Part shown: positions 1 to 64,000 of the stretch, piece by piece
Numbering within the stretch: the stretch's first letter is position 1
Layout: the number at the start of each line of letters is the position of its first letter
NCBI RefSeq assembly: GCF_030717995.2
Contig: NZ_CP157743.1
Location: 1,612,001-1,676,000, forward strand
Length of the DNA: 64,000 nt
Direction of reading: 5' to 3'
Source of the DNA: Methylomarinum sp. Ch1-1
Lineage (GTDB): Bacteria; Pseudomonadota; Gammaproteobacteria; Methylococcales; Methylomonadaceae
The notes under the pieces: generated by a model
Told to the model about the DNA's origin: nothing
The model's database searches: none
What the model saw: only the letters and a program-made list of their open reading frames with translations
Made by a program: the position numbers and the translations under genes

Positions 1-70
1 GACGCTAGGGCATTAGTCAAACGGGGCAAGGACTGAAAAATAAGCGGGAATGTCAAATGTAAGGCCTGAC

Positions 71-227
71 GTAACTATTCAGTATCTTTCAGGGTTTAGG
101 GAGTAGACCATTGATTTCTCGGGACGCGTGAATACTTCCATGTAAGCTCTGACTGCAACGTCCTGTTGCAGACAGCCCGATAAATCAATAGCCTACTCCC
201 TCTGATAAAAATACGCTGAATAATTAC
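71..227. mobile_element. MITE 'F', 157 bp, IS66-like ends
   Basis: The element begins GTAACTATTCAG and ends CTGAATAATTAC, giving imperfect terminal inverted repeats. The palindromy continues inward: a GGGAGTAG...ATTGATTT arm on the left pairs with an AAATCAAT...CTACTCCC arm on the right. It is flanked by a perfect 8-bp duplication, GGCCTGAC, at 63-70 and 228-235. It contains no reading frame. The ends resemble those of the IS66 element at 22001-23673 (GTAA-TATTCA), which also makes 8-bp duplications, so it is probably a non-autonomous derivative of an IS66-family element (inference). It is inserted in a REP-like sequence (51-70 plus downstream). Confidence 0.75.
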
Positions 228-361
228 GGCCTGACTTGGCCAAACAGCATTCTAAAGGGAAATAAACCTGACTGGTTTTAAAGGCAAGTCAAGTTTATTT
301 CATACAGAAAATGATTTTTTTAAAGCGTCGAAAAGTTGTCAAGTTATTGAAATAACATGGG

Positions 362-814
362 TTATTTATTGCATTTGACCTTTAGTGATCTGACTCTATC
401 ATGAAAATTAAAGTCAGCGAGTGTGTGAATTTTTGAATTAGCATCAAAAATTAATTCTGATTCTTCAAGCACATCTTGTTTGGTAACACCTAATGATTTC
501 ATCAAGACCGGATAATTAGCCATCTCCCTTAGCGTGAGTTTGAAGTCAATATTTTCAAACAGAGTGACTCTTGCGTTAGGGCCGACAATAAGGCTTGAAA
601 TGCGTCGATCCCAGCTTTTTCCATTCACGTGATCAAGATTTTTCAACTCGCTAGGGCCTTGAAGTCTAAAATGTTCCCCTTCGTATTGAGGTGACTCATA
701 AAAATCAACCCAACAATCCTTATCTTTGGCGTAAACATTTGAAGTTAATCCCGATAAAAAGATCAAGATAAATGCCCATTTAAAACTGCGAAATACGAAT
801 CTAATTCGGTTCAT
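362..814 (-). CDS. secreted beta/gamma-crystallin-like protein
   Basis: A 150-aa protein. An N-terminal hydrophobic signal segment (about residues 10-29, ending NVYA) predicts export. The mature part starts with a CWVDFYESPQYEGEHF stretch followed about 40 residues later by SLIVGPNARVTLFENIDF. This is the Y/F-x-x-x-x-Y/F-x-G plus S-S/I-x-V-G pattern of one or two Greek-key units of the beta/gamma-crystallin superfamily. Members often bind calcium or act as small extracytoplasmic structural or inhibitor proteins; its specific role cannot be read here. It stands alone, with an AT-rich upstream region, between two inverted REP-like repeats, which suggests accessory status. The start is ATG at 814, with a purine-rich stretch (GGAGAAAAAC) just upstream. 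Confidence 0.6.
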   Translation of the reverse strand: MNRIRFVFRSFKWAFILIFLSGLTSNVYAKDKDCWVDFYESPQYEGEHFRLQGPSELKNLDHVNGKSWDRRISSLIVGPNARVTLFENIDFKLTLREMANYPVLMKSLGVTKQDVLEESELIFDANSKIHTLADFNFHDRVRSLKVKCNK

Positions 815-1410
815 TGTTTTTCTCCTGTTTATTAAATAGTCACCGCGTCTTGTCGGATTCTAAAAACGTGTTACGGAAGATATTTCTTTATTTTTGCTGA
901 CTCGATAATGTGAGGGTTAGACACTTATTTCGTCAAATATATCCTAAATCATGTTAAAAAAAGGATGTTTACAGTTCGCCACAGACGTTTTTTCTGTAGC
1001 GCACGCTCCGGGGCTGGTCTTACCCTTGACACTAGGGCTTTAGCCAAGCAGCGAAAAGATTGAAAATGAAGGGGAGGGCGTCAAAAACACTCACGGGGTC
1101 AGGCCTGAACACTCACGGGGTCAGGCCTTACATTTGACATTTTTTCTATCCGCTTCTGGTAAATAAACATGAGTCAATGTTTATTTGAATCGAGTCTGAC
1201 CCCGTGCGCCCTCGGACCCCGTGCACCCTCGGGAAGGCTAAGTATCGTAGTTATCCGGATCTGGTTATCATGCTAAAAATGTATGTTATCCCGTTTAGAA
1301 CTACAAGGCTTTCAGAAAGAAATTGACTTGAAGAGCGGGTCTAGTGTACAAGATATGCAGATCTAGATAACCCGTTAGCACTAAAGAGCAACCAAGCACA
1401 TAGAATTAAA
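815..1410. other. intergenic region with REP-like words, no gene
   Basis: This 596-bp stretch contains the promoter side of the crystallin-like gene and the REP-like words at 1028-1139 and 1195-1225. Near 1371-1380 it has CCCGTTAGCA, which repeats the right end of the attC-like site at 1694-1773. It may therefore be the right end of a preceding cassette, although a clear left arm is not visible (the best candidate is GCTAAAAATG at 1274). No convincing reading frame was found. Confidence 0.5.
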
Positions 1411-1686
1411 ATGGCAAAACTAGGAACAGAGAAACGACCAATAATCGTTCGTGTACATTCTGAAGAAAAAGCAAGATATGTTGCTGAAACATGTGCGGAA
1501 CATGGGTGGCACTATATCATTGGGTTTGAATTAGATAAACCTGAAGACATATCGGATTTTGAGAAAATGTTGAATCCTCCTTCGCCTTTAGTATCCGAAA
1601 AGGTTGGAAGAAATGAGCCTTGTCCCTGCGGTAGTGGGAAGAAATATAAGAAATGCTGTGGTGGTTCCGGTGCGTTGTTGGCCTGA
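1411..1686 (+). CDS. SEC-C metal-binding motif protein (PBPRA1643-type), cassette gene
   Basis: A 91-aa protein with an N-terminal alpha/beta segment (residues 10-55) and a C-terminal SEC-C motif, [13 protein letters not shown] (Cys71, Cys73, Cys82, Cys83), expected to bind zinc. The layout matches the small PBPRA1643-type SWIM/SEC-C proteins. The biological role is unknown; SEC-C tails in SecA mediate zinc-dependent partner binding. The gene is followed 7 bp after its stop by an attC-like palindrome (1694-1773). The same CCCGTTAGC end occurs about 30 bp before its start codon, so it looks like the body of an integron gene cassette. ATG at 1411 is preceded by AT-rich DNA with no strong ribosome-binding site, as is common in cassettes. 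Confidence 0.75.
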
Positions 1687-1692
1687 GTTTTG

Positions 1693-1774
1693 TGCTAACC
1701 AGCGGGTCAACTTGACCGGCAAAAGCTACGCTCCTACCGTCGCTACGCTTTCGCCGTCAAGTTACCCGTTAGCT
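1693..1774 (+). other. attC-like recombination site (integron cassette)
   Basis: The left arm GCTAACCAGCGGGTCAACTT and right arm AAGTTACCCGTTAGC are inverted copies that also carry the adjoining TTGACCGGC/GCCGTCAA and AAAAGC/GCTTT pairs. The left arm has four extra bases (CAGC) and one extra C. This is the layout of an attC: outer R''/R' boxes ending in AAC / GTT, inner L''/L' boxes, unpaired extrahelical bases and a variable centre of about 25 nt. The 7-bp core GTTAGCT departs at one position from the usual GTTRRRY. It lies directly after the SEC-C gene stop. Confidence 0.65.
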
Positions 1775-1796
1775 GTTATGTTTCACGGGAGGATGC

Positions 1797-2053
1797 ATGA
1801 AAATATGCGGGGATGGTTTTCTTTCTGAGTCTGGGCGAGAGAGTGCTCAGCAAATTATTTCCCAGCATGCCGGTATATTTCATGAACTAGAGCGGGTTAT
1901 TTCCTCTCTACGCGGGCGGGTTGCAAAAGGTTGCAAAGGTGTCTGACCCTTTTGGGTTTGTTTCTTTTTTGCGAGCCCCTGATCCACAGGATCTTTATCG
2001 CAAGACGGTAGAAATACTTGAAAGAATTCGTGAAGAGAGGCACATGGAGCACT
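1797..2053 (+). pseudogene. small cassette-type gene split by a REP-like repeat
   Basis: ATG at 1797 follows a GGGAGG ribosome-binding site. The frame codes for about 45 residues (MKICGDGFLSESGRES...) up to 1938, where a GTGTCTGACCC...GGGTTT repeat introduces a TGA. After the repeat, the frame shifted by one base continues as VSFLRAPDPQDLY...EERHMEH and stops at 2053 (TAA). The second part is rich in charged helix-forming residues. The two halves plausibly formed one protein of about 75 aa before repeat insertion. No family recognised. Its place right after the attC-like site suggests a second cassette gene. Confidence 0.4.
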
Positions 2054-2223
2054 AATGCTGGGCTCAAAGATAGTGGATCTTAATCCGACTGAGTTGAGTG
2101 ATGCGGCGCTGGGTGCAATCATGGTTAGTGCTATTTCAATCTCAGCAACCAGGTGCAAAGGTGTCTGACCCTTTTGGGTTTCAAGGTGTCTGACCCTTTT
2201 GGGTTTCTGACCCTTTTGGGTTT
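1939..2223. repeat. GTGTCTGACCC...GGGTTT repeat copies
   Basis: A roughly 21-bp word, GTGTCTGACCC followed by TTTTGGGTTT, occurs at about 1940-1959, 2161-2181 and 2186-2206, with a truncated copy (CTGACCCTTTTGGGTTT) at 2207-2223. The last three are nearly head-to-tail. Read on the minus strand they encode the repeated PKRVRxxKGSDT-like tail of the transposase remnant, so that tail is not native protein sequence. The word is REP-like; its source enzyme is not in the window. Confidence 0.7.
2055..2166 (+). pseudogene. 5' fragment of a following gene, cut by repeats
   Basis: ATG at 2055 shares a base with the preceding stop (TAATG), suggesting translational coupling. The frame reads MLGSKIVDLNPTELSDAALG... 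for about 30 residues, then runs into the first GTGTCTGACCC repeat and a TGA. The rest of the gene is absent, replaced by the repeat array and the transposase remnant. No family recognised. Confidence 0.35.
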
Positions 2224-3210
2224 CATGACCTGGGTGACCGACAAGTCGAGATCGGTCGTAAACAAGGCGACCCACTGGGTTTTACGAAACACCCACACGA
2301 CCTTGATGGGGCATTTTAAGGTCTTCAGCATGACGGTTTTCTCAACCGCCAGTACTTCGCGTACTTTGCCATACAGGTTAACCTGATAGGCAGCAGTTTG
2401 CTGCCGGAGCGCGTGCGCTCGGTCGGTCACGGTCCCCAGACGCTGGCCGTATTTACGGGGGCGTCCGCGTGTCTTGGCATCGGCGGACCGGGCGTCGGGG
2501 AGCGCATAGAGCACCTGGTTGCTGCGCAATCGGGATAACAGGTGAAAACGTTCGCCTACCGTTTGGCGCACCGGCTTCCATAACCCCTGATTCCCAAACC
2601 AGCTGTCGGTGACCGCCAGCATTGGTGTCGAAGCAAAGTGACCGGCGACGGCGATTAGCAATTCCGCCGCTTGCGTGAGTTTGCTTTGAAACGGCGCGAC
2701 TTGGCCTTTGATTTTGGCGGTTTCCTTTTGTTCGGCGATCATGTGACGGGGTAAGTAAAAACGAAAGCCCAAAAACAAACAGGCCCAACGACCTTTGACC
2801 TGCTTCAGTAAGCCGATCGACACCACATTTTGCGCCCAGGGGTAACGGCTTTGATTCGCTTTGGCGGCATGATCGAAAATCGACGCGCAGCCGAAAATGT
2901 GTTGACCCACTTTGAGGTTGATAAAATCGTCCAAGCCAATCAATAAGCGGCCATCGGTCGTGGGGGACGGAATCAATCCCCACAGCGTCGTCCAAAGCCT
3001 TTCCCAGGGCAGTGTCGACGAAGCCATGAAGGTATAGAACCGCTTTTGCTTAATCTCGATCCCGAACAAAGTCTCCAAGGCCCGCCATAAATTAGACGAC
3101 ATCGATGAGGTAAACGGAACAATCACGGCGGAGGAAAAGGGGACAGATTTATTTATCGGCCTGATTTTCTCCAAAAAATAAATCTGTCCCCTTTTTCGCT
3201 TTTTCGCCAT
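2131..3210 (-). pseudogene. DDE transposase remnant (IS4/IS701-like), C-terminus replaced by repeats
   Basis: The frame codes for 359 aa. The central part resembles DDE transposases: LIGLDDFINLKVGQHIFG holds the first acidic residue and LAVTDSWFGNQGLWKPV the second (residues about 90-215). A basic linker GRPRKYGQ follows. After about residue 327 the protein is translated repeat sequence and the catalytic C-terminal region is missing. The first ~30 residues are also encoded by a GGGGACAGATTTATTT repeat, so the original start was probably near 3105 (MSSNLWRALETLF). No terminal inverted repeats or target duplication are visible. It is probably inactive. Confidence 0.6.
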
Positions 3211-3228
3211 TCAAATCTGTCCCCTTTT
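3135..3228. repeat. GGGGACAGATTTATTT inverted repeat cluster
   Basis: AAAAGGGGACAGATTTATTT at 3135-3154 is matched by a perfect inverted copy at 3176-3195, forming a hairpin with a 21-nt loop. A third, shorter copy in the same orientation as the second lies at 3213-3228. Related AAAAGGGGACAG words recur at 35770-36290. It forms the upstream boundary of the transposase remnant and overlaps its apparent N-terminus. Confidence 0.7.
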
Positions 3229-3527
3229 TCGCCCTAGTTAGCAATCAACTACCTATGAAATCACGGAGTTCCTTTATGCATTAAAACTATGTGTAGAGCC
3301 CTACTGGTAATCCCTTGTAATTTCTTGAGTTAAAGTCGCTTCTATTCATAGTTGTATACTTTGCATAGTGGCCGAATTGAGCCAGTCAGAGTCAGTAAAG
3401 CTCAGCCAAATCTGGGTCATACACTTTGATGGCAAGCATCCTTGCCAAATCTTGTTCGCGCCTACTTTAGTCTTTAAATTGAGAATTGTCGGGATAAGTC
3501 GGCTCGCTTCAACGGTTTCCATAACAG

Positions 3528-5741
3528 TCAAGCTTCCGCGATGATACGGTCGACTTGTTCGCCATTGAAATTGGTTTCCGTCGAACAGAACTCAACTTCA
3601 CCGCTTTCTATATCGTACATGCCGCCGACGATGTCGATTTTGTTTTGCTGTAACAGAGATTTCAGGGTCTGGCTTTTATCGAGGATTTGTTGCATGGACA
3701 GTTGTACATTTTGCCTGGCCACCTTGTCGATAAAGGATTCATCCGTCAGCTCGGCATGATGGTGGTGGACATAATTGACGGCCGGCTTGATCTTCCCTAA
3801 TAGACCGGTCAGATTTTCCAATTCGATGCCGGAGCAGGCCCCGCGAACGGCGCCGCAGTGGGTATGTCCTAGTACGATGATGAGTTTGGAGCCGGTGACG
3901 CTGCAGGCGTATTCCATGCAGCCGAGGATATCCTCATTGATGACGTTGCCGGCGACGCGCACGCTGAAAATGTCGCCCAAGCCCTGATCGAAAATCAATT
4001 CCGCCGACGTTCGCGAGTCGATACAGGACAGCACGATCGCAAACGGATACTGGCCTGAGCTGGTGACGTTGACCTGAGCCAACAAATCATGATGAGAGTG
4101 CAGGTTGTTGACGAAACGTTTGTTGCCTGCTTTCAAGATTTCCAGGGCTTCGGCCGGCGTCATCGTTTCCTGAATGGTTTTGGAACGAACCGGGAAGGTG
4201 GTCGGCATTTCGATGAATTTGAAATCGATATTTCGGTCTTTTGCTTCGATTTTAAAATTATTGATGATTTCGCGCACATCGTAATCGATAAATTTGGCCC
4301 CCATCGCATTAATGATCAGTTCTGTGTTAGAGGGTTGCCGGTGCAATACCTGCAGCAAGTTGGCCTTGTTCAAGAAAGAGACATGCTCGGCCAGGTGCAG
4401 AATGCTGGTATTGCCTTTTTGCGTGCGTTGGAAATACATACCCATGCGATAGTTCTCCATCAAAATGGAGAAGACCGCGATGCCGTTACCGATGGCGATA
4501 CCGGTCAGCAAGTCGGTAAATACCAGTCCGGCGGCCGTGGCGATAAACGGAATAAAATGAAAGATGCCGGTCGTGTACATCTTTTTCACGGTTTTCGGGT
4601 GGGCGAGTTTGAAACCGACGACCAGTAGAATGGCGGCCAGGGTTGCCAGGGGGATCGTGTTAAGCAGTGTTGGAATCGCCAATATTGAGACCAACAATAA
4701 AATACCGTGAAAGATGGTGGAAGTTTTGGTTTGGCCGTTGGCTTGGACATTGGCGGAGCTGCGCACGATCACTTGGGTGATCGGCATGCCGCCCAACAGA
4801 CCGGAGGTTGCGTTACCGATGCCTTGCGCTAACAGTTCCCGGTTGGTATTGGTCGGACGCTTGTGAGGGTCGAGCTTATCGGTGGCTTCGGTGCTGAGCA
4901 GGGTTTCCAGACTGGCGACGATCGCTATGATGAAGCCGGCGGAATAGATGGATGGATTGGCAAATTGCGAAAAATCCGGAAATGTCAGCTGAGAAAAAAG
5001 ATCGAGGCGGCTTTCAGTGACCGGGATCGTGACCAAATGGTTGCTTGCCAATGCCAGATGGGGCGCCTCAACCAGGAGAATCTGATTGGCGACGGCGCCG
5101 CTGACCACGGCGACCAGAGAGCTCGGCACTAGTTTGCCCAGCCGCGTTTGTTTGATCCAATCCGTTTCCCATAATAGCAATATGGCCAGTGCGCCCAGCG
5201 AGATGGCGATGGCGGTGGGCGAAATCATGTCAAGAATATGGCTTAGTTCGCTGAGCGTGTTGAAGCCGTCACTCTGGGCAAAACCGATGTCGCCTTCATA
5301 GTCTTTGTCGTAGCCCAAGGCGTGCGGAATTTGTTTCAGGATGATGATGACGCCGATGCCAAACAGCATGCCGCTGATCACGGCGGAGGGAAAGTAGTAG
5401 GCGATGATGCCGGCGCGCAAGAAGCTCAGCATGATTTGCACTAAGCCGGCAAAAATGACGGCGAGCAAAAAGGCGGAAAGTCCCATTTGTTCGATGCCGG
5501 TTAACACCAAGACCGTCAAGCCCGCTGCCGGACCGCTGACGCCTAATGATGAGTTGCTGATAAAGCCGACCACGATGCCGCCGACGATGCCCGCGATGAC
5601 GCCGGAGATCAATGGGGCGCCTGAAGCGAGGGCGATGCCCAGACAAAGCGGCAAGGCGACCAGAAAAACGGCCAGGCCGGCAGGCAGGTCTTTGTGCAGA
5701 TTGGCCAAGGGGCTGAGATTGGGTCGAGTTGGGCTGTTCAT
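3528..5741 (-). CDS. SulP-type anion transporter fused to beta-carbonic anhydrase
   Basis: A 737-aa inner-membrane protein. Residues about 10-410 are a SulP/SLC26 permease with about 10-12 hydrophobic segments (LPAGLAVFLVALPLCLGIALASGAP at the N-terminus). A STAS-like segment follows (about 430-525), then a complete beta-carbonic anhydrase (about 530-725). The anhydrase shows the zinc-site signatures SCIDSRTSAE (Cys, Asp-Arg dyad) and GHTHCGAVRGAC (His, Cys). The fusion predicts uptake of bicarbonate coupled to interconversion with CO2 at the cytoplasmic face, useful for anaplerotic carboxylation or pH balance. Related SulP-CA fusions are known in marine and environmental bacteria. The gene is monocistronic, with about 240 bp to the next start. 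ATG at 5741 is a good start. Confidence 0.88.
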   Translation of the reverse strand: MNSPTRPNLSPLANLHKDLPAGLAVFLVALPLCLGIALASGAPLISGVIAGIVGGIVVGFISNSSLGVSGPAAGLTVLVLTGIEQMGLSAFLLAVIFAGLVQIMLSFLRAGIIAYYFPSAVISGMLFGIGVIIILKQIPHALGYDKDYEGDIGFAQSDGFNTLSELSHILDMISPTAIAISLGALAILLLWETDWIKQTRLGKLVPSSLVAVVSGAVANQILLVEAPHLALASNHLVTIPVTESRLDLFSQLTFPDFSQFANPSIYSAGFIIAIVASLETLLSTEATDKLDPHKRPTNTNRELLAQGIGNATSGLLGGMPITQVIVRSSANVQANGQTKTSTIFHGILLLVSILAIPTLLNTIPLATLAAILLVVGFKLAHPKTVKKMYTTGIFHFIPFIATAAGLVFTDLLTGIAIGNGIAVFSILMENYRMGMYFQRTQKGNTSILHLAEHVSFLNKANLLQVLHRQPSNTELIINAMGAKFIDYDVREIINNFKIEAKDRNIDFKFIEMPTTFPVRSKTIQETMTPAEALEILKAGNKRFVNNLHSHHDLLAQVNVTSSGQYPFAIVLSCIDSRTSAELIFDQGLGDIFSVRVAGNVINEDILGCMEYACSVTGSKLIIVLGHTHCGAVRGACSGIELENLTGLLGKIKPAVNYVHHHHAELTDESFIDKVARQNVQLSMQQILDKSQTLKSLLQQNKIDIVGGMYDIESGEVEFCSTETNFNGEQVDRIIAEA

Positions 5742-5979
5742 AAGGATCTTGAGTCGTCGTTAAAATTTTTATTATGCGGCTGTAGATATGATCGTATAGG
5801 ATCTATTTATAGTGTATTCATCGCCGTGATGAAAGCAGTAAATGCGGGCATTGCTTTTGAACTACCGTAAGCCGATGATATTCATTGATTAACATGACAG
5901 GTTTTGTCATAAGCGTTTAGTTTTTCAAACTTTCAAATACATCAGCGGCCAGCTCTGATTAATAATATAAGGGGGGGCG
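5742..5979. other. divergent intergenic region
   Basis: This 238-bp AT-rich region separates the SulP-carbonic anhydrase gene (minus) from the nitroreductase gene (plus). It should hold both promoters; no specific operator was recognised. Confidence 0.3.
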
Positions 5980-6326
5980 ATGAATATAGTGGGATGGATT
6001 GCGATGGCATTCATTACTCAGTCTATCGATTTTGCTGAAGTCATTCATTTGCCTCAAGCGCATACGACAGGCGGGATATCCTTGGCGGAGAGCATTGCCA
6101 AACGCCGCTCTGTCAGAGCATTCGATAGCAGACCCTTGTCGATCGAACAGATCGGTCAGCTGCTATGGGCGGCGCAAGGCATCACGGAGGAACGCCGAGG
6201 GTTGCGCGTCGCCCCGTCGGCGGGAGCGTTGTATCCCTTGGAACTCTATCTGGTCGTGTCGGCAGGGGTTTATCACTACATCCCTCAACGGCATGAGCTG
6301 GAACGCGTGATAGAAGGGGATAGGCA

Positions 6327-6570
6327 CAGCAATTCCCATGTCATCAGTTTGAGTATTTTTGCAGGGTTTAGGGCATGGGGTGTGTCTGTCGAGGAGCGCC
6401 GTTCACCCAGCACCTAAATTATCCTGGAATGTAAAATATACTCCAGTAGCCATGGAATTTAGGTGCAGGGTAAACCCATCCCTTGGGGGCTTGACGGCAG
6501 CATCCTTGCTGCCGACATCCACGCCAAACACACCCCATGCCCTTTTTGAACGCCAAAGTGGGAATTGCTG
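6327..6570. mobile_element. MITE 'A' copy 1 (244 bp) with nested element B
   Basis: The ends are CAGCAATTCCCA and TGGGAATTGCTG, a perfect 12-bp terminal inverted repeat. The flanks carry a target duplication: GGATAGGCA at 6318-6326 and GGATAGGCG at 6571-6579 (8 of 9 identical, plus one extra matching G outside). The inner GGGCATGGGGTGTGT segments are also inverted, so the element folds back over roughly 75 bp per side. A 67-70 bp palindromic element B (6403-6471) interrupts A after GAGCGCCGT. No coding capacity. Inserted in the nitroreductase gene. Confidence 0.9.
6403..6471. repeat. element 'B' nested in MITE A copy 1
   Basis: TCACCCAGCACCTAAATT at the left and AATTTAGGTGCAGGGT at the right form near-perfect ends around a centre reading ATCCTGGAATG...CCATGG. 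Copies of A without B read straight through GCGCCGT-AAACCC, which defines the insertion point. No target duplication is visible. Confidence 0.8.
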
Positions 6571-6926
6571 GGATAGGCGTCTCGCGTTGCAACAAGCGGC
6601 GTTGGGCCAGGAAGCGATAACGTCGGCTCCAGCCGTTTTTGTGGTGGCGGCAGCCTATCAAAGGACCGCGGTAAAATACGGCAGTCGGGCCGCTCGTTAT
6701 GTCCAGATCGAAAGCGGACATGCTTGCCAGAATTTATTGTTGCAGGCGGCAGCGCTTAACTTGGCCGGCGTGCCTATAGGGGCATTCAATGATGGCCATG
6801 TGGTTGACGTCATTAAATTGCCGAACAATGAGAGGCCGCTGTATCTGGTTCCAGTCGGTTATCCGTCGGAATAAGCCTAGTGCGATAATTGTGCCCTCTA
6901 GGCTTTTGTCATACGGCTATGCTTGC

Positions 6927-7727
6927 CTACAAGCCGTCCTCGTCCCACAACATCGGAAAAACCTTGCGCACCCGGTCTATATGCGCCTGATCGACATTTT
7001 TTCCCCGTAACGTCACCAGCAACGAATAGAGGTCGTGGGTGTCGACCTGTAAGGTGCGTTTCGGTTCCGATTCCAGCGATTTCGATAGCCGCTTGATGGT
7101 CGTTTGCATCGGCAGCGGTTTAGCGACGACTTTAGCAGGTCGCGACAGTTCGTTCTCGATGATCTCTTTTTCGTTACCGGCCGGAGCCTTGAGGCTTTTG
7201 CGCAGTATTTCCTTCGCCCGTGTCCAGGAAAGCTCACCGCTGGCCAGCTTTTCGCGCATCGCTTCCGTGGTCAGCGGGGCGTAGCGAATGATGTCGTCGA
7301 TCCAGCTGACGCTTTTGTCGAAGAACTCGGCAATGCGGTCCTTGGGCCAATTGGCGTTGTTCAGATAGAGGATGGTTTGGAAGTAATCGGTGATCCGGGT
7401 GTCGACGCGGTCGGAATTCAGTTTGAGATTAAGCGCCTTGATCTCGTCGGTATCGCCGGTCACGATCCTGACGTCGACCCGGTCGAAATAGCCGGGGTTG
7501 GAGCCACGGATGCCCTGAATCGCCTCCATGCGGTGGAAGCCGCCGACCAGATAGTATTCTTTGCCGTTGCGTTCCCATACCACCAGCGGTTCCAACAGGC
7601 CGTTGGTGACGATGTCTTTTTCGAGATGCGCGACCTTGGCCTGGTCCAGGTTGCGGTGATTGGTCAGCGAATGGTGAAACTCGATTTGATCGATGGGCAA
7701 ATATTCGTAGCGTTTGGTGGCCAGCAT
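6927..7727 (-). CDS. ParB N-terminal (sulfiredoxin-like) domain protein
   Basis: A 266-aa protein. Residues about 7-100 match the ParB/Srx N-terminal domain: YLPIDQIEFHHSLTNHRNLD, NGLLEPLVVWERNGKEYYLVGGFHRMEAI, the last containing the GxHRxxA-like nucleotide-contact motif. Residues about 120-185 resemble the helix-turn-helix segment (WPKDRIAEFFDKSVSWIDDIIRYAPL). There is no parA partner, and the C-terminal dimerisation region is not typical of chromosomal ParB, so it is more likely a stand-alone ParB-like DNA-binding or regulatory protein than a partition protein. It converges with the nitroreductase gene and is divergent from rtcA. Confidence 0.65.
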   Translation of the reverse strand: MLATKRYEYLPIDQIEFHHSLTNHRNLDQAKVAHLEKDIVTNGLLEPLVVWERNGKEYYLVGGFHRMEAIQGIRGSNPGYFDRVDVRIVTGDTDEIKALNLKLNSDRVDTRITDYFQTILYLNNANWPKDRIAEFFDKSVSWIDDIIRYAPLTTEAMREKLASGELSWTRAKEILRKSLKAPAGNEKEIIENELSRPAKVVAKPLPMQTTIKRLSKSLESEPKRTLQVDTHDLYSLLVTLRGKNVDQAHIDRVRKVFPMLWDEDGL

Positions 7728-7888
7728 GGTTTGTTCTCTTGACGGGGAATGGGCTCTATATTAGAAATAGCAGCGACAAGCATGAATTCTAACGTTAGGC
7801 ATTAGTTATGACAACGCTTTTTGTTACATAACGGTTTACACGTTGACGAAAGACGAAAAATTTCTTTGCTTCAATAAGAAGGTGTGGG

Positions 7889-8914
7889 GTGGGATTTCTG
7901 GAGATAGACGGTTCTCAGGGCGAAGGCGGCGGGCAGGTGCTGAGGACGGCTTTGTCGCTGTCGGCCTGCAGCGGACAAGCGGTGCATATCCGGGCTATAC
8001 GCAGCGGTCGGAAAAAGCCGGGATTGATGAAACAGCATTTGGCCTGCGTCAACGCTGCGGCGGAAATCTGTAATGCCGAGGTCAAAGGCGCGTCCCTTGG
8101 GTCGAAAGACATCGAATTCGTTCCAGGCGTTATCAAGGCCGGCGACTACCGCTTTGCAGTCGGCAGCGCCGGCAGCAGTACGTTGATCTTTCAGACCGTG
8201 TTGCCGCTGTTGATGCTGGCCGGCAAGCCTTCACATCTGCTGTTGGAAGGCGGCACTCATAATCCGATGGCGCCGACTTTCGATTTCATTCACGAGGCTT
8301 TTTTGCCGGTTCTGAGTCGTATCGGCGTGCACTGCCAAGCACGGCTCGAGCGTTACGGCTTTTATCCGGTCGGCGGCGGGAAATGGCGCGTGGCGATCGA
8401 AGCAAAAGAGCCATTCAGGCGCATCGAATTGACGCAACGCGGCGAGCCGCTTAAAGCTGAAGCGGTTTGCATCGAGGCCGGGTTGCCGGAGCATGTCACG
8501 CAACGGGAAATGCAACGATTGCAGGACAAGCTGGACTGGCCTGCCGAGCAAATCAGAAGCCTGCATGTCAAGGCGCTGGGCGCCGGCAACGCGGTTTCGT
8601 TGCGGATCTATTATGGGCATGTCTGCGAAGTGATCGATAGCATCGGCGTCATCGGTATCCGAGCGGAAAAAGTGGCGAGCATGGCCGTCGAACAGCTGCG
8701 ATGCTATCAATGGGCCGGCGCGCCGGTCGGCGGGCATCTGGCCGATCAGTTGTTGTTGCCGCTGGTTCTGGCGGCCGGCGGATCATTCGTTACCGGTCCG
8801 CTCAGTGAACATGTCCGCACCAATATCGCGGTCATCAAGCAATTTCTCGATGTCGACATTCAGTGTGAGGAAATCGTGCCGAAAAGACAGTGGCGGATTT
8901 CGGTGAACAAATGA
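7889..8914 (+). CDS. rtcA: RNA 3'-terminal phosphate cyclase
   Basis: A 341-aa enzyme of the RtcA family. It converts RNA 3'-phosphate to 2',3'-cyclic phosphate using ATP through a covalent enzyme-AMP intermediate. It contains the family motifs LEIDGSQGEGGGQVLRTALSLS at the N-terminus, GSAGSSTLIFQTVLPLL, EGGTHNPMAPTFDF and, near the C-terminus, GPLSEHVRTNIAVI carrying the nucleotidyl-accepting His. The length is normal. The chosen start is GTG at 7889, which places AAGAAGG (7876-7882) six bases upstream and puts the conserved FLEIDG at the very N-terminus. No rtcB or rtcR is adjacent, so this is an isolated copy. Confidence 0.92.
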   Translation: MGFLEIDGSQGEGGGQVLRTALSLSACSGQAVHIRAIRSGRKKPGLMKQHLACVNAAAEICNAEVKGASLGSKDIEFVPGVIKAGDYRFAVGSAGSSTLIFQTVLPLLMLAGKPSHLLLEGGTHNPMAPTFDFIHEAFLPVLSRIGVHCQARLERYGFYPVGGGKWRVAIEAKEPFRRIELTQRGEPLKAEAVCIEAGLPEHVTQREMQRLQDKLDWPAEQIRSLHVKALGAGNAVSLRIYYGHVCEVIDSIGVIGIRAEKVASMAVEQLRCYQWAGAPVGGHLADQLLLPLVLAAGGSFVTGPLSEHVRTNIAVIKQFLDVDIQCEEIVPKRQWRISVNK

Positions 8915-9110
8915 AGAAGGCTATGAGTAGGTTATCAGAGGAGAAAAGGAGCATGCGATAGGCTACCGCTTTCCATGGCCGGCGCCAATATCGGCGGGGC
9001 TGGCGCGCGTAGAACCTAACTTAAAGTCAATAAATGGCGGCAAACCAGGGAGGCTTTTAAACGCGGCTACCGTAAGGCGGCGTAAGGTGTGATCGATTAG
9101 AAAGTCAAGG

Positions 9111-11411
9111 CTAAAGTGTTAAGTTTCTAAGTCTTAGAGCGTTGAAAATCACCGATACCGAACTGAAGCTCATCGCCGCCGCGGCGATCATCGGCGAGAG
9201 CAAGAGTCCGAAGAAAGGATACAATATCCCGGCGGCGATCGGTACACCCAGGGCATTGTAGACAAAGGCGAAAAACAGATTTTGCCGGATGTTGTTCATT
9301 GTCGCCCGGCTCAACTGTCGGCAACGGGCGATGCCGCGCAGGTCGCCTTTAACCAGCGTGACGCCGGCGCTTTCCATCGCCACGTCGGCGCCGGTTCCCA
9401 TCGCGATGCCGACATGGGCCTGGGCCAGGGCGGGAGCATCGTTGATGCCGTCTCCGGCCATCGCGACGATATAGCCTTCGGATTGCAGTTGTTTGATCAG
9501 TTCCGATTTTTGTTCCGGCAGCACCTCCGCTTCGACTCGATCTATGCCCAGCTTGCCGGCGACCGCGTCGGCGGTCGTTTGATTGTCGCCGGTCAGCATT
9601 GCGACTTTCACGCCGCTTTCATGCAGGGCCTTGAGTGCCTCGGAGGTGGATGGCTTGATCGGATCGGCAACGCTGATGAGGCCGCCGAGTTGCCCGTCCA
9701 CGGCGATAAACATCACCGTTTGACCTTGTTGCCTCAAACTTTCGCTTTGTTGCCGCAACGCCGTGATGTCGATTTTTTCCGTTTCCATCAGGCGACTGTT
9801 GCCCAACGCAATCAGGTGATTATCGATACGGTCGCGGACGCCCTGGCCGGTGACCGATTCGAAGTTTTCCGCCTGGGTCGGCGCGATGCCTTTTTCTTCG
9901 GCTCCTGCGACGATTGCTGCGGCCAAAGGATGCTCGCTGCCTTTTTCCAGGCTGGCGGCGTAACGCAGAATTGCGTCTGCGGAAAAATTCTTATCGGACA
10001 CCGTTTCCATCAATCGGGGCTTGCCTTCCGTCAGCGTGCCGGTTTTGTCGACCACGACGATATCGATTTTTTCCATGACCTCCAGGGCTTCGGCATTCTT
10101 GATCAAGACGCCGCTTTGCGCGCCTCTGCCGGTGCTGACCATGATCGACATCGGCGTAGCCAGCCCGAGGGCGCAAGGACAAGCGATAATCAGCACGGCG
10201 ACGGCATTGATGACGGCGTGAGCCAGGCGGGGTTCGGGCCCCCATAGCCACCAGGCCAGTAATGTCAGGATGGCGATGATGAGGACGGACGGCACGAAAT
10301 AGGCGGCAACGACATCGACCAGTTTCTGGATAGGGGCGCGGCTGCGTTGGGCTTCGCTGACCATGTCGACGATTCTGGCCAGCAAGGTGTCGGCGCCGAC
10401 TTTTTCGGCGCGCATTTGCAAGCTGCCGGTGTTGTTGATCGTTGCGCCGATCAGTGGATCGCCGCTATTCTTTTCCACCGGCAGCGGTTCTCCGGTCACC
10501 ATCGATTCATCGACGCTGCTGTGTCCTTCGGTAACCACGCCGTCGACTGGGACTTTTTCCCCGGGTCTGACGCGGAGTATGTTTCCGGCTTGGACCTGTT
10601 CCAGGGGTATATCTTCTTCCTCGCCATTCTCACGAATCAAGCGCGCCGTTTTCGGCGCCAACTGCAGCAACATTTTGATCGCTTGACTGGTCCGGCTTCG
10701 CGCCCTCAGCTCCAGAACCTGTCCTAACAGCACCAGTGTCGTGATGACGGCGGCCGCCTCAAAATAAACGTTCACCGTGCCGTCAGGATTGCGCACCGTG
10801 TCCGGAAACAAGGCTGGAACAAAGGTCGCCGCGGTGCTGTATAGCCAGGCGACGCCTATCCCCATCGCAATCAGTGTGAACATGTTCAAGTGGCGATTGA
10901 TGATCGACTGCCAGCCGCGTTGGAAGAATGGCATGCCGGACCATAATACCACCGGAGTCGCTAACAGGAATTGGACGATTTGTAGTTCGGCGGAAGAAAC
11001 TTGCTCAGGCAGCCATGGTTTGATCAGGTCATGCCCCATCGCGATAATGAATACCGGAAGCGTCAGCATCATGCTGATCCAGAAACGCCGGCTCATGTCG
11101 CTCAATTCCTGATTGCTCTCTTCATTCGCGGAATCCGTTTCACGTTTCTCCAGCGACATGCCGCACTTGGGGCAGGTTCCTGGTGCGTCTCGGACGACTT
11201 CGGGGTGCATCGGACAAACATATACCGTTTGAAGTGTATGAGTCGTTGTTTCAACGCGTTCTAATGACATGCCGCATTTTGGACAGGCGCCCGGTCCCGA
11301 TTGATGAACTTCAGGATGCATCGGGCAGCTGAAATAGCCTTGCGGGCGGGCTGACTGGGCGTTTTTTTGATCGGATGTAGACATGGCATCGGGTTTGTTG
11401 TCATTGTTCAA
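9111..11411 (-). CDS. P1B-type ATPase, copper (or silver) export, two N-terminal metal-binding domains
   Basis: A 766-aa membrane pump. The N-terminus carries two copies of the short heavy-metal-binding domain CPMHPEV...[11 protein letters not shown] (residues about 29-51 and 66-88) instead of ferredoxin-like CxxC domains, as in SilP/CopB-type pumps. It has eight predicted transmembrane segments, the ion-binding CPC (about 411-413), the phosphorylated Asp in [11 protein letters not shown] (about 455), GSEHPLAAA (the HP motif) and [23 protein letters not shown] favours Cu+ or Ag+. It probably exports copper from the cytoplasm. Monocistronic; no CueR-like operator was identified in the 130-bp upstream region, though an inverted CCATCCCG/CGGGATGG pair lies at about 11423-11475. 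Confidence 0.88.
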
Positions 11412-11542
11412 AGATGCTCAGCCATCCCGAAGCTGTTTGTGCTGATGCTTTAACGCGCTAGATCACCGGGATGGTGGAGTGTATGAGAATTCACTCTCTC
11501 TAATAATGAGTCTGACGGTTGATAAATGTTCAAAATGATGGG

Positions 11543-14500
11543 CTAAAATATATCGCGTTGACGGTTCTCCGATTCCATAACGAAGCATTTGAAGGTGTCA
11601 AATTCAAGCGCCTTACTGAAAAAGAACCCTTGCCCTAATGAGCAGCCATGCTCAAGTAAAAAACGGCATTGTTCTTCGCTTTCCACGCCTTCGGCGATGA
11701 TATCGAGACCTAAGGCCTTTGCCATTTCGATGATGGCGATCGTCAGCGGCCGGTTTTCATGGTTTTCATCCACGGTTGAAGGCATGAAGGAGCGATCGAT
11801 TTTGAGGATGTCGATGGGAAAACGTTTCAGATAATTCAGGCTGGAGTAGCCGGTGCCGAAATCGTCGATAGCGATGGTGTGACCCATTTCCCTGATCTGG
11901 TTCAATTGCTGGATAACGGAATTTTGTCGATTTAATAACAACGATTCAGTGATTTCGATTTGGAGCAATTGGGCGGGAAATGCGCAATTCTCCAGCCTTG
12001 CTTGCAAGGTTTTGGAAAAGTCACCGCGTAGAAACTGAATCGGCGAAACATTGATCGCGATCGGCATTAGTTTGTCAATTTTCTGTAAATCTTGCAGCAT
12101 TGCGACAGGCTTCGCCGATGATCCATTCTCCGAGCGCTATGATCTGGCCGGATTCCTCGGCAATCGGAATGAATTGATCCGGCATTATCATGCCAAGCTC
12201 GGGGTGGGTCCAGCGTATCAAGGCTTCCGCGCCGACAACTTGCCGACTGGCAAGGTCTATTTTAGGTTGCAGATGTAATTGCAATTCCTCGTTGTTGAGG
12301 GCGTTATAAAGATTATTTCTCACGCCAATTTTTCGGTGCAATTCCTCATTAAGTTCCGCTTTATAAAATTCGAAATTATCTCGGCCGTTCTCCTTGGCGT
12401 GATACATCGCGATATCGGCATTTTTCATCAGCTTTTCCAACGAGTCGCCATCATCCGGGAAGCAGGTGATCCCTATTGAGGTGCTGATGTGCAGTTGTTT
12501 GCCGTCAACCCAAACCGGCTGGGCGATTTCAGCGCAAATTTTTTGGGTGATTTGTGCGACATTGGTCCTTGACTGCGGCTCGGCCAGTAAAATGGCGAAT
12601 TCGTCGCCGCCCAATCGGGCGATGGTATCGGATTTGCGCAAACAGCGACGCATGCGTTGCGCGACTTGCTGCAACAGCTTGTCGCCGACATCATGGCCCA
12701 GGGTGTCATTGACATGCTTGAAATGATCGAGGTCGAGAAACAAAATGGCGAACAGGCGTTGATTGCGCTTGGCCAAGATGAGCCATTGCGACAAACGATC
12801 GTGAAATAAGGAGCGATTGGAGAGTCCGGTCAGCGAGTCATTGTAAGCGAGAAAATTAATCCGCTTTTCCGCTTTTTTGCGCTGGGTAATGTCCTGAAAG
12901 GTGGCGATAAAATTTTGAATATTGCCGTTTTCATCTCTAACGGTGTTGATGCTCAGCCATTCCAGATAAATTTCGCCGTTTTTGCGGCGGTTCCATATCT
13001 CTCCGGACCAAGCGCCTTGTTCGTTAATGGCTTGCCACATGCGTTTATAAAATTTTCCTCCATGGCGTCCGGAACTGAGTATTCTTGGGGTGCGGCCGAT
13101 GACATCGGTTTCTCCATAACCGGTGACGGCGGAGAATGCCGGATTGACCGATAGAATTTTCATGTGTTCATCGGTAATGATCATGGCGTTGTCGGAATAT
13201 TGAAATGCCAAACTCGAGAATTTCTGCCTTTGCAATTCATGATTTTCGCAGAGGGTGTCCTCCAGCTTGCTCAACACTCGGTCGTATTTTTCTTGTCGGG
13301 GGATTGCCGAATTGATGCGGTAGCGGAGTAAATTGATGATCTCGCTGAGGTCGTCGTGTTCGTGAAAGAGAATGATCGGAACCGTTAAACTGCTTTTACG
13401 GATCAATTTAATCAACGCCAAACTGTCGGAACGCAACAAGTCGATATCCAGAATGATGAGGTCGGGCTTGAACTCGGTGAATAGGCAGACGGCCTCGGAA
13501 TAATGCTGGGTATAAAATAAATGCCCGCTGCGCCGCTGCAAATAGGTCAGAAAGTGTGGCTGAGAGCGATTTTCATCCTGGACGAACAGTATCTTGCTGT
13601 CGATCAAGGCGGCCGGAGCGGTGTCGTACGCAGGGGCAGAGGAAGCCGCGATCCGATTGGAAGCCTGCATCTCACAGGCGATTTCAAGCACGGTGATGTC
13701 ATCTTCGTTGCGTTCGATGCTGTCGCTCAGGCCGGTCAACAATTCATCAAAACGCAAGGGACTGTTGATTGAACATAATGATCGTTCGATGGCCTCTTCG
13801 CCTAACGTGATGTCGCGACTATTTTTCAGGTCGGTCAGTCCGTCGGTGTAGCAATAAAGATGGCAGGGCCGTCTGATAATGATTTCTTCGACCTGGGGGT
13901 GAAATTTTCCGCTCGGCAAGATGCCCAATGGCATTTCGCCGGATTCAAATCTGGCCAGCACCTTGTTGTTGTTATCTATCAGTAGGGCGGCCGGATTGCC
14001 GCAGTTGAGAATTTGCAGCTTATTCTGTACGCGATTGATGCAGATCAGCGTCAAGGAAATAAAAAAATCACTGAGGCTCAATTTATAAATTTCTTCATTG
14101 AGCTCGTTGGCGATAAATTGGATGGCGAGGCTTTTTTTGGCCAGTTCGGTGAAACGCGCGGGAATAAACAGTGCCGGCATCGTCGCATCGACGCCATGCC
14201 CGGCGGAATCGGCCAGAAACAAATAATGCAAGCCTTTTCTGTCATTGTATTCGGAAAAAAGATCGCCGCTGACGGCGCCGGCCGGTTTGGAAAAATATTT
14301 AACGTTTTGGCTCAGGTCGCGGATGGGGGTCAACAGTCGTCTGGCCCGATCTTCGATATGGGTCAGGTAATGTTGGGATTGGCTGTATTGCTTACTTAGC
14401 CGGCTCAGCTCTCGTTCAAGACGTTTCACATTGGCGTGATCTTTTTGCAATTCGGAAATGGTTTCTATTAATTTTTGCATCCTGATCGGCTTGGGCAATA

Positions 14501-14825
14501 CCATGTCGATGCCCAACTGAAAGGCCTCTAACAGGATGTCTTTATCGACATAGGCCGACACCAAGATGAAAGGAATGTCGGAATTACGACTGAAAATATT
14601 TTTATAAAGCGTCAAGCCACTGCCTTGTTTCAAACATAAATCGGAAACGACGAGATCCGGCGGGTTCTTGTCGAATTCGGCTAATGCTTGCGCTTCATCC
14701 GTTGCCAATACCGTTTCAAAATTCTTGCGGCGCAGATAGCGTCCCATGATTTCCAATGCGTCGCTTTCATCTTCCACCAACAGGATTTTCACAATCGCTT
14801 CGTTAACGTTGATTTGACTAATCAT
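11543..14825 (-). pseudogene. REC-PP2C-REC-PAS-GGDEF-EAL signalling protein, frameshifted in EAL
   Basis: The domain order is unusual. REC1 (about residues 12-125 from ATG 14825) is intact: VEDE, VVSDL, LPKP. A SpoIIE/RsbU-type PP2C phosphatase follows (GAVSGDLF, LADSAGHGVDATMP, CYTDGLTD, NEDDITVLE). REC2 keeps the Asp (LIILDID) but has lost the Lys. Then come PAS (VTGYGETDVIGRTPRILSSG), GGDEF with intact GGDEF, and EAL starting EALIRW. At about 12095-12105 the frame shifts by one base: the first frame ends ...GEACRNAARFTEN-stop and the next continues LQDLQKIDKLMPIAINVSPIQFL to 11543. Repairing it gives about 1090 aa. ATG 14825 overlaps the stop of the upstream kinase (ATGATTAG), so the pair is coupled. 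The shift may be real or a sequence error. Confidence 0.8.
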
Positions 14826-16473
14826 CTCTGTTCCTCTTGTTGGGCAGGGTAATCGTGACTTTGACGCCATGTTGATCGTTGTCCAGGGAAATGCTGCCAT
14901 GCAGGCTTTGCTCGATCAGTTGTTTAGCCATGTATAAGCCGATGCCGCGAGCGGAGTTCTTGCTGGAGAAAAAAGGGTCGAAAATTCTGTCTTTGATCGC
15001 GGAGTCTATGCCGCCGCCACTGTCGCTGATCTCGATAATCGATTGTTTGGAATCGGCGGTCAATGCGAAGCGGATTTCCTTATTTGAACTATTGTTTGTC
15101 AGAATGGCATCGCGGGCATTGGCGATGAGATTTTGGAAAACTTGGCTCAATTCTTCCGGTGAACCGTAGGCGTATGTTTGCTGCCTAGCCTCAATGACTA
15201 GGTTGATGCCTTGGCTGCTTAGGTAGTCCTGGACCAGATTTGCCGTATCGTGAATGACATCCGGCACGGCAAAAAACTGTTTACGGTTCTCGCCTTGCAG
15301 GCGCGATTGAAACACGTCGATCGTAGCCGACATTTTGTCGATCTGTTGCAACGCCTTGTCGATCGATTGTTGCAAGAATTGCTTATTTGATTGGTTTTGG
15401 TGTTCGGCCTCCTGCAGGTCTTCTAGCGTCAGGCTGAGCGAATTTAACGGTTGGCGCCATTGGTGGGCGATGTTGGCGACCATTTCACCCATCGCCGCGA
15501 AACGGGCCTGGCTGGCGATGATTTTCTCCTGCTGCAAATTTTCGGCGATGGCTTGCCTGACCCTTTTATCCAATTGTTTATTCATCAGCCGAATCTGTTT
15601 TTGTTGCAGATAATCCTGGTGGGCGTCGTGTACGAAGCCGACGATCTGCCATGAATCATCGTTTAGTTTAACCGGGGTCATGCTGATGCAGATCCAGCGC
15701 CAGCAGTGATTTCGATGTCTAATTCGGCACTTGATATGGCCGGGAATCTGTTGGCTCAATGTCCTTAATACGGTATGGATCAGTCTGTAATGGTCGCGGC
15801 GATGAATGATTGCTAGGCAATCTCTGCTGTCGGAAAGCTGACTAGCAGGAAAACCGAGTAGCTGGGTGATGTAATCGGAAATGAAGGTCACTTGTCTGTT
15901 GTCGTCCATGGTCCAGATGATGGCGTGCACATTGGCGATGATCGTGCTTAAGCGTTTTTTGCTTTCGTTTAACAGTTCATTGGTTTTTTTTAATTGCTCC
16001 GTTCTTTCCGTCACCCGGCGTTCCAACTGCGATTGGGTTTCCCTGAGATCCTGCTCGACTTGATTCCGCAGTCTGATTTCGTCGTTTAAATTCCGGTTTA
16101 GCGCCTTGAGTTGCGTGGGGCTAGGGATGTCTAAGGCCATCGGCAGCATTTTCCATAACATTACCGCAGTGACAATAGAAATTAGCGCGGTGATGCCGTC
16201 TAAGATGATCTGTACGCTATAGATTGGCTGCCAAAGCGATAAGATATGCAAGATATGGGTTGTGCCGCAGGCGAAGATAAACAGCCCGAATAAGACAAAT
16301 AGCCAGGGAAAATATAAATCGCTGCGTTTTTTGACAAAATAAAGCAACGCCAGCGGTATCGAATAATAGGCGGTTGCTATCAGAGCGTTAAACGCGGTGT
16401 ACAGCCAGATCAGGATGGGTTGCCAATGCAGACAATACCCATGAGGCAAGAAGGTGTCATTGAATAGAGTCAT
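14818..16473 (-). CDS. histidine kinase with ethylene-receptor-type N-terminal membrane domain
   Basis: A 551-aa protein. The first ~120 residues form three membrane helices closely resembling the plant/cyanobacterial ETR1 sensor: TAYYSIPLALLYFVKK then FGLFIFACGTTHILHILSLW. Cys69 and His73 correspond to the Cu(I) ligands Cys65/His69 of ETR1; Tyr36, Ile39 and Pro40 are also kept, but the ETR1 Asp25 position is Asn29. A coiled coil (about 125-170), one PAS domain (about 170-290), a HisKA H-box (NIAHQWRQPLNSL) and a HATPase domain (NLIANARDAI, DSGGGI, ARGIGLYMAK) follow. Likely ligands are ethylene via copper, or copper state itself (inference). It overlaps the downstream REC-PP2C-GGDEF-EAL gene, the probable partner. 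Confidence 0.85.
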   Translation of the reverse strand: MTLFNDTFLPHGYCLHWQPILIWLYTAFNALIATAYYSIPLALLYFVKKRSDLYFPWLFVLFGLFIFACGTTHILHILSLWQPIYSVQIILDGITALISIVTAVMLWKMLPMALDIPSPTQLKALNRNLNDEIRLRNQVEQDLRETQSQLERRVTERTEQLKKTNELLNESKKRLSTIIANVHAIIWTMDDNRQVTFISDYITQLLGFPASQLSDSRDCLAIIHRRDHYRLIHTVLRTLSQQIPGHIKCRIRHRNHCWRWICISMTPVKLNDDSWQIVGFVHDAHQDYLQQKQIRLMNKQLDKRVRQAIAENLQQEKIIASQARFAAMGEMVANIAHQWRQPLNSLSLTLEDLQEAEHQNQSNKQFLQQSIDKALQQIDKMSATIDVFQSRLQGENRKQFFAVPDVIHDTANLVQDYLSSQGINLVIEARQQTYAYGSPEELSQVFQNLIANARDAILTNNSSNKEIRFALTADSKQSIIEISDSGGGIDSAIKDRIFDPFFSSKNSARGIGLYMAKQLIEQSLHGSISLDNDQHGVKVTITLPNKRNRDD

Positions 16474-16800
16474 CGGCTCGTTTTAATCGGCACCTGCTCC
16501 TTTGGCTGGAATGGAAACAGCTAAGAAAGTGCTCTTCGAATAATTTAAATATTTCGTTTTATTTTGATACCTAAATAAAACACGAGATTGAATATACCTA
16601 TTACCGTTTGATGAAGAGGTATATTTCGGAGTATAAAATCAATAAAAAAAGTCAGTTTTTTTTTACCAAATATTGATCGCTGCGTCAAAACTATCAGGTT
16701 GTTTGGTCCGACTATTCATTAATCATTAACCCAATAATATGGCTATGAACAAAGCGTCGTTAATTTGATGTTTGTTGATAGCCATTTAAAATATCGTTGC
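16474..16800. other. AT-rich intergenic region, no feature
   Basis: This 327-bp stretch lies between the protoglobin gene and the ethylene-receptor-type kinase, both on the minus strand. It is AT-rich, with long A and T runs around 16640-16665. It could hold a promoter for the kinase. No gene, repeat or structured RNA was recognised. Confidence 0.3.
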
Positions 16801-17376
16801 TTATGCTTTCTGAGAAATTAGATCATCGATTTGCAAATTGACCATTCTGTCTATCAATTTATTATTGAATCCTGTTGCCTGTTCGATCGCTTGCACATAA
16901 TTCGACAAGAAGCTTTCCGCGGTTAATGATTGAATGGTCGCGGCCAATCGTTCGAAGGAAATCATGATTTCATCGAGTTCGGCCTGATCCAGGTGTGCGC
17001 TAAGTTGCCTGCGCAAGGTGGTTAGAATCCAGCCCCACATCGCTATCATCATCGGGTTGCTGACTTTTTGTTTGATATGGATTAGGCCGACAAAAACTTG
17101 CCATTCCCAATAGGCATTGTCGAAATCGCTGTTGACCGTTTTTTGCCACCAGGAGCGCAGGACGTTTTCTCGTTTGGAGCGGTCTTCTTGTTTTAGAATT
17201 TCAAACGTACTCGGATGGTCATATAGGGTGTCGTAAAAACCTTTGGCTAATTCATCTTCCAGTCCTAATAAAATGTCTTTATGCTTTTTGATCAAGGCGG
17301 CGTCGGCCGCGCTGAAACGCGTGTTAGACGGCATGGATTCAAAAATTTCCGAGGTGATCTGTTTTATGTCTTTCAT
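16801..17376 (-). CDS. protoglobin-domain (globin-sensor) protein
   Basis: A 191-aa single-domain protein. The pattern of helices matches the sensor-globin/protoglobin family: FSAADAALIKKHKDILLGLEDELAKGFYDTLYDHPST, then WWQKTVNSDFDNAYWEWQVFVGLIHIKQKVSNP with the expected proximal haem His in VGLIHIK, and a C-terminal all-helical part. Stand-alone members bind O2, NO or CO at haem. With no output domain of its own, it probably signals through a partner, and the adjacent Roadblock and kinase genes are candidates. It lies 69 bp downstream of the Roadblock gene and 327 bp upstream of the ethylene-receptor-type kinase. GAGGAGCTAGCC precedes ATG 17376. Confidence 0.72.
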   Translation of the reverse strand: MKDIKQITSEIFESMPSNTRFSAADAALIKKHKDILLGLEDELAKGFYDTLYDHPSTFEILKQEDRSKRENVLRSWWQKTVNSDFDNAYWEWQVFVGLIHIKQKVSNPMMIAMWGWILTTLRRQLSAHLDQAELDEIMISFERLAATIQSLTAESFLSNYVQAIEQATGFNNKLIDRMVNLQIDDLISQKA

Positions 17377-17445
17377 GGCTAGCTCCTCAATGGCTAATAG
17401 TTATTTGGCGTAATGACCGAATGGATCTTTGTTTTCCCAAAATAT

Positions 17446-17808
17446 TCAGATTAGGTTTTCAATTTGTTGAGATGCTCGTTTAACATCCAGGAAAACCAGT
17501 CCCAATTTAGTATTCGGTTTCGCAATAACCGTTAAAACCGCCTCGGCGCCGGCATAAATCATCAATACATAGCCTTTGTCACCCTTAATCAAAACTTGCT
17601 CCAGTTCCCCACGAGCCAATTCTTTTGCGGTTCTGTCGCCTAAAGAAAGCATCGCTGCGCTCATTGCGCCGACTCGGTCCTCATCGAGTCCGGGCGTTAA
17701 TACCGACGCCATCATCAGGCCGTCGGTGGAGATGATTCCCGAGGCTTCGATATCTGCTGAAGTGCCATTCAAATCGGTTAATATCGAAGTCAACATATCT
17801 TGACGCAT
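17446..17808 (-). CDS. Roadblock/LC7 domain protein
   Basis: A 120-aa protein covering one full Roadblock/LC7 domain: an N-terminal helix (MLTSILTDLNGT), the strand pair ASGIISTDGLMMAS, the helix GAMSAAMLSLGDRTAKELARGELEQVLIKGDKGYVLMIY and a C-terminal TVIAKPNTKLGLVFLD strand plus helix. Bacterial members (MglB type) act as GAPs or scaffolds for small Ras-like GTPases, but no mglA-like GTPase is present here. It is followed closely by the protoglobin gene and is probably co-transcribed. A second, diverged paralogue lies upstream at 18332-18703. Confidence 0.8.
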   Translation of the reverse strand: MRQDMLTSILTDLNGTSADIEASGIISTDGLMMASVLTPGLDEDRVGAMSAAMLSLGDRTAKELARGELEQVLIKGDKGYVLMIYAGAEAVLTVIAKPNTKLGLVFLDVKRASQQIENLI

Positions 17809-18331
17809 TTTCTACCTCTTCATTTTTTATAATTGTTGGTGGTGCATTAAGGAATATGCACAAAATAACTTCCCGAAACAGTAGGCTTTGTGGAGGTTCG
17901 GTAACTCGCTTGCCAGGACGCCGTTCACCCAGCACCTAAATAAACGAAGATGATTTATCGCAGCCATTAGCCTATGGAATTTAGGTGCTGGGTGAATACA
18001 TCCGTGGCAGCTAACAGCTCCTGCTTACCGCTGCACTTACACGTCCTTGTGCGGCGGCCGCTTCCGATTTCCTATCTCACGCGGCACTTGCACATCCTTG
18101 TGCGGCGTAGGCTTGACGGCGGCTATCCCTGCCGCCGACACCTGTCAATCGAGCCACCGATTCCTCTTCCGGCATTTGGAGAAGTTATTTCATACTCGTT
18201 CCTAAGTGGAGGGTGATGTGTCTAGTTAAAGGCCTTTGGCATTTTGATGCGATGCCTGTAACGGAACATTAGCCTTCAAGCAAACTATTGCCGACATCAC
18301 CGCATTATTTATTAGCCGCCGCGCGTACGGC
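17809..18331. other. intergenic region with element B and mosaic repeats
   Basis: Besides element B (17924-17996), this stretch contains two copies of a GCACTT-CAC-TCCTTGTGCGGCG word (about 18032-18056 and 18082-18108). It also has a GTAGGCTTGACGGCGGC segment shared with 59858-59880. The flanks of B (GACGCCG on the left, TGAATAC on the right) match the interior of repeat C. No reading frame was found. Confidence 0.5.
17924..17996. repeat. element 'B', subtype 1
   Basis: TTCACCCAGCACCTAAAT and ATTTAGGTGCTGGGTGAA are perfect inverted ends around a centre that includes GATGATTTATCGCAGCC. The same subtype occurs in inverse orientation at 46847-46913 with an essentially identical centre. The uninterrupted site (GACGCCG-TGAATAC) is seen at about 36148, so this copy is an insertion into a repeat-C fragment. 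Confidence 0.8.
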
Positions 18332-18703
18332 TCAAGCCATGGCATGGCCGATTTCTTCAGTAACGCATTTGCCCGCTTGACTGAGTCGCTCAATATCGTT
18401 ATGCGATTTGATCTTCATTGCCAGTAGCGTTTGTTCGTCGGTGAGGTTGATCAGGGCGCTGCTTTTGCCGGCGGTGAGGATGATTTGTTCCACCTCTCCC
18501 ATGCCGAATGCTTTCGCGACCCCTCTAGCAAAGCAAAACACGCCAGCGCACAAGGGGCCGACGCGGTCTTCATTGCAGTCGTCCGGTAGCGCAGCGGCCT
18601 TGGATACGCCATCCGTCGTTACAATTTCGGAGGCCTCGATTTCGATGTCACGGTGGCTGCAGTTCAGATGATTCAATAGTGACGTTAATTTTTTCTCATT
18701 CAT
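18332..18703 (-). CDS. diverged Roadblock/LC7-like protein
   Basis: A 123-aa protein, paralogous to the gene at 17446-17808. Shared features include the N-terminal LTSLLNHLN helix, IVTTDGVSKAAALPDD-NEDRVGPLCAG in place of ISTDGLMMASV...LDEDRVGAMSA, and GEVEQIILTAGKSSALINL in place of GELEQVLIKGDKGYVLMIY. The C-terminal strand (LAMKIKSHNDIERLSQ) is more diverged. It may form a heterodimer with the first copy (inference). It heads the minus-strand signalling run but is separated from the next gene by about 520 bp of repeats. A strong minus-strand terminator hairpin lies upstream at 18831-18890. Confidence 0.65.
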   Translation of the reverse strand: MNEKKLTSLLNHLNCSHRDIEIEASEIVTTDGVSKAAALPDDCNEDRVGPLCAGVFCFARGVAKAFGMGEVEQIILTAGKSSALINLTDEQTLLAMKIKSHNDIERLSQAGKCVTEEIGHAMA

Positions 18704-18830
18704 GGTTTGCCCTCGTATGTGATTTTTTAGGTTAAGTCACCTGAATCGTCGATATCGGTGGATATCCGGTCAGCCGCTGCAGGTAACGGTTTCGGTGCGG
18801 CTTAAGCCAGTCGGGAACAAATTTTTGGCA

Positions 18831-18990
18831 AAAAAAAAGGCACACAAAAATTTCCTGGGCATTTCGCCACAAGGTATTTTTGTGTGCCTTCGACTGATTG
18901 GCCTATGATCCAACCCGACAAGGACGGAAGCCGGCCAAAACCGGCTTCCGTTCACTGTTGTTCGTCATTAACAGCTTACTTCGGAGTAAT
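18831..18990 (-). ncRNA. candidate structured small RNA or leader with intrinsic terminator
   Basis: Read on the minus strand from about 18990, the sequence has a perfect 10-bp hairpin, CGGAAGCCGG-TTTTGG-CCGGCTTCCG (18924-18949). About 35 nt later comes a perfect 15-bp stem, AAGGCACACAAAAAT with its complement (18837-18890, loop 24 nt), followed directly by eight or nine Ts. That is a textbook Rho-independent terminator with no coding gene upstream of it on this strand. A TATAAA-like box near 18990 could serve as promoter. It is either a small RNA of about 100-160 nt or a terminating leader for the Roadblock-like gene starting at 18703. No known RNA family recognised. Confidence 0.5.
18837..18890 (-). 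terminator. 15-bp-stem intrinsic terminator
   Basis: The stem AAGGCACACAAAAAT / ATTTTTGTGTGCCTT has no mismatch. On the minus strand it is followed by a run of T residues (the A-run at 18830-18838 on the plus strand). Confidence 0.8.
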
Positions 18991-19093
18991 TTATAGCATA
19001 AAAAATAACCCGGTCATATTTTGCAATCAGAAAATGTGACAAAGTTATTGGTTTTATAGATAATGATAATTTAAGACTAGTTGTGTTAGGTGC

Positions 19094-21238
19094 ATGGGAC
19101 GGATAATTGCGCGTTGTTTGGCTTTTTTTCTCGTTCTGGTTTGCTTTGCATGGCCACACATAATAGCCGTCAGTCGGCAGGTCTTAAGCTCAACGTCATG
19201 GAGCATGCTCCAAACTGATTTAGCAAGCTGGGTTCGATGGAGTTATGGCTTTTTGTTACTTACATTGTTTTTATGGATCGATTTTTCGGTAAGCAAAAAA
19301 ACAAGAAGTTATCAGTCGTTAAAGGAAACGTATAAGATTTTGCAAAACGAAACTCGCAGCGTGATCGATCAAACAGACACCGGGCTGGTCACCGTTGATG
19401 TTTAAGGCCTTATTTTAGAAGCAAACGCCCCTTTTTTAAAAATATTGGGTCGTAAGGATTTCTCGGAAATTAGCGGCGATAAGATCACTGATTGGATGGA
19501 GGAGAAAGCGAAAAGAGGTTTCGTTCAGGCCTTGTTGCGCTGCCAACAACAGGGGTTTGTTTCGGATTATGAATGCGTTTGCCAACGGGACGATGGCAGT
19601 AAGATTTATTTGTTGATTAATGCGCATTTGAATCAAGCACCGGCCGGGGAAACGATCTCGGCGACCTGCAAGGACATCACGGCCATCAAGCGGGTGGAAT
19701 GGGCGCTCCGCGACAAAGAGGCGCGGTTAAGAGCCGTTCTCAACATTAGTCCGGCCGCCATTTATATACTGACCTTGGGCGATGGGCCCAATTGCCCATT
19801 ATGCGCGTCGGATCCACAATGCAAGATGCATTTGTCTTTTATCAGCGCCAGTATTCAAGATATCACCGGGTTTTCTGAACGTGACTATATGTCCGATTGC
19901 TCGCTTTGGTTGGAGCGCGTTCATCCTGACGACGTCAAGTCATTAAAAGAAGGTTATCGACATTTATCTAGTGAAACCGGCCTCGATAACCAATATCGTT
20001 TTCGACATAAAAATGGCGAGTACCGTTGGTTGAATGAAAAATTGATCGTGCAGAGGGATGAGCAGGGTGAAATTTGTCAAGTGATCGGTTCGATGATGGA
20101 CGTTAGCGACATCGTCCATACTCAACAGCAAGTGCTTAAATTGAGCAGCGCGGTGGAGCAAAGCCCATGTCCGATCTTTATCACCAACACCAGGGGGATT
20201 ATCGAGTATGTCAATTCGAAACTCACCGAGTTGACGGGATACGACGAAGGCGAGGTCCTTGGCCGTACGCCCAAGTTGTTTTCATCCGGTCGCACCGAGG
20301 TCTCGCTTTATCGGGATCTGTGGAGCAAAATCACCCAGGGAAAAAAATGGTATGGCACGATTCGAAATAAAAAGAAAGACGGTCAGTATTTCTGGGTGAA
20401 GGAAGCGATTGCCCCTATCAGAAACAGCGGTGGTCAAATCACTCATTTCGTCGCCATACAGGAAGATGTCAGCAAGATGATTGATGCATCGAAGGAATTA
20501 GAACGTCAGCTCAAGGAACACACCCAAAAAATCAAATTATTGGAGCAGCAACGCAGTGAACAGCGAAAATCGGTGGCGATTGGTCGCATGGCCGCCTGGG
20601 TGGCGCATGAAATCAATAATCCTTTGGCCGGCATCAAGAATTCCTTTCAGTTGCTGAAAAGCGCGATTCCCGATGATCATCAGTATTTTCGGTATGTCGG
20701 CTTGATCGACAAGGAAATCGACCGCATCAGCTTGATCACCAAGCAGCTTTATTCGATGTACAAACAGGAAGATACCCAAGCGCATGAATTCGATTGCAAT
20801 ATCGTCATCGAGGAAATCGTGCTGTTATGTAACTCGGGACAAAAAAAGGTCAACATTCGCCATGTTTCGGCGATGAATGAATGCGGCGTGACTCTGCAAG
20901 AGAATCTGATCCGGCAAGTGCTGTTTAATCTGATCAAGAACGCGATCGATCATTCTCCGGAGAACGAGACGATTACCATCGAGGCGCTCAAAAGCGATCA
21001 GAAACTGAAGGTTACGATCGAAAACGAGGGCGAGTTCATTAATGATGAGCAGTTGCATAAATTGTTTGAACCGTTTTATTCTACCCGGTCCGACAGCGAA
21101 TATCGCGGGCTGGGAATCGGACTGACCATCGTCCACAGCGCCGTTAAGCTGATGCATGGCGAGCTGAAGCTCAAAAATAAAGATAACGGGGGCTTGATCA
21201 TCGAATTGATCATCCCTCTTAATTATTACAACAACTAA
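19094..21238 (+). pseudogene. membrane PAS histidine kinase with an in-frame stop
   Basis: ATG 19094 opens two hydrophobic segments (about residues 5-30 and 50-68), then a first PAS domain. At 19403-19405 a TAA interrupts it inside VIDQTDTGLVTVDV-stop-GLILEANAPFLKILG, where PAS domains have a polar residue. The same frame continues to 21238 with two more PAS/PAC units (LSAVEQSPCPIFITNTRGIIEYVN, TGYDEGEVLGRTPKLFSSG) and a kinase core (H-box WVAHEINNPLAGIKNS, NLIKNAIDHSP, GLGIGLTIV). The full product would be 714 aa. A TTG at 19445 is the next possible start but gives a protein lacking the membrane anchor. The response regulator follows after 5 bp, its likely partner. Confidence 0.75.
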
Positions 21239-21243
21239 TTGTT

Positions 21244-21999
21244 ATGGAAAAGACGGGCAAAATCTTAATCGCCGATGACGAGAAAACCTTTCTCGAATCG
21301 ACCGCCGATTTATTACGCATCCAAGGTTGTCATTGCACATGCGTAAGCGATGCGGAAAAGGCATTGCAGTTGTTAAAAACAGAGTCGTTCGATTTGATCG
21401 TTGCCGATATCAAGATGCCGGGCAATCACGATCTGGCTTTGGTCAAAGAGATTTCTCAACAGTCCAATCATTTATCGGTCATTCTGGTGACGGGTTACCC
21501 CAATATCAATACCGCTATCGATGCGGTGAATCTTTCGGTGGATGCCTACCTGATAAAGCCCTTTGCCTGTGAGGAATTATTCGGCTATGTCGACAAGGCG
21601 CTGGCGAAGGGGCATGAATATAGGGAGGCGCAAGCGATGTTGCTGACGAAAATCCGGGAGCTAGATAACAGTTTGCAAGATTTTCAGCTTGAAAGTCGGC
21701 GTACGAGCCGCAATAGCGCTTCACCACTGAATGAATTTGTCACCAATAATTTATTGGCGATTACGCGCTCAGTGATCGATTTAAACAAGGCGTTAAACGC
21801 CTTATCGAACCCCGTCAACCTCTCTGGCGATGCCTGTCTGACTCTGGCATGCCAAAGACCCCAACGATTAATCAAGGCTGTTCAGGACGCCGTTTGTGTC
21901 TTAGAAAAAACTAAAAACTCCTTCAAGTCCAAGGAATTGGCCGAATTAAGAAAAAATCTGGAGCAGGTGCTGGAACTGGAAACCCTGGAATCGTTATAG
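21244..21999 (+). CDS. response regulator, REC plus helical C-terminal region
   Basis: A 251-aa protein. Residues 5-120 are a complete receiver domain: ILIADDEKTF (acidic pair), LIVADIKMPG (phosphorylated Asp), ILVTGYP (Thr) and AYLIKPF (Lys). The remaining ~125 residues are helical, with a coiled-coil-like start (KIRELDNSLQDFQLESRR), and match no DNA-binding or enzymatic output known to me. It lies 5 bp after the PAS kinase and is probably translationally linked to it. The IS66 element inserted one base after its TAG stop, leaving the product intact but separating it from anything downstream. Confidence 0.85.
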   Translation: MEKTGKILIADDEKTFLESTADLLRIQGCHCTCVSDAEKALQLLKTESFDLIVADIKMPGNHDLALVKEISQQSNHLSVILVTGYPNINTAIDAVNLSVDAYLIKPFACEELFGYVDKALAKGHEYREAQAMLLTKIRELDNSLQDFQLESRRTSRNSASPLNEFVTNNLLAITRSVIDLNKALNALSNPVNLSGDACLTLACQRPQRLIKAVQDAVCVLEKTKNSFKSKELAELRKNLEQVLELETLESL

Positions 22000-22000
22000 A

Positions 22001-23673
22001 GTAAGTATTCACACACCCTAGCTGAAAATACAAAATAATTGACAAACCGACACAAGAACATTGTACAAATCCATTAAGAAGCCTTAGTATTTATCCCATG
22101 CAACTCAGTAACCAGGACCTAAGCCAAATCGATGAAGACGAGCTTCTCAATTTACCGGAAGAGGAATTACGTTACCTATCGATTAAGTTACTTAACGACC
22201 TAAAAGAAGCGCGTGAGCGCTTAAGCCAAAATTCGCGCAACAGCTCTCGTCCACCTAGCAGCGAAGCGCCTTGGGATAAAGCAGCTACAGATAATACAAA
22301 CGATCAAGAACAAACGGAGATCGATAAGTCTGCTGAAACGGAAGACACCGTCACCCCCCCGTCGCCTTCTAAAAAAGATCAGCAACAGTCCGCTGATCCT
22401 AACAATGAACATCAAGAACCCCGCAAACCCGGCAAACAACCAGGCGCACAAGGCTTTGGCCGGACACAAAAGCTAGCCATTACCCACTATCAAGATCATT
22501 ACCCTGAAATATGTGCCTGCTGCCATCAAACATTAGAGCCGCGTCATGCTATCGCCTATGCCGCGTATGAAACAATCAATGTCGAATGGGGCGATGTTGA
22601 GCATCCAGGCATTCTAGTCACCCATACCAAGCACACTCTCTATGAAGTAGTGTGCGCCAATGGACATATCACGCGCAAAGAAGTCAGTCGTAGCAGTCAT
22701 GCTCAATTGCCGGGTATTAGCCGAACTGAATGGCGTTTAGTGGGGCCTGGACTGGCAGCAATGATTGTTTGTCTTGCCTACCGTATGCGCCTATCGCGTG
22801 AGCGTATTCAGGAATTTTTATATGACTGGTTAGGTATTAAATTAAGTGTTGGCACCATCAATAATACCCTGCATGAAAGTGGCGCAGCGGCTATGCCGCT
22901 TGAAGATGAGTTTGCACAAGAAATCATTAACAGCGAATTGCTGCATGTAGACGAAACCTCCTGGATGGAGCACACGACTTTTCTTTGGTTATGGGTGTTC
23001 AGTACGAATCGCGTCACAGCCTATTGGATTGCTACGCGTAGCGCTGAATTATTGGAAAATCTTTTAGGCGACGACTTTAATGGTTGGTTAATGAGCGATG
23101 GCTACACGGTTTATCGCAAATATCTGAGTCGGTTACGTTGCTGGGCTCATCTTCTGCGTAAAGCGAAAGGGCTCAATGAAAGCTTAAACAGAGACGCCCA
23201 GCTTTTTGGTCAACAAACGCACGATTTACTGGCTGTGTTGATAGGTGCGGTACGCAAAGCGCGAATAACACCACCTGATACGCCACTTTCTGAAACTTAT
23301 CGCCTGCAATTACTGCTCTATCAGCAGATGTGTATACAAATGAAAACCCATGAACATAAGAAAACAGCAGCATTAGCCACGGAAATGCTAAATGACTGGA
23401 CAGCTATTTTTCAAGTTCTGGATCAACCGCATCAGCCCTTAACGAATAATGAAGCGGAGCGAGCGTTGCGCCACTGGGTTATTTTACGCGGCATTTGCTA
23501 TGGCACGCGCTCGGAAAATGGGACGCGTGTGTTCGCTATTTTAATCAGCGTCATTGAAACCTGCCGCAAAAGAAATCAGTCACCGTGGATTTATTTGGCA
23601 CAAGTGATCGCAAGTCAGCGGTCAGGCTTGCCGGTACCGGCCTTGCCAATTGTTAGGGTGTCTGAATAATTAC
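22001..23673 (+). mobile_element. complete IS66-family insertion sequence, single-transposase type
   Basis: The left end GTAAGTATTCACACACCCTA (22001-22020) and the complement of the right end (23654-23673) match at 18 of 20 positions. A perfect 8-bp target duplication, GTTATAGA, flanks it (21993-22000 and 23674-23681), as expected for IS66. The element is 1673 bp and contains one transposase gene; the usual accessory genes tnpA and tnpB are absent, as in the ISBst12-type subgroup. The intact ends, open reading frame and perfect duplication suggest a recent insertion. Confidence 0.92.
22098..23669 (+). CDS. tnpC: IS66-family transposase
   Basis: A 523-aa protein. It has an N-terminal leucine-rich/coiled-coil segment (LPEEELRYLSIKLLNDLKEARERLSQNSRNSSRPPSS), a low-complexity linker ending PGKQPGAQGFGR, a zinc-finger region (CACCHQTLEPRH), and a catalytic domain with DETSWMEHTTFLWLWVF and LMSDGYTVY acidic signatures. 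LRCWAHLLRKAKG and NEAERALRHWVILRGICYGTRSENGTRVFAIL follow, typical of IS66 TnpC. No frameshift or stop. The stop codon lies within the right inverted repeat. The start is ATG 22098. Confidence 0.93.
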   Translation: MQLSNQDLSQIDEDELLNLPEEELRYLSIKLLNDLKEARERLSQNSRNSSRPPSSEAPWDKAATDNTNDQEQTEIDKSAETEDTVTPPSPSKKDQQQSADPNNEHQEPRKPGKQPGAQGFGRTQKLAITHYQDHYPEICACCHQTLEPRHAIAYAAYETINVEWGDVEHPGILVTHTKHTLYEVVCANGHITRKEVSRSSHAQLPGISRTEWRLVGPGLAAMIVCLAYRMRLSRERIQEFLYDWLGIKLSVGTINNTLHESGAAAMPLEDEFAQEIINSELLHVDETSWMEHTTFLWLWVFSTNRVTAYWIATRSAELLENLLGDDFNGWLMSDGYTVYRKYLSRLRCWAHLLRKAKGLNESLNRDAQLFGQQTHDLLAVLIGAVRKARITPPDTPLSETYRLQLLLYQQMCIQMKTHEHKKTAALATEMLNDWTAIFQVLDQPHQPLTNNEAERALRHWVILRGICYGTRSENGTRVFAILISVIETCRKRNQSPWIYLAQVIASQRSGLPVPALPIVRVSE

Positions 23674-23717
23674 GTTATAGAAGGCCTCGGTTTCGGATAA
23701 AACTAGCCGCATTAAAA

Positions 23718-23957
23718 CAGTAATGTCATCAGTTTGAGTATTTTTGCGGTGTTTAGGGCATGGGGAGTGTCTGTCGAGGAGCGCCGTTCACCCAGCACCT
23801 AAATTATCCTGGAATGTAAATTATAGTCCAGTAACCATGGAATTTAGGTGCTGGGTAAACCCATCCCTGGGGGCTTGACGGCAGCATCCTTGCTGCCGAC
23901 ATCCTCGCCAAACACACCCCATGCCCTTTTTGAACGCCAAACTGATGGGAATCGCTA
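23718..23957. mobile_element. MITE 'A' copy 2 (240 bp) with nested B
   Basis: The ends are diverged (CAGTAATG... and ...GGGAATCGCTA), but a perfect 9-bp duplication GCATTAAAA flanks the element at 23709-23717 and 23958-23966. The interior is the standard A sequence, with B inserted after GAGCGCCGT (about 23787-23856). The right duplication contains the stop codon of the autotransporter gene, so insertion occurred just beyond that gene. Confidence 0.85.
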
Positions 23958-23960
23958 GCA

Positions 23961-26135
23961 TTAAAAAGGTATTCTGAGGCCCAGCTCGATAATATGGTTG
24001 GAGATGTCGTTTTGGCCCAAGCGAGTTTCATAACGGACAAAGGCCGAGCGCCCCTCCGGTAAAGTGGCGGCGATTGAGGCGCTGAGGTTGAAATAATCCC
24101 GGTCGGGATTGTCTGTCAGTATCGAGAAATTACCGGCGCCGGCCGATGCATTAATAAAACGCGAGCGTAATACTCGTTCATTATCCTTGAATTGGTGCAC
24201 CCATTCGAAGCGAGCGGCCGGCGCGATAACGCCCCAGGGCATGCTGATCGAATGACCGAACTGGCTGCCCATGATCGTGCTGATCGAGGTAATCGATTGA
24301 TCGGCGACGCTCAAGGCGAAGCCCGCGCCGCCTTGTTCGTCGTAGTGGTCGATGGTGGTCTCGATATATTCGCCACGCACATAGGGGCTGATGAAGAAAC
24401 TTTTAATATAAATATCCTTACCGAAGCCCAGGCTGCCTCCGTACTGGTCGCCCTGCGGGTTGCTGGTCGCCGAGCTTGTCATGCCCGGATAAACAATACG
24501 ACGATCCATATCGTAATCATGGATCGCATAACTCATGACCCAGTCGACATAAAAATCTTCGGGCATGAAATAGCTGCCATAGACGGCAAAGTCGCCCGAT
24601 TGCGTGGTCATCTCGCCGCCGTTGCTGTCAAAATCGGTTTTGCTGTAACCATAACCAGCCGCCGCCCCCATCACCAGTGTGTCGGTAAATTGATAATCGA
24701 CGCCCATCGTAATGCCTCGGGTTAACAGGTCAAAGCCTTTTTCTCGGTCGGTTTTGTTTTTGTCTCCGACTTTGATCTGTCCTTTTAGGAAAAAGCCCAG
24801 CGGACTGTCCCGCAAGGGTTCATCGCCGGCCGCCGCGGCGGCGCCTAATGCAGTGTTGAAGGCGCTCTGCGCGATTTTTCCTAGGGGGATATATTCGCCG
24901 TCGACATCCATCGAAAAGCCGAGCACCGAGATGCGATTTTTATTTTGATTGTTTCTTAATTCGATGATGCGGCCATGGATAATCTGTAACTGCTGTGAGC
25001 CGAAATCGACCGCCGCGGACCCCTGCGCCGCGATTTGTTCGGGAACGATGGCGTCGAGGATTTGGATGATGTCGCCATCGCTGAGTCCTGACTGGTACAA
25101 TTCGTCACAACGTTGTTTGAATTCGCCGGTTGCCGTCGCACAGGACTGGTCCAAGGCCTCGGCGACCGATCGTTGATTGGGCGTGAGGTTTACAATGTCG
25201 CTGAGAGTCGGTGTCGTGTTGCCTATCGTGATGTCGACGGTATCGACCGAGCCGAGTGTGGCGCCGCTCGGGTTACTGAGGATGATTGAAAATAATTCAT
25301 CCTGTTCGAGTGTATCACTATCCGTCAAGGTTTGTAGTGTGATGGTTTTCGGGCTGGCATCGCCATCGTTCCAGACCAACGTGCCCGATTTTTCGGTGTA
25401 ATCGCTGCCGGCGACGGCCGTGCCGTTGGCGGTCGCATAGTCCACGCGCGCCTCGCCATCGCTCCCTGCCGTTCGATTGACCGTCACCGTCACCGTATTG
25501 CCTTCGCTGGCGCTGGACGAGGCGTTGTCGAAGCTGATCGTGCCGGGCTGTGGTATGTCATTGTCGCTGATGTTGACAGTCGCGGAGGTGGTGTTGTTTA
25601 TGGGGATGGAAGAACAGTCAGCTGATATATTTTGTAGCTCTAGCTGGATGTCCTCGGGACCTTCAATGTCGATATCGTCGATAATGCTGATGCTGATATT
25701 GGTCGAGGCCGCTGGCGGTATTTCGGAATTATCGCTGACACTAAATGCGCCATTAAAACTATAATCACTGCCCGCCGTTGCCGTACCGCCAACAGCGACC
25801 ACATCGCCGTTCACAAAACAACCGCCATAATCGTTAGAATCTGGCGTCAGGGTGACGCCTACCTGCACGCTACCGGCCGCCTCGTCGACGGTATAAGAGT
25901 TAGGGATGAAATCCAAGGTCCAGGCATCGACCGCCGTTGGCGATAACGCCATCATGCTCAAGGCCGCCATGATGATCGGCTTGGAGCCATATAAGCGAGG
26001 CGTCTTGAAGGTCGCAGTTCGCTGAGTCGAGATCGGTCCGTTCGAATGTGGCGAAGGATGCTTGACAGGTAGCGAGGGTGATTGCATAGTGGGTGCGGCT
26101 CCAGAAATATGGGCGGCTATCACCGCCGACAGCAT
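23961..26135 (-). CDS. autotransporter with Calx-beta domains
   Basis: A 724-aa outer-membrane protein. An extended N-terminal region contains a signal-like hydrophobic stretch (PIIMAALSMMALSPTAVDA, about residues 51-70). Two Calx-beta repeats follow (about 75-195 and 200-310), recognisable by DYGG..NGDVVAVGGTATAGSDYSF, DDIDIEGPEDIQLEL, DYATANGTAVAGSDYTEKSGTL and DSDTLEQDELFSIIL. A linker leads to a C-terminal autotransporter beta-barrel (about 450-724) ending in the aromatic GLRIPF expected for BAM recognition. Calx-beta units bind Ca2+, so a surface adhesion role is likely. The signal cleavage site and exact start (ATG 26135 or 26087) are uncertain. MITE A lies directly after its stop. Confidence 0.82.
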   Translation of the reverse strand: MLSAVIAAHISGAAPTMQSPSLPVKHPSPHSNGPISTQRTATFKTPRLYGSKPIIMAALSMMALSPTAVDAWTLDFIPNSYTVDEAAGSVQVGVTLTPDSNDYGGCFVNGDVVAVGGTATAGSDYSFNGAFSVSDNSEIPPAASTNISISIIDDIDIEGPEDIQLELQNISADCSSIPINNTTSATVNISDNDIPQPGTISFDNASSSASEGNTVTVTVNRTAGSDGEARVDYATANGTAVAGSDYTEKSGTLVWNDGDASPKTITLQTLTDSDTLEQDELFSIILSNPSGATLGSVDTVDITIGNTTPTLSDIVNLTPNQRSVAEALDQSCATATGEFKQRCDELYQSGLSDGDIIQILDAIVPEQIAAQGSAAVDFGSQQLQIIHGRIIELRNNQNKNRISVLGFSMDVDGEYIPLGKIAQSAFNTALGAAAAAGDEPLRDSPLGFFLKGQIKVGDKNKTDREKGFDLLTRGITMGVDYQFTDTLVMGAAAGYGYSKTDFDSNGGEMTTQSGDFAVYGSYFMPEDFYVDWVMSYAIHDYDMDRRIVYPGMTSSATSNPQGDQYGGSLGFGKDIYIKSFFISPYVRGEYIETTIDHYDEQGGAGFALSVADQSITSISTIMGSQFGHSISMPWGVIAPAARFEWVHQFKDNERVLRSRFINASAGAGNFSILTDNPDRDYFNLSASIAATLPEGRSAFVRYETRLGQNDISNHIIELGLRIPF

Positions 26136-26202
26136 GATTGTTTTTTAGTCTTCGCTAACCTAATTGTAAATGAATATTACCAGAAACTCGAAGGCGGAAC
26201 AT

Positions 26203-26368
26203 CAGCAACTCCCAGTTTGAACATTTTTGCTGTGTTTAGGGCATGGGGTGTGTCTGTCGAGGAGCGCCGTAAACCCATCCCTAGGGGCTTGACGGCCGCA
26301 TCCTTGCTGCCGACATCCTCGCCAAACACACCCCATGCCCTTTTTGAACGCCAAAGTGGGAATTGCTG
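26203..26368. mobile_element. MITE 'A' copy 3 (166 bp), no nested B
   Basis: The ends are CAGCAACTCCCA and TGGGAATTGCTG. A perfect 9-bp target duplication GCGGAACAT flanks it at 26194-26202 and 26369-26377. The interior reads GCGCCGTAAACCC without interruption and so represents the empty site for element B. A central GGC-GCATCCTTGCTGCCGAC hairpin is present. Confidence 0.9.
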
Positions 26369-26417
26369 GCGGAACATAGCTTATCTGCTACCAAATATAA
26401 ATTAGTCTTCGGTCTAT

Positions 26418-26865
26418 ATGCAGGGCTACCTCATTAAATGAATGAGTGGCAAAACAGAAAATTAACAACAAATACGCCTAAAGTAAGTTAAACGTTTAGG
26501 GCGGGTTAAATAACCCGCCCCGCGTGCAGGTTTTTGGCGGCTTGCTTCGCGAAGCCGCCCTACGATGCGGTAGGGTGTGCTGACGATAGGAAGCGCACCG
26601 TTTTTGATGCGCTTCACGCTGTTCAGCACATCCGAAGGCAAGACGGTGCTTTGCGTAGGAGCGCCGCCCTTGGCGCGAAAAGCAAGTAGTCCGCATGTCG
26701 CTATGCGAAATGCAGGTCAACGTGGTCCTGAACGATTCAACCGTGACTAGAGTAAGTTATACGTTTGGGGCGGGTAAATAACCCGCCCCGCCTAGAGGGA
26801 TGACGCGATATTAACCCATGTGTTGGTTCAGGTATTTTTTAATGAGGGAGCCCTCGGTCTATATG
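26418..26865. repeat. repeat 'D' copy 1, long mosaic
   Basis: It starts with CAGGGCTACCTCATTAAATG. It contains two GGGCGGGT-TAAATAACCCGCCC hairpins, a GCTTGCTTCGCGAAGC palindrome, a GTAGGGTGTGCTGACGATAG segment and TTTGATGCGCTTC. The same modules recur at 31005-31145, 38757-39300 and, inverted, at 59399-59870. No stable coding capacity. Confidence 0.75.
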
Positions 26866-26891
26866 TGGATTGCCGCAATTAGCTTAACGAC

Positions 26892-28076
26892 ATGAGTAAA
26901 ATAGTTTACGCCTGGGAATTGGGAGGAGGCTACGGGCATATCGGCGCCTTCCTTGCGGTGGCGAAACAGTTGCAGCAACGCGGCCATGACGTCGTTTTCG
27001 TGCTGAAAAACCTCGAACACGCCGATACGCTGCTCGGTAAATATGGTTTTTCCTATCTGCAGGCGCCGATGCGTTGGCCGGTCATCGCTCAGCCGCCGGC
27101 AATCAACTACGCCGGGATTCTGCGCAATACCGGCTTTAATGAGGCTGGCTTGTTGGCCAGAGCGCAGGCCTGGAAAACGTTGATAACCTGTTTGCAGCCG
27201 GATCTGCTACTGTTTGATCATGCGCCGACGGCCTTAGTGGCGACACGGGAATTGAAGGTTCCGCGCGCCTTATTCGGCAGCGGTTTTTATGCGCCGCCGC
27301 GACTCAGTCCGATGCCTACGATGCTTCCCTACAAGAAATTCCCGGAAAAACAATTAATCGACAGTGAGACTCAAATTGTCGCCTCGATAAACGCCGTCAT
27401 CGATCGGCTAGGCGGACAGCGTCTGTCGATGTTGGCGGATTTATTCGATGTGGAGCAAGATTTTCTATGCACGCTGCCGGAGTTGGATCATTATCAACAA
27501 CGCGAACAAGCCGAATATTGGGGGCCGGCTTTCATAGACACGGACGGACTAGATCCGACCTGGCCTATGCTAGGCGATAAGCGTATCTTCGCTTATTTAC
27601 ATAAAGATTATAAAGGCTTGCCTCATTTGCTGGAACAGTTGCGGTCGACATCCTGTTCGGTTCTGGTTCATATACCGGGGGCTACCCAGGCATTTTTGCA
27701 AAAATACAGCGGCGCCAATCTGCATGTTTCGGCTAAGCCGCTTAATATGCGGCAAGTGGGACAACAGTGCGATCTCGTAATTTGCCATGCCGGCGCCGGC
27801 ACCGTCGCAACGATGTTGTTGGCAGGTAAACCGTTACTGTTGTTGCCCATGCATATCGAGGCTGCATTGACGGCAAGCAATGTTGTGGCGCTGGGAGCCG
27901 GAGTATGTATCCCGAGTGAGGTCAAGAAACCGAATTATCGCGCCGCCGTCAAAGAAATGTTGGCGCATCGTAAATACCATCAAAAGTCTGCAGAATTCGC
28001 CGATAAATACGCATCATTCAACCGTGAAAAACAGGATATTCTGATAGCCGATCGCTGTGTGGAGATGATCGGTTAG
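26892..28076 (+). CDS. GT1-type (UDP-glycosyltransferase-like) glycosyltransferase
   Basis: A 394-aa GT-B fold protein. The N-terminal half starts with a glycine-rich acceptor-side loop (WELGGGYGHIGAFLAVAKQLQQRGHDVVFV). The C-terminal half has the sugar-nucleotide-binding signature LVICHAGAGTVATMLLAGKPLLLLPMHIEAALTA, close to the MGT/UGT PSPG-like motif in which His and the acidic residue contact the donor. Length and layout fit GT1 enzymes that glycosylate lipids, carotenoids or secondary metabolites; the acceptor cannot be inferred. It stands alone between repeat-rich DNA and a convergent gene. A bidirectional terminator follows at 28108-28136. Confidence 0.8.
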   Translation: MSKIVYAWELGGGYGHIGAFLAVAKQLQQRGHDVVFVLKNLEHADTLLGKYGFSYLQAPMRWPVIAQPPAINYAGILRNTGFNEAGLLARAQAWKTLITCLQPDLLLFDHAPTALVATRELKVPRALFGSGFYAPPRLSPMPTMLPYKKFPEKQLIDSETQIVASINAVIDRLGGQRLSMLADLFDVEQDFLCTLPELDHYQQREQAEYWGPAFIDTDGLDPTWPMLGDKRIFAYLHKDYKGLPHLLEQLRSTSCSVLVHIPGATQAFLQKYSGANLHVSAKPLNMRQVGQQCDLVICHAGAGTVATMLLAGKPLLLLPMHIEAALTASNVVALGAGVCIPSEVKKPNYRAAVKEMLAHRKYHQKSAEFADKYASFNREKQDILIADRCVEMIG

Positions 28077-28107
28077 CTATATTGACGTTAGGGATGCGTG
28101 TCGAAAA

Positions 28108-28136
28108 GGCGAAAGGCTGAAGCCTTTCACCCTTTT
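28108..28136. terminator. intrinsic terminator between convergent genes
   Basis: GGCGAAAGGC-TGAA-GCCTTTCACC, one mismatch in ten pairs, is followed by CTTTTT on the plus strand. It sits between the glycosyltransferase stop (28076) and the stop of the minus-strand gene (28140). Confidence 0.8.
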
Positions 28137-28139
28137 TAA

Positions 28140-29042
28140 TTAATCGTTTTTCAGCAGTTGTGCAAAAGGGGTGAACGCATCGTTATGGTGTTGACTGCAG
28201 ACGGCAAATTTATATTTTTGCTTATCTATGGTTTTTTCCAGCACCTCCAAACCTGATTTGCGGCGGCATTGAGAGCCTTTTTGCGTGGCTGCCTGACATC
28301 GAACGGCGTGCTCGGCAAGATCGATGATCTTAGCGCTTGTTTTTTTGGCTGGCGTGACGGACCGTTTTTTAGTTTCGGCTTTAGCTTCGGGACTCGTTTC
28401 GCTGTCGCTTTCGGTGGTTTTTACGCTTGCGGCTTTGTCTTCTGTGATCTCTGCCTTGCTGACGGACTCGGCTTCGATAGGCTTGGGTTGCGCCTCGGGC
28501 TTCGCTTGTGGTTTTTCTGCGAGCGTCCGTGATGACTTGGCAAGATATTTATCGACGCCGGTTAACTCTGTGGTTTTTTTGACGGCGGTCGTATCGGGAC
28601 GTGTCGTGCTTGGGGGGCGGCCTTCCAATTTTGCCAGATACCTTGCCACCCCGGTCATCTGCGCCCATGCCGCCGCCTCGGCCTCGGCTTTTTGCTGCGC
28701 TTCCAGTTGTTTTTGCGCTAAATATTTGGCGACGCCGGTAAGTTCTTCCGTCGTCTCCGCGGACTCGGCAACTTCAGGTTGCTTTTTATGGGACAGATAT
28801 TTCTCGACACCGGTCGGTTCTTCGGTTTGGGGTGAAGTGTCTACGCCGTTTTTTTTGCGCAAATACTTCTCGACACTGGAGAGTCCCTCCGTTTCAGCTG
28901 GACTTGGCGTTGTTTGAGCGGAAGTGGCCTCTGTTGTTTGGCTCGGTTCTTGACGGTATACCGAAGGATCATAATAGCCGTTGGCATCGGGGAGTTTTAT
29001 TCCAGTCAGGCTGAGTATTTTGTCTATAAAGTTTTTGGCCAT
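28140..29042 (-). CDS. low-complexity protein with five TGVxKYL motifs and a Cys/His C-terminal domain
   Basis: A 300-aa, largely disordered protein rich in Glu, Lys, Thr and Ala. A short helix-prone motif repeats five times: SSVEKYLRKK, TGVEKYLSHKK, TGVAKYLAQKQ, TGVARYLAKLE and TGVDKYLAKSS (residues about 55-175, spacing 25-45). After an acidic/basic linker, the C-terminal ~55 residues form a compact module (RCQAATQKGSQCRRKSG...YKFAVCSQHH) with Cys/His spacing suggesting a small metal-binding fold. I do not recognise a function. Regularly spaced short linear motifs in a disordered chain are typical of scaffold or multivalent-binding proteins. It is transcribed in the same direction as the upstream TssB-TssC-like gene, 367 bp away. 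Confidence 0.6.
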   Translation of the reverse strand: MAKNFIDKILSLTGIKLPDANGYYDPSVYRQEPSQTTEATSAQTTPSPAETEGLSSVEKYLRKKNGVDTSPQTEEPTGVEKYLSHKKQPEVAESAETTEELTGVAKYLAQKQLEAQQKAEAEAAAWAQMTGVARYLAKLEGRPPSTTRPDTTAVKKTTELTGVDKYLAKSSRTLAEKPQAKPEAQPKPIEAESVSKAEITEDKAASVKTTESDSETSPEAKAETKKRSVTPAKKTSAKIIDLAEHAVRCQAATQKGSQCRRKSGLEVLEKTIDKQKYKFAVCSQHHNDAFTPFAQLLKND

Positions 29043-29409
29043 GTAAGCACCTATTTTTTGTTTTAATTGTCATTGCTTTCTATACACGACAAAAAATCTT
29101 AATAATTTGTCATAAATTGGTTCTCATGGGGAATTATGATTTCTTGTGGAGGATGGGTTTCGCTATCGCTTCTGCCCATCCTACCATCATCTCCATGAAC
29201 CATTGGGTAAATTTTTATCGTGTACAGAGGTCATTGCTTTAAGTTTTCAGAGCTCTACGGCTGAAAAATTAAAAAATCGTTTAGGTCCTAAGCATAACCT
29301 AATCGCTTGACGATGTTAAACGAGAATGAACTCTGTGCTTAAAGGAGAAGAAATAAAGCGGCTGATTTATAGGCTTTTTCAGACACGCAGGAAGGCGCGA
29401 TCCTAAGGG
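29043..29409. other. intergenic region with one hairpin
   Basis: This 367-bp stretch has an AGGATGGG...CCCATCCT hairpin at about 29151-29182 and is otherwise AT-rich. It may contain the promoter of the TGVxKYL-motif gene and a terminator for the TssB-TssC-like gene. No reading frame supported. Confidence 0.35.
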
Positions 29410-30750
29410 CTAAAAGATCGCTAATCGAACGCCTGGGCGTCGATGAAAACCGATCAAAGCTATGATGCCTTGCGACAACAAGGCATTGATCTGGTTTTCG
29501 GTTAACACTCTTTCCGTTCCGGGTTGCAGCCGCGGTTCTCCATCCTGTTCGAAGCTGAAGGCCGGTATGTCGTCGAAATAAAAACGCGCTTCTTCCTGTT
29601 TCAATTGGTTTCTTATCAGTACGCGCGCGCATAGGAATGCCGGGTTCCCCCAAAGCAATTCATGCGTTTGGGGAAGATTCGGACATTCTTCAAAAGAAAA
29701 TGTGTCCAGCGGCTCACGTTTGTCGCCATAAGGCAATCTCAGCAAATAACGCGGACAGCTGAGCAAGACGTCTTTTGCGCCGACTGGCTTGATTTCCGGA
29801 TCAGTGGCGATGGCGAGATCAAGCAAAGAAGGGGCGGTTGAACCCAGATAGCTGCCCGCGCAGGCTTTTGCCAAGCGGCTACAGTATTGCATCAGGTCTT
29901 GGTCATCTTCACTGTCGGAAAAATAATGATCGCCGACCAATAAAATATCGCCATAGTCAGCAATAGAGTGGGCGTGTTGCAGCAAGCGCTGTTCGAATGC
30001 CGAACCCTTGTCATGTCTCAGTTCGGCCAATAATTCGGCCTGATCGATATCGACCAGAAAAAAATCATGTTCGTCGCCGCCTTCTTCATTAATCAGCCCT
30101 TCGGTGGCGCGCCAAAGCGCTTCCAGACGTTGAAAGTCCTGCCGGTGCAACAATGTGCGTAAGAGTTCACTGCTTATGGCGTCGATTTCGGAAGTCAAGA
30201 CCTGAAGCTGGGGGGAGGCGTCTTCCTGGACATAAGGGGAGACGATCCGCTCAATCAGATGATCCACCGAATCCTGGCGGGCGCCAGTCTTTTTAGGCTT
30301 GTCGCCTAACAGGCGCTGCAGCGTGTCCTGCTGACTTTCCTTCGCCTCATTAGTTTGAATAGGCGCGTCGCTGTTTGTTTCAGCACGATAATAAGCCTGT
30401 ATGGCCGCCGACGCTTGCGCGGCAAGAGCCGGCTCGTTTAGCTTCTTTTTTAATCTCTGCCAATCAGAGAGTAAGCGGACTTTTTCCAACCAGCTATCGG
30501 GATGAAAATCGTCGATTGTCTCGAATGTCAGCGATGCTGTAGGGTCGATTGCAAGCGTCGGCTTGATCAGTGTCATCACCTGCTCGAAATTATCGATGTC
30601 GATTTTCCTGATCTTCCGTTGCGCCGGTGTATCTTGTTGCCGGCCGGAGAAGTTTCCCAGGACATAAATCAGCAAGCCGTTGTCATGGCCGCGTTCATGC
30701 GCCGGTTTTTGGGTATTGAAACCCAAGGTAAAATCGATTCTGGCTGACAT
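29410..30750 (-). CDS. TssB-TssC-like contractile sheath fusion, orphan
   Basis: A 446-aa protein. The N-terminal ~130 residues resemble TssB (YVLGNFSGRQQDTPAQRKIRKIDIDNFEQVMTLIKP, SWLEKVRLLSDWQRLKKKL). After a linker, residues about 155-446 resemble a shortened TssC: FQRLEALWRATEGLI, ILLVGDHYF, CAGSYLGSTAPSLLDLA, LSCPRYLLRLPYGDKREPLDTFSFEE and LLWGNPAFLCARVLI. TssB and TssC normally are two proteins forming the type VI secretion sheath. Here they are one shorter chain, and no other T6SS gene (tssK, vgrG, hcp, clpV) is present. It could build a non-secretory contractile or tubular assembly, or be a remnant. The reading frame is intact. Confidence 0.72.
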   Translation of the reverse strand: MSARIDFTLGFNTQKPAHERGHDNGLLIYVLGNFSGRQQDTPAQRKIRKIDIDNFEQVMTLIKPTLAIDPTASLTFETIDDFHPDSWLEKVRLLSDWQRLKKKLNEPALAAQASAAIQAYYRAETNSDAPIQTNEAKESQQDTLQRLLGDKPKKTGARQDSVDHLIERIVSPYVQEDASPQLQVLTSEIDAISSELLRTLLHRQDFQRLEALWRATEGLINEEGGDEHDFFLVDIDQAELLAELRHDKGSAFEQRLLQHAHSIADYGDILLVGDHYFSDSEDDQDLMQYCSRLAKACAGSYLGSTAPSLLDLAIATDPEIKPVGAKDVLLSCPRYLLRLPYGDKREPLDTFSFEECPNLPQTHELLWGNPAFLCARVLIRNQLKQEEARFYFDDIPAFSFEQDGEPRLQPGTERVLTENQINALLSQGIIALIGFHRRPGVRLAIF

Positions 30751-31162
30751 CTATCTCCCCCTTAATCCTGATATTTCGTGAAGGAAATGGAGTTTCTGGA
30801 AAATCGGGCGAAGACGGTTGGACAAACATCACGAATGCCATAGCAAGCTATGGCTTGAGCGATTTTGTTCAAGATTCGAAGGCCGATTGTTCAGAAAACC
30901 ATTCAGGTTCAAACTGTACCAGAAAAATATCGACCCTCTTAATCTTAATGCTTATTTCAAAATGGCTATTAACTTACCTCAGGTTGTTTCCTGTCAGGTA
31001 GGATATGCTGAACTGCGTGAAGCGCATCAAAAACCGGTGCGCTTCCTATCGTCAGCACACCCTACCCACATCGGTGAGATGGATCACGCGCAGCGGATCG
31101 TAGGGCGGCTTCGCGAAGCAAGCCGCCAAACCCCTTGGAAAGGAGAGGGGTCAATATCGTCA
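30751..31162. other. intergenic region with a hairpin and repeat D fragment
   Basis: GCCATAGCAAGCTATGGC at about 30837-30854 is a perfect 8-bp hairpin. A repeat D fragment occupies about 31005-31145. The rest shows no coding or regulatory signal. Confidence 0.45.
31005..31145. repeat. repeat 'D' fragment
   Basis: It contains GATATGCTGAACTGCGTGAAG, AGCGCATCAAAAACCGGTGC, CGTCAGCACACCCTACCCA and GGCTTCGCGAAGCAAGCC modules in the same orientation as 59700-59790, inverse to 38860-38950. Confidence 0.7.
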
Positions 31163-31885
31163 TCATTTCTTCACATTATCGACATGTAGGCCGCATTCTT
31201 TTTTGTGGTCGGATTCCCACCACCAGCGTCCGGAACGTTCGTGTTGATTAGGCAGCACCGGGCGGGTGCAAGGCTCGCAACCGATGCTGGTAAAGCCTTT
31301 TTCATGCAGTTCGTTATAAGGCACCTGATAGGCTTCGATGTAATCCCAAACCTGTGCGGAGCTCCAGTTTGCCAACGGGTTAAACTTGATCAGTTTTTTA
31401 TCGTCAGTTGAAAAAGCGCTGTCTAACTGAACTTTCGGCAAATCGGAGCGTGTGTCCAGGCTCTGGTCTTTACGTTGGCCGGTGATCCAGGCATCCAATT
31501 GCGCCAGTTTACGCCGCAACGGTTCGACCTTACGTATGCCGCAGCATTCCTGATGACCGTCTTCGTAAAAACTGAACAATCCTTTGTTTTTGACCAGTTC
31601 ATCCAACTTTTCCCTGTCCGGCGTCAGCACCTCGATGTCGATCTTATAGTGCTTCCTGACTTTTTCGATAAAGCGGTAAGTTTCCGGATGCAGGCGTCCG
31701 GTATCTAACGTGAAAACCTGGATATCCGGACGAATTTTCAGGGCCATATCGATCAATACGACATCTTCCGCGCCGCTGAAGGAGATGGCGATATTATCGA
31801 AATTTTCCAATGCCGTTCTCAGGATGATGCGAGGATTCTTTTGCTGTAATTCATTTTGCGCTTTTGTTAGGTCGAATGCTGTCAT
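31163..31885 (-). CDS. cysH: assimilatory adenylyl-sulfate (APS) reductase
   Basis: A 240-aa enzyme reducing activated sulfate to sulfite in cysteine synthesis. It shows [15 protein letters not shown] (PP-loop) and [13 protein letters not shown]. The iron-sulfur ligands are [10 protein letters not shown] (Cys114, Cys115) and GCEPCTRPV (Cys203, Cys206), and the C-terminal nucleophile is ECGLH (Cys231). The CC...CxxC set marks the 4Fe-4S type that uses APS, rather than the cluster-free PAPS form. It starts 15 bp after the gshA stop on the same strand, linking sulfate reduction with glutathione synthesis; glutathione or thioredoxin supplies the electrons in this family. Confidence 0.9.
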
Positions 31886-31900
31886 GATGTGTGGTGGCTA

Positions 31901-33484
31901 TTATTTTTGGGCGAAATAATTCTGTAAGAATTGTTCGAAGCTCATTTCGTTATTTGACTCGATTTCCCGTTGTTTGCGATGCGAAACGCTGGCCAGTTCC
32001 TCGAAGCGGCGGCAGGTTTCTTCGGCCAGTTTTTTATCGCTGAAATATCTCTGGTGTTCGGCCGAGGTGTCTAAGCCGAAGCGACCAAAGGGTTGTCGTT
32101 TGTTTCTCATTTCCGCCAGAATCTTGGCCGACGGAGTCTGGTCGGGGTTGTCGACCAATGTCCGTTGTTGCGCCAGCGCCCGCCGATAAGGCTGGTCCGG
32201 CTGTTGTTGGTCGAGAATGTCGCAGATCGGCTCCATGTCGTGCAGGATCTGTGTGGCCCAGTCTTGCAATGCTATAGTCCTGCCGACGTTAGTCAGTTCG
32301 ACGCCGGGTTTTCTGCCTTCGTGGGCGACGGTCAGTTGGTTGCGGTTGTTGATTTGGCGTTCTTCCTCGGCCAGCAAAGGACTGTCCTGCAGTAGACAGT
32401 GAAGCAGAAACGCTTCCAGGAAGTGGCTTTTTTCTTCATCGATGCCGATCGGATTGAACAAGTCCAGATCCAATGAGCGAATCTCGACATAACGCACGCC
32501 GCGGCGTTTTAACGCCAGCGTCGGTTTTTCGCCGGAGTCGGTAATCTGTTTCGGACGAATGATGCTGTAAAACTCGTTTTCAATCTGTAGAATATTGGCG
32601 TTCAGTTGATGATACTCCCGATTTCTGACGCCGAATTTTTGATATTCAGGATAGGGAGTTGCAATGGCGGCGCTGAGACTGTCGACATAGCCTATCAATG
32701 AATTGTAGTCGATCTTAAGATCGGCTTGATTCTTACTCTTATAGCCGATGTCGCTCATGCGTAATGAGGTCGCATAGGGGTGATAGAGCGTATAACGATC
32801 AAACTCATCGAACTGGGCCATCAGATGCGGACGACTCTTGAAAAAACTTTTGCAGATCGCCGGGGAGGCGCCGAATAAATATAGAATCAACCAGCCCTGG
32901 CGGAGAAAGTTGCGGACCAGGCCGAAGTAGGCGTCGGAAATAAAGGCTTCCTGCGTTAACGTGGAGCCGCTATGCTGATGCAGCAGTGGCCACAGGGCGT
33001 CGGGCGCCGAATAATTGAAATGTATGCCGGCAATCGCCTGCATGGTGCGGCCGTAACGGTGCCATAGGCCGACCCGGTAAATATGTTTCATCTTGCCGAT
33101 ATTGGATGCGCCGTATTCTGCGATACGTATGCTTTCATCGCCATCGATGCCGCAGGGCATGCTGGCGGCGAGCAGCATTTCGCCGTCCAGGCGATCGTAG
33201 ACAAATTGATGAATATCTCGCAAGAAGTCCAATGATTTCCTGATATCGGCGAACGGCGGCGTGATAAATTCCAGCAGCGCTTCCGAGTAATCGGTGGTGA
33301 TATGCGGATGCGTTAATGCCGATCCCAGAACGGCAGGATGATCGGTTTGGGCGATCATCCCGTCCGCGGAAATGCGCAAGCTTTCTTTTTCAATCCCCTT
33401 TAATCCGCTGCTTAATAAATGCTGCTGTTGCTTATCGAGTATATATTGCAGTCGTGATGGATATTGCTGTGAGTGCTTATTCAT
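31901..33484 (-). CDS. gshA: glutamate-cysteine ligase
   Basis: A 527-aa enzyme from ATG 33484, catalysing ATP-dependent gamma-glutamylcysteine formation, the first step of glutathione synthesis. Its sequence follows the proteobacterial GshA family: GIEKESLRIS, TTDYSEALLEFITPP (acidic metal-binding residues), AGIHFNYS, ATSLRMSDIGYKSKNQ and RGVRYVEIRSLDLDLFNPIGI. The frame extends upstream to a TTG at 33565, but those 27 residues are not family-like and would overlap the divergent recQ region, so the internal ATG is preferred. It is followed by cysH in a likely two-gene operon. Confidence 0.92.
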   Translation of the reverse strand: MNKHSQQYPSRLQYILDKQQQHLLSSGLKGIEKESLRISADGMIAQTDHPAVLGSALTHPHITTDYSEALLEFITPPFADIRKSLDFLRDIHQFVYDRLDGEMLLAASMPCGIDGDESIRIAEYGASNIGKMKHIYRVGLWHRYGRTMQAIAGIHFNYSAPDALWPLLHQHSGSTLTQEAFISDAYFGLVRNFLRQGWLILYLFGASPAICKSFFKSRPHLMAQFDEFDRYTLYHPYATSLRMSDIGYKSKNQADLKIDYNSLIGYVDSLSAAIATPYPEYQKFGVRNREYHQLNANILQIENEFYSIIRPKQITDSGEKPTLALKRRGVRYVEIRSLDLDLFNPIGIDEEKSHFLEAFLLHCLLQDSPLLAEEERQINNRNQLTVAHEGRKPGVELTNVGRTIALQDWATQILHDMEPICDILDQQQPDQPYRRALAQQRTLVDNPDQTPSAKILAEMRNKRQPFGRFGLDTSAEHQRYFSDKKLAEETCRRFEELASVSHRKQREIESNNEMSFEQFLQNYFAQK

Positions 33485-33584
33485 TAAAGAGGGCCTAACA
33501 GCCCGATAGTCCTGATATAATCTTGCTATTATAAAGGTTCGGATAGATTTGAGAAACATTAGCAATAAAGTGACGGAGTGGGTC

Positions 33585-35705
33585 GTGCCTCAAACACCGT
33601 TGGAAACACTGAATTCGTTATTCGGTTACGAAAGCTTTAGAGGGCAGCAGCAACAGATCATAGAGCAAGTGATCGACGGTCAGGATGTCCTGGTGTTGAT
33701 GCCGACCGGCGGCGGAAAATCTTTGTGTTATCAGATTCCTGCATTGGTCATGGACGGTGTCGGCATCGTCGTATCGCCGTTGATCGCATTGATGCAGGAT
33801 CAGGTTAGCGCCTTGCATCAGCTAGGCGTCAGGGCGGCGTTCCTAAACTCGACGCTCAGTTTTGACGAGGCGCGCCGGGTCGAGCAGGATCTGCTGAACG
33901 GCGAGCTGGACTTGCTCTATATCGCGCCGGAGCGCTTGACTGGCGAACGCACTCAGGCATTGTTCGCCCGCCTCAAAATCGCCTTGTTTGCGATCGATGA
34001 GGCGCACTGCGTTTCCCAATGGGGACATGATTTCCGCGCCGATTATTTGCAGCTATCCCTGTTGCATCAGCAATTTCCGGACGTGCCGCGCATTGCTCTG
34101 ACCGCAACCGCCGATGAAAGAACCCGCCAGGAAATCATCAAACGCTTGGCCTTGGAGCAGGCCCAGGTGTTCATCAGCGGCTTCGACCGGCCCAATATTC
34201 GTTACCGCATCATCCAAAAGCAAAACGCCCGTCAGCAGTTGCTCGGCTTTATTCGCGCAGAACATCCGGGCGATGCCGGCATCGTTTATTGTTTGTCGCG
34301 CAAGAAGGTCGAGGAGACGGCGAAATGGCTGAATGACAAGGGGGTTAACGCCTTACCTTATCATGCCGGCATGAGCCATGAACTGCGGCAAAGTCATCAG
34401 CACCGCTTTCTGATGGAAGAAGGCCTGGTCATCGTCGCCACGATCGCCTTCGGCATGGGCATCGACAAGCCGAATGTGCGCTTTGTCGCCCATCTGGATC
34501 TGCCGAAGAGCATCGAAGCTTATTATCAGGAAACCGGCCGGGCCGGACGCGACGGTCTGCCGGCCAATGCCTGGATGGCTTACGGCTTGCAGGATGTGAT
34601 TACGTTGCGACAGATGTTGGCCGGTTCCAATGCCGATGAGCTGCATAAACGGGTCGAATATCACAAATTGGATGCGATGTTGGCTTTGTGCGAATCGATC
34701 GGTTGCCGGCGTCAAACCCTGCTGGCTTATTTCGGCGATGAATTGCAGCAAGGCTGCGGTAACTGCGACACCTGTCTGGAGCCGGTGGAGACATGGGATG
34801 GCACGGTCGCCGCGCAACAGGCTTTGTCGTGCATTTATCGCACCGGTCAACGCTTCGGCGCGACCTATCTGATTAGCGTGCTGCTGGGCAAGGCCGACGA
34901 CAGAATGCGCAGTTTCGGTCACGACAAACAATCCACTTTCGGCATCGGCCAAAGCCTGGGAGAAAAACAATGGCGCTCGGTGTTTCGGCAGTTGGTCGCC
35001 AAGGGTTTGGTGGAGATCGATTTTGAGGGCTATGGCGCGTTCAAGCTGACCGAAACGTGCCGGCCGGTGTTGCGAGGCGAACAAACCCTGATGCTGCGCA
35101 AAGACAGCCTGCCGGAAAAAACAAAACGCAGCAAGGCGGAAAGCCGGGAGTTCGGCAATCAGCAAGATCAGTTGTTATGGAATGCATTAAGGGCTAAACG
35201 CCGGGAAATCGCCGATGAACAAGATGTTCCGCCCTATGTGATTTTTCATGACGCCACGCTGATGGAGATGTTGGAGAAAAAACCGATCAATCATCAGCAG
35301 CTGGCGCAGATTTCCGGGGTCGGCGAACGTAAGCTTGAATTGTATGGCGACGACTTTCTCGCCGTGATCGATGAATTCCGCGACCAGCAGGGCGACGAAT
35401 TGAACGATACCGTCGCCGCAAGCGTGGCGTTGTTCCGGCTCGGTTATACGGTGGAGCAGGTGGCGCGGCAACGCGAGCTTAAAGCCGACACCGTCTACAA
35501 TCATCTCGCCCATGCGCTGGAAGACGGGGCGGTGATGCTGGCCGATGTCATGGACATGCCGGAACAGGAGCTCCGAAGGGTGGAGGCCGCATTTTTGGAT
35601 TTGCCGGAGGATAAGAAAAATGCGCTGAAACCGGTATATGAACAGTTCGAGGGTGCCTACAGCTACAATATACTGCGCTGCATCCGGGCCAATTTGCAGC
35701 GCTAG
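33585..35705 (+). CDS. recQ: ATP-dependent DNA helicase RecQ
   Basis: A 706-aa 3'-5' helicase of the RecF pathway. It contains [20 protein letters not shown] (aromatic-rich motif 0), [12 protein letters not shown] (Walker A), [16 protein letters not shown] (DEAH plus RecQ loop), [11 protein letters not shown] and [14 protein letters not shown] (motif VI). Zinc-binding cysteines lie in ESIGCRRQ...GCGNCDTC, followed by a winged-helix RQC region and a C-terminal HRDC domain ([22 protein letters not shown]). The length is slightly above the usual ~610 aa because of an extra C-terminal helical segment. GTG 33585 is chosen because GGAG at 33575-33578 lies six bases upstream; TTG 33549 is possible. 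Confidence 0.92.
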
Positions 35706-35845
35706 TACTCAGTCATGTTATATATCACGGAAACTCGGCAGGCGTCAGCAATTCCCAATTTGCGAACAGAAAAGGGGACAGAGAAAAGGGGACAGGCTAC
35801 TTTTACTCGGACAGGCTACTTTTACTCGGATACTCAGCAGGCGTC

Positions 35846-35998
35846 GGCAATTCCCAGTTTGAGCATTTTTGCTGTGTTTAGGGCACAGGGTGTGTCTGTC
35901 GAGGAGCGCCGTAGACCCATCCTTGGGGGCTTGACGGCAGCATCCTTGCTGCCGACATCCTCGCCAAACACACCCCATGCCCTTTTTGAGCTCCAAAC
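35846..35998. mobile_element. MITE 'A' copy 4, right end missing
   Basis: It begins CGGCAATTCCCAGTTTGAGC and matches A through GCGCCGTAGACCC and CCCCATGCCCTTTTTGAG. The last ~20 bp, including the terminal repeat, are replaced by AGAAAAGGGGACAG. No target duplication is detectable. Confidence 0.75.
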
Positions 35999-36099
35999 AG
36001 AGAAAAGGGGACAGGCTACTTTTCTCAGTCATGTCATATATGACGGGTACTCGAAGGCGCCGGCAATTCCTAGTTTGAACATTTTTGCTGTGTTTACCA

Positions 36100-36236
36100 G
36101 AGTTCGGGTTAAGAAGCGAGCCGGTATCAGGTAGCGCTTCCAGAAGACGCCGTGAATACGTCCATGTAGGCTTGAGCGCCGCCTCCATGCCGCGCACACT
36201 TCTTCCAGAGCGACCTGATACCGTCTTAACCCTTTG
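36100..36236. repeat. repeat 'C' copy 1, fold-back element
   Basis: The left arm GGGTTAAGAAGCGAGCCGG then TATCAGGTAGCGCTTCCAGA pairs imperfectly with the right arm TTCCAGAGCGACCTGATACC followed by GTCTTAACCC. The centre reads GACGCCGTGAATACGTCCAT...CGCCGCCTCCATGCCGCGC and represents the empty site for element B. A second copy with B inside lies at 46760-46972. Confidence 0.7.
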
Positions 36237-36487
36237 GGAGGAAAAGGGGACAAGGAAAAGGGGATAGGCTACTTTTACTCAGGTACTTTTACTCGGATAC
36301 TCGGCAGGCGCCGGCAATTCTCAGTTTGAGCATTTTTGCTGCATTTACCTGAGTTAGGGTTAAGAAGTCAGCCGGTATCAGGTAGCGTTTCCAGAAGACG
36401 CCGTTCACCCACCTACATTCACAATTGCCGACAGCATAAGATTGACTATGTACTAGCCTGCATCATCTGCGTTTGATGGGGTAGGCA

Positions 36488-37414
36488 TCACATATGTCCG
36501 CGTTTCCGCAATAGTTTGTTGACTTCGTCGAGGCTGGGAATCGATGCCGCGGCTCCCTCCCGAGTGACGCTGATCGAGGCCGCGATGTTGGCCAGTTCGC
36601 AGGCCCGAATCAAATCCAATCCCGACAATAATCCCGCCGCGATTCCGCCGATGAAGGTGTCGCCGGCCCCTGTCGTGTCGACTGCGCTGACAGGGCGGGC
36701 GGCGATAGCATGTTTTTGGCCGGCTTGGACCAGCCGCGCGCCCTTATCGCCCAACGTCACGATGATCGTACCGTAGTCTTCTTGATGGAGTCGCGCGGCG
36801 CCGTTGAAGATCGTGTCGTCCTTATGGACGTCGATCTCGCGGCCCGATAAGGCGGCCAGCTCATGCTCGTTGACCACGATCAGGTCGGTCGAATTCCTGA
36901 TGTCGGCGTTGATTGTTCGGACTGGCGTCGGATTCAGTATCGTCATCGCGCCGACAGCCTTGGCCTTGTTGAAGGTTTTTTCGATCACGGTGTCCGGTAT
37001 CTCGAATTGCGCCAGCACGATATCGCCTTGCTCGATCGTCAACTCATCGATAAAGCCATCGTCCCACAGCGCATTGGCGCCGGGAACGACGACGATTGAA
37101 TTGTCGGCGCTGTCCGCGACCGTGATGAAGGCGGCGCCGGTCGCAGTGTTTTCCAGTTGTCGCACGCCTGATATGTCGATGCCTTGCTGCTGTTGAAAGG
37201 CCAGTAATTGCCCTCCGAAGGCGTCGTCGCCCAGACGGCCGATCATCAAGGTCTCACTGCCCAGGCGCTTGCAGGAAACCGCCTGGTTCGAGCCTTTGCC
37301 GCCGGGGAAATATTTGACCTCGCGGCCGAAGATCGTCTCCCCAGTCTTCGGATGGTCTTGAACGAAGGCGACGATGTCCATGTTGATGCTGCCGACGACG
37401 ATGGCTTTATTCAT
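36488..37414 (-). CDS. rbsK: ribokinase (PfkB family)
   Basis: A 308-aa sugar kinase. It has the N-terminal GSINMDIVAFVQDHPKTGETI, the first PfkB signature KYFPGGKGSNQAVSCKRLG, and the second signature DTTGAGDTFIGGIAAGL with the catalytic Asp and anion hole. Length and motifs fit ribokinase (ribose to ribose-5-phosphate), although a related nucleoside or sugar kinase is possible because no ribose transporter is adjacent. It precedes the DUF1249 gene with about 40 bp between, on the same strand as queD and the DUF1249 gene. Confidence 0.82.
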   Translation of the reverse strand: MNKAIVVGSINMDIVAFVQDHPKTGETIFGREVKYFPGGKGSNQAVSCKRLGSETLMIGRLGDDAFGGQLLAFQQQQGIDISGVRQLENTATGAAFITVADSADNSIVVVPGANALWDDGFIDELTIEQGDIVLAQFEIPDTVIEKTFNKAKAVGAMTILNPTPVRTINADIRNSTDLIVVNEHELAALSGREIDVHKDDTIFNGAARLHQEDYGTIIVTLGDKGARLVQAGQKHAIAARPVSAVDTTGAGDTFIGGIAAGLLSGLDLIRACELANIAASISVTREGAAASIPSLDEVNKLLRKRGHM

Positions 37415-37454
37415 AACAGCCAGACTCCACTCTTATCTATTCACGGGAAGGAGG

Positions 37455-37907
37455 CTATGCGTAGACCAATTCCTGTTGCTGCTCGCTAAACCGGTATTTG
37501 TGCTGCAAACAGTGGTCCAGCCATTTTTGCAGAAAATAGTTCAGGCGCCATTTGTAGTCCATGATCTCCTGGGTCTGCGACGGGCAGCGGTAAACCTTGT
37601 GGACGTCGTGGCGGGCGTGGTCGCGCAACACTTCGGCCAATTGCGCGTCCAGATAAAGCCGAATCTTGACGGCCGGCTCCATGAATTCTTCCAGTTGATG
37701 ATTGAAGCAATGGCTCAGTTCTATCGTCATCGTGTAAGGATTGTGTTCCAGCACGTTCAGGTGCAAGGCCGGTTGATTGCCGGTATAGCCGGTCGCTTTT
37801 TTATCAAAGCGCTCCAAGTTCGGAATCAGACGGAACAACTTTTGGTAATTGGATTCGCAAAGCTTTTCCAAACACAGCGAGGTATTGACGGGATGCACCA
37901 AACTCAT
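37455..37907 (-). CDS. DUF1249 (YqiB-like) protein
   Basis: A 150-aa protein from ATG 37907; the longer frame to 37970 would overlap queD. Features are the family-like CESNYQKLFRLIPNLERF, a central LHLNVLEHNPYTMTIELSHCF and MEPAVKIRLYLDAQLAEVL. The C-terminal YRCPSQTQEIMDYKWRLNYFLQKWLDHCL matches the conserved DUF1249 tail. Function unknown; relatives sit beside cpdA and other housekeeping genes in gammaproteobacteria. The start follows the queD stop by one base (TGATATG), implying translational coupling. Confidence 0.72.
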   Translation of the reverse strand: MSLVHPVNTSLCLEKLCESNYQKLFRLIPNLERFDKKATGYTGNQPALHLNVLEHNPYTMTIELSHCFNHQLEEFMEPAVKIRLYLDAQLAEVLRDHARHDVHKVYRCPSQTQEIMDYKWRLNYFLQKWLDHCLQHKYRFSEQQQELVYA

Positions 37908-37908
37908 A

Positions 37909-38313
37909 TCAGTTCTCCCGGTAGCAGGCGCTGGCGCTGGCCGTTTCCCATAACACGACTTGATCGACATTGAAGCCCTGCTGTTGCAGATAGCGATAGA
38001 TCATTTTGCTTAACACTTCGGCGGTGGGATGTTCGTCAAGCGTCATGAAGCGTTCGTTATTGGCTTCCAATGCCGGGATGATCGGGTCGTCCTTGTGCAG
38101 CAGGAAATTGTGGTCCAGGTTTTCATCGACATAGCGTTCGACGCTATCCTTGATGTCGGAAAAGTCGCAAACCATGGCCTGTTCGTTCAGCTGTTCTTGT
38201 TTGATGGAAATAGACGCCTTGACGCTATGGCCGTGCAGATTTCGGCATTTGCCGGGATGATGCATCAAACGGTGGCCGTAGCAGAAATAGACTTCCTTGG
38301 TGATGATATACAT
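37909..38313 (-). CDS. queD: 6-carboxy-tetrahydropterin synthase (QueD/PTPS family)
   Basis: A 134-aa enzyme of the PTPS fold, acting on 7,8-dihydroneopterin triphosphate in the queuosine/deazapurine route. The zinc ligands are His14 (CYGHRL), His27 and His29 (CRNLHGHSVK), with Cys23 as the catalytic thiol. NLDHNFLLHKDDP and PTAEVLSKMIYRYL carry further family positions, and the late Glu in VVLWETASASACY binds the pterin. No other que genes are adjacent. It is coupled to the DUF1249 gene and lies 43 bp from the PilZ gene upstream on the same strand. Confidence 0.88.
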   Translation of the reverse strand: MYIITKEVYFCYGHRLMHHPGKCRNLHGHSVKASISIKQEQLNEQAMVCDFSDIKDSVERYVDENLDHNFLLHKDDPIIPALEANNERFMTLDEHPTAEVLSKMIYRYLQQQGFNVDQVVLWETASASACYREN

Positions 38314-38342
38314 AGTTAATTGTTCCCCGGTTTCCGGAAAGA

Positions 38343-38368
38343 AAGGGGAATACCTGTTAATTCCCCTT
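38343..38368 (-). terminator. intrinsic terminator overlapping the PilZ gene stop
   Basis: AAGGGGAAT-ACCTGTTA-ATTCCCCTT is a perfect 9-bp stem with an 8-nt loop. On the minus strand it is followed by TCTTTCC, so the T-run is weak. The PilZ stop codon (38357-38359) lies in the loop. Confidence 0.55.
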
Positions 38369-38656
38369 GATACTCTTGATAGTCGCGGCGATTTCGTAGT
38401 TGTTGACGTCCATTTCGGTGCAGCGAACCACCTTGATGAAGGCCGTCATCGGCGGGGTGACAGATTTTTTCGGTAAAACGCTGACTTCCATTGCGGCGCC
38501 CTCGTTAAACGGGCTTTCCGTGATAAATGATAAGCCTGCGCCACTGATCGATGTGCAACGTCCGGTTTGGACTTCGTCGGAATCTGCTAATTTATAGGTG
38601 ATGTCACAATCAACATCCATCCGAATATAACTACGTTTCTCATCATATTCCAGCAT
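38357..38656 (-). CDS. PilZ-domain protein
   Basis: A 99-aa single-domain protein. It carries the c-di-GMP contact motifs RSYIR (RxxxR, residues about 8-12) and SISGAGLSF (D/NxSxxG-like; the first position is Ser-Ile). The rest is the expected beta-barrel (AMEVSVLPKKS, AFIKVVRCTE, YEIAATI). It probably binds c-di-GMP and could be a target of the GGDEF/EAL protein at 11543-14825 (inference). It reads in the same direction as queD. Confidence 0.8.
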   Translation of the reverse strand: MLEYDEKRSYIRMDVDCDITYKLADSDEVQTGRCTSISGAGLSFITESPFNEGAAMEVSVLPKKSVTPPMTAFIKVVRCTEMDVNNYEIAATIKSIKGN

Positions 38657-39609
38657 CTGTTTCCCCTGGCGTTATGCCTTAGTTGAACTATCAAAATTCA
38701 ATAACAGAGAGTTTACTATAAAAATAGTAACAATAGTTTATCAAACTACTGGGTCAGCAGGGCTACCTCATTAAATGAATGAGTGGCAAAACAGAAAATT
38801 AACAACAAATACGCCAGGCAGGATGATATGGACTCCTCTCCTTTCCGCTGCGCGTGATCCACCTCACGGATGTGGGTAGGGTGTGCTGACGATAGGAAGC
38901 GCACCGGTTTTTGATGCGCTTCGCGCAGTTCAGCGCATCCGAAGGCAAGGCTGCATTGGCATCGTAACCGTAGGGTGGATTCGCCGCCAGGCAATCCGCC
39001 TGGATACGCACAACGGCTAATTTTGCCTCCGGTGCAGGTTTTGGTGGCTTGCTTCGCGAAGCCACCCTACGCGAAGCCGCCCTACGATGCGGTAGGGTGT
39101 GCTGACGATAGGAAGCGCACCGGTTTTTGATGCGCTTCGCGCAGTTCAGCGCATCCGAAGGCAAGACGGTGCTTTGCGTAGGAGCGCCGCAAGTAGTCGC
39201 ATGCCGCTATGCGGAATGCAGGTCAACGAGGTCCTGAACGATTCCGACCGTGACTAGAGTAAGTTAAACGTTCGGGGCGGGTTAAATAACCCACCCCGCC
39301 CAGAAAATCCGTTATCCCCAAAGATTCCTTGAAATCGGCAAATTGATAGAGATAAAAGCGCGCGGATACCTTCATCAAGAGGCCGAATATATGGCGGCAA
39401 TCTCGATCTCTGTTGGAAACATCATTTTTGAACAATCTTGGCTTGCAATTGGGGAGGAGTCCAAATATGGAAATTGCTGTTATCGAGCTGAAAATTCTTG
39501 CCGTTTAAATACGAATTAATGTGCTAATCGCTGGCTATTAACGTCAATTTATGTAATATTTCACAGATTTTTTCAGTAAGAAACACTTACCACATTCAGG
39601 AATAGTTTA
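38657..39609. other. 953-bp intergenic region dominated by repeat D
   Basis: Repeat D fills about 38757-39300. The remainder upstream of trpS (39300-39609) is AT-rich, with no structured leader that I recognise; no T-box or Trp-codon-rich leader peptide was seen. Confidence 0.5.
38757..39300. repeat. repeat 'D' copy 2, internally duplicated
   Basis: It starts with CAGGGCTACCTCATTAAATG as at 26418. It contains the GTAGGGTGTGCTGACGATAG...GCATCCGAAGGCAAG module twice (about 38876-38950 and 39092-39165), then ends in GTAAGTTAAACGTTCGGGGC and a GGGCGGGTTAAATAACCCACCC hairpin. Short frames across it are repeat translations. Confidence 0.75.
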
Positions 39610-40623
39610 ATGAGCAAGTCCATTGTCCTTACCGGCATTACCACCACAGGAACCCCCCATTTAGGCAACTACGCGGGCGCTATCCGACCGGCTATCGCCG
39701 CCAGTAAAAATGATGATGTCAGGCCTTTCTACTTTCTTGCCGATTATCACGCCCTGATCAAATGCAACGAACCGGAGCGGGTTAAGCAGTCCAGTCGTGA
39801 AATCGCCGCCACTTGGCTGGCGTTAGGGCTGGATACCTCCAATGCGGTCTTCTATCGTCAATCCGATGTGCCGGAGATCATGGAGCTGACCTGGATGCTG
39901 ACCTGCGTTACTGCGAAAGGCCTGATGAACCGAGCTCACGCCTACAAGGCGGCGGTCGCGGAAAATGAAGAGGCCGGCGGCAACGACCCGGATAAAGGCA
40001 TCAATATGGGGCTGTTCAGTTACCCGATCCTGATGGCGGCCGATATTCTGATGTTCAATGCCGATAAGGTCCCGGTCGGCAAGGATCAGATTCAGCATAT
40101 CGAAATGGCGAGGGACATTGCCAGTCGCTTCAATCATCTTTATGGCGAGCATTTTACCCTGCCGGAAGCGGTGGTCGATGACAACGCCGCAACCCTGTTG
40201 GGCCTCGATGGCCGTAAAATGAGTAAGAGTTACAACAATACGATTCCGTTGTTTGAAAAGGAAAAGAAATTCAGAAAATTGATCAATAAGATCAAAACCA
40301 ACTCGCTGGAGCCTGGCGAGCCGAAAGATCCGGAAGGCTGCACCTTGTTCGGCATCTACCAGGCCTTCGCTACACCGGCTGAAGTGGAGGCGGTTCGTCA
40401 GCAATATGCCGAAGGCATCGCTTGGGGAGAAATGAAAAAAATATTATTTGAAAAAATCAACGACGAAATCACCCCGGCTCGCGAACGTTACGAGGCCCTG
40501 TTGGAGGCGCCCGAACATATCGAAGAGCAATTGCAGGAAGGGGCGAAAAAAGCCCGCGAAATCAGCAAGCCCTTCATTCAGGAATTGCGTGAAGCAGTCG
40601 GTATTTCCAAAATTTCTCTTTGA
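39610..40623 (+). CDS. trpS: tryptophanyl-tRNA synthetase
   Basis: A 337-aa class I aminoacyl-tRNA synthetase. It shows the HIGH-equivalent [14 protein letters not shown] (residues about 14-27), FLADYHALI, the tryptophan pocket region [28 protein letters not shown], and the KMSKS loop [15 protein letters not shown]. Length is typical. ATG 39610 is preceded by CAGGAATAG, giving an AGGA ribosome-binding site about eight bases upstream. It charges tRNA-Trp. The downstream membrane-protein gene begins six bases after the stop and is probably co-transcribed. Confidence 0.95.
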
Positions 40624-40628
40624 ACCAC

Positions 40629-41318
40629 ATGACTTTTGGCGCTTGCTTGGTTCAGGCATTCGAATTGGCCAATAAGAGACCGGCGCTGTGGTTGGGCTGT
40701 GTGTTGCTGATGGCTTTACTGCTGGGGTTGGAGCGTATTTCGTTGATGCTGGGTATCCTGACTTCCGTTTCCTGTCTCTTCGTCGGTGTCGGCATCGTCG
40801 CGGCGATCGACCGGGATGAACCGCTGAATTTGGCCGCTGTCATCAGCCGTCATATCGGACCGGCGTTGTTGTGGGCGGCCGTCATCATGCTGTGTTGGTT
40901 CGTGTTCAGGGTCGTCGCTAATCTCAATGCCGGCGAAAGCGAAAAAATCGTCCGCTTCTTCTTCGCCTGGGAATTGACGCCGGAGAATCTGGCCGGCAAG
41001 ACCTTGCGTCAGTTAATACTATGGCTTTATTCGTCGGCCATCGTTGCGTTGATCTTCGTGTTGTTGATGATAAACAGCTTTGCCAGCTGGTTCAGTTATC
41101 CGTTGATGATGTTTCGGCGCTGCGGATGGAGCGAAGCTAGAGAGCTCGGACGACGAGCCTTTAATGAGAACGCCGGGGCGATGTATAAGCTGAACGCTTT
41201 CTTGTTGCTGTGCGCTCTTATCGGCATGGGTTTGGTTCCGCTGCTGACACCGCTGTTTTACATGCTGGTTTCGACGCTGATGTATGTGTCCTATCGTCAA
41301 GTTTTCGCGCCTCGCTAG
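40629..41318 (+). CDS. six-helix membrane protein of unknown function
   Basis: A 229-aa protein from ATG 40629, six bases after the trpS stop; a TTG at 40620 overlapping that stop is possible. The sequence is mostly hydrophobic, with about six predicted membrane helices (LWLGCVLLMALLLGL, ILTSVSCLFVGVGIVAAI, ALLWAAVIMLCWFVFRVVA, LWLYSSAIVALIFVLLMINSFASWF, AFLLLCALIGMGLVPLLTPLFYMLVSTLMYV). The spacing and the FSYPLMMFRRCGWSEARELGRRAF linker resemble BPSS1780-like inner-membrane proteins. No function can be assigned. Confidence 0.65.
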   Translation: MTFGACLVQAFELANKRPALWLGCVLLMALLLGLERISLMLGILTSVSCLFVGVGIVAAIDRDEPLNLAAVISRHIGPALLWAAVIMLCWFVFRVVANLNAGESEKIVRFFFAWELTPENLAGKTLRQLILWLYSSAIVALIFVLLMINSFASWFSYPLMMFRRCGWSEARELGRRAFNENAGAMYKLNAFLLLCALIGMGLVPLLTPLFYMLVSTLMYVSYRQVFAPR

Positions 41319-41404
41319 TTATGGATGGAGGATGGGCTGACGGTAAGAAAGTCGGTCAAACCGCGCTCTGCAGCCCTTTAATACAATCGTAATGTTAAAT
41401 ATCT

Positions 41405-44176
41405 ATGAATGACTTTATCCCCGGGCAACGGTGGATCAGTAATACCGAATCGGAACTGGGCTTGGGCCTGATTCTGGATGCCGACTATAACCGCGTCACC
41501 GTTTTGTTTCTGGCGACCGGAGACCGCCGCGTTTACGCCAGGGATAATGCGCCGCTGACCCGGGTCAGATTTGCCGTCGGCGACGTGATCGAGTCGGCCG
41601 ATCATATCAGTATGACTGTGCAAGATCTGCTGGAACAGGACGGCATGATCACCTATCTGGGCGCCGACGAAAATGGCAAGCCGGTGCGCATCGATGAGAT
41701 GGAGCTGAATCATCATATTCAATTCAATAAGCCGCAGGACCGCTTGTTTACAGGCCAGTTCGACCCGACCGGTTGGTTTCTGCTGCGCTACGAGACCTGG
41801 CGTCGTCAGCGGCAGTTTCAGCAATCGGAAGTGAAAGGGCTGCGGGGCGCGCGCATCGCACTGATAGCGCATCAGCTCTACATTGCCCATGAGGTCGCTA
41901 AACGCAGCGCTCCCCGCGTCATGCTGGCCGATGAAGTTGGACTGGGCAAAACCATCGAAGCCGGATTGATTCTGCATCACCGCTTACTGAACGGCCTTAG
42001 CCAGCGGGTACTGATTATCGTACCGGACAGCTTGATGCATCAGTGGCTGGTGGAAATGCTCCGGCGTTTCAATTTACGCTTCAGTCTTTTCGATGAGGAG
42101 CGTTGCGTCGAAACTCATGAAGACAATCCGTTTTTAAGCGAACAATGGGTGTTGTGCGGTCAGAATTTTTTTGCCGCCTATCCGCAGCGCCAGCAGCAGG
42201 CTCTGGAAGCCGGTTGGGATATCGTCGTGGTCGATGAAGCGCATCACTTGGAATGGAACGAGCAGTCGCCGAGTGCTGAATATCTGTTCGTCGAAGGCTT
42301 GGCTGAAGAAACGCCCGGCTTGATTTTATTGACCGCGACGCCGGAACAACTGGGCCAGGAAAGCCACTTCGCCCGTTTGCGTCTGCTCGATCCCGACCGC
42401 TTTTACTCGTTCGATAGATTCATGGAAGAGGAAAAAACGTTTGCGCCGGTCGCGGAAATTGCCAACTTATTGATCGCCGGTGAAGTCTTAGGTGTAGACG
42501 ACCGGCGTAAGCTGAACGGCCTGCTGCAGCAGGACCATGTCGAAAAATTGCTGGACAAGGTCAACGATCTTCAGCAGGCGACACCGGTACGCGAGGAACT
42601 GATCAAACTGTTGCTGGATCACCATGGCACCAGCCGGATTCTGTTCAGAAATTCGCGTCACACGGTCAAGGGGTTTCCCGAACGTCAGTGCCATGCCTAT
42701 CCTTTGCAGGGCGATGCGCGCCCGGATGATCTGCAACAGGATCCTTATTTCAATTGGCTGGTCGGCCAATTACAGGCGCTGGGCGATGATAAGACTTTGT
42801 TGATCTGTCAGCAGGCGGAGACCGTTATCCAGCTGGAGCAATTGTTGAAAAATCGTCATGGCATTGCAGCGGCGGTCTTTCATGAAGGCATGAGCATCGT
42901 CGAACGGGACCGGGCAGCCGCCTATTTCGCCGACGAGGAAAGCCACGCGCGCTTGTTGATTTGTTCGGAAATCGGCAGCGAAGGCCGTAACTTCCAGTTT
43001 CTGCATCATCTGATTTTGTTCGATTTGCCCGACAATCCGGATTTACTGCAACAGCGTATCGGCCGACTGGACCGAATCGGACAGCAACATGTCATCCAGA
43101 TTCATATACCTTATCTGGAAAATAGCCGTCAGCAGGTTTTGTTTCGCTGGTATGACGAAGGATTGAATGCGTTCAGGCATAACTGCGCCGGCGCCTCACA
43201 AGTCTTGCAGCTGCTGGGTGATCAATTTAGCCAAGCGCTGCACAGTCAGGATCCGCACATTATCGACGCGTTTATCGATAAAACCCGAGAGCTCAATGCC
43301 CGCATCGAACAGGAATTGCAGCAAGGTCGTGATCAGTTGTTGGAGCTAAATTCCTGTCGCCCGGAAGCAGCGGCGCAATTGATCGGACAGTTGGAAAGCC
43401 GGGAACAGGACGACAGTCTATGGGATTATATGGAAGCTATGTTCGATTGTTATGGCGTCGATGTGGAGTTTCATTCTCAGAATTGTCACATACTCTGGCC
43501 CAGCGAAAGCTTGCGCATCGATCATTTCCCGATGTTGCAGGATGACGGTCTGACCGTCACGACGAGTCGCGAGGTCGCGCTGGCGCGCGAAGATATGCAA
43601 TTTTTGACCGCCGAACATCCGCTGGTGACGGCGGCGATGGATTTGGTATTATCCAGCGAAACCGGCAACGCCGCGGTCAGCGTGATCCAGCATCCGCGGC
43701 TGAAGGCCGCCCAGTTTCTATTGGAAATGCTGTTTGTCGTCGAGTGCAGTGCGCCCTCCGAGTTGCAGATCGGCCGTTTTTTACCGCCTACGCCGATTAG
43801 AGTGTTGATCGACCAGAATAAAAAAGATCTGACCGAGCTGATCAGTCATCAGAGCATGATCGAAACCGGAGAAAAATTCGATAAGGCGCAGATCGTCGGT
43901 TTCCTGAATCATCAACGCCAACTTGTGCTCGATATGATCAAGGTGGCCGAGCAGGATGCCCGCCTGCAAATGCAGAACCTGGTCGCCAACGCAGGGCAGG
44001 AAATGCTCGCGGCGTTGACCGGGGAAATCAAACGGCTGGTCAGGCTGAAAAAGGTCAATCCGGGCATCAGGGAACAGGAAATCGAGCAGTTGAAGGAAAA
44101 GCTGCTGCTGTCCCATGAAAATATTCAGGCGGCACAGCTGAAGCTGGATGCGGTCCGTTTTGTCATTACCAATTAG
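41405..44176 (+). CDS. rapA: RNA polymerase recycling ATPase RapA
   Basis: A 923-aa Swi2/Snf2-type ATPase that binds RNA polymerase and promotes its release and recycling. The N-terminal Tudor-like region begins FIPGQRWISNTESELGLGLILDADYNRVTVLF. Helicase motifs include ADEVGLGKTIEAGLI (Walker A), VVDEAHHLEW (DEAH), LLTATPEQLGQ, EIGSEGRNFQFLHHLILFDLP and RIGRLDRIGQ. The C-terminal spacer ends in a long helical segment. It is close to the E. coli length (968 aa). It lies about 85 bp after the membrane-protein gene and about 130 bp before rhlE, on the same strand. Confidence 0.95.
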   Translation: MNDFIPGQRWISNTESELGLGLILDADYNRVTVLFLATGDRRVYARDNAPLTRVRFAVGDVIESADHISMTVQDLLEQDGMITYLGADENGKPVRIDEMELNHHIQFNKPQDRLFTGQFDPTGWFLLRYETWRRQRQFQQSEVKGLRGARIALIAHQLYIAHEVAKRSAPRVMLADEVGLGKTIEAGLILHHRLLNGLSQRVLIIVPDSLMHQWLVEMLRRFNLRFSLFDEERCVETHEDNPFLSEQWVLCGQNFFAAYPQRQQQALEAGWDIVVVDEAHHLEWNEQSPSAEYLFVEGLAEETPGLILLTATPEQLGQESHFARLRLLDPDRFYSFDRFMEEEKTFAPVAEIANLLIAGEVLGVDDRRKLNGLLQQDHVEKLLDKVNDLQQATPVREELIKLLLDHHGTSRILFRNSRHTVKGFPERQCHAYPLQGDARPDDLQQDPYFNWLVGQLQALGDDKTLLICQQAETVIQLEQLLKNRHGIAAAVFHEGMSIVERDRAAAYFADEESHARLLICSEIGSEGRNFQFLHHLILFDLPDNPDLLQQRIGRLDRIGQQHVIQIHIPYLENSRQQVLFRWYDEGLNAFRHNCAGASQVLQLLGDQFSQALHSQDPHIIDAFIDKTRELNARIEQELQQGRDQLLELNSCRPEAAAQLIGQLESREQDDSLWDYMEAMFDCYGVDVEFHSQNCHILWPSESLRIDHFPMLQDDGLTVTTSREVALAREDMQFLTAEHPLVTAAMDLVLSSETGNAAVSVIQHPRLKAAQFLLEMLFVVECSAPSELQIGRFLPPTPIRVLIDQNKKDLTELISHQSMIETGEKFDKAQIVGFLNHQRQLVLDMIKVAEQDARLQMQNLVANAGQEMLAALTGEIKRLVRLKKVNPGIREQEIEQLKEKLLLSHENIQAAQLKLDAVRFVITN

Positions 44177-44308
44177 ACTGCCGCGGAATTGCTATGGCGC
44201 AGTGGTGCGGCGGTAAATTACTCTGTGACTTTGCGCCTTAGCGCTTCATATAACAATCTCTGATAAAAAACTACGCTGAGGTCTTACTCGGCGCAACCTA
44301 ATTCCCAT

Positions 44309-45592
44309 ATGTCATTCGATCAATTAGACTTATCCCCAGCACTGTTGCAGGCCATCGCCGAGCAGGGCTATCAGCAGCCGACGCCGGTGCAGGAACAGGC
44401 CATTCCGGTGATATTGCAAGGGCGCGATATCTTGGCCGGCGCACAAACCGGCACCGGCAAGACCGCCGGTTTCACCCTACCTTTATTGCAACGATTGCTG
44501 AATCAGCCGCAACCGCGCAAACCGCGGTCGCCGCGCGCCCTGATACTGGCGCCCACTCGCGAATTGGCGATGCAGGTCTATCAAAGCGTCAGAACTTATG
44601 GCAAGCATGCCCCGTTATTTGCCGAAGTAGTGTTCGGCGGCGTCAACATCAACACCCAGATTAAGCGTCTGCAGCGCGGCGCCGATATTTTGGTCGCCAC
44701 CCCCGGACGCTTGCTGGATTTGCTTTATCAGAAAAAGGTCGACTTAGCACAGATACAGTTGCTGGTGCTGGATGAAGCCGACCGCATGTTGGATATGGGC
44801 TTTATCAAAGATATCCGCAAAATTATCGATGGCTTGCCGGCGCGTAGGCAGAATCTGTTGTTTTCGGCGACCTATTCAAAAGAAATCAAAGTCTTGGCCG
44901 AACAAATTCTACATGATCCGGTCGAAGTGGCTGTCGCCCGGGAAAATGTGGCCGCCGATACTGTTTCGCAACGCATATACGCGATTAAGAAAGAATATAA
45001 ACGCGAATTGCTTTCCTGGCTGATTGGCCATGGTAATTGGCAACAGGTTTTGGTGTTCGTCAGAACCAAGCATGGCGCCGACCGCTTGTGTCGGCAATTG
45101 ATCAAGGATGGCATCCGCTGTCGGGCCTTGCATGGCGATAAAAGCCAGGCGGCCAGGAATCGTGCGCTGGAAGATTTCAAAAGCAATAAGATTACCGCAT
45201 TAGTGGCGACCGATATCGCTGCCCGCGGTCTAGATATCGATCAATTGCCTCATGTCATCAATTTCGACCTGCCAACGGTGGCCGAGGACTATGTGCACAG
45301 GGTCGGCCGCACCGGTCGCGCGGGAGCCGAAGGCGAGGCGATCTCATTGGTTGCGCAGGAGGAGGCGCATTTACTGTACGCGATCGAGAAGCTGTTGGAT
45401 AAAAAGATTCCTAGGGTCGCCGATACCGGTTATGAGCCGGTTTCATTGCAAGTCGAGAAGAAGGCGGCACAGGGACCCGGAAAAAGAAAACCCAAGCAGG
45501 GCAATGCCGTGAAAAAACGAACCGGACAGGGCAGAGACGGCCAAAAACGCAGTTTTAAGCGGCGACGACGAAAGCCGAAAGGTGAGAGCTGA
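44309..45592 (+). CDS. rhlE: DEAD-box RNA helicase RhlE-type
   Basis: A 427-aa ATP-dependent RNA helicase. It has the Q motif [91 protein letters not shown] and [11 protein letters not shown] short basic C-terminal tail ([19 protein letters not shown]...[11 protein letters not shown]) is characteristic of RhlE and contacts RNA. It is probably involved in ribosome assembly or RNA turnover. ATG 44309 is preceded by AT-rich DNA without an obvious strong ribosome-binding site. Confidence 0.92.
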
Positions 45593-45689
45593 CGTTTTGT
45601 CTATCCGGCCCGGTGAGGGTGGGCAAATATCATTTAATTGAGCGCAATGATGGTTTTTAACCGTTCCGCTTTAGGCTGCGAGAAATAAC

Positions 45690-46331
45690 GTGTTTAAGTT
45701 TCTACCCGGAATCCTGCTGATACAATTGGTCACCAGCGTTATGGTGGTGACCGCCATCAACTGGTCGGAAGATGTTCAGCTCACGGCCGTTATTGTGTTG
45801 TTTTGCCTGATCACCGGGCTATTGGCGGCGTTCTGGTTCGCCTATATTGCCCGCGATCTCTATAAAAACGATCTGCAAAAGATGCAGGAGCAGTACGCCC
45901 GGGAACGAGAAAAACTATTGCTCAACGCGGAACGGGAAAAGGCCGATATCGTTGCGGAAAGATCGAAATTACAGGAGCGGCACGCCCGGGAGCGGGAAAG
46001 AATATTGCTGGACGCCGAACGGGAAAAAGCCGGCATCGCATTGGAAAGTTATCGGAATCTGGAAAAAGAGATCAGAAAGGCGCATGGCAAAGCCAACTTG
46101 AAGGTCGGCGCCGCATTTGCCGTGGCGGCTGCGGCCGGCGGCGTGATGATATTCAGCCAATTGATCACCGTCGGCATGATGGTGTTGATCGCCTCGGGAA
46201 GCGGTTTGGCAGGTTATTTGGCCCGCGCCAGACATGAGCGCTTGTCGCGCAATAAACGCTTGTCCGCCGATGAAGTAAGATTATTGGAAAGCCAGTCCGT
46301 GATCTCGTCTCAGAGAGAACGCAAACGTTGA
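45690..46331 (+). CDS. membrane-anchored coiled-coil protein with internal duplication
   Basis: A 213-aa protein. It has two N-terminal membrane helices (about residues 5-25 and 32-55). A highly charged coiled coil follows, with a near-duplicated unit: EQYAREREKLLLNAEREKAD then ERHARERERILLDAEREKAG (about residues 69-120). A further hydrophobic hairpin lies at about 140-180 (VGAAFAVAAAAGGVMIF, TVGMMVLIASGSGLAGYLA), then a basic tail. No family recognised. The start is GTG 45690. Its stop (46329-46331) directly abuts the stop of the convergent gene (46332), with no intergenic base. Confidence 0.6.
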   Translation: MFKFLPGILLIQLVTSVMVVTAINWSEDVQLTAVIVLFCLITGLLAAFWFAYIARDLYKNDLQKMQEQYAREREKLLLNAEREKADIVAERSKLQERHARERERILLDAEREKAGIALESYRNLEKEIRKAHGKANLKVGAAFAVAAAAGGVMIFSQLITVGMMVLIASGSGLAGYLARARHERLSRNKRLSADEVRLLESQSVISSQRERKR

Positions 46332-46658
46332 TTAATGGCTGTTATCCCGTGACATTAATTCTCTGAGCATTTGTTTCTCTTCGTCGGTCAGTATATTGTG
46401 GTCTTTGAACGGTTGCGAGGGGGCTAATCTTCTGCGGCTTTTGAGACTGCGATTATTTGCTCTGCGGTCTTGCTGGCGTCTGTCATGTTGACGTCTGTCG
46501 TTGCAACGACGATCGTATTTCGGCCACAACAGGTTTTCCTGTTGAATTCTTCTGATCCATTCGGCGCTGCCGAATGGATATTCTACCGCTCGCCTTTCTT
46601 TAATGCGTCGTTCATGCTGGCGTCTGCTGGAATGTTGTCTGGAATCATCTGAGCTCAT
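46332..46658 (-). CDS. arginine-rich RRxxxRR-repeat small protein
   Basis: A 108-aa protein from ATG 46658; a frame extending to 46715 adds a hydrophobic, unlikely N-terminus. Two clusters repeat an RRxxxRRxxxR pattern: SRRQHERRIKERRA (about residues 11-24) and DRRCNDRRQHDRRQQDRRANNRS (about 49-71), separated by a FGSAEWIRRIQQENLLWPKYD segment. The C-terminus (LTDEEKQMLRELMSRDN) is helical. The charge suggests nucleic-acid or acidic-partner binding. No function known to me. Convergent with and touching the coiled-coil gene. Confidence 0.5.
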   Translation of the reverse strand: MSSDDSRQHSSRRQHERRIKERRAVEYPFGSAEWIRRIQQENLLWPKYDRRCNDRRQHDRRQQDRRANNRSLKSRRRLAPSQPFKDHNILTDEEKQMLRELMSRDNSH

Positions 46659-46759
46659 GACGTTAACAGGCCAAACAAAGAGGAAATGGTTAACAGTGTA
46701 GTCGATTTCTGTCAAGGTGTAATGTATTAGTAGGCTGTCGTCTCAGGAAGTTCCTAATG

Positions 46760-46972
46760 AACTTATAAAAATCTCAGTTCGGGGTAAAAGAATCGTATAT
46801 TGCAAAGGGGTAAGACAGTATCAGGTCACTCTGGAAGAAGTGTGCGCCCAGCACCTAAATTCCATAGGCTAATGGCTGCGATAAATCATCTTCGTTTATT
46901 TAGTGCTGGGTGAGCGGCGTCTTCTGGAAGAGCTGCCTGATACAGGCTGGTTGCTTAACTCGAACTCAGGTT
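46760..46972. repeat. repeat 'C' copy 2 with element B inside
   Basis: The left arm (TCAGTTCGGGGTAAAAG...GTAAGACAGTATCAGGTCAC) and right arm (GCTGCCTGATACAGGC...TTAACTCGAACTCAGG) are inverted and match copy 1 at 36100-36236. Element B subtype 1 (46847-46913, inverse to 17924) splits the centre between GTGTGCGC and GCGGCGTCTTC. The right end reaches the putA stop codon (46971-46973). The intergenic space 46659-46970 is otherwise empty. Confidence 0.7.
46847..46913. repeat. element 'B', subtype 1, inverse orientation
   Basis: CCCAGCACCTAAATTCC and TTTATTTAGTGCTGGGTGA bound a centre essentially identical, in reverse, to 17937-17981. Nested in repeat C copy 2. Confidence 0.8.
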
Positions 46973-49900
46973 ATAAAAGTTGACGGGATAATAAGGCGAC
47001 ATTTCCGCCTATGGCGGTGCTATTGACGGTGAGGGTTTGTTCCACTGAAAAGCGCTGTAAATAGGAGGGGCCTCCCGCTTTAGGACCGGTGCCGGACAGC
47101 CCCATGCCGCCGAACGGTTGGACGCCGACCACGGCGCCAATCATGTTGCGATTGACATAGACATTGCCGACTTTGACCTGTCGGTGTATGCGGTCGATGG
47201 TTTGTTGAATACGGCTTTGTATGCCTAAGGTCAGGCCGTAACCGCAGCGGTTAACACCCTCGATGACTTGTTGCAATTCCCCTTCACGGTAACGAATGAC
47301 ATGCAGTATCGGACCGAAAATTTCTTCTTCTAGCTGATTCAGTGATGTCAATTCGATCAGCGTCGGCGGGAAAAAGCTGCCTGCTGCACAGCAGGCAGGC
47401 AGATTTATTTGATAGAGCACTTCAGCATCTTCTCGTCGAGCTCGGACATGTTTTTCGAGGCGGTCGACCGCCTGTTGATCGATGACCGGGCCGATGTCGA
47501 CTGCATAATCATTCGGGTCGCCGATCACCAGCTGTTTCATCGCGCCGGTCAACATCGCGATGACCTTATCGGCGATATCCTGTTGCAAATAGAGCACTCT
47601 TAAAGCGGAGCAGCGTTGACCGGCGCTGTTGAATGCCGAGACGATGGCGTCCTGAACAAGCTGTTCGCAGTGTGCGGAGCTGTCGGCAATCATGACATTC
47701 TGGCCGCCGGTTTCGGCGATCAGCGCTACGATGGCGGGAAGGGAGGACAATTGCCGGTTGATTAAGTTAGCGGTGGCGGTGGAACCGGTGAAAGCGACTC
47801 CGGCAATACGTGGATCGCTTAACAGGATTTTGCCGATCGTTGCGCCTTCGCCAGGCAGGAATTGCAAAACCTGGGTAGGGATGCCGGCTTGATGCAGCAA
47901 TTGGATGCAAAACATCGCCGTCAATGATGTTTGCTGGGCGGGCTTGGCGATCACGGTATTGCCGGCCGCCAACGCGGCGCTGATTTGACCGACGAAGATG
48001 GCGATCGGGAAATTCCAGGGGCTGATGCAGGCAAACACGCCGCGGCCGTAATGCAGTAATCGATTCTGTTCACCGGCAGGACCGGGCAAGAGGATTGGTT
48101 GGCCGAAGGTATCCTCTGCGATGGCGGCATAATAGCGACAAAAATCGACCGCTTCACGCACTTCGTTGAGTGCATCTTTAACACTTCGGCCGCCTTCGCG
48201 TATGCATAGCGAGGCCAGTTCCATATGGTGATTTTCCAGCAGTTCGGCGGCTTGTTGCAGATAGAGTGCGCGCTTCTTCACCGGGCAAAGTCGCCATTCG
48301 CCGTAGGCGGCGGCCGCCGAATCGAGAGCCGCCTGTATCGCGGAATGATCCGCCATGGTCACTTCTCCCAGTCTGGTTTTCCGGTTCGCCGGGCTATAAC
48401 TGACATATTTGACGCCGGATTGCGCTTGGCCGTTGATCAGTGGCGCGGCCTGCCAGCGGTGCTGGGCCAGCATCTCCAGTTCCTGTTGTAGGGATTGCAA
48501 TTGCAATGGATCGGCTAGGTTCAGGCCGGCCGAATTCTGGCGTTGTTTGCCGAACAGGTCGCGGGGTAAAACGACAGCCGGCTTTTTCGCCGCTTGTGAC
48601 CGATAAACCGTTACCGGGTCTTGGATCAACGTTTTGATTGCTGTGTTCGGATTTTCAAGCTGATTGATAAACGAGGTATTGGCGCCGTTTTCCAGCAGTC
48701 TTCTGACCAGATAAGGCAAGAGATCCCGATAGTCGCCGACCGGTGCATAGACGCGACAGTAAGGCGGCTGCCCTTTGCTGTCGAATAACTGTTGATACAA
48801 ACGCTGCCCCATGCCCTGCAGGCGTTGGAATTCGAATTCGGTATTGCCTGCCAGTTGACTAATGGCGTAAACCGTGTGGGCGTTATGGGTGGCGAACTGG
48901 GAGTAAAATGCATGAGGGTTGGCCAGCATCAGTTCTGCGCAAGCCAGGTAAGAAATGTCGGTAGCCGATTTATGAGTAAAAACGGGGTAATCGCTCAAGC
49001 CGTTTTCCTGGGCGCGTTTGATCTCGCTGTCCCAATAGGCGCCTTTAACCAGTCTTAGCGGGATGCGTCTTTGTTTCGATTCGGCCAGCGCCGCCAGCCA
49101 GCATATCAGGGCATAGGCTCTTTTTTGATAAGCCTGAACCGCCAGGCCTAAACCCTGCCAGCCTTGCAGCTCGTCATGGCCGAACAGCGCCTGAAAAATC
49201 GTCAGCGACATATCCAGTCGTTCCGATTCTTCCGCATCGATCGTGATGCTAATATTCGCATCACGGGCTAGCCGGGCCAGTTCGAACAGTTTGTCGATCA
49301 GCTGTCGTTCCGCTTTTCGGTGCTGCAAAGGCTCGTAGCGCGGATAAAGCGCCGATAATTTAATCGATATGCCTGGATTACCGATGATGTCGTCGTGTTC
49401 GGACTGGCTCGCTAATGCGCTGATGGCCTTCAGATAAGCCTGAAAATAACGTTCCGCATCGGTTTCGGTCAAGGCCGCTTCGCCAAGCATATCGAACGAA
49501 TAGCGATAATGATCGTCGGTCTGCTGTAAGGCGGTTTCGATATCTTCGGCGATGACAAACTGATGGGCCATCAGTTGCATGGCATGTTTGAGCGCCGAGC
49601 GGATCAGCGGCGCCCCCAGGCGAGACAGCATTCGTTCATAGACTTTGCCGGGGTTGCGCAAATGTTGTTCGAGGGCGCCGGCCAGTTGCAAGGCATGGTT
49701 GGAAAGGCTGATGAGCAAAGAGTGATCGCCTTGATTCCGCCACAAATGGGAGCTTAATTTATCCTGTAATAACAAGTCCTGGGTTTTGCGGTCGGGTATG
49801 CGTAATAGCGCCTCGGCAATACTCATCAGCACGAGGCCTTCGGCCGAATCGAGACGGTATTCGTGTAAAAAGGCTGCAATCAGCGATTGGTCTTCTTTGT

Positions 49901-50060
49901 TGCCGCGAATGGCTGCAATCAGTTTACCGGCGGCGCTTTCGACTTCGTGGGGACGGTAACGTGAAAGCCTGGCGCATAAACGAGCGACAGCAGCCTCTTC
50001 ATCGTCGAGATAATGCTGATGGATGGCTAGGCGCAATGCCGAGAGTTCGTCGTTTGGCAT
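46971..50060 (-). CDS. putA: bifunctional proline dehydrogenase / L-glutamate-gamma-semialdehyde dehydrogenase
   Basis: A 1029-aa enzyme oxidising proline to glutamate. Residues about 120-450 form the FAD-dependent PRODH barrel (GISIKLSALYPRYE, ITIDAEESERLDMSL, RLVKGAYWDSEIKRAQENG, TSFINQLEN). Residues about 500-1010 form the NAD+-dependent aldehyde dehydrogenase (ISPWNFPIAIFVGQISAALAAGNTVIAKPAQQT, GVAFTGSTATANLI, AETGGQNVMIADSSA, SAFNSAGQRCSALRV with the catalytic Cys). The ~1000-aa size indicates the short type, lacking the ribbon-helix-helix DNA-binding domain, so it is not expected to autorepress. Monocistronic. Repeat C lies directly after its stop. Confidence 0.93.
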   Translation of the reverse strand: MPNDELSALRLAIHQHYLDDEEAAVARLCARLSRYRPHEVESAAGKLIAAIRGNKEDQSLIAAFLHEYRLDSAEGLVLMSIAEALLRIPDRKTQDLLLQDKLSSHLWRNQGDHSLLISLSNHALQLAGALEQHLRNPGKVYERMLSRLGAPLIRSALKHAMQLMAHQFVIAEDIETALQQTDDHYRYSFDMLGEAALTETDAERYFQAYLKAISALASQSEHDDIIGNPGISIKLSALYPRYEPLQHRKAERQLIDKLFELARLARDANISITIDAEESERLDMSLTIFQALFGHDELQGWQGLGLAVQAYQKRAYALICWLAALAESKQRRIPLRLVKGAYWDSEIKRAQENGLSDYPVFTHKSATDISYLACAELMLANPHAFYSQFATHNAHTVYAISQLAGNTEFEFQRLQGMGQRLYQQLFDSKGQPPYCRVYAPVGDYRDLLPYLVRRLLENGANTSFINQLENPNTAIKTLIQDPVTVYRSQAAKKPAVVLPRDLFGKQRQNSAGLNLADPLQLQSLQQELEMLAQHRWQAAPLINGQAQSGVKYVSYSPANRKTRLGEVTMADHSAIQAALDSAAAAYGEWRLCPVKKRALYLQQAAELLENHHMELASLCIREGGRSVKDALNEVREAVDFCRYYAAIAEDTFGQPILLPGPAGEQNRLLHYGRGVFACISPWNFPIAIFVGQISAALAAGNTVIAKPAQQTSLTAMFCIQLLHQAGIPTQVLQFLPGEGATIGKILLSDPRIAGVAFTGSTATANLINRQLSSLPAIVALIAETGGQNVMIADSSAHCEQLVQDAIVSAFNSAGQRCSALRVLYLQQDIADKVIAMLTGAMKQLVIGDPNDYAVDIGPVIDQQAVDRLEKHVRARREDAEVLYQINLPACCAAGSFFPPTLIELTSLNQLEEEIFGPILHVIRYREGELQQVIEGVNRCGYGLTLGIQSRIQQTIDRIHRQVKVGNVYVNRNMIGAVVGVQPFGGMGLSGTGPKAGGPSYLQRFSVEQTLTVNSTAIGGNVALLSRQLL

Positions 50061-50262
50061 GATTTCCCTCCTTATCGATAGGACCGGGAAAACGCTGAAA
50101 GTTTCGAACTGCCATCAATGCGGCGTCAAGTGAGGCTATTTCCAGAATAAGGCAGGCATCCGGCACCGGCACACAAACAAATCGCTTTGTAGGCTTGCAA
50201 AATATAGGCGCCGGGCGCATCATCGAAATCAGTCTTTATCCAAAAAAGCAGGAGGTTTCGTC

Positions 50263-50934
50263 ATGACTGGTCCAGCCTCGCCGGCGGTTAATGCATGCCG
50301 GCATGCCGCGCAATACTTCATCACGATGTTGATGATACTGGTGTTAGGTAAACTGATTACCTGGGTGCCGGTTATGCAGCGCTTGCAAGTCCTCGATACC
50401 TTCACTGCCGCCGACGTTGTTTGGTTTGTCGCCAAGGCCGCCGCGTTGTTGGTATTTTATTTGTTTGCCCGCTATTCGATTAAGGCCGTCCCAAACAGTG
50501 GCGGGATGCTGTCTTTTGTCAAAGGCATTGCCGAACCGTTGACGGTCTTGGTGATCGTGATCATCGGACAGGCATTGCTCTGGCAATTGCTGGGCCCATT
50601 TGTCGATGCCGACGGCAGGACGTTTTACTACAGCGCCGCCATCGTTTTGATCTTGGCAATCAGTGTCTGGCTGATATTAAGCGCTTATCGCGATGCACTG
50701 TATTTAGTCGATTCGACAAAGAAAGTGAGCGGCTTTTTGTCGCGCTTTGTCCCGAATCAACGTGTCATCTGCAATCAATGCGATGCGGAGATTGACGCCA
50801 ATGCCAATTATTGTAGTCAATGCGGTCATAAAATAGCGGAATCGTCCCATTGTTCCGAATGTGGCGGCGTTTTGACGGCGACGCAGCCATTCTGTCCGCA
50901 TTGCGGCGCCGAGGTTAATTGGGATGAAAAATAA
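50263..50934 (+). CDS. membrane protein with two C-terminal zinc ribbons
   Basis: A 223-aa protein with four predicted membrane helices (about residues 15-35, 48-68, 90-112, 120-142). The cytoplasmic tail carries two double-Cys zinc-ribbon units: CNQCDAEIDANANYCSQCGH (about 170-189) and CSECGGVLTATQPFCPHCGA (about 197-216). Zinc-ribbon tails of this kind usually mediate protein or nucleic-acid contacts. No further function can be assigned. AGGAGG at about 50250 lies upstream of ATG 50263. It is divergent from putA and followed by a strong hairpin at 50941-50971. Confidence 0.7.
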   Translation: MTGPASPAVNACRHAAQYFITMLMILVLGKLITWVPVMQRLQVLDTFTAADVVWFVAKAAALLVFYLFARYSIKAVPNSGGMLSFVKGIAEPLTVLVIVIIGQALLWQLLGPFVDADGRTFYYSAAIVLILAISVWLILSAYRDALYLVDSTKKVSGFLSRFVPNQRVICNQCDAEIDANANYCSQCGHKIAESSHCSECGGVLTATQPFCPHCGAEVNWDEK

Positions 50935-50940
50935 GTGATT

Positions 50941-50971
50941 CTCGGTCGGCATGTTTGCAATGCCGACCGAG
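50941..50971. terminator. hairpin between convergent genes
   Basis: CTCGGTCGGCAT-GTTTGCA-ATGCCGACCGAG is a perfect 12-bp stem located seven bases after the zinc-ribbon gene stop and 41 bp from the stop of the convergent small gene. No T-run follows, so it may protect transcript ends rather than terminate by itself. Confidence 0.65.
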
Positions 50972-51012
50972 ACAGGCATGATGCTCGCTCGGGAGTTTGT
51001 GGGGTGTAAGGC

Positions 51013-51207
51013 TTAGGCGTAGAAGTTTCTGACAAACGATCTGATAAACAAGTTTGCCGGTTGCGATTGTTGTTCACTAAAGCGGTCGAACAAATCCACT
51101 CCTTCAAAAGTGGAGAGAAACGCATAGGCCCCATAGCCGGTCACGGATAAAAACTCCTCATTGAGCATGTCGATAAAATTCATCCGTTCGATAGCTAGTT
51201 TATTCAT
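51013..51207 (-). CDS. 64-aa hypothetical protein
   Basis: It has a strong AGGAGGA ribbosome-binding site spaced about seven bases upstream of ATG 51207, supporting a real gene. The protein (MNKLAIERMNFIDMLNEEFL...FIRSFVRNFYA) is acidic in the centre and aromatic-rich, with no signal peptide or Cys residues. It matches no family known to me. It is isolated, 106 bp from MITE A copy 5 side flank sequence and convergent with the zinc-ribbon gene. Confidence 0.5.
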   Translation of the reverse strand: MNKLAIERMNFIDMLNEEFLSVTGYGAYAFLSTFEGVDLFDRFSEQQSQPANLFIRSFVRNFYA

Positions 51208-51420
51208 GACTAAATCCTCCTTATTGATTGCTGATGAATAAAAGAATAATGATTTTGCGCAAGCATACTGCGAACTAATCGTGAAAACGTCATTAATGGC
51301 TCTGTTTAACCGGGTAAATAAGTTGATTTGTGATCCATTCGGCTTTTATAAAGCATTAATATGTCAGTGGTATGACAACGGCTAAAAAAACAATTGAATC
51401 CAAACACCATCATAAGCGGG

Positions 51421-51530
51421 CAGCAATTCCCACTTTGGCGTTCAAAAAGGGCATGGGGGTGAACGGCGCTCCTCGACAGACACACCCCATGCCCTAAACC
51501 CCGCAAAAATACTCAAACTGGGAATTGCTG
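51421..51530. mobile_element. MITE 'A' copy 5 (110 bp), internally deleted
   Basis: The ends CAGCAATTCCCA and TGGGAATTGCTG are perfect. A perfect 9-bp duplication ATAAGCGGG flanks it at 51412-51420 and 51531-51539. It is inverted relative to other copies and lacks the central CCCATCC...GCAGC part, joining GGGCATGGGG directly to TGAACGGCGCTCCTC. The TGAA at the joint may be a trace of element B's end. Confidence 0.9.
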
Positions 51531-51581
51531 ATAAGCGGGGGTTAAGGCCGGCTTATGACGGTTTATCGATAACCTGGTTAA

Positions 51582-52364
51582 TCAGCCCGCTGCTAAACCG
51601 GCAATGTTATAGCCGCAATCGACATAGGTGATTTCGCCGGTCACGCCCGAGGCTAAGTCGGAACATAGGAAGGCGGCGACATTGCCGACTTCCTCGATCG
51701 TGACATTACGTTTTAACGGCGAGGTGTCGGAGGCTTTGCTCAGCATCGATTTAAAATTGTTAATGCCGGAAGCCGCCAGCGTTCTGATCGGTCCGGCCGA
51801 GACCGCATTGACACGCGTGCCTTCCGTTCCCAGCGCTGCGGCCATGTAGCGGACATTGGCTTCCAGGCTGGCTTTGGCGACGCCCATGACATTGTAGTTG
51901 GGGATCGCCCTTTCCGCGCCCAGATAGCTGAGCGTCAACAATGAGCCGTTGCGGCCTTTCATCATTTCGCGGCCGGCCTTGGCCAGCGCGGTGAAACTGT
52001 AAGAGCTGATGTCGTGGGCAGTGGCGAAATTTTCCCGCGTCGTGGCGTCAACGTAATCGCCTTCCAGCGCATCACGCGGCGCGAAAGCTACGGAATGAAC
52101 GATGCAGTCCAGGCCGTCCCAGTGTTTGCCCAATTCGGTGAAGACATTGGCAATTTGCTCATCACTGCTGACGTCCAATTCGACGGTGATATTGGAGCCG
52201 CATTCCGCGGCCATGCTTTCGACCCGGCTTTGCAGCTTGTCATTTTGGAAGGTAAAGGCCAGTTCAGCGCCTTCACGATGCATGGCCTGAGCAATCCCCC
52301 AAGCGATGGAACGGTTGCTGGCCAGGCCAACAATCAAGACACGTTTGCCCTGCATAAAACCCAT
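51582..52364 (-). CDS. fabI: enoyl-[acyl-carrier-protein] reductase (NADH)
   Basis: A 260-aa short-chain-dehydrogenase-fold enzyme performing the last reduction in each round of type II fatty-acid elongation. It contains the modified nucleotide motif [40 protein letters not shown] and [24 protein letters not shown]. The catalytic Tyr-x6-Lys lies in [20 protein letters not shown], followed by [20 protein letters not shown] 52364 is chosen because GGAG lies seven bases upstream; a longer frame to 52376 has no such site. It is the likely target class of triclosan. Divergent from the peptide transporter operon. Confidence 0.95.
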
Positions 52365-52409
52365 TAGTATCTCCAATTGTATTTGTTGTTAGAATAGGCG
52401 CCAGTATCT

Positions 52410-54578
52410 ATGACCCTAATAATGATGTCCAGTATTTTGTCAGCAAAAATCAGTCGATGCCTTGTTTTCAGCGTGTTCGCCGCGTTGCTTGTAAGTTGCA
52501 ATGTTTCGCAGTTGAACAATCCCTATCAGGAAAGCGAAGACGGGCGGAACATCCTTTATTCGTCTTTTTCCGAGAGGCCGAAGCATCTCGATCCGGCCAA
52601 GGCCTACAGCGCCAATGAATACGCGTTTATCGCCCAGATTTACGAGCCGCCTTATCAATATCATTATCTGAAAAGGCCTTATCAGTTGGTGCCGTTGACG
52701 GCAGCGGACATGCCGCAAATCCGCTATTACGACCAGGGCGGCAAACAGCTGAAAGGTCGATTCGCCGATGACGATGTGGCCTACAGCGATTACCTGATTG
52801 AAATCAAACCCGGCATACGTTTTCAACCACATCCGCTGTTTAGCCGCGATGAAGGCGGTCGTTTTCTATATCATCATTTGAATGAACAGCAATTGTCCGG
52901 CATCGACGATTTGAGCGATTTTGAGATTCGCCAAAGCCGGGAGTTGACGGCGGAAGATTATGTTTATCAGATCAAACGCTTGGCGCATCCTAAGGTGCAG
53001 TCGCCGATTGCCGAAATCATGAAACACTATATCGTAGGCTTCGACGAATTTTCCCGCCAAGTCGCCGAGGTCCCCAAGACCGAGTTGAAAAACTATGCGA
53101 TCAGCGGTGTTCAAGCCGTTGGCCGTTATCAATATCGGGTCAGGATCAAAGGCAAATATCCTCAGTTTCGCTTCTGGCTGGCCATGCCTTTTTTTGCGCC
53201 GATGCCCTGGGAGGCAGACGCCTTTTACCAACAAGCCGGCTTGCAAGAAAAAAATATCACGCTGGATTGGTATCCGGTCGGCACCGGGCCTTATTTTTTG
53301 GAAGAGAATAATCCTAACCGGCGCATGGTATTGGCGAAAAATCCGTTGTTTCATGACGAGTTTTATCCCCATGAAGGAGAAGAAGGGGACAAGGAAAATG
53401 AGCTGTTAGTCGACGCCGGAAAAAAACTGCCGTTCATCGAGCGCGTGGTTTATATGCTGGAAAAGGAAACGATTCCCTATTGGAATAAGTTTCTGCAAGG
53501 CTATTACGACGCCTCGGGTATCGCGTCGGACAGTTTCGATCAGGCCGTGCAATTCACCGGTGAAGGCGATGCGCAATTGACGCCGATGATGGAAGAAAAA
53601 GGCATACAATTGCAAACCTCGGTCACCACCTCGATTTATTATTTGGGCTTCAATATGCTCGATACGGTGATCGGCGGCGAATCGGAACGGGCGCGCAAGC
53701 TGCGACGAGCTATTTCGATCGCGATCGATTATGAAGAATACATCGCTATTTTCATGAATGGTCGTGGCGTCGCCGCTCAGGGTCTGCTGCCACCGGGAAT
53801 TTATGGTTTTGAGGAAGGGAAGGCCGGCATGAACCCCTATGTTTACGACTGGGCAGGTGGCCAGGTGCAGCGCAAGAGCATTGAAGAAGCGCGGAAGCTG
53901 ATGACGGAGGCCGGCTATCCGCAGGGGATCGATCCGAAATCCGGTGAGGCCTTGACGTTGTATTTCGATATCACCTCGGTCAGCGTAGACGATCGACCGC
54001 GGATGAATTGGTTCAGGAAGCAGCTGGAGAAACTCGGCATCAAACTGATCATCCGGGCGACCGATTACAACCGTTTTCAACAAAAAATGCGTAGCGGCAG
54101 CGGCCAGCTTTTTTTGTGGGGGTGGAATGCCGATTATCCCGATCCGGAAAACTTCTTCTTTCTGCTGTATGGCCCGAACGGCAAGGTCAAGCATGGCGGG
54201 GAGAACGCGGCCAATTACCATAATCGAAAATTCGACAGTTTGTTCGAAAAAATGCGCAACATGGATGATGGCCCGGTACGCTATCGGATTATTCAGCAGA
54301 TGCAGGCTATTCTGCGCCGTGACGCCCCCTGGGTTTTCGGCTTGCATCCGAAGGATTTCAGCCTCTATCACAGCTGGTATAAAAACATTAAACCTAATTT
54401 GATGGCCAATAATAGTCTGAAATACACCCGCATAGACGCCAGCGAAAGACTGAAAAAACGCCGGCAATGGAATCGAGCGCAATTTTGGCCATTGATCGTA
54501 TTGGCTGCGCTGCTTTTAGTATTGGTCGTACCGGCGGTCCGAGCTTACCGCCGTCGCTTAAGGGAGAGTCTGCAATGA
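52410..54578 (+). CDS. peptide ABC transporter substrate-binding lipoprotein with C-terminal membrane helix
   Basis: A 722-aa protein of solute-binding family 5 (OppA/DppA/YejA-like). The N-terminus has a lipobox, FAALLVSC (Cys30). The body contains family features SFSERPKHLDPAKAYSANEYAFIAQIYEPP, GTGPYFLEENNPNRRMVLAKNPLFHDEFYP, RKLRRAISIAIDYEEYIAIF and LFLWGWNADYPDPENFFFLLYG. It ends with a hydrophobic helix (WPLIVLAALLLVLVVPAVRAYRRR, about residues 690-713), unusual for this family, so it may be anchored at both ends. The stop overlaps the next start (ATGA). Oligopeptides are the likely ligand class. Confidence 0.85.
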   Translation: MTLIMMSSILSAKISRCLVFSVFAALLVSCNVSQLNNPYQESEDGRNILYSSFSERPKHLDPAKAYSANEYAFIAQIYEPPYQYHYLKRPYQLVPLTAADMPQIRYYDQGGKQLKGRFADDDVAYSDYLIEIKPGIRFQPHPLFSRDEGGRFLYHHLNEQQLSGIDDLSDFEIRQSRELTAEDYVYQIKRLAHPKVQSPIAEIMKHYIVGFDEFSRQVAEVPKTELKNYAISGVQAVGRYQYRVRIKGKYPQFRFWLAMPFFAPMPWEADAFYQQAGLQEKNITLDWYPVGTGPYFLEENNPNRRMVLAKNPLFHDEFYPHEGEEGDKENELLVDAGKKLPFIERVVYMLEKETIPYWNKFLQGYYDASGIASDSFDQAVQFTGEGDAQLTPMMEEKGIQLQTSVTTSIYYLGFNMLDTVIGGESERARKLRRAISIAIDYEEYIAIFMNGRGVAAQGLLPPGIYGFEEGKAGMNPYVYDWAGGQVQRKSIEEARKLMTEAGYPQGIDPKSGEALTLYFDITSVSVDDRPRMNWFRKQLEKLGIKLIIRATDYNRFQQKMRSGSGQLFLWGWNADYPDPENFFFLLYGPNGKVKHGGENAANYHNRKFDSLFEKMRNMDDGPVRYRIIQQMQAILRRDAPWVFGLHPKDFSLYHSWYKNIKPNLMANNSLKYTRIDASERLKKRRQWNRAQFWPLIVLAALLLVLVVPAVRAYRRRLRESLQ

Positions 54579-55552
54579 TTCAATACATCATCCGTCGTAG
54601 TCTTTATGCATTGCCGCTACTGTTAGGGGTCAATATCCTGACCTTCGTATTGTTCTTTGTCGTCAACAGTCCCGACGATATGGCGCGCATGCAGTTGGGG
54701 CAGAAACACGTGACCGAACAGGCGATAGTCAACTGGAAGCGTCAGCATGGCTACGATAAACCGTTGTTATGGAATGCCGAGCAGAGCGGCGTCAAAAAGA
54801 TCAGCGAAACCATTTTTTATCGCAAATCGATCGGTTTGTTTTTGTTCGATTTCGGTACTTCCGACAGCGGTAGAAATATCGGCGCCGACATTAAACAGCG
54901 AATGTGGCCTAGCCTTGCCCTGGCATTGCCATCGCTGCTGGTGGGACTTTTGGTCAATATCACGGTGGCCTTGATGATGGTGCTGTTCCGCAATACGTAT
55001 CTGGAATTCGGCAGCATCGTGTTATGCGTGATCCTGATGTCCATTTCCTCGTTGTTTTATATTATCGGCGGCCAGTTTCTGATCGGCAAACTGCTGAAGT
55101 TGGTGCCGATTTCCGGTTACGACACAGGCTTAGAGGCGATCAAGTTTCTGGTGCTGCCGGTATTGATCAGCGTGGTCGCCGGCGTCGGCTCCGGCGCGCG
55201 TTGGTATCGTACGCTGTTTCTGGAGGAAGTGGAGAAGGATTATGTGCGTACGGCACGGGCTAAGGGCTTGAGCGAACCCCAGGTGCTGTTTAAGCATGTG
55301 TTGAAAAACGCGATGATTCCGATCCTGACCGGCGTGGTCGTCATCTTGCCGTTGTTGTTCATGGGCAGCTTGATCATGGAATCGTTTTTCAGCATTCCTG
55401 GGCTGGGCAGCTACACGATCGATGCGATCAACCGACAGGATTTCGCCATCGTCCGTTCGATGGTGTTTCTCGGTTCCGCCCTTTATATATTCGGTTTGTT
55501 GTTGACCGATATCTCTTATACCCTTGTCGACCCGAGAGTCAGGTTGTCGTGA
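54575..55552 (+). CDS. ABC transporter permease (YejB/OppB type)
   Basis: A 325-aa inner-membrane protein starting at ATG 54575, overlapping the lipoprotein stop by four bases. It has about six membrane helices and the binding-protein-dependent permease loop EEVEKDYVRTARAKGLSEPQVLFKHVLKNAMIPILT (EAA motif contacting the ATPase). It opens with MIQYIIRRSLYALPLLLGVNILTF, typical of OppB/DppB/YejB. It forms the translocation channel with the next permease. The stop overlaps the next start region (GTGATG). Confidence 0.9.
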   Translation: MIQYIIRRSLYALPLLLGVNILTFVLFFVVNSPDDMARMQLGQKHVTEQAIVNWKRQHGYDKPLLWNAEQSGVKKISETIFYRKSIGLFLFDFGTSDSGRNIGADIKQRMWPSLALALPSLLVGLLVNITVALMMVLFRNTYLEFGSIVLCVILMSISSLFYIIGGQFLIGKLLKLVPISGYDTGLEAIKFLVLPVLISVVAGVGSGARWYRTLFLEEVEKDYVRTARAKGLSEPQVLFKHVLKNAMIPILTGVVVILPLLFMGSLIMESFFSIPGLGSYTIDAINRQDFAIVRSMVFLGSALYIFGLLLTDISYTLVDPRVRLS

Positions 55553-56883
55553 TGATAGTATTATGGACCGATGCATTGTTGTTCATCTTGGTGCTGATGT
55601 TGCTAATTTTGGGTGTCTATATGAGCCGCAAGGCTCATATGCGCAGGCCGCTGCGGAAAATAGGCCGCAGTAAAACCGGCATGGCTGCGCTGGTAGTGCT
55701 GCTGTTTTTTCTGCTGATCGGGCTGCTCGACTCGCTGCATTTTAAGGATAACGGCGAAGTCATCAGTGTGCTCGATTACCTGGCCAGGCCGTTGCAAGAA
55801 AACAGCGAGAAGACCTATTCGGCGCCTTTTGCGGCTTATTTGTACAGCAAGGAAACGATCACTCAGGCCGATGGATCGACGCGATGGGGCTATCCGCGTT
55901 TGCGTTATGGCGGCGCCCACCTGCAGGACCCTGAACGAGAGAAAAGCGGCGATATCGCGGCGAAAGGCTTGGTCGGTTTCGCTAAAGGCGCAGGTCTGAT
56001 GTTGTTGTTTATGCTGTTGTTGTGGAGCTTTTTTAAAGACCGGCACCGGCATCTGTTGGCCCATGGTTCTACCCGCGCCGTGTTGACGACTTTGTTCCTC
56101 TTGGTCAGCGGTTTTTATACGCTGGTTTATTTATCGTCCTATTATCATGTGTTAGGCACCGACAAGGTCGGTGAAGATGTGTTTTATCAGGCCATTAAAA
56201 GCGTACGCACCGGCTTGGTGATAGGCTCGCTGACGACGATGATCATGTTGCCGTTGGCGATTTTGTTCGGCATCATGGCGGGGTTTTTTCGCGGTTGGGT
56301 CGATGATGTCATTCAATATGTCTATACGACGCTGAACTCGATTCCCAGCGTGCTGTTGATCGCCGCGTCGATACTGATGGTGCAGGTCTACATGGCGAAC
56401 CATCCGGAGGAATTCAACAGTTTGCTGGTCAGGGCCGATATGCGGTTGCTGTTTCTATGTCTGATCCTAGGCGTCACCAGTTGGACCGGCCTGTGCCGCA
56501 TGTTGAGGGCGGAAACTCTGAAATTGCGTGAGATGGAATATGTTCTGGCCGCGCAGGCCTTGGGCGTGACTCGATCGATGATTTTATTCCGTCATATCCT
56601 GCCCAATGTCATGCATATCGTGTTGATTTCGGTGGTGCTGGATTTCAGCTCGTTGGTGCTGGCGGAGGCGGTGTTGTCCTATATCAATATCGGCGTCGAT
56701 CCGACGACCTATAGCTGGGGCAACATGATTAACGGCGCCCGGCTGGAAATGGCGCGCGATCCGATCGTCTGGTGGTCGCTGGCGGCGTCGTTCGTGTTCA
56801 TGTTCTCGCTGGTGTTGGCCGCCAACTTGTTCGCCGATTCCGTCAGAAACGCCTTTGATCCCAGGAGGGCCGAACATGGCTGA
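55552..56883 (+). CDS. ABC transporter permease (YejE/OppC type)
   Basis: A 443-aa protein starting at ATG 55552, which overlaps the previous stop as TGATG; GTG 55549 is also possible. After a first helix and a basic stretch (RRPLRKIGRSKTGMAALVVLLFFLLIGLLDSLHF, typical of OppC/YejE), a long periplasmic insertion and two extra helices precede the core (about residues 210-440). The core has the EAA loop ETLKLREMEYVLAAQALGVTRSMILFRHILPNV and GVDPTTYSWGNMINGARLEM. It is about 100 residues longer than ordinary OppC proteins because of the insertion. Stop at 56883. Confidence 0.88.
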   Translation: MIVLWTDALLFILVLMLLILGVYMSRKAHMRRPLRKIGRSKTGMAALVVLLFFLLIGLLDSLHFKDNGEVISVLDYLARPLQENSEKTYSAPFAAYLYSKETITQADGSTRWGYPRLRYGGAHLQDPEREKSGDIAAKGLVGFAKGAGLMLLFMLLLWSFFKDRHRHLLAHGSTRAVLTTLFLLVSGFYTLVYLSSYYHVLGTDKVGEDVFYQAIKSVRTGLVIGSLTTMIMLPLAILFGIMAGFFRGWVDDVIQYVYTTLNSIPSVLLIAASILMVQVYMANHPEEFNSLLVRADMRLLFLCLILGVTSWTGLCRMLRAETLKLREMEYVLAAQALGVTRSMILFRHILPNVMHIVLISVVLDFSSLVLAEAVLSYINIGVDPTTYSWGNMINGARLEMARDPIVWWSLAASFVFMFSLVLAANLFADSVRNAFDPRRAEHG

Positions 56884-58483
56884 GTCGTTATTAAGCGTTA
56901 ACGGCCTGAGCGTTTCGTTCAAAGACGAGACCGTCGTCGATAATATCAGCTTCACGATCAATCGCGGTGAAACCTTCGCGTTGGTCGGCGAATCTGGCTC
57001 CGGCAAATCGATTACCGCCTTGTCGGTGCTGAGACTGCTGCCGAGCGGCGCACGCTTGCAGGCTTCTTCGATCCTGCTGCAGGACGAGAATCTGCTGCGC
57101 ATTCCGGAAATCGATTTCTGCCAGGTGCGCGGCAAACGCATCGGCCTGATTTTTCAAGACCCGATGTCGTCGCTGAATCCGGTGATGACGATAGGCGAAC
57201 AGGTCGCCGAAGTGATGCGGATACATTTTGATGACAACAACAAAGGCATCCGCGGCAAGGTCCTGAAATTGCTGAAGCAGGTCGAAATTCCCGAACCGCA
57301 ACGACGCATCGATGAATATCCGCATCAGTTGTCGGGCGGCCAGCGACAGCGGGTGATGATCGCGATCGCCTTGGCCGGTCAGCCGGATTTGTTGATTGCC
57401 GACGAGCCGACCACGGCGCTGGACGTGACGATACAGGCGCAGATCCTGGAGCTGCTGAAGAACATACAGCGCCAGACCGGCATGGCGCTGTGGTTGATTA
57501 GTCATGATTTGGCATTGGTGTCGAATATGGCCGACCGCATTGCGGTGATGCAGCAGGGACGTATCGTCGAAACGGCGGCGACGTCGGTGTTTTTTAAACA
57601 AGCCCGCCATCCTTATAGCCTGAAGCTGTTGGCGGCCTTGCCGTCGATGGACAGTTGCCTGAATAAAGCTCAGCGCGAACAGCCGGTTTTGCTGGAAGTC
57701 TCCGACTTTAAGGTTTATTATCCGATAAAAAAGGGTATCTTCAAACGAGTGGTCGACCATGTCAAGGCGGTGGACGGCGTCGACTTTCGATTGCAACAGG
57801 GGAAAACGCTGGCGCTGGTGGGGGAATCGGGCTGCGGTAAGACCACATTGGGCAAGGCGCTGTTGAATCTGACCGCATCCAGCGCGGGACGAGTGATTTT
57901 TAACGGTGTCGATATCAGCGCCTTACAGGGCGAGGCGTTGCGCCGTCATCGAGCCGCGATGCAGATCATTTTTCAAGATCCCTTCGCGGCGATGAATCCG
58001 CGCATGCTGGTCGGCGATATTGTCGCCGAAGGCCTCAAGGCGCTGCACCTGAATGTCCGTTCAGCGGATAGACAGGAAAGAGTCGCTAAGCTGCTGGAAC
58101 AGGTCGGTTTGCCGGAGTCTTCGGCATTGCGCTATCCGCATGAATTTTCCGGCGGCCAGCGGCAACGCATTTGTATCGCTAGGGCGTTGGCGGTCGAACC
58201 GCAATTGATTATCTGCGATGAACCGACCAGCGCCTTGGATGTTTCGGTGCAGGCTCAGATCATCGAACTGCTGAAACAACTGCAACGGGAACAGGGCTTG
58301 AGTTATCTGTTCATTACCCATGATCTGGCGGTGGTCGCCGAATTAGCCGATGAAGTCGCGGTGATGTATCAAGGCAAGATAGTCGAGCAGGGGGAGGTAG
58401 AGCAGGTGCTGACTCGCCCGGCCCATGTTTACACGCAACAATTATTGAGCGCGATTCCGCGCCTAATCAGGAGTGAATCATGA
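56876..58483 (+). CDS. peptide ABC transporter ATPase, duplicated (YejF-like)
   Basis: A 535-aa protein starting at ATG 56876 (AGGAGG at about 56862; eight-base overlap with the permease stop). It has two complete ABC modules. The first has VGESGSGKSITALS, LSGGQRQRVMIAIALAGQPDLLIADEPTTALD and LISHDLALV. The second has VGESGCGKTTLGKAL, FSGGQRQRICIARALAVEPQLIICDEPTSALD and FITHDLAVV. This fused double ATPase corresponds to OppD plus OppF and is usual in YejABEF-type transporters. It powers import by the preceding permeases. The last codons overlap the DUF2780 gene start (ATGA). Confidence 0.93.
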   Translation: MAESLLSVNGLSVSFKDETVVDNISFTINRGETFALVGESGSGKSITALSVLRLLPSGARLQASSILLQDENLLRIPEIDFCQVRGKRIGLIFQDPMSSLNPVMTIGEQVAEVMRIHFDDNNKGIRGKVLKLLKQVEIPEPQRRIDEYPHQLSGGQRQRVMIAIALAGQPDLLIADEPTTALDVTIQAQILELLKNIQRQTGMALWLISHDLALVSNMADRIAVMQQGRIVETAATSVFFKQARHPYSLKLLAALPSMDSCLNKAQREQPVLLEVSDFKVYYPIKKGIFKRVVDHVKAVDGVDFRLQQGKTLALVGESGCGKTTLGKALLNLTASSAGRVIFNGVDISALQGEALRRHRAAMQIIFQDPFAAMNPRMLVGDIVAEGLKALHLNVRSADRQERVAKLLEQVGLPESSALRYPHEFSGGQRQRICIARALAVEPQLIICDEPTSALDVSVQAQIIELLKQLQREQGLSYLFITHDLAVVAELADEVAVMYQGKIVEQGEVEQVLTRPAHVYTQQLLSAIPRLIRSES

Positions 58484-59070
58484 AAATCAAGCAGTCGTTA
58501 TTATTTTGTTCTTCTTTGACTCTCGCCTTGGCGATGGTTACACCGGTTCAGGCCGGTTGGTTGGATTTTTTAACCGGCAGCAGCGAAGAAGCGGCGGAAA
58601 AGGTTCAGCAAGGCGCGGAAACGGTTAACAAAGTCAATCAGGCGGTGCAAACCGGCGCGGAGACGGCGCAATCCTTGCCGACAGCTCAACAAGGATTGAC
58701 CGGCGTCCTGATGCAGCAGTTGGGCGTCAGCGAAACTCAGGCCACAGGCGGGGCGGGAGCCTTGTTTCAGGTCGCCAAACAACGCATGACCGAGAACGCC
58801 TTCAATCAGCTGAGCCAAGCGGTGCCAGGCATGGATGGGTTGTTGGCGGCGGCGCCGAAACAATCCGGTACGGTCGGCGGTTTGGCCGAAGGTTTATTGG
58901 GAAAAGACAGCGCGGTCAGTCAAACCGCTTCGCTGATTTCGGCTTTTCAGCAATTGGATATGTCGCAAGGCATGGTCAGCCAGTTCACGCCTATCGTCGT
59001 CGATTACGTCAAGCAACAAGGCGGTCCGCAATTGGCAAATCTGTTGCAGCTGGCCTTAACTGGCTCTTGA
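58480..59070 (+). CDS. secreted DUF2780-type protein
   Basis: A 196-aa protein. An N-terminal signal peptide (LLFCSSLTLALAMVTPVQA, cleavage after about residue 25) predicts export to the periplasm. The mature part starts GWLDFLTGSSEEAAEKVQQG. It then contains the DUF2780 pattern LTGVLMQQLGVSETQATGGAGALFQVAKQRM...FNQLSQAVPGMDGLLAAAPK and the closing VDYVKQQGGPQLANLLQLAL. Function unknown. It is translationally coupled to the ABC ATPase (four-base overlap), so it is the fifth gene of the operon. The conserved residues LGVSExQAxGGxGALF support family assignment. Confidence 0.78.
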   Translation: MKIKQSLLFCSSLTLALAMVTPVQAGWLDFLTGSSEEAAEKVQQGAETVNKVNQAVQTGAETAQSLPTAQQGLTGVLMQQLGVSETQATGGAGALFQVAKQRMTENAFNQLSQAVPGMDGLLAAAPKQSGTVGGLAEGLLGKDSAVSQTASLISAFQQLDMSQGMVSQFTPIVVDYVKQQGGPQLANLLQLALTGS

Positions 59071-59196
59071 GCAGGGAATGTAAGGTCGGATGTAACTATT
59101 CAGTATAAAAATGCTTTTTCTATTCGTTACTTGCTTCAAAAGACGCCGTTCACCTAGCACTAAATTATCCTGGAATGTACAATGTAGCCCAAAAGC

Positions 59197-59370
59197 CAGC
59201 AATTCCCATGTCATCAGTTTGAGTATTTTTGCGGTGTTTAGGGCATGGGGTGTGTCTGTCGAGGAGCGCCGTAAACCCATCCCTGGGGGCTTGACGGCAG
59301 CATCCTTGCTGCCGACATCCTCGCCAAACACACCCCATGCCCTTTTTGAACGCCAAAGTGGGAATTGCTG
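59197..59370. mobile_element. MITE 'A' copy 6 (174 bp) inserted in element B
   Basis: The ends CAGCAATTCCCA and TGGGAATTGCTG are perfect. A perfect 9-bp duplication CCCAAAAGC flanks it at 59188-59196 and 59371-59379. Joining the flanks restores element B subtype 2 (CACCTAGCACTAAATTATCC...GCCATGGGGTTTAGGTGCAGGGT, written in parts), as at 6403-6471. This copy of A has the uninterrupted GCGCCGTAAACCC. Confidence 0.92.
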
Positions 59371-59398
59371 CCCAAAAGCCATGGGGTTTAGGTGCAGG

Positions 59399-59870
59399 GT
59401 CAGGGCTCCCTCATTAAAAAATACTTGAACAAACACATTGGTTAATATCGCGTCATCCCTCTGGTCGGGGCGGGTTATTTAACCCGCCCCAAACGTTTAG
59501 CTTACTCTAGCCACGGTTGAATCGTTCATGACCTCGTTGACCTGCATTTCGCATAGCGACATGCGGACTACTTGTGCCGCGGATCCACCAAAGTCTGCCC
59601 GTAGGAGGCCCGCCCTCGGGCCGAATGGCTCTTTTCGCGCCGAGGGCGGCGCTCCTACGCAAAGCACCGTCTTGCCTTCGGATGTTGAACAGCGTGAAGC
59701 GCATCAAAAACCGGTGCGCTTCCTATCGTCAGCACACCCTACCGCATCGTAGGGTGGCTTCGCGAAGCAAGCCACCAAAACCTGCACCGGGGGCGAAATT
59801 AGCCGTTGTGCGTATCCAGGCGGATTGCCTGTCGGCGAATCCACCCTACGGTGTGAGGCGTAGGCTTGAC
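59399..59870. repeat. repeat 'D' copy 4, inverted and longest of its type
   Basis: It starts CAGGGCTCCCTCATTAAAAA. It contains GGGCGGGTTATTTAACCCGCCC, GATGTTGAACAGCGTGAAGC, CGTCAGCACACCCTACC, TTCGCGAAGCAAGCCACC and GTTGTGCGTATCCAGGCGG modules in the order opposite to copies 1 and 2. Confidence 0.75.
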
Positions 59871-59890
59871 GGCGGCATCGTCCCTGACGG

Positions 59891-60040
59891 TCTACCTCAC
59901 CGGTTCCCGACCGGTGTGGCATTCCCACCCTCCCTGGAGGTCTACCTCACCGGTTCCCGACCGGTGTGGCATTCCCACCCTCCCTGGAGGTCTACCTCAC
60001 CGGTTTCGGACTGGTGTGGCACTCCCACCCTCCCTGGCGG
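59891..60040. repeat. 50-bp tandem repeat, three copies
   Basis: The units at 59891-59940 and 59941-59990 are identical. The unit at 59991-60040 differs at a few positions (TTTCGGACT for TTCCCGACC, CACTCC for CATTCC, GGCGG for GGAGG). Each unit contains CACCGGTTCCCGACCGGTG, an inverted repeat able to form a hairpin, and ends TCCCACCCTCCCTGG. The preceding TCCCTGACGG is the tail of a partial fourth unit. Confidence 0.9.
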
Positions 60041-60144
60041 TCAGGCGTTGCAGTCAGCCCGAAAAATCAATGACCTGCTACCTAAATCTTGCAAGACACT
60101 GACTGAATAGTTAAACAAATCCTTCGCTCTATTTTTAAAAGATT

Positions 60145-63100
60145 ATGTCGGCTGATTTTGCCAACCTCAATAAAGAAGTGACAGCCGCGCTCCTCCGGCA
60201 ACTGGGACGAGTCCGTCAGACACTCGATGCGGAAGCCTGGCAAATTCGCGATCCAAAATTATTATCGGATTTGATTCATGGCTTTATCGAGTTTATTGCG
60301 CCACTGGGTGATGCTTCGTTATTCAAGCAGGCCTGCAAGCTGCAACAACTGTTGCTGGTCGTATCGGAAAACGCCCTTCCTGTCGACCAGACTATCGCCC
60401 GGCGGATCGAGCAACAGTTGGGTCAACTCGAGACCCTGGTAAGCCAAGCTATTCCGCTCTCTTTACCCACTGCATCGACCGCTGATGATGCATCGTCGAC
60501 GGAACAGCCGCTGCGTATTTTTCTGTTGGATCAACATCCATTGGCGGCTTCCAGGCACGCGCTTGTTTTTCAGGCGGCTGGCTTTAGCATAGCACTGGTC
60601 GACAAGGCGGATCGCTTGTTGGCGGAAATGGCTAAGACCGAATCCGAACTGTTGTTTATGCAATGTTGTTCGATGCCCGTCGAGAACTGTCGGCAACTGA
60701 TCGATCGTCTCAGGGAGCGCGCCAAATATTATCAACTTCCGCTATTGCTGTTGACTTACCCCGAACAGCAGCCTTTACAGCAGGCCTTGGCCGGCCTTGA
60801 CAATGTCACCGTTGTGCAGGCCCCATTGTCTGCCGATCAACTCGTAGAGATCGGCGCCCGGCTGATTCGGCAATCACGGCTTAAAAAAAAGCAGATCCAA
60901 TCTTTGCAACGCTTCAATTATGAGCATGAGCGCGAACAACAAGCGATCGATAGTCATGCCATCGTCAGCATTACCAACGCTCAAGGCGATATCATCCATG
61001 TCAACGACAAGTTTTGCCGCATCAGCGGTTATAGCTGCGAGCAATTAATCGGCAATAATCATCGCCTACTGAAGTCCGGCCAGCATCCACCAGCCTTCTA
61101 CCAGCAGATGTGGCATACGATCTTGGCAGGGAAAATATGGCAGGGGGAGATCTGCAACAGGCGAAAAGACGGTGTTTTTTATTGGGTCAAGGCCAGTATT
61201 ATTCCTTTTCTCGATGAATGCGGCAAACCCTACAAGTATATTTCCTACCGGACCGATATTTCCCATATCAAACGAGCCGAGGAAAAGACACGACTGCTGT
61301 TGGAGTCGTTAGGCGAGGGCGTTTTCGGGGTCGATCTCCACTTGGACTGCACCTTCATCAATTCCGCCGCGGCCGACATGCTGGGCTGCCGAAAAGATAC
61401 TGTTCTGGGGCAGGCTATACAATCCTTTTTTAGTTTGTCTGAGAGCGATCAACAGGATTGTGAGTTGGTGGAAAACCCGATAGCGCAGACAGTTGCGGAC
61501 GGTAAAACCCGACGTCAAGAGCGCTTGTTTCGCCGCAACGACGGAAGCTCGTTTCCGGTTGATTTGACGGTGACGCCGAAAATGTACCATGGGCATTGCG
61601 AAGGCGCGCAGGTGGTCTTTCGAGATATCAGCGTACGCAAACAAATGGAGCGAGCATTATCCGGCAGTGAAGAACGCTTTCGTCGCGCCCAAAATTACGC
61701 CAATATCGGTACTTGGGAATGGAATATCGAAACCGATGATTTGTACTGGTCCGAACGCATTGCGCCTTTATTCGGTTATCCCGAGCATGAACTCGAAACT
61801 TGTTATGAGAATTTTATCAAGGCCGTTCATCCTGATGACCGGGAGCCGTTGGAACGGGCCATAGGGCATTGCTTCGAAAACAACGCGCCTTATTTTATCG
61901 AACACCGTGTGGTTTGGCCGGACGGCCAAATTCGCTGGGTTTCGGAACATGGCGACGTCGTCCGTGATGCGGCGGGGAAGCCGATCAAAATGTTGGGGGT
62001 CATTCAGGATATTAATGCCCGCAAACTGACCGAACAACAACTGAAGGAAAGCGAGGAGCGTCTCAGTGTCGCGATCGAAGGCGCCGGCGACGGCATCTGG
62101 GACTGGAATATGCGGACCAATCAAATGGAATTTTCCACGTTATACGCGCAAATGCTGGGTTATCAGCAATCGGAATTGAAGCCGCGCGCCGACACCTGGA
62201 TCAACACTATCTATCCGGGCGATCGCGACCGGGTCAATCGAACCCTGTTGGATTATTTGAATGGCAAGATTCCGAAGTTCGAAATCGAGATGCGTCAGCG
62301 CTGCAAAGATCATAGTTGGAAATGGATGCTATGTCGTGGCAAGGTAGTCAGTCGTGGCCGTAACAATAAACCGGTTCGGATGACGGCGATACAAACCGAT
62401 ATTAGCCAACGGAAAAAACTGGAAGAAAAGCTGTTGTTATTTAGCCATATCTTCGAAGTTTCCGAGCAATTCATCGGCATTGCCGATCATCAAGGCTTTC
62501 TAACTTATGTTAATCCGGCCTTATGCAAGCGGGTAGGCTATCGTTCGAGCGACATCGTCGGTCGTCATTTTCGTTGTCTGTTGCCTAAGCACAGACGGGA
62601 CCAGGATGCGAAAAACATCATGGTCTCGATGGAAACGAATAAATCCTGGACCGGTGAGCTGCCCATCTTGTGCAGAAACGGCAGTCAATTCATTTCTTCC
62701 AGCAATATCGGCTCAATCACCGATCAGCAGGGCAACATAAAAAGCATTTTCAATATATTTAGTGATTTTGGCGATGAGTTGAAACGCCGTAGTGAGCTGG
62801 CGAGAGCCAAGGATGCAGCCGAGCAGGCCAATCAGGCAAAATCGGAATTTTTATCGCGTATGAGTCATGAATTGCGCACGCCGTTGAATGCGATCTTGGG
62901 ATTTGCGCAGATTCTGCAGTTCGATGACGATATGAGCATGGAGCAACAGGAAAGTCTGCATGAGATTATCAAGGCTGGCGACCACCTGTTGCAATTGATC
63001 AACGAGATCTTGGACTTAGCCAAGATCGAAGCCGGCCATATCGATCTTTCGTTGGAAGCGGTGGCGCTGCATTCGGCGGTGCAGGAAAGCGTCAGTTTGA

Positions 63101-63948
63101 TTGAGCCTTTGGCGTCAGCCCGTTCAATCAGCATCGCTAACGCCATTGATGCCGCGATCAACGTTAAAGCGGACGCGGTCCGGCTCAAGCAGGTCTTGCT
63201 CAACTTGCTTTCCAACGCGGTCAAATATAACCGTCCAAACGGCTGGATAAGGATCGATAGTCAAACGCTTGCTAATGGCTATTTGCGCATCATGGTCTGT
63301 GACAACGGGATTGGCGTTTCGGAGCAGCGACGGGAAGAGCTATTTCAACCTTTCAACCGTCTCGATGCCGAGGAAAGTGGCATCGAAGGAACGGGGATAG
63401 GCCTGCCGATCACCAAGCGCCTGATCGAACTGATGGGAGGGAAAATTGGGGTTGACAGTAAGCCTGGAGAGGGCTCGGTCTTCTGGGTCGAAATGCCTGT
63501 TGCAAGTGCGCAAAAGCCTGCAAGCGGTTTTAACAAACGGATAACAGGCGGGAACGCCGATGCGTCGGTCAATGTCGTGCAGCAGGTATTATGTATTGAC
63601 GATAATCCGGTCAATATTAAGTTGATGAGACAAATACTGGGGGGGCGCGATAATTTGAAGATTCTAATCGCTCATACGCCTAAGCTTGGCATCGAGCTCG
63701 CCTTAGCCCATCGCCCCGATTTGATTCTGCTGGATATCCATATGCCCGGCATGAATGGCTATGAGGTGCTGAAAATCTTACAATCTGACCCGGCGATAAA
63801 AAATACACCGGTGGTCGCGGTGACGGCCAATGCGATGAAAAAAGAGATCGAACAAGCGATAGCGGCCGGTTTTACCGCTTATGTCAGCAAGCCGATTCAA
63901 ATTCAGGCGTTTTTGGGAACTATAGACAAATTGCTCAATAACGATTGA
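60145..63948 (+). CDS. multi-PAS hybrid histidine kinase
   Basis: A 1267-aa protein without obvious membrane segments. The N-terminus (1-110) is helical and may be an Hpt-like or dimerisation unit. Residues about 128-250 resemble a receiver without the usual acidic motif. Five PAS/PAC units follow (about 270-385, 385-500, 510-635, 640-760, 765-885), ending in coiled coil. The kinase core has the H-box FLSRMSHELRTPLNAILGF, the N-box NLLSNAVKYNRPNGW, DNGIGV and GTGIGLPITKRL. A C-terminal receiver (about 1148-1267) has LCIDDNPVN, LILLDIHMPGMNGYE and YVSKPI. Autophosphorylation and intramolecular phosphotransfer are expected. No cognate regulator is adjacent within the window. ATG 60145 lacks a strong ribosome-binding site. 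Confidence 0.88.
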   Translation: MSADFANLNKEVTAALLRQLGRVRQTLDAEAWQIRDPKLLSDLIHGFIEFIAPLGDASLFKQACKLQQLLLVVSENALPVDQTIARRIEQQLGQLETLVSQAIPLSLPTASTADDASSTEQPLRIFLLDQHPLAASRHALVFQAAGFSIALVDKADRLLAEMAKTESELLFMQCCSMPVENCRQLIDRLRERAKYYQLPLLLLTYPEQQPLQQALAGLDNVTVVQAPLSADQLVEIGARLIRQSRLKKKQIQSLQRFNYEHEREQQAIDSHAIVSITNAQGDIIHVNDKFCRISGYSCEQLIGNNHRLLKSGQHPPAFYQQMWHTILAGKIWQGEICNRRKDGVFYWVKASIIPFLDECGKPYKYISYRTDISHIKRAEEKTRLLLESLGEGVFGVDLHLDCTFINSAAADMLGCRKDTVLGQAIQSFFSLSESDQQDCELVENPIAQTVADGKTRRQERLFRRNDGSSFPVDLTVTPKMYHGHCEGAQVVFRDISVRKQMERALSGSEERFRRAQNYANIGTWEWNIETDDLYWSERIAPLFGYPEHELETCYENFIKAVHPDDREPLERAIGHCFENNAPYFIEHRVVWPDGQIRWVSEHGDVVRDAAGKPIKMLGVIQDINARKLTEQQLKESEERLSVAIEGAGDGIWDWNMRTNQMEFSTLYAQMLGYQQSELKPRADTWINTIYPGDRDRVNRTLLDYLNGKIPKFEIEMRQRCKDHSWKWMLCRGKVVSRGRNNKPVRMTAIQTDISQRKKLEEKLLLFSHIFEVSEQFIGIADHQGFLTYVNPALCKRVGYRSSDIVGRHFRCLLPKHRRDQDAKNIMVSMETNKSWTGELPILCRNGSQFISSSNIGSITDQQGNIKSIFNIFSDFGDELKRRSELARAKDAAEQANQAKSEFLSRMSHELRTPLNAILGFAQILQFDDDMSMEQQESLHEIIKAGDHLLQLINEILDLAKIEAGHIDLSLEAVALHSAVQESVSLIEPLASARSISIANAIDAAINVKADAVRLKQVLLNLLSNAVKYNRPNGWIRIDSQTLANGYLRIMVCDNGIGVSEQRREELFQPFNRLDAEESGIEGTGIGLPITKRLIELMGGKIGVDSKPGEGSVFWVEMPVASAQKPASGFNKRITGGNADASVNVVQQVLCIDDNPVNIKLMRQILGGRDNLKILIAHTPKLGIELALAHRPDLILLDIHMPGMNGYEVLKILQSDPAIKNTPVVAVTANAMKKEIEQAIAAGFTAYVSKPIQIQAFLGTIDKLLNND

Positions 63949-64000
63949 TTGGGGATAGGCGCTGTGAAATATCCGGGTTTAGCGCAGCCCCATTCGACTT
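63949..64000. other. window end, no feature
   Basis: The last 52 bp after the hybrid kinase stop show no feature. Confidence 0.3.

Follow-up and report, generated by a model that had tools for sequence, protein, structure and literature searches.

What moved the short palindromic repeats that recur along this part of the Methylomarinum sp. Ch1-1 genome, and what do they carry between their ends? The window, by which we mean the whole stretch of 64,000 nucleotides that was analysed (C2:1612001-1676000 of a 4.77-Mb genome in three contigs), holds several copies of one repeat. A sequence-only reading had described them as a MITE family, here MITE A, with inverted ends, long fold-back arms and 9-bp target duplications at five sites, moved by a cut-and-paste-type enzyme encoded elsewhere. 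The copies in the window are listed below, where the core is the two-hairpin interior discussed later.

6327..6570, minus strand: MITE A, 244 bp, with a third hairpin module; 9-bp duplication with one mismatch (GGATAGGCA/GGATAGGCG); core at 6466-6517 (minus strand)
23718..23957, minus strand: MITE A, 240 bp, with the third module; degenerate ends (CAGTAATGTCAT... / TAGCGATTCCCA...); perfect duplication GCATTAAAA; core at 23849-23901
26203..26368, minus strand: MITE A, 166 bp; perfect duplication GCGGAACAT; core at 26265-26315
35846..35998, minus strand: MITE A with its right end lost; core at 35907-35957
51421..51530, plus strand: MITE A, 110 bp, coreless; perfect duplication ATAAGCGGG
59197..59370, minus strand: MITE A, 174 bp; perfect duplication CCCAAAAGC; the target is a copy of the third hairpin module; core at 59267-59317

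On re-check, the coordinates of the five copies with duplications (6327, 23718, 26203, 51421 and 59197) were all exact, four duplications were perfect and that of 6327-6570 had the single mismatch reported; the sixth copy has indeed lost an end. The claim of common inverted ends held for the other copies but not for 23718-23957, whose ends are degenerate and yet whose duplication is perfect. Folding was compared with shuffled sequence: the 110-bp copy 51421-51530 folds far better than shuffled sequences (z -7.5), as do 143 bases of the 26203 copy (z -6.1), but a 104-base piece of the 59197 copy, which ends before the second arm, does no better than shuffles (z -0.05). Ends of the CAGCAATTCCCA type with up to two mismatches occur 24 times in the window, against 7.8 expected. 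At 6327..6570, a nitroreductase-family ORF (5980-6417) enters the element and is apparently interrupted.

Genome-wide, the exact 12-bp CAGCAATTCCCA end was found 243 times (126 + 117) and the backwards pattern used as a control never (0 + 0); the 24-base right arm, with up to three mismatches, was found 109 times (control, 0). Ends lying 60-320 bp apart were paired in sampled stretches rather than in the whole genome, which gave 95 pairings, some of them nested or overlapping. Exact duplications of 9 bp flanked 62 of these, of 10 bp three and of 8 bp two, and the search of ends and flanks that the sequence-only reading had proposed thus returned 9-bp duplications far above chance (62/95 versus 0.6% with shuffled flanks). 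The remaining 28 of the 95, without an exact duplication of at least 8 bp, weigh against the mechanism proposed below. No two of the 62 exact 9-bp duplications are alike, and they tend to have G/C at both ends and A/T in the middle. The duplications show staggered insertion, but do not establish the cut-and-paste mechanism that the reading had named, since they say nothing about the mode of excision.

The most frequent lengths of MITE A are 166 bp (27 copies) and 235 bp (16 copies). The size classes arise because the further hairpin module is absent from short copies and present in long ones: it was seen in 0/32 exact-duplication copies of up to 180 bp and in 30/30 longer copies. The core was recognised by a loose pattern in 55 of the 62. 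Both neighbouring genes were resolved for 36 copies (20 tandem, 10 divergent and 6 convergent), at median distances of 103.5 and 92.5 bp. An ORF spans 3/62 copies, which is a weak test of gene avoidance because insertion itself breaks the ORF. In sampled stretches, eight of 20 A cores lie inside ORFs of at least 100 aa, but some of these ORFs, if not more, extend into the MITE.

When the flanks of each of the 62 copies were joined, 15 matched a continuous stretch in the sampled sequence, or 13/62 after removal of two self-matches (L184 and L201). These 13, including 59197-59370, are MITE A copies inserted in other repeats, which the same genome also contains in unoccupied form. A genome of the same genus (G001) has a block equivalent to window positions 51586-59068 that aligns at 78%; neither 51421-51530 nor 59197-59370 aligns in this syntenic block, and G001 has four exact MITE A ends genome-wide and none within the block. 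A joined-flank query recovered no orthologous empty junction in G001, since the intergenic DNA is too diverged for one to be read, and one G001 repeat match (78%) spans the 59197 junction.

The probable mobiliser lies outside the window. At C2:522176-523585, ends 1410 bp apart flank a transposase gene; this is a full-length IS with MITE A ends, such as the sequence-only reading had suggested looking for, and it bears out the claim that the enzyme is encoded elsewhere, the window itself giving no PF01609 match. The IS and MITE A are exactly alike over their 12-bp ends and have nothing else in common. In a blastn search of 80 loci from the genome, the IS matched IS copies only, and MITE A as an internal deletion of the IS is ruled out, the common sequence being the ends alone. 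There are seven copies of the IS, six at 99.4-100% identity (one split by an insert) and a seventh, of 1408 bp, identified from its ends and from fragments of the protein. Duplications of 9 or 10 bp flank all seven, the length at one (L062) being unsure because it lies within a tandem repeat. The 439-aa transposase frame is uninterrupted in two of the seven, and one copy adjoins what remains of the right end of a MITE A. MITE A thus combines terminal inverted repeats, a duplication of fixed length and ends in common with an autonomous element of the same genome, and is a real MITE family with a probable partner IS.

The transposase narrowly passes PF01609 (25.2 bits; cut-off 23). Of 13 loci taken one gave no ORF, and in the 12 aligned proteins (query included) 16 D/E positions are invariant; among these, D123, D213 and E336 would form the DDE triad, as judged from residue conservation. 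No NCBIfam transposase model was passed. Membership of IS4 (NF033591, 19.3 bits; cut-off 152) and of IS1380 (NF033539, 17.7 bits; cut-off 180) was rejected, as was that of ISAs1: PF13808, which we take to be an ISAs1 trait, scored 22.2 bits against a cut-off of 32.3, and no ISAs1 NCBIfam model appeared at E 1. Fifteen plasmid records yielded one 42.8% identical protein (H6) labelled ISNCY, the rest being called 'transposase', hypothetical or unannotated. A plasmid search with MITE A itself gave no match.

We therefore favour, at a probability of roughly 0.85, a reading in which the 1410-bp IS mobilises MITE A in trans and the core travels as passenger DNA in two or more transposon systems. MITE A would be a non-autonomous transposon; the IS transposase would recognise the common 12-bp ends and insert MITE A in trans, with a target duplication of 9 or sometimes 10 bp; and the interior would be a two-hairpin core between inverted arms, with the same core also placed inside IS66-type ends. 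Over a hundred short non-coding hairpins have thus probably been spread by a jumping gene located elsewhere in the genome.

From the shared ends we infer that it was the enzyme of the 1410-bp IS, rather than that of a lost relative, that moved MITE A. Since only the ends are common to the two, MITE A could owe its movement to some other transposase that uses these ends, and a different IS of the same group, now lost or diverged, might have done the work while the 1410-bp IS merely retains ancestral ends. One such element, IS-B (1433 bp; protein 58% identical), also makes 9-bp duplications and has ends that differ by one base (CAGCAATTCTCA), and some MITE-rich genomes lack a strong IS match. 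Against this, MITE A ends agree with the 1410-bp IS over 12 bp exactly and not with IS-B, and do so at 243 exact ends in the genome; we regard a different IS as unlikely. It is extremely improbable that the repeats are ordinary palindromes of the REP/BIME type, mobilised by a tyrosine (RAYT) enzyme, and not MITEs mobilised by a DDE enzyme. The repeats are palindromic and high in copy number, and REP dimers inside palindromes are on record in the accessible part of PMC3733652, but for MITE A this is contradicted by the exact duplications of 9 bp and by the inverted ends of 12 bp in common with a DDE IS. The contradiction from duplications does not extend to cores in other arm families.

Trans-mobilisation by the 1410-bp IS can also be viewed against the distribution of MITE and IS in relatives. 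Exact MITE A ends number 242 in Methylotuvimicrobium buryatense (order Methylococcales, class Gammaproteobacteria, and of the same family as the window genome), 4 in G001 and 3 in M. lenta, where two of the three bound its IS copy. The scored M. buryatense matches are 85-86% identical to the query MITE and, in this genome, the best 40 of 304 MITE candidates are at 93-100% identity (a spread of the best only), a difference that suggests separate MITE bursts in the two genomes. The IS copy of G242 (L213) has a 9-bp duplication. No duplication flanks the IS copy of M. lenta (L111) or that of M. buryatense (L112), which weighs against the mechanism. Among 301 genomes of the order, with the protein and DNA searches assumed to cover the same draw, the IS protein was found in 36 (at 1e-60), a MITE or core DNA match in 22 (at 1e-8) and both in nine. 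In 12 of the 22, the interior alone was covered among the matches listed (at most two per genome). The IS match at 1e-60 is absent from 13 of the 22; five of these (G001, G021, G120, G175 and G254) have full-length MITE matches, which argues against a strict one-to-one link of IS and MITE, and G120, G175 and G254 have many MITE candidates.

The interior of MITE A consists of two hairpins, in which 10 of 16 pairs had changed on both sides among 26 copies chosen for diversity. The covariation score was 0.355, a value reached by none of 500 shuffles, and slid versions of the structure scored 0.011-0.117. A model of this core gave 128 matches at 0.001 in 85 sources, many of which had been fetched for such matches; of the 102 distinct ones, 95 had GGA in loop 1 and 96 had it in loop 2. 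Since the starting pattern demanded GGA in both loops, and the model favours it, this conservation is partly by construction; four loci outside the model that were found by BLAST only (L088, L090, L091 and L270) have GGA in both loops too. A search of 120 genomes of the phylum gave a core match in 11, eight of them in the class (this genome counted). The matches in G376, G379 and G422, outside the class and one in each, were treated as chance: of these loci, L312 and L313 do not resemble cores and L311 has GGA in a single loop.

In several other genera, matches are limited to the interior of MITE A. An A-type end (up to two mismatches) lay within 200 bases of the core at 0/19 places in genomes of the class and 2/18 in genomes of the order, and a D-type end at 0/19 and 1/18, respectively. 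D-type ends belong to a second MITE family in this genome, which has GTAAYTATTCAG ends and 8-bp duplications and is filled by the core. In the window, this family and an IS66-type element are present as follows.

71..227, minus strand: MITE D, 157 bp; ends GTAACTATTCAG / GTAATTATTCAG; 8-bp duplication GGCCTGAC; a core of the same kind at 125-174
22001..23673, plus strand: IS66-type element, 1673 bp; ends GTAAGTATTCAC / GTAATTATTCAG; 8-bp duplication GTTATAGA; transposase ORF at 22098-23669

The core of MITE D, which lies outside the model's alignment, still scores 39.2 bits (E 6.6e-8). GTAA ends with an 8-bp duplication are presumably IS66 traits. MITE D has both, and the genome contains an IS66 transposase, that of 22001-23673 (PF03050), which makes this element the candidate mobiliser of MITE D. 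D-type end pairings occurred nine times in 464 kb of the genome (20 stretches and the window), and seven of the nine had an 8-bp duplication. At 122 core loci, among which many A loci were originally fetched as MITE matches, a search for ends and duplications found duplications of at least 8 bp in 37, compared with 1/362 for shuffled sequence, and none in the other 85. The 37 comprise 29 of A type, six of D type (five in this genome and one in M. buryatense) and two that are doubtful (L084 and L089). The third hairpin module occupies an identical position in the core of MITE A, of MITE D and of other arm families, and parts have therefore been exchanged between elements. The core may have entered A and D by insertion into a palindrome or by recombination between elements.

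The core is also found between arms of other kinds, of which the window has two examples.

36148..36198, minus strand: core with other arms (GGTATCAGGT...CTGGAAGAAG)
18103..18140, minus strand: first part of the core, broken by further hairpins, in yet another arm family

We compared the flanks of 37 core places outside this genome and M. buryatense (L086-L091, L097-L098, L268-L276, L304-L311 and L315-L321). Complementary flanks (score of at least 24) were seen at 28/37, compared with 19/1089 shuffled pairs, or at 26/35 without two double-counted places. The arms pair within a copy, yet vary between copies, between genomes and between families inside this genome. In the two main genomes, 32/55 cores reach the arm score against a control of 9.7%, a control that is raised because arm families are common to copies; copies with the third module mostly fall below the score, since their arms lie on either side of it. 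When 559 kb were scanned without reference to the core, 16 inverted repeats with spacers of 40-80 bp emerged, of which six contained at least two GGA hairpins and ten did not; long palindromes without a core therefore exist too.

Could the core be a working RNA? Two GGA-loop hairpins and an outer stem are the structural traits of TwoAYGGAY, and the core has all of them. The accessible text of PMC2864571 describes TwoAYGGAY as probably an RNA, found in human gut, gamma-Proteobacteria and Clostridiales, and that of PMC4333381 gives its external stem as poorly conserved. The core might accordingly be a functional, TwoAYGGAY-like RNA that binds CsrA, with the MITEs kept as suppliers of binding sites or sponges, a reading that we consider doubtful. 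It would explain two covarying hairpins with GGA loops in 95 and 96 of the 102 cores (pattern and model favouring GGA); locus L305 is matched by both the core model and RF01731 (44.0 bits; gathering 43), the genome has one CsrA match, and TwoAYGGAY is predicted to bind CsrA in the part of PMC4333381 seen.

Several observations speak against such a role. RF01731 matched four of 16 core-bearing loci, one above threshold (L320, L307 and L318 scored 38.3, 35.2 and 31.8 against the cut-off of 43). At E 10 it listed neither MITE A (window positions 59150-59420) nor MITE D (positions 1-300), and the core is for that reason named TwoAYGGAY-like and not filed in RF01731. G-U pairs (27) were not commoner than A-C mismatches (26). 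Orientation relative to tandem genes showed no bias (nine same, ten opposite), nor did that in the sampled stretches, where placement succeeded for 50 of 55 cores (A, 3 versus 4; other cores, 8 versus 6), and two coreless copies, 51421-51530 and L190, have perfect duplications. Rfam at gathering thresholds found nothing over the window; a DUF3800-IV match of MITE A (34.7; cut-off 60.7) and Ysr224 matches at other core places (at most 40.8; cut-off 70) were below threshold. On present evidence, a functional RNA role of the core is less likely than passenger DNA. As a speculative proposal, which we likewise hold to be unlikely, a TwoAYGGAY-like, predicted CsrA-binding motif may be mobile cargo of at least two unrelated families of transposon ends; transposition would then install CsrA-type sites genome-wide, and the outer stem in Rfam would partly be MITE arms. 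A literature search found no paper joining MITEs to TwoAYGGAY or CsrA sites. One paper, PMC4383904 (Rfam 12.0), came up for both terms.

Like the bacterial MITEs described in the accessible part of PMC10969869, MITE A is short, non-coding and high in copy number, with inverted ends, a target duplication and a partner IS; unlike them, its interior is not derived from the IS and is common to a second MITE family with other ends. The likeness to RF01731 lies in two GGA-loop hairpins within a poorly conserved outer stem (PMC2864571 and PMC4333381, both in part) and in L305, matched by both models, whereas MITE A and D fall below the Rfam threshold and the outer stem here consists of transposon arms. 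GTAG/CGTC REP dimers (PMC3733652, in part) likewise place small hairpin units inside larger palindromes, but A and D have DDE-type duplications. MITE D, with the GTAA ends and 8-bp duplication also seen at 22001-23673, differs from IS66-type elements in retaining the ends alone.

With a probable transposase and empty sites, MITE A makes trans-mobilisation directly testable. The earlier reading had missed the size classes set by the third module and the occurrence of the core in a second MITE family and in repeats of other genera. One covarying core in MITEs of two different transposases offers a concrete account both of the spread of a structured repeat and of the lack of conservation in its outer stem. 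The shared core also gives a means of deciding if motifs of the TwoAYGGAY-like kind function as RNA or are passenger DNA. Among hairpin loops in 464 kb, with MITE copies included in the count, AGGA was the commonest tetraloop (15/179 at stems of at least 6).

A second MITE family of the same genome, MITE D, is present in the window at 71-227 with an 8-bp duplication, and its ends are matched by those of an IS66-type element (22001-23673) that is likewise flanked by an 8-bp duplication.

At 5980-6570, MITE A, the hairpin family with 9-bp target duplications, apparently interrupts a nitroreductase-family ORF. Its targets include composite repeats of the GCAGGGCTACCTCATTAAATG... kind that lie elsewhere in the genome. 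In the window, the composite repeats are:

26420-26800, 38757-39300, 31005-31133 and 59682-59782: composite intergenic repeats, kinds GCAGGGCTACCTCATTAAATG... and GGTAGGGTGTGCTGACG...

Partial left ends of MITE A are clustered at 35718-36404, fused to other arms and also joined to GGGGACAGGCTACTTTT-type repeats, which have a REP/RAYT-like appearance.

Within a palindrome carrying the shared two-hairpin core (17890-18180), one loop contains further, nested hairpins, and two M. buryatense MITE A copies (L242:11619-11717 and L243:4689-4786) have an extra insert of ∼48 nt in the first core loop. A 67-nt direct repeat occurs in three copies, 50 bp apart, at 59876-60042, where it overlaps an ORF (59574-60110).
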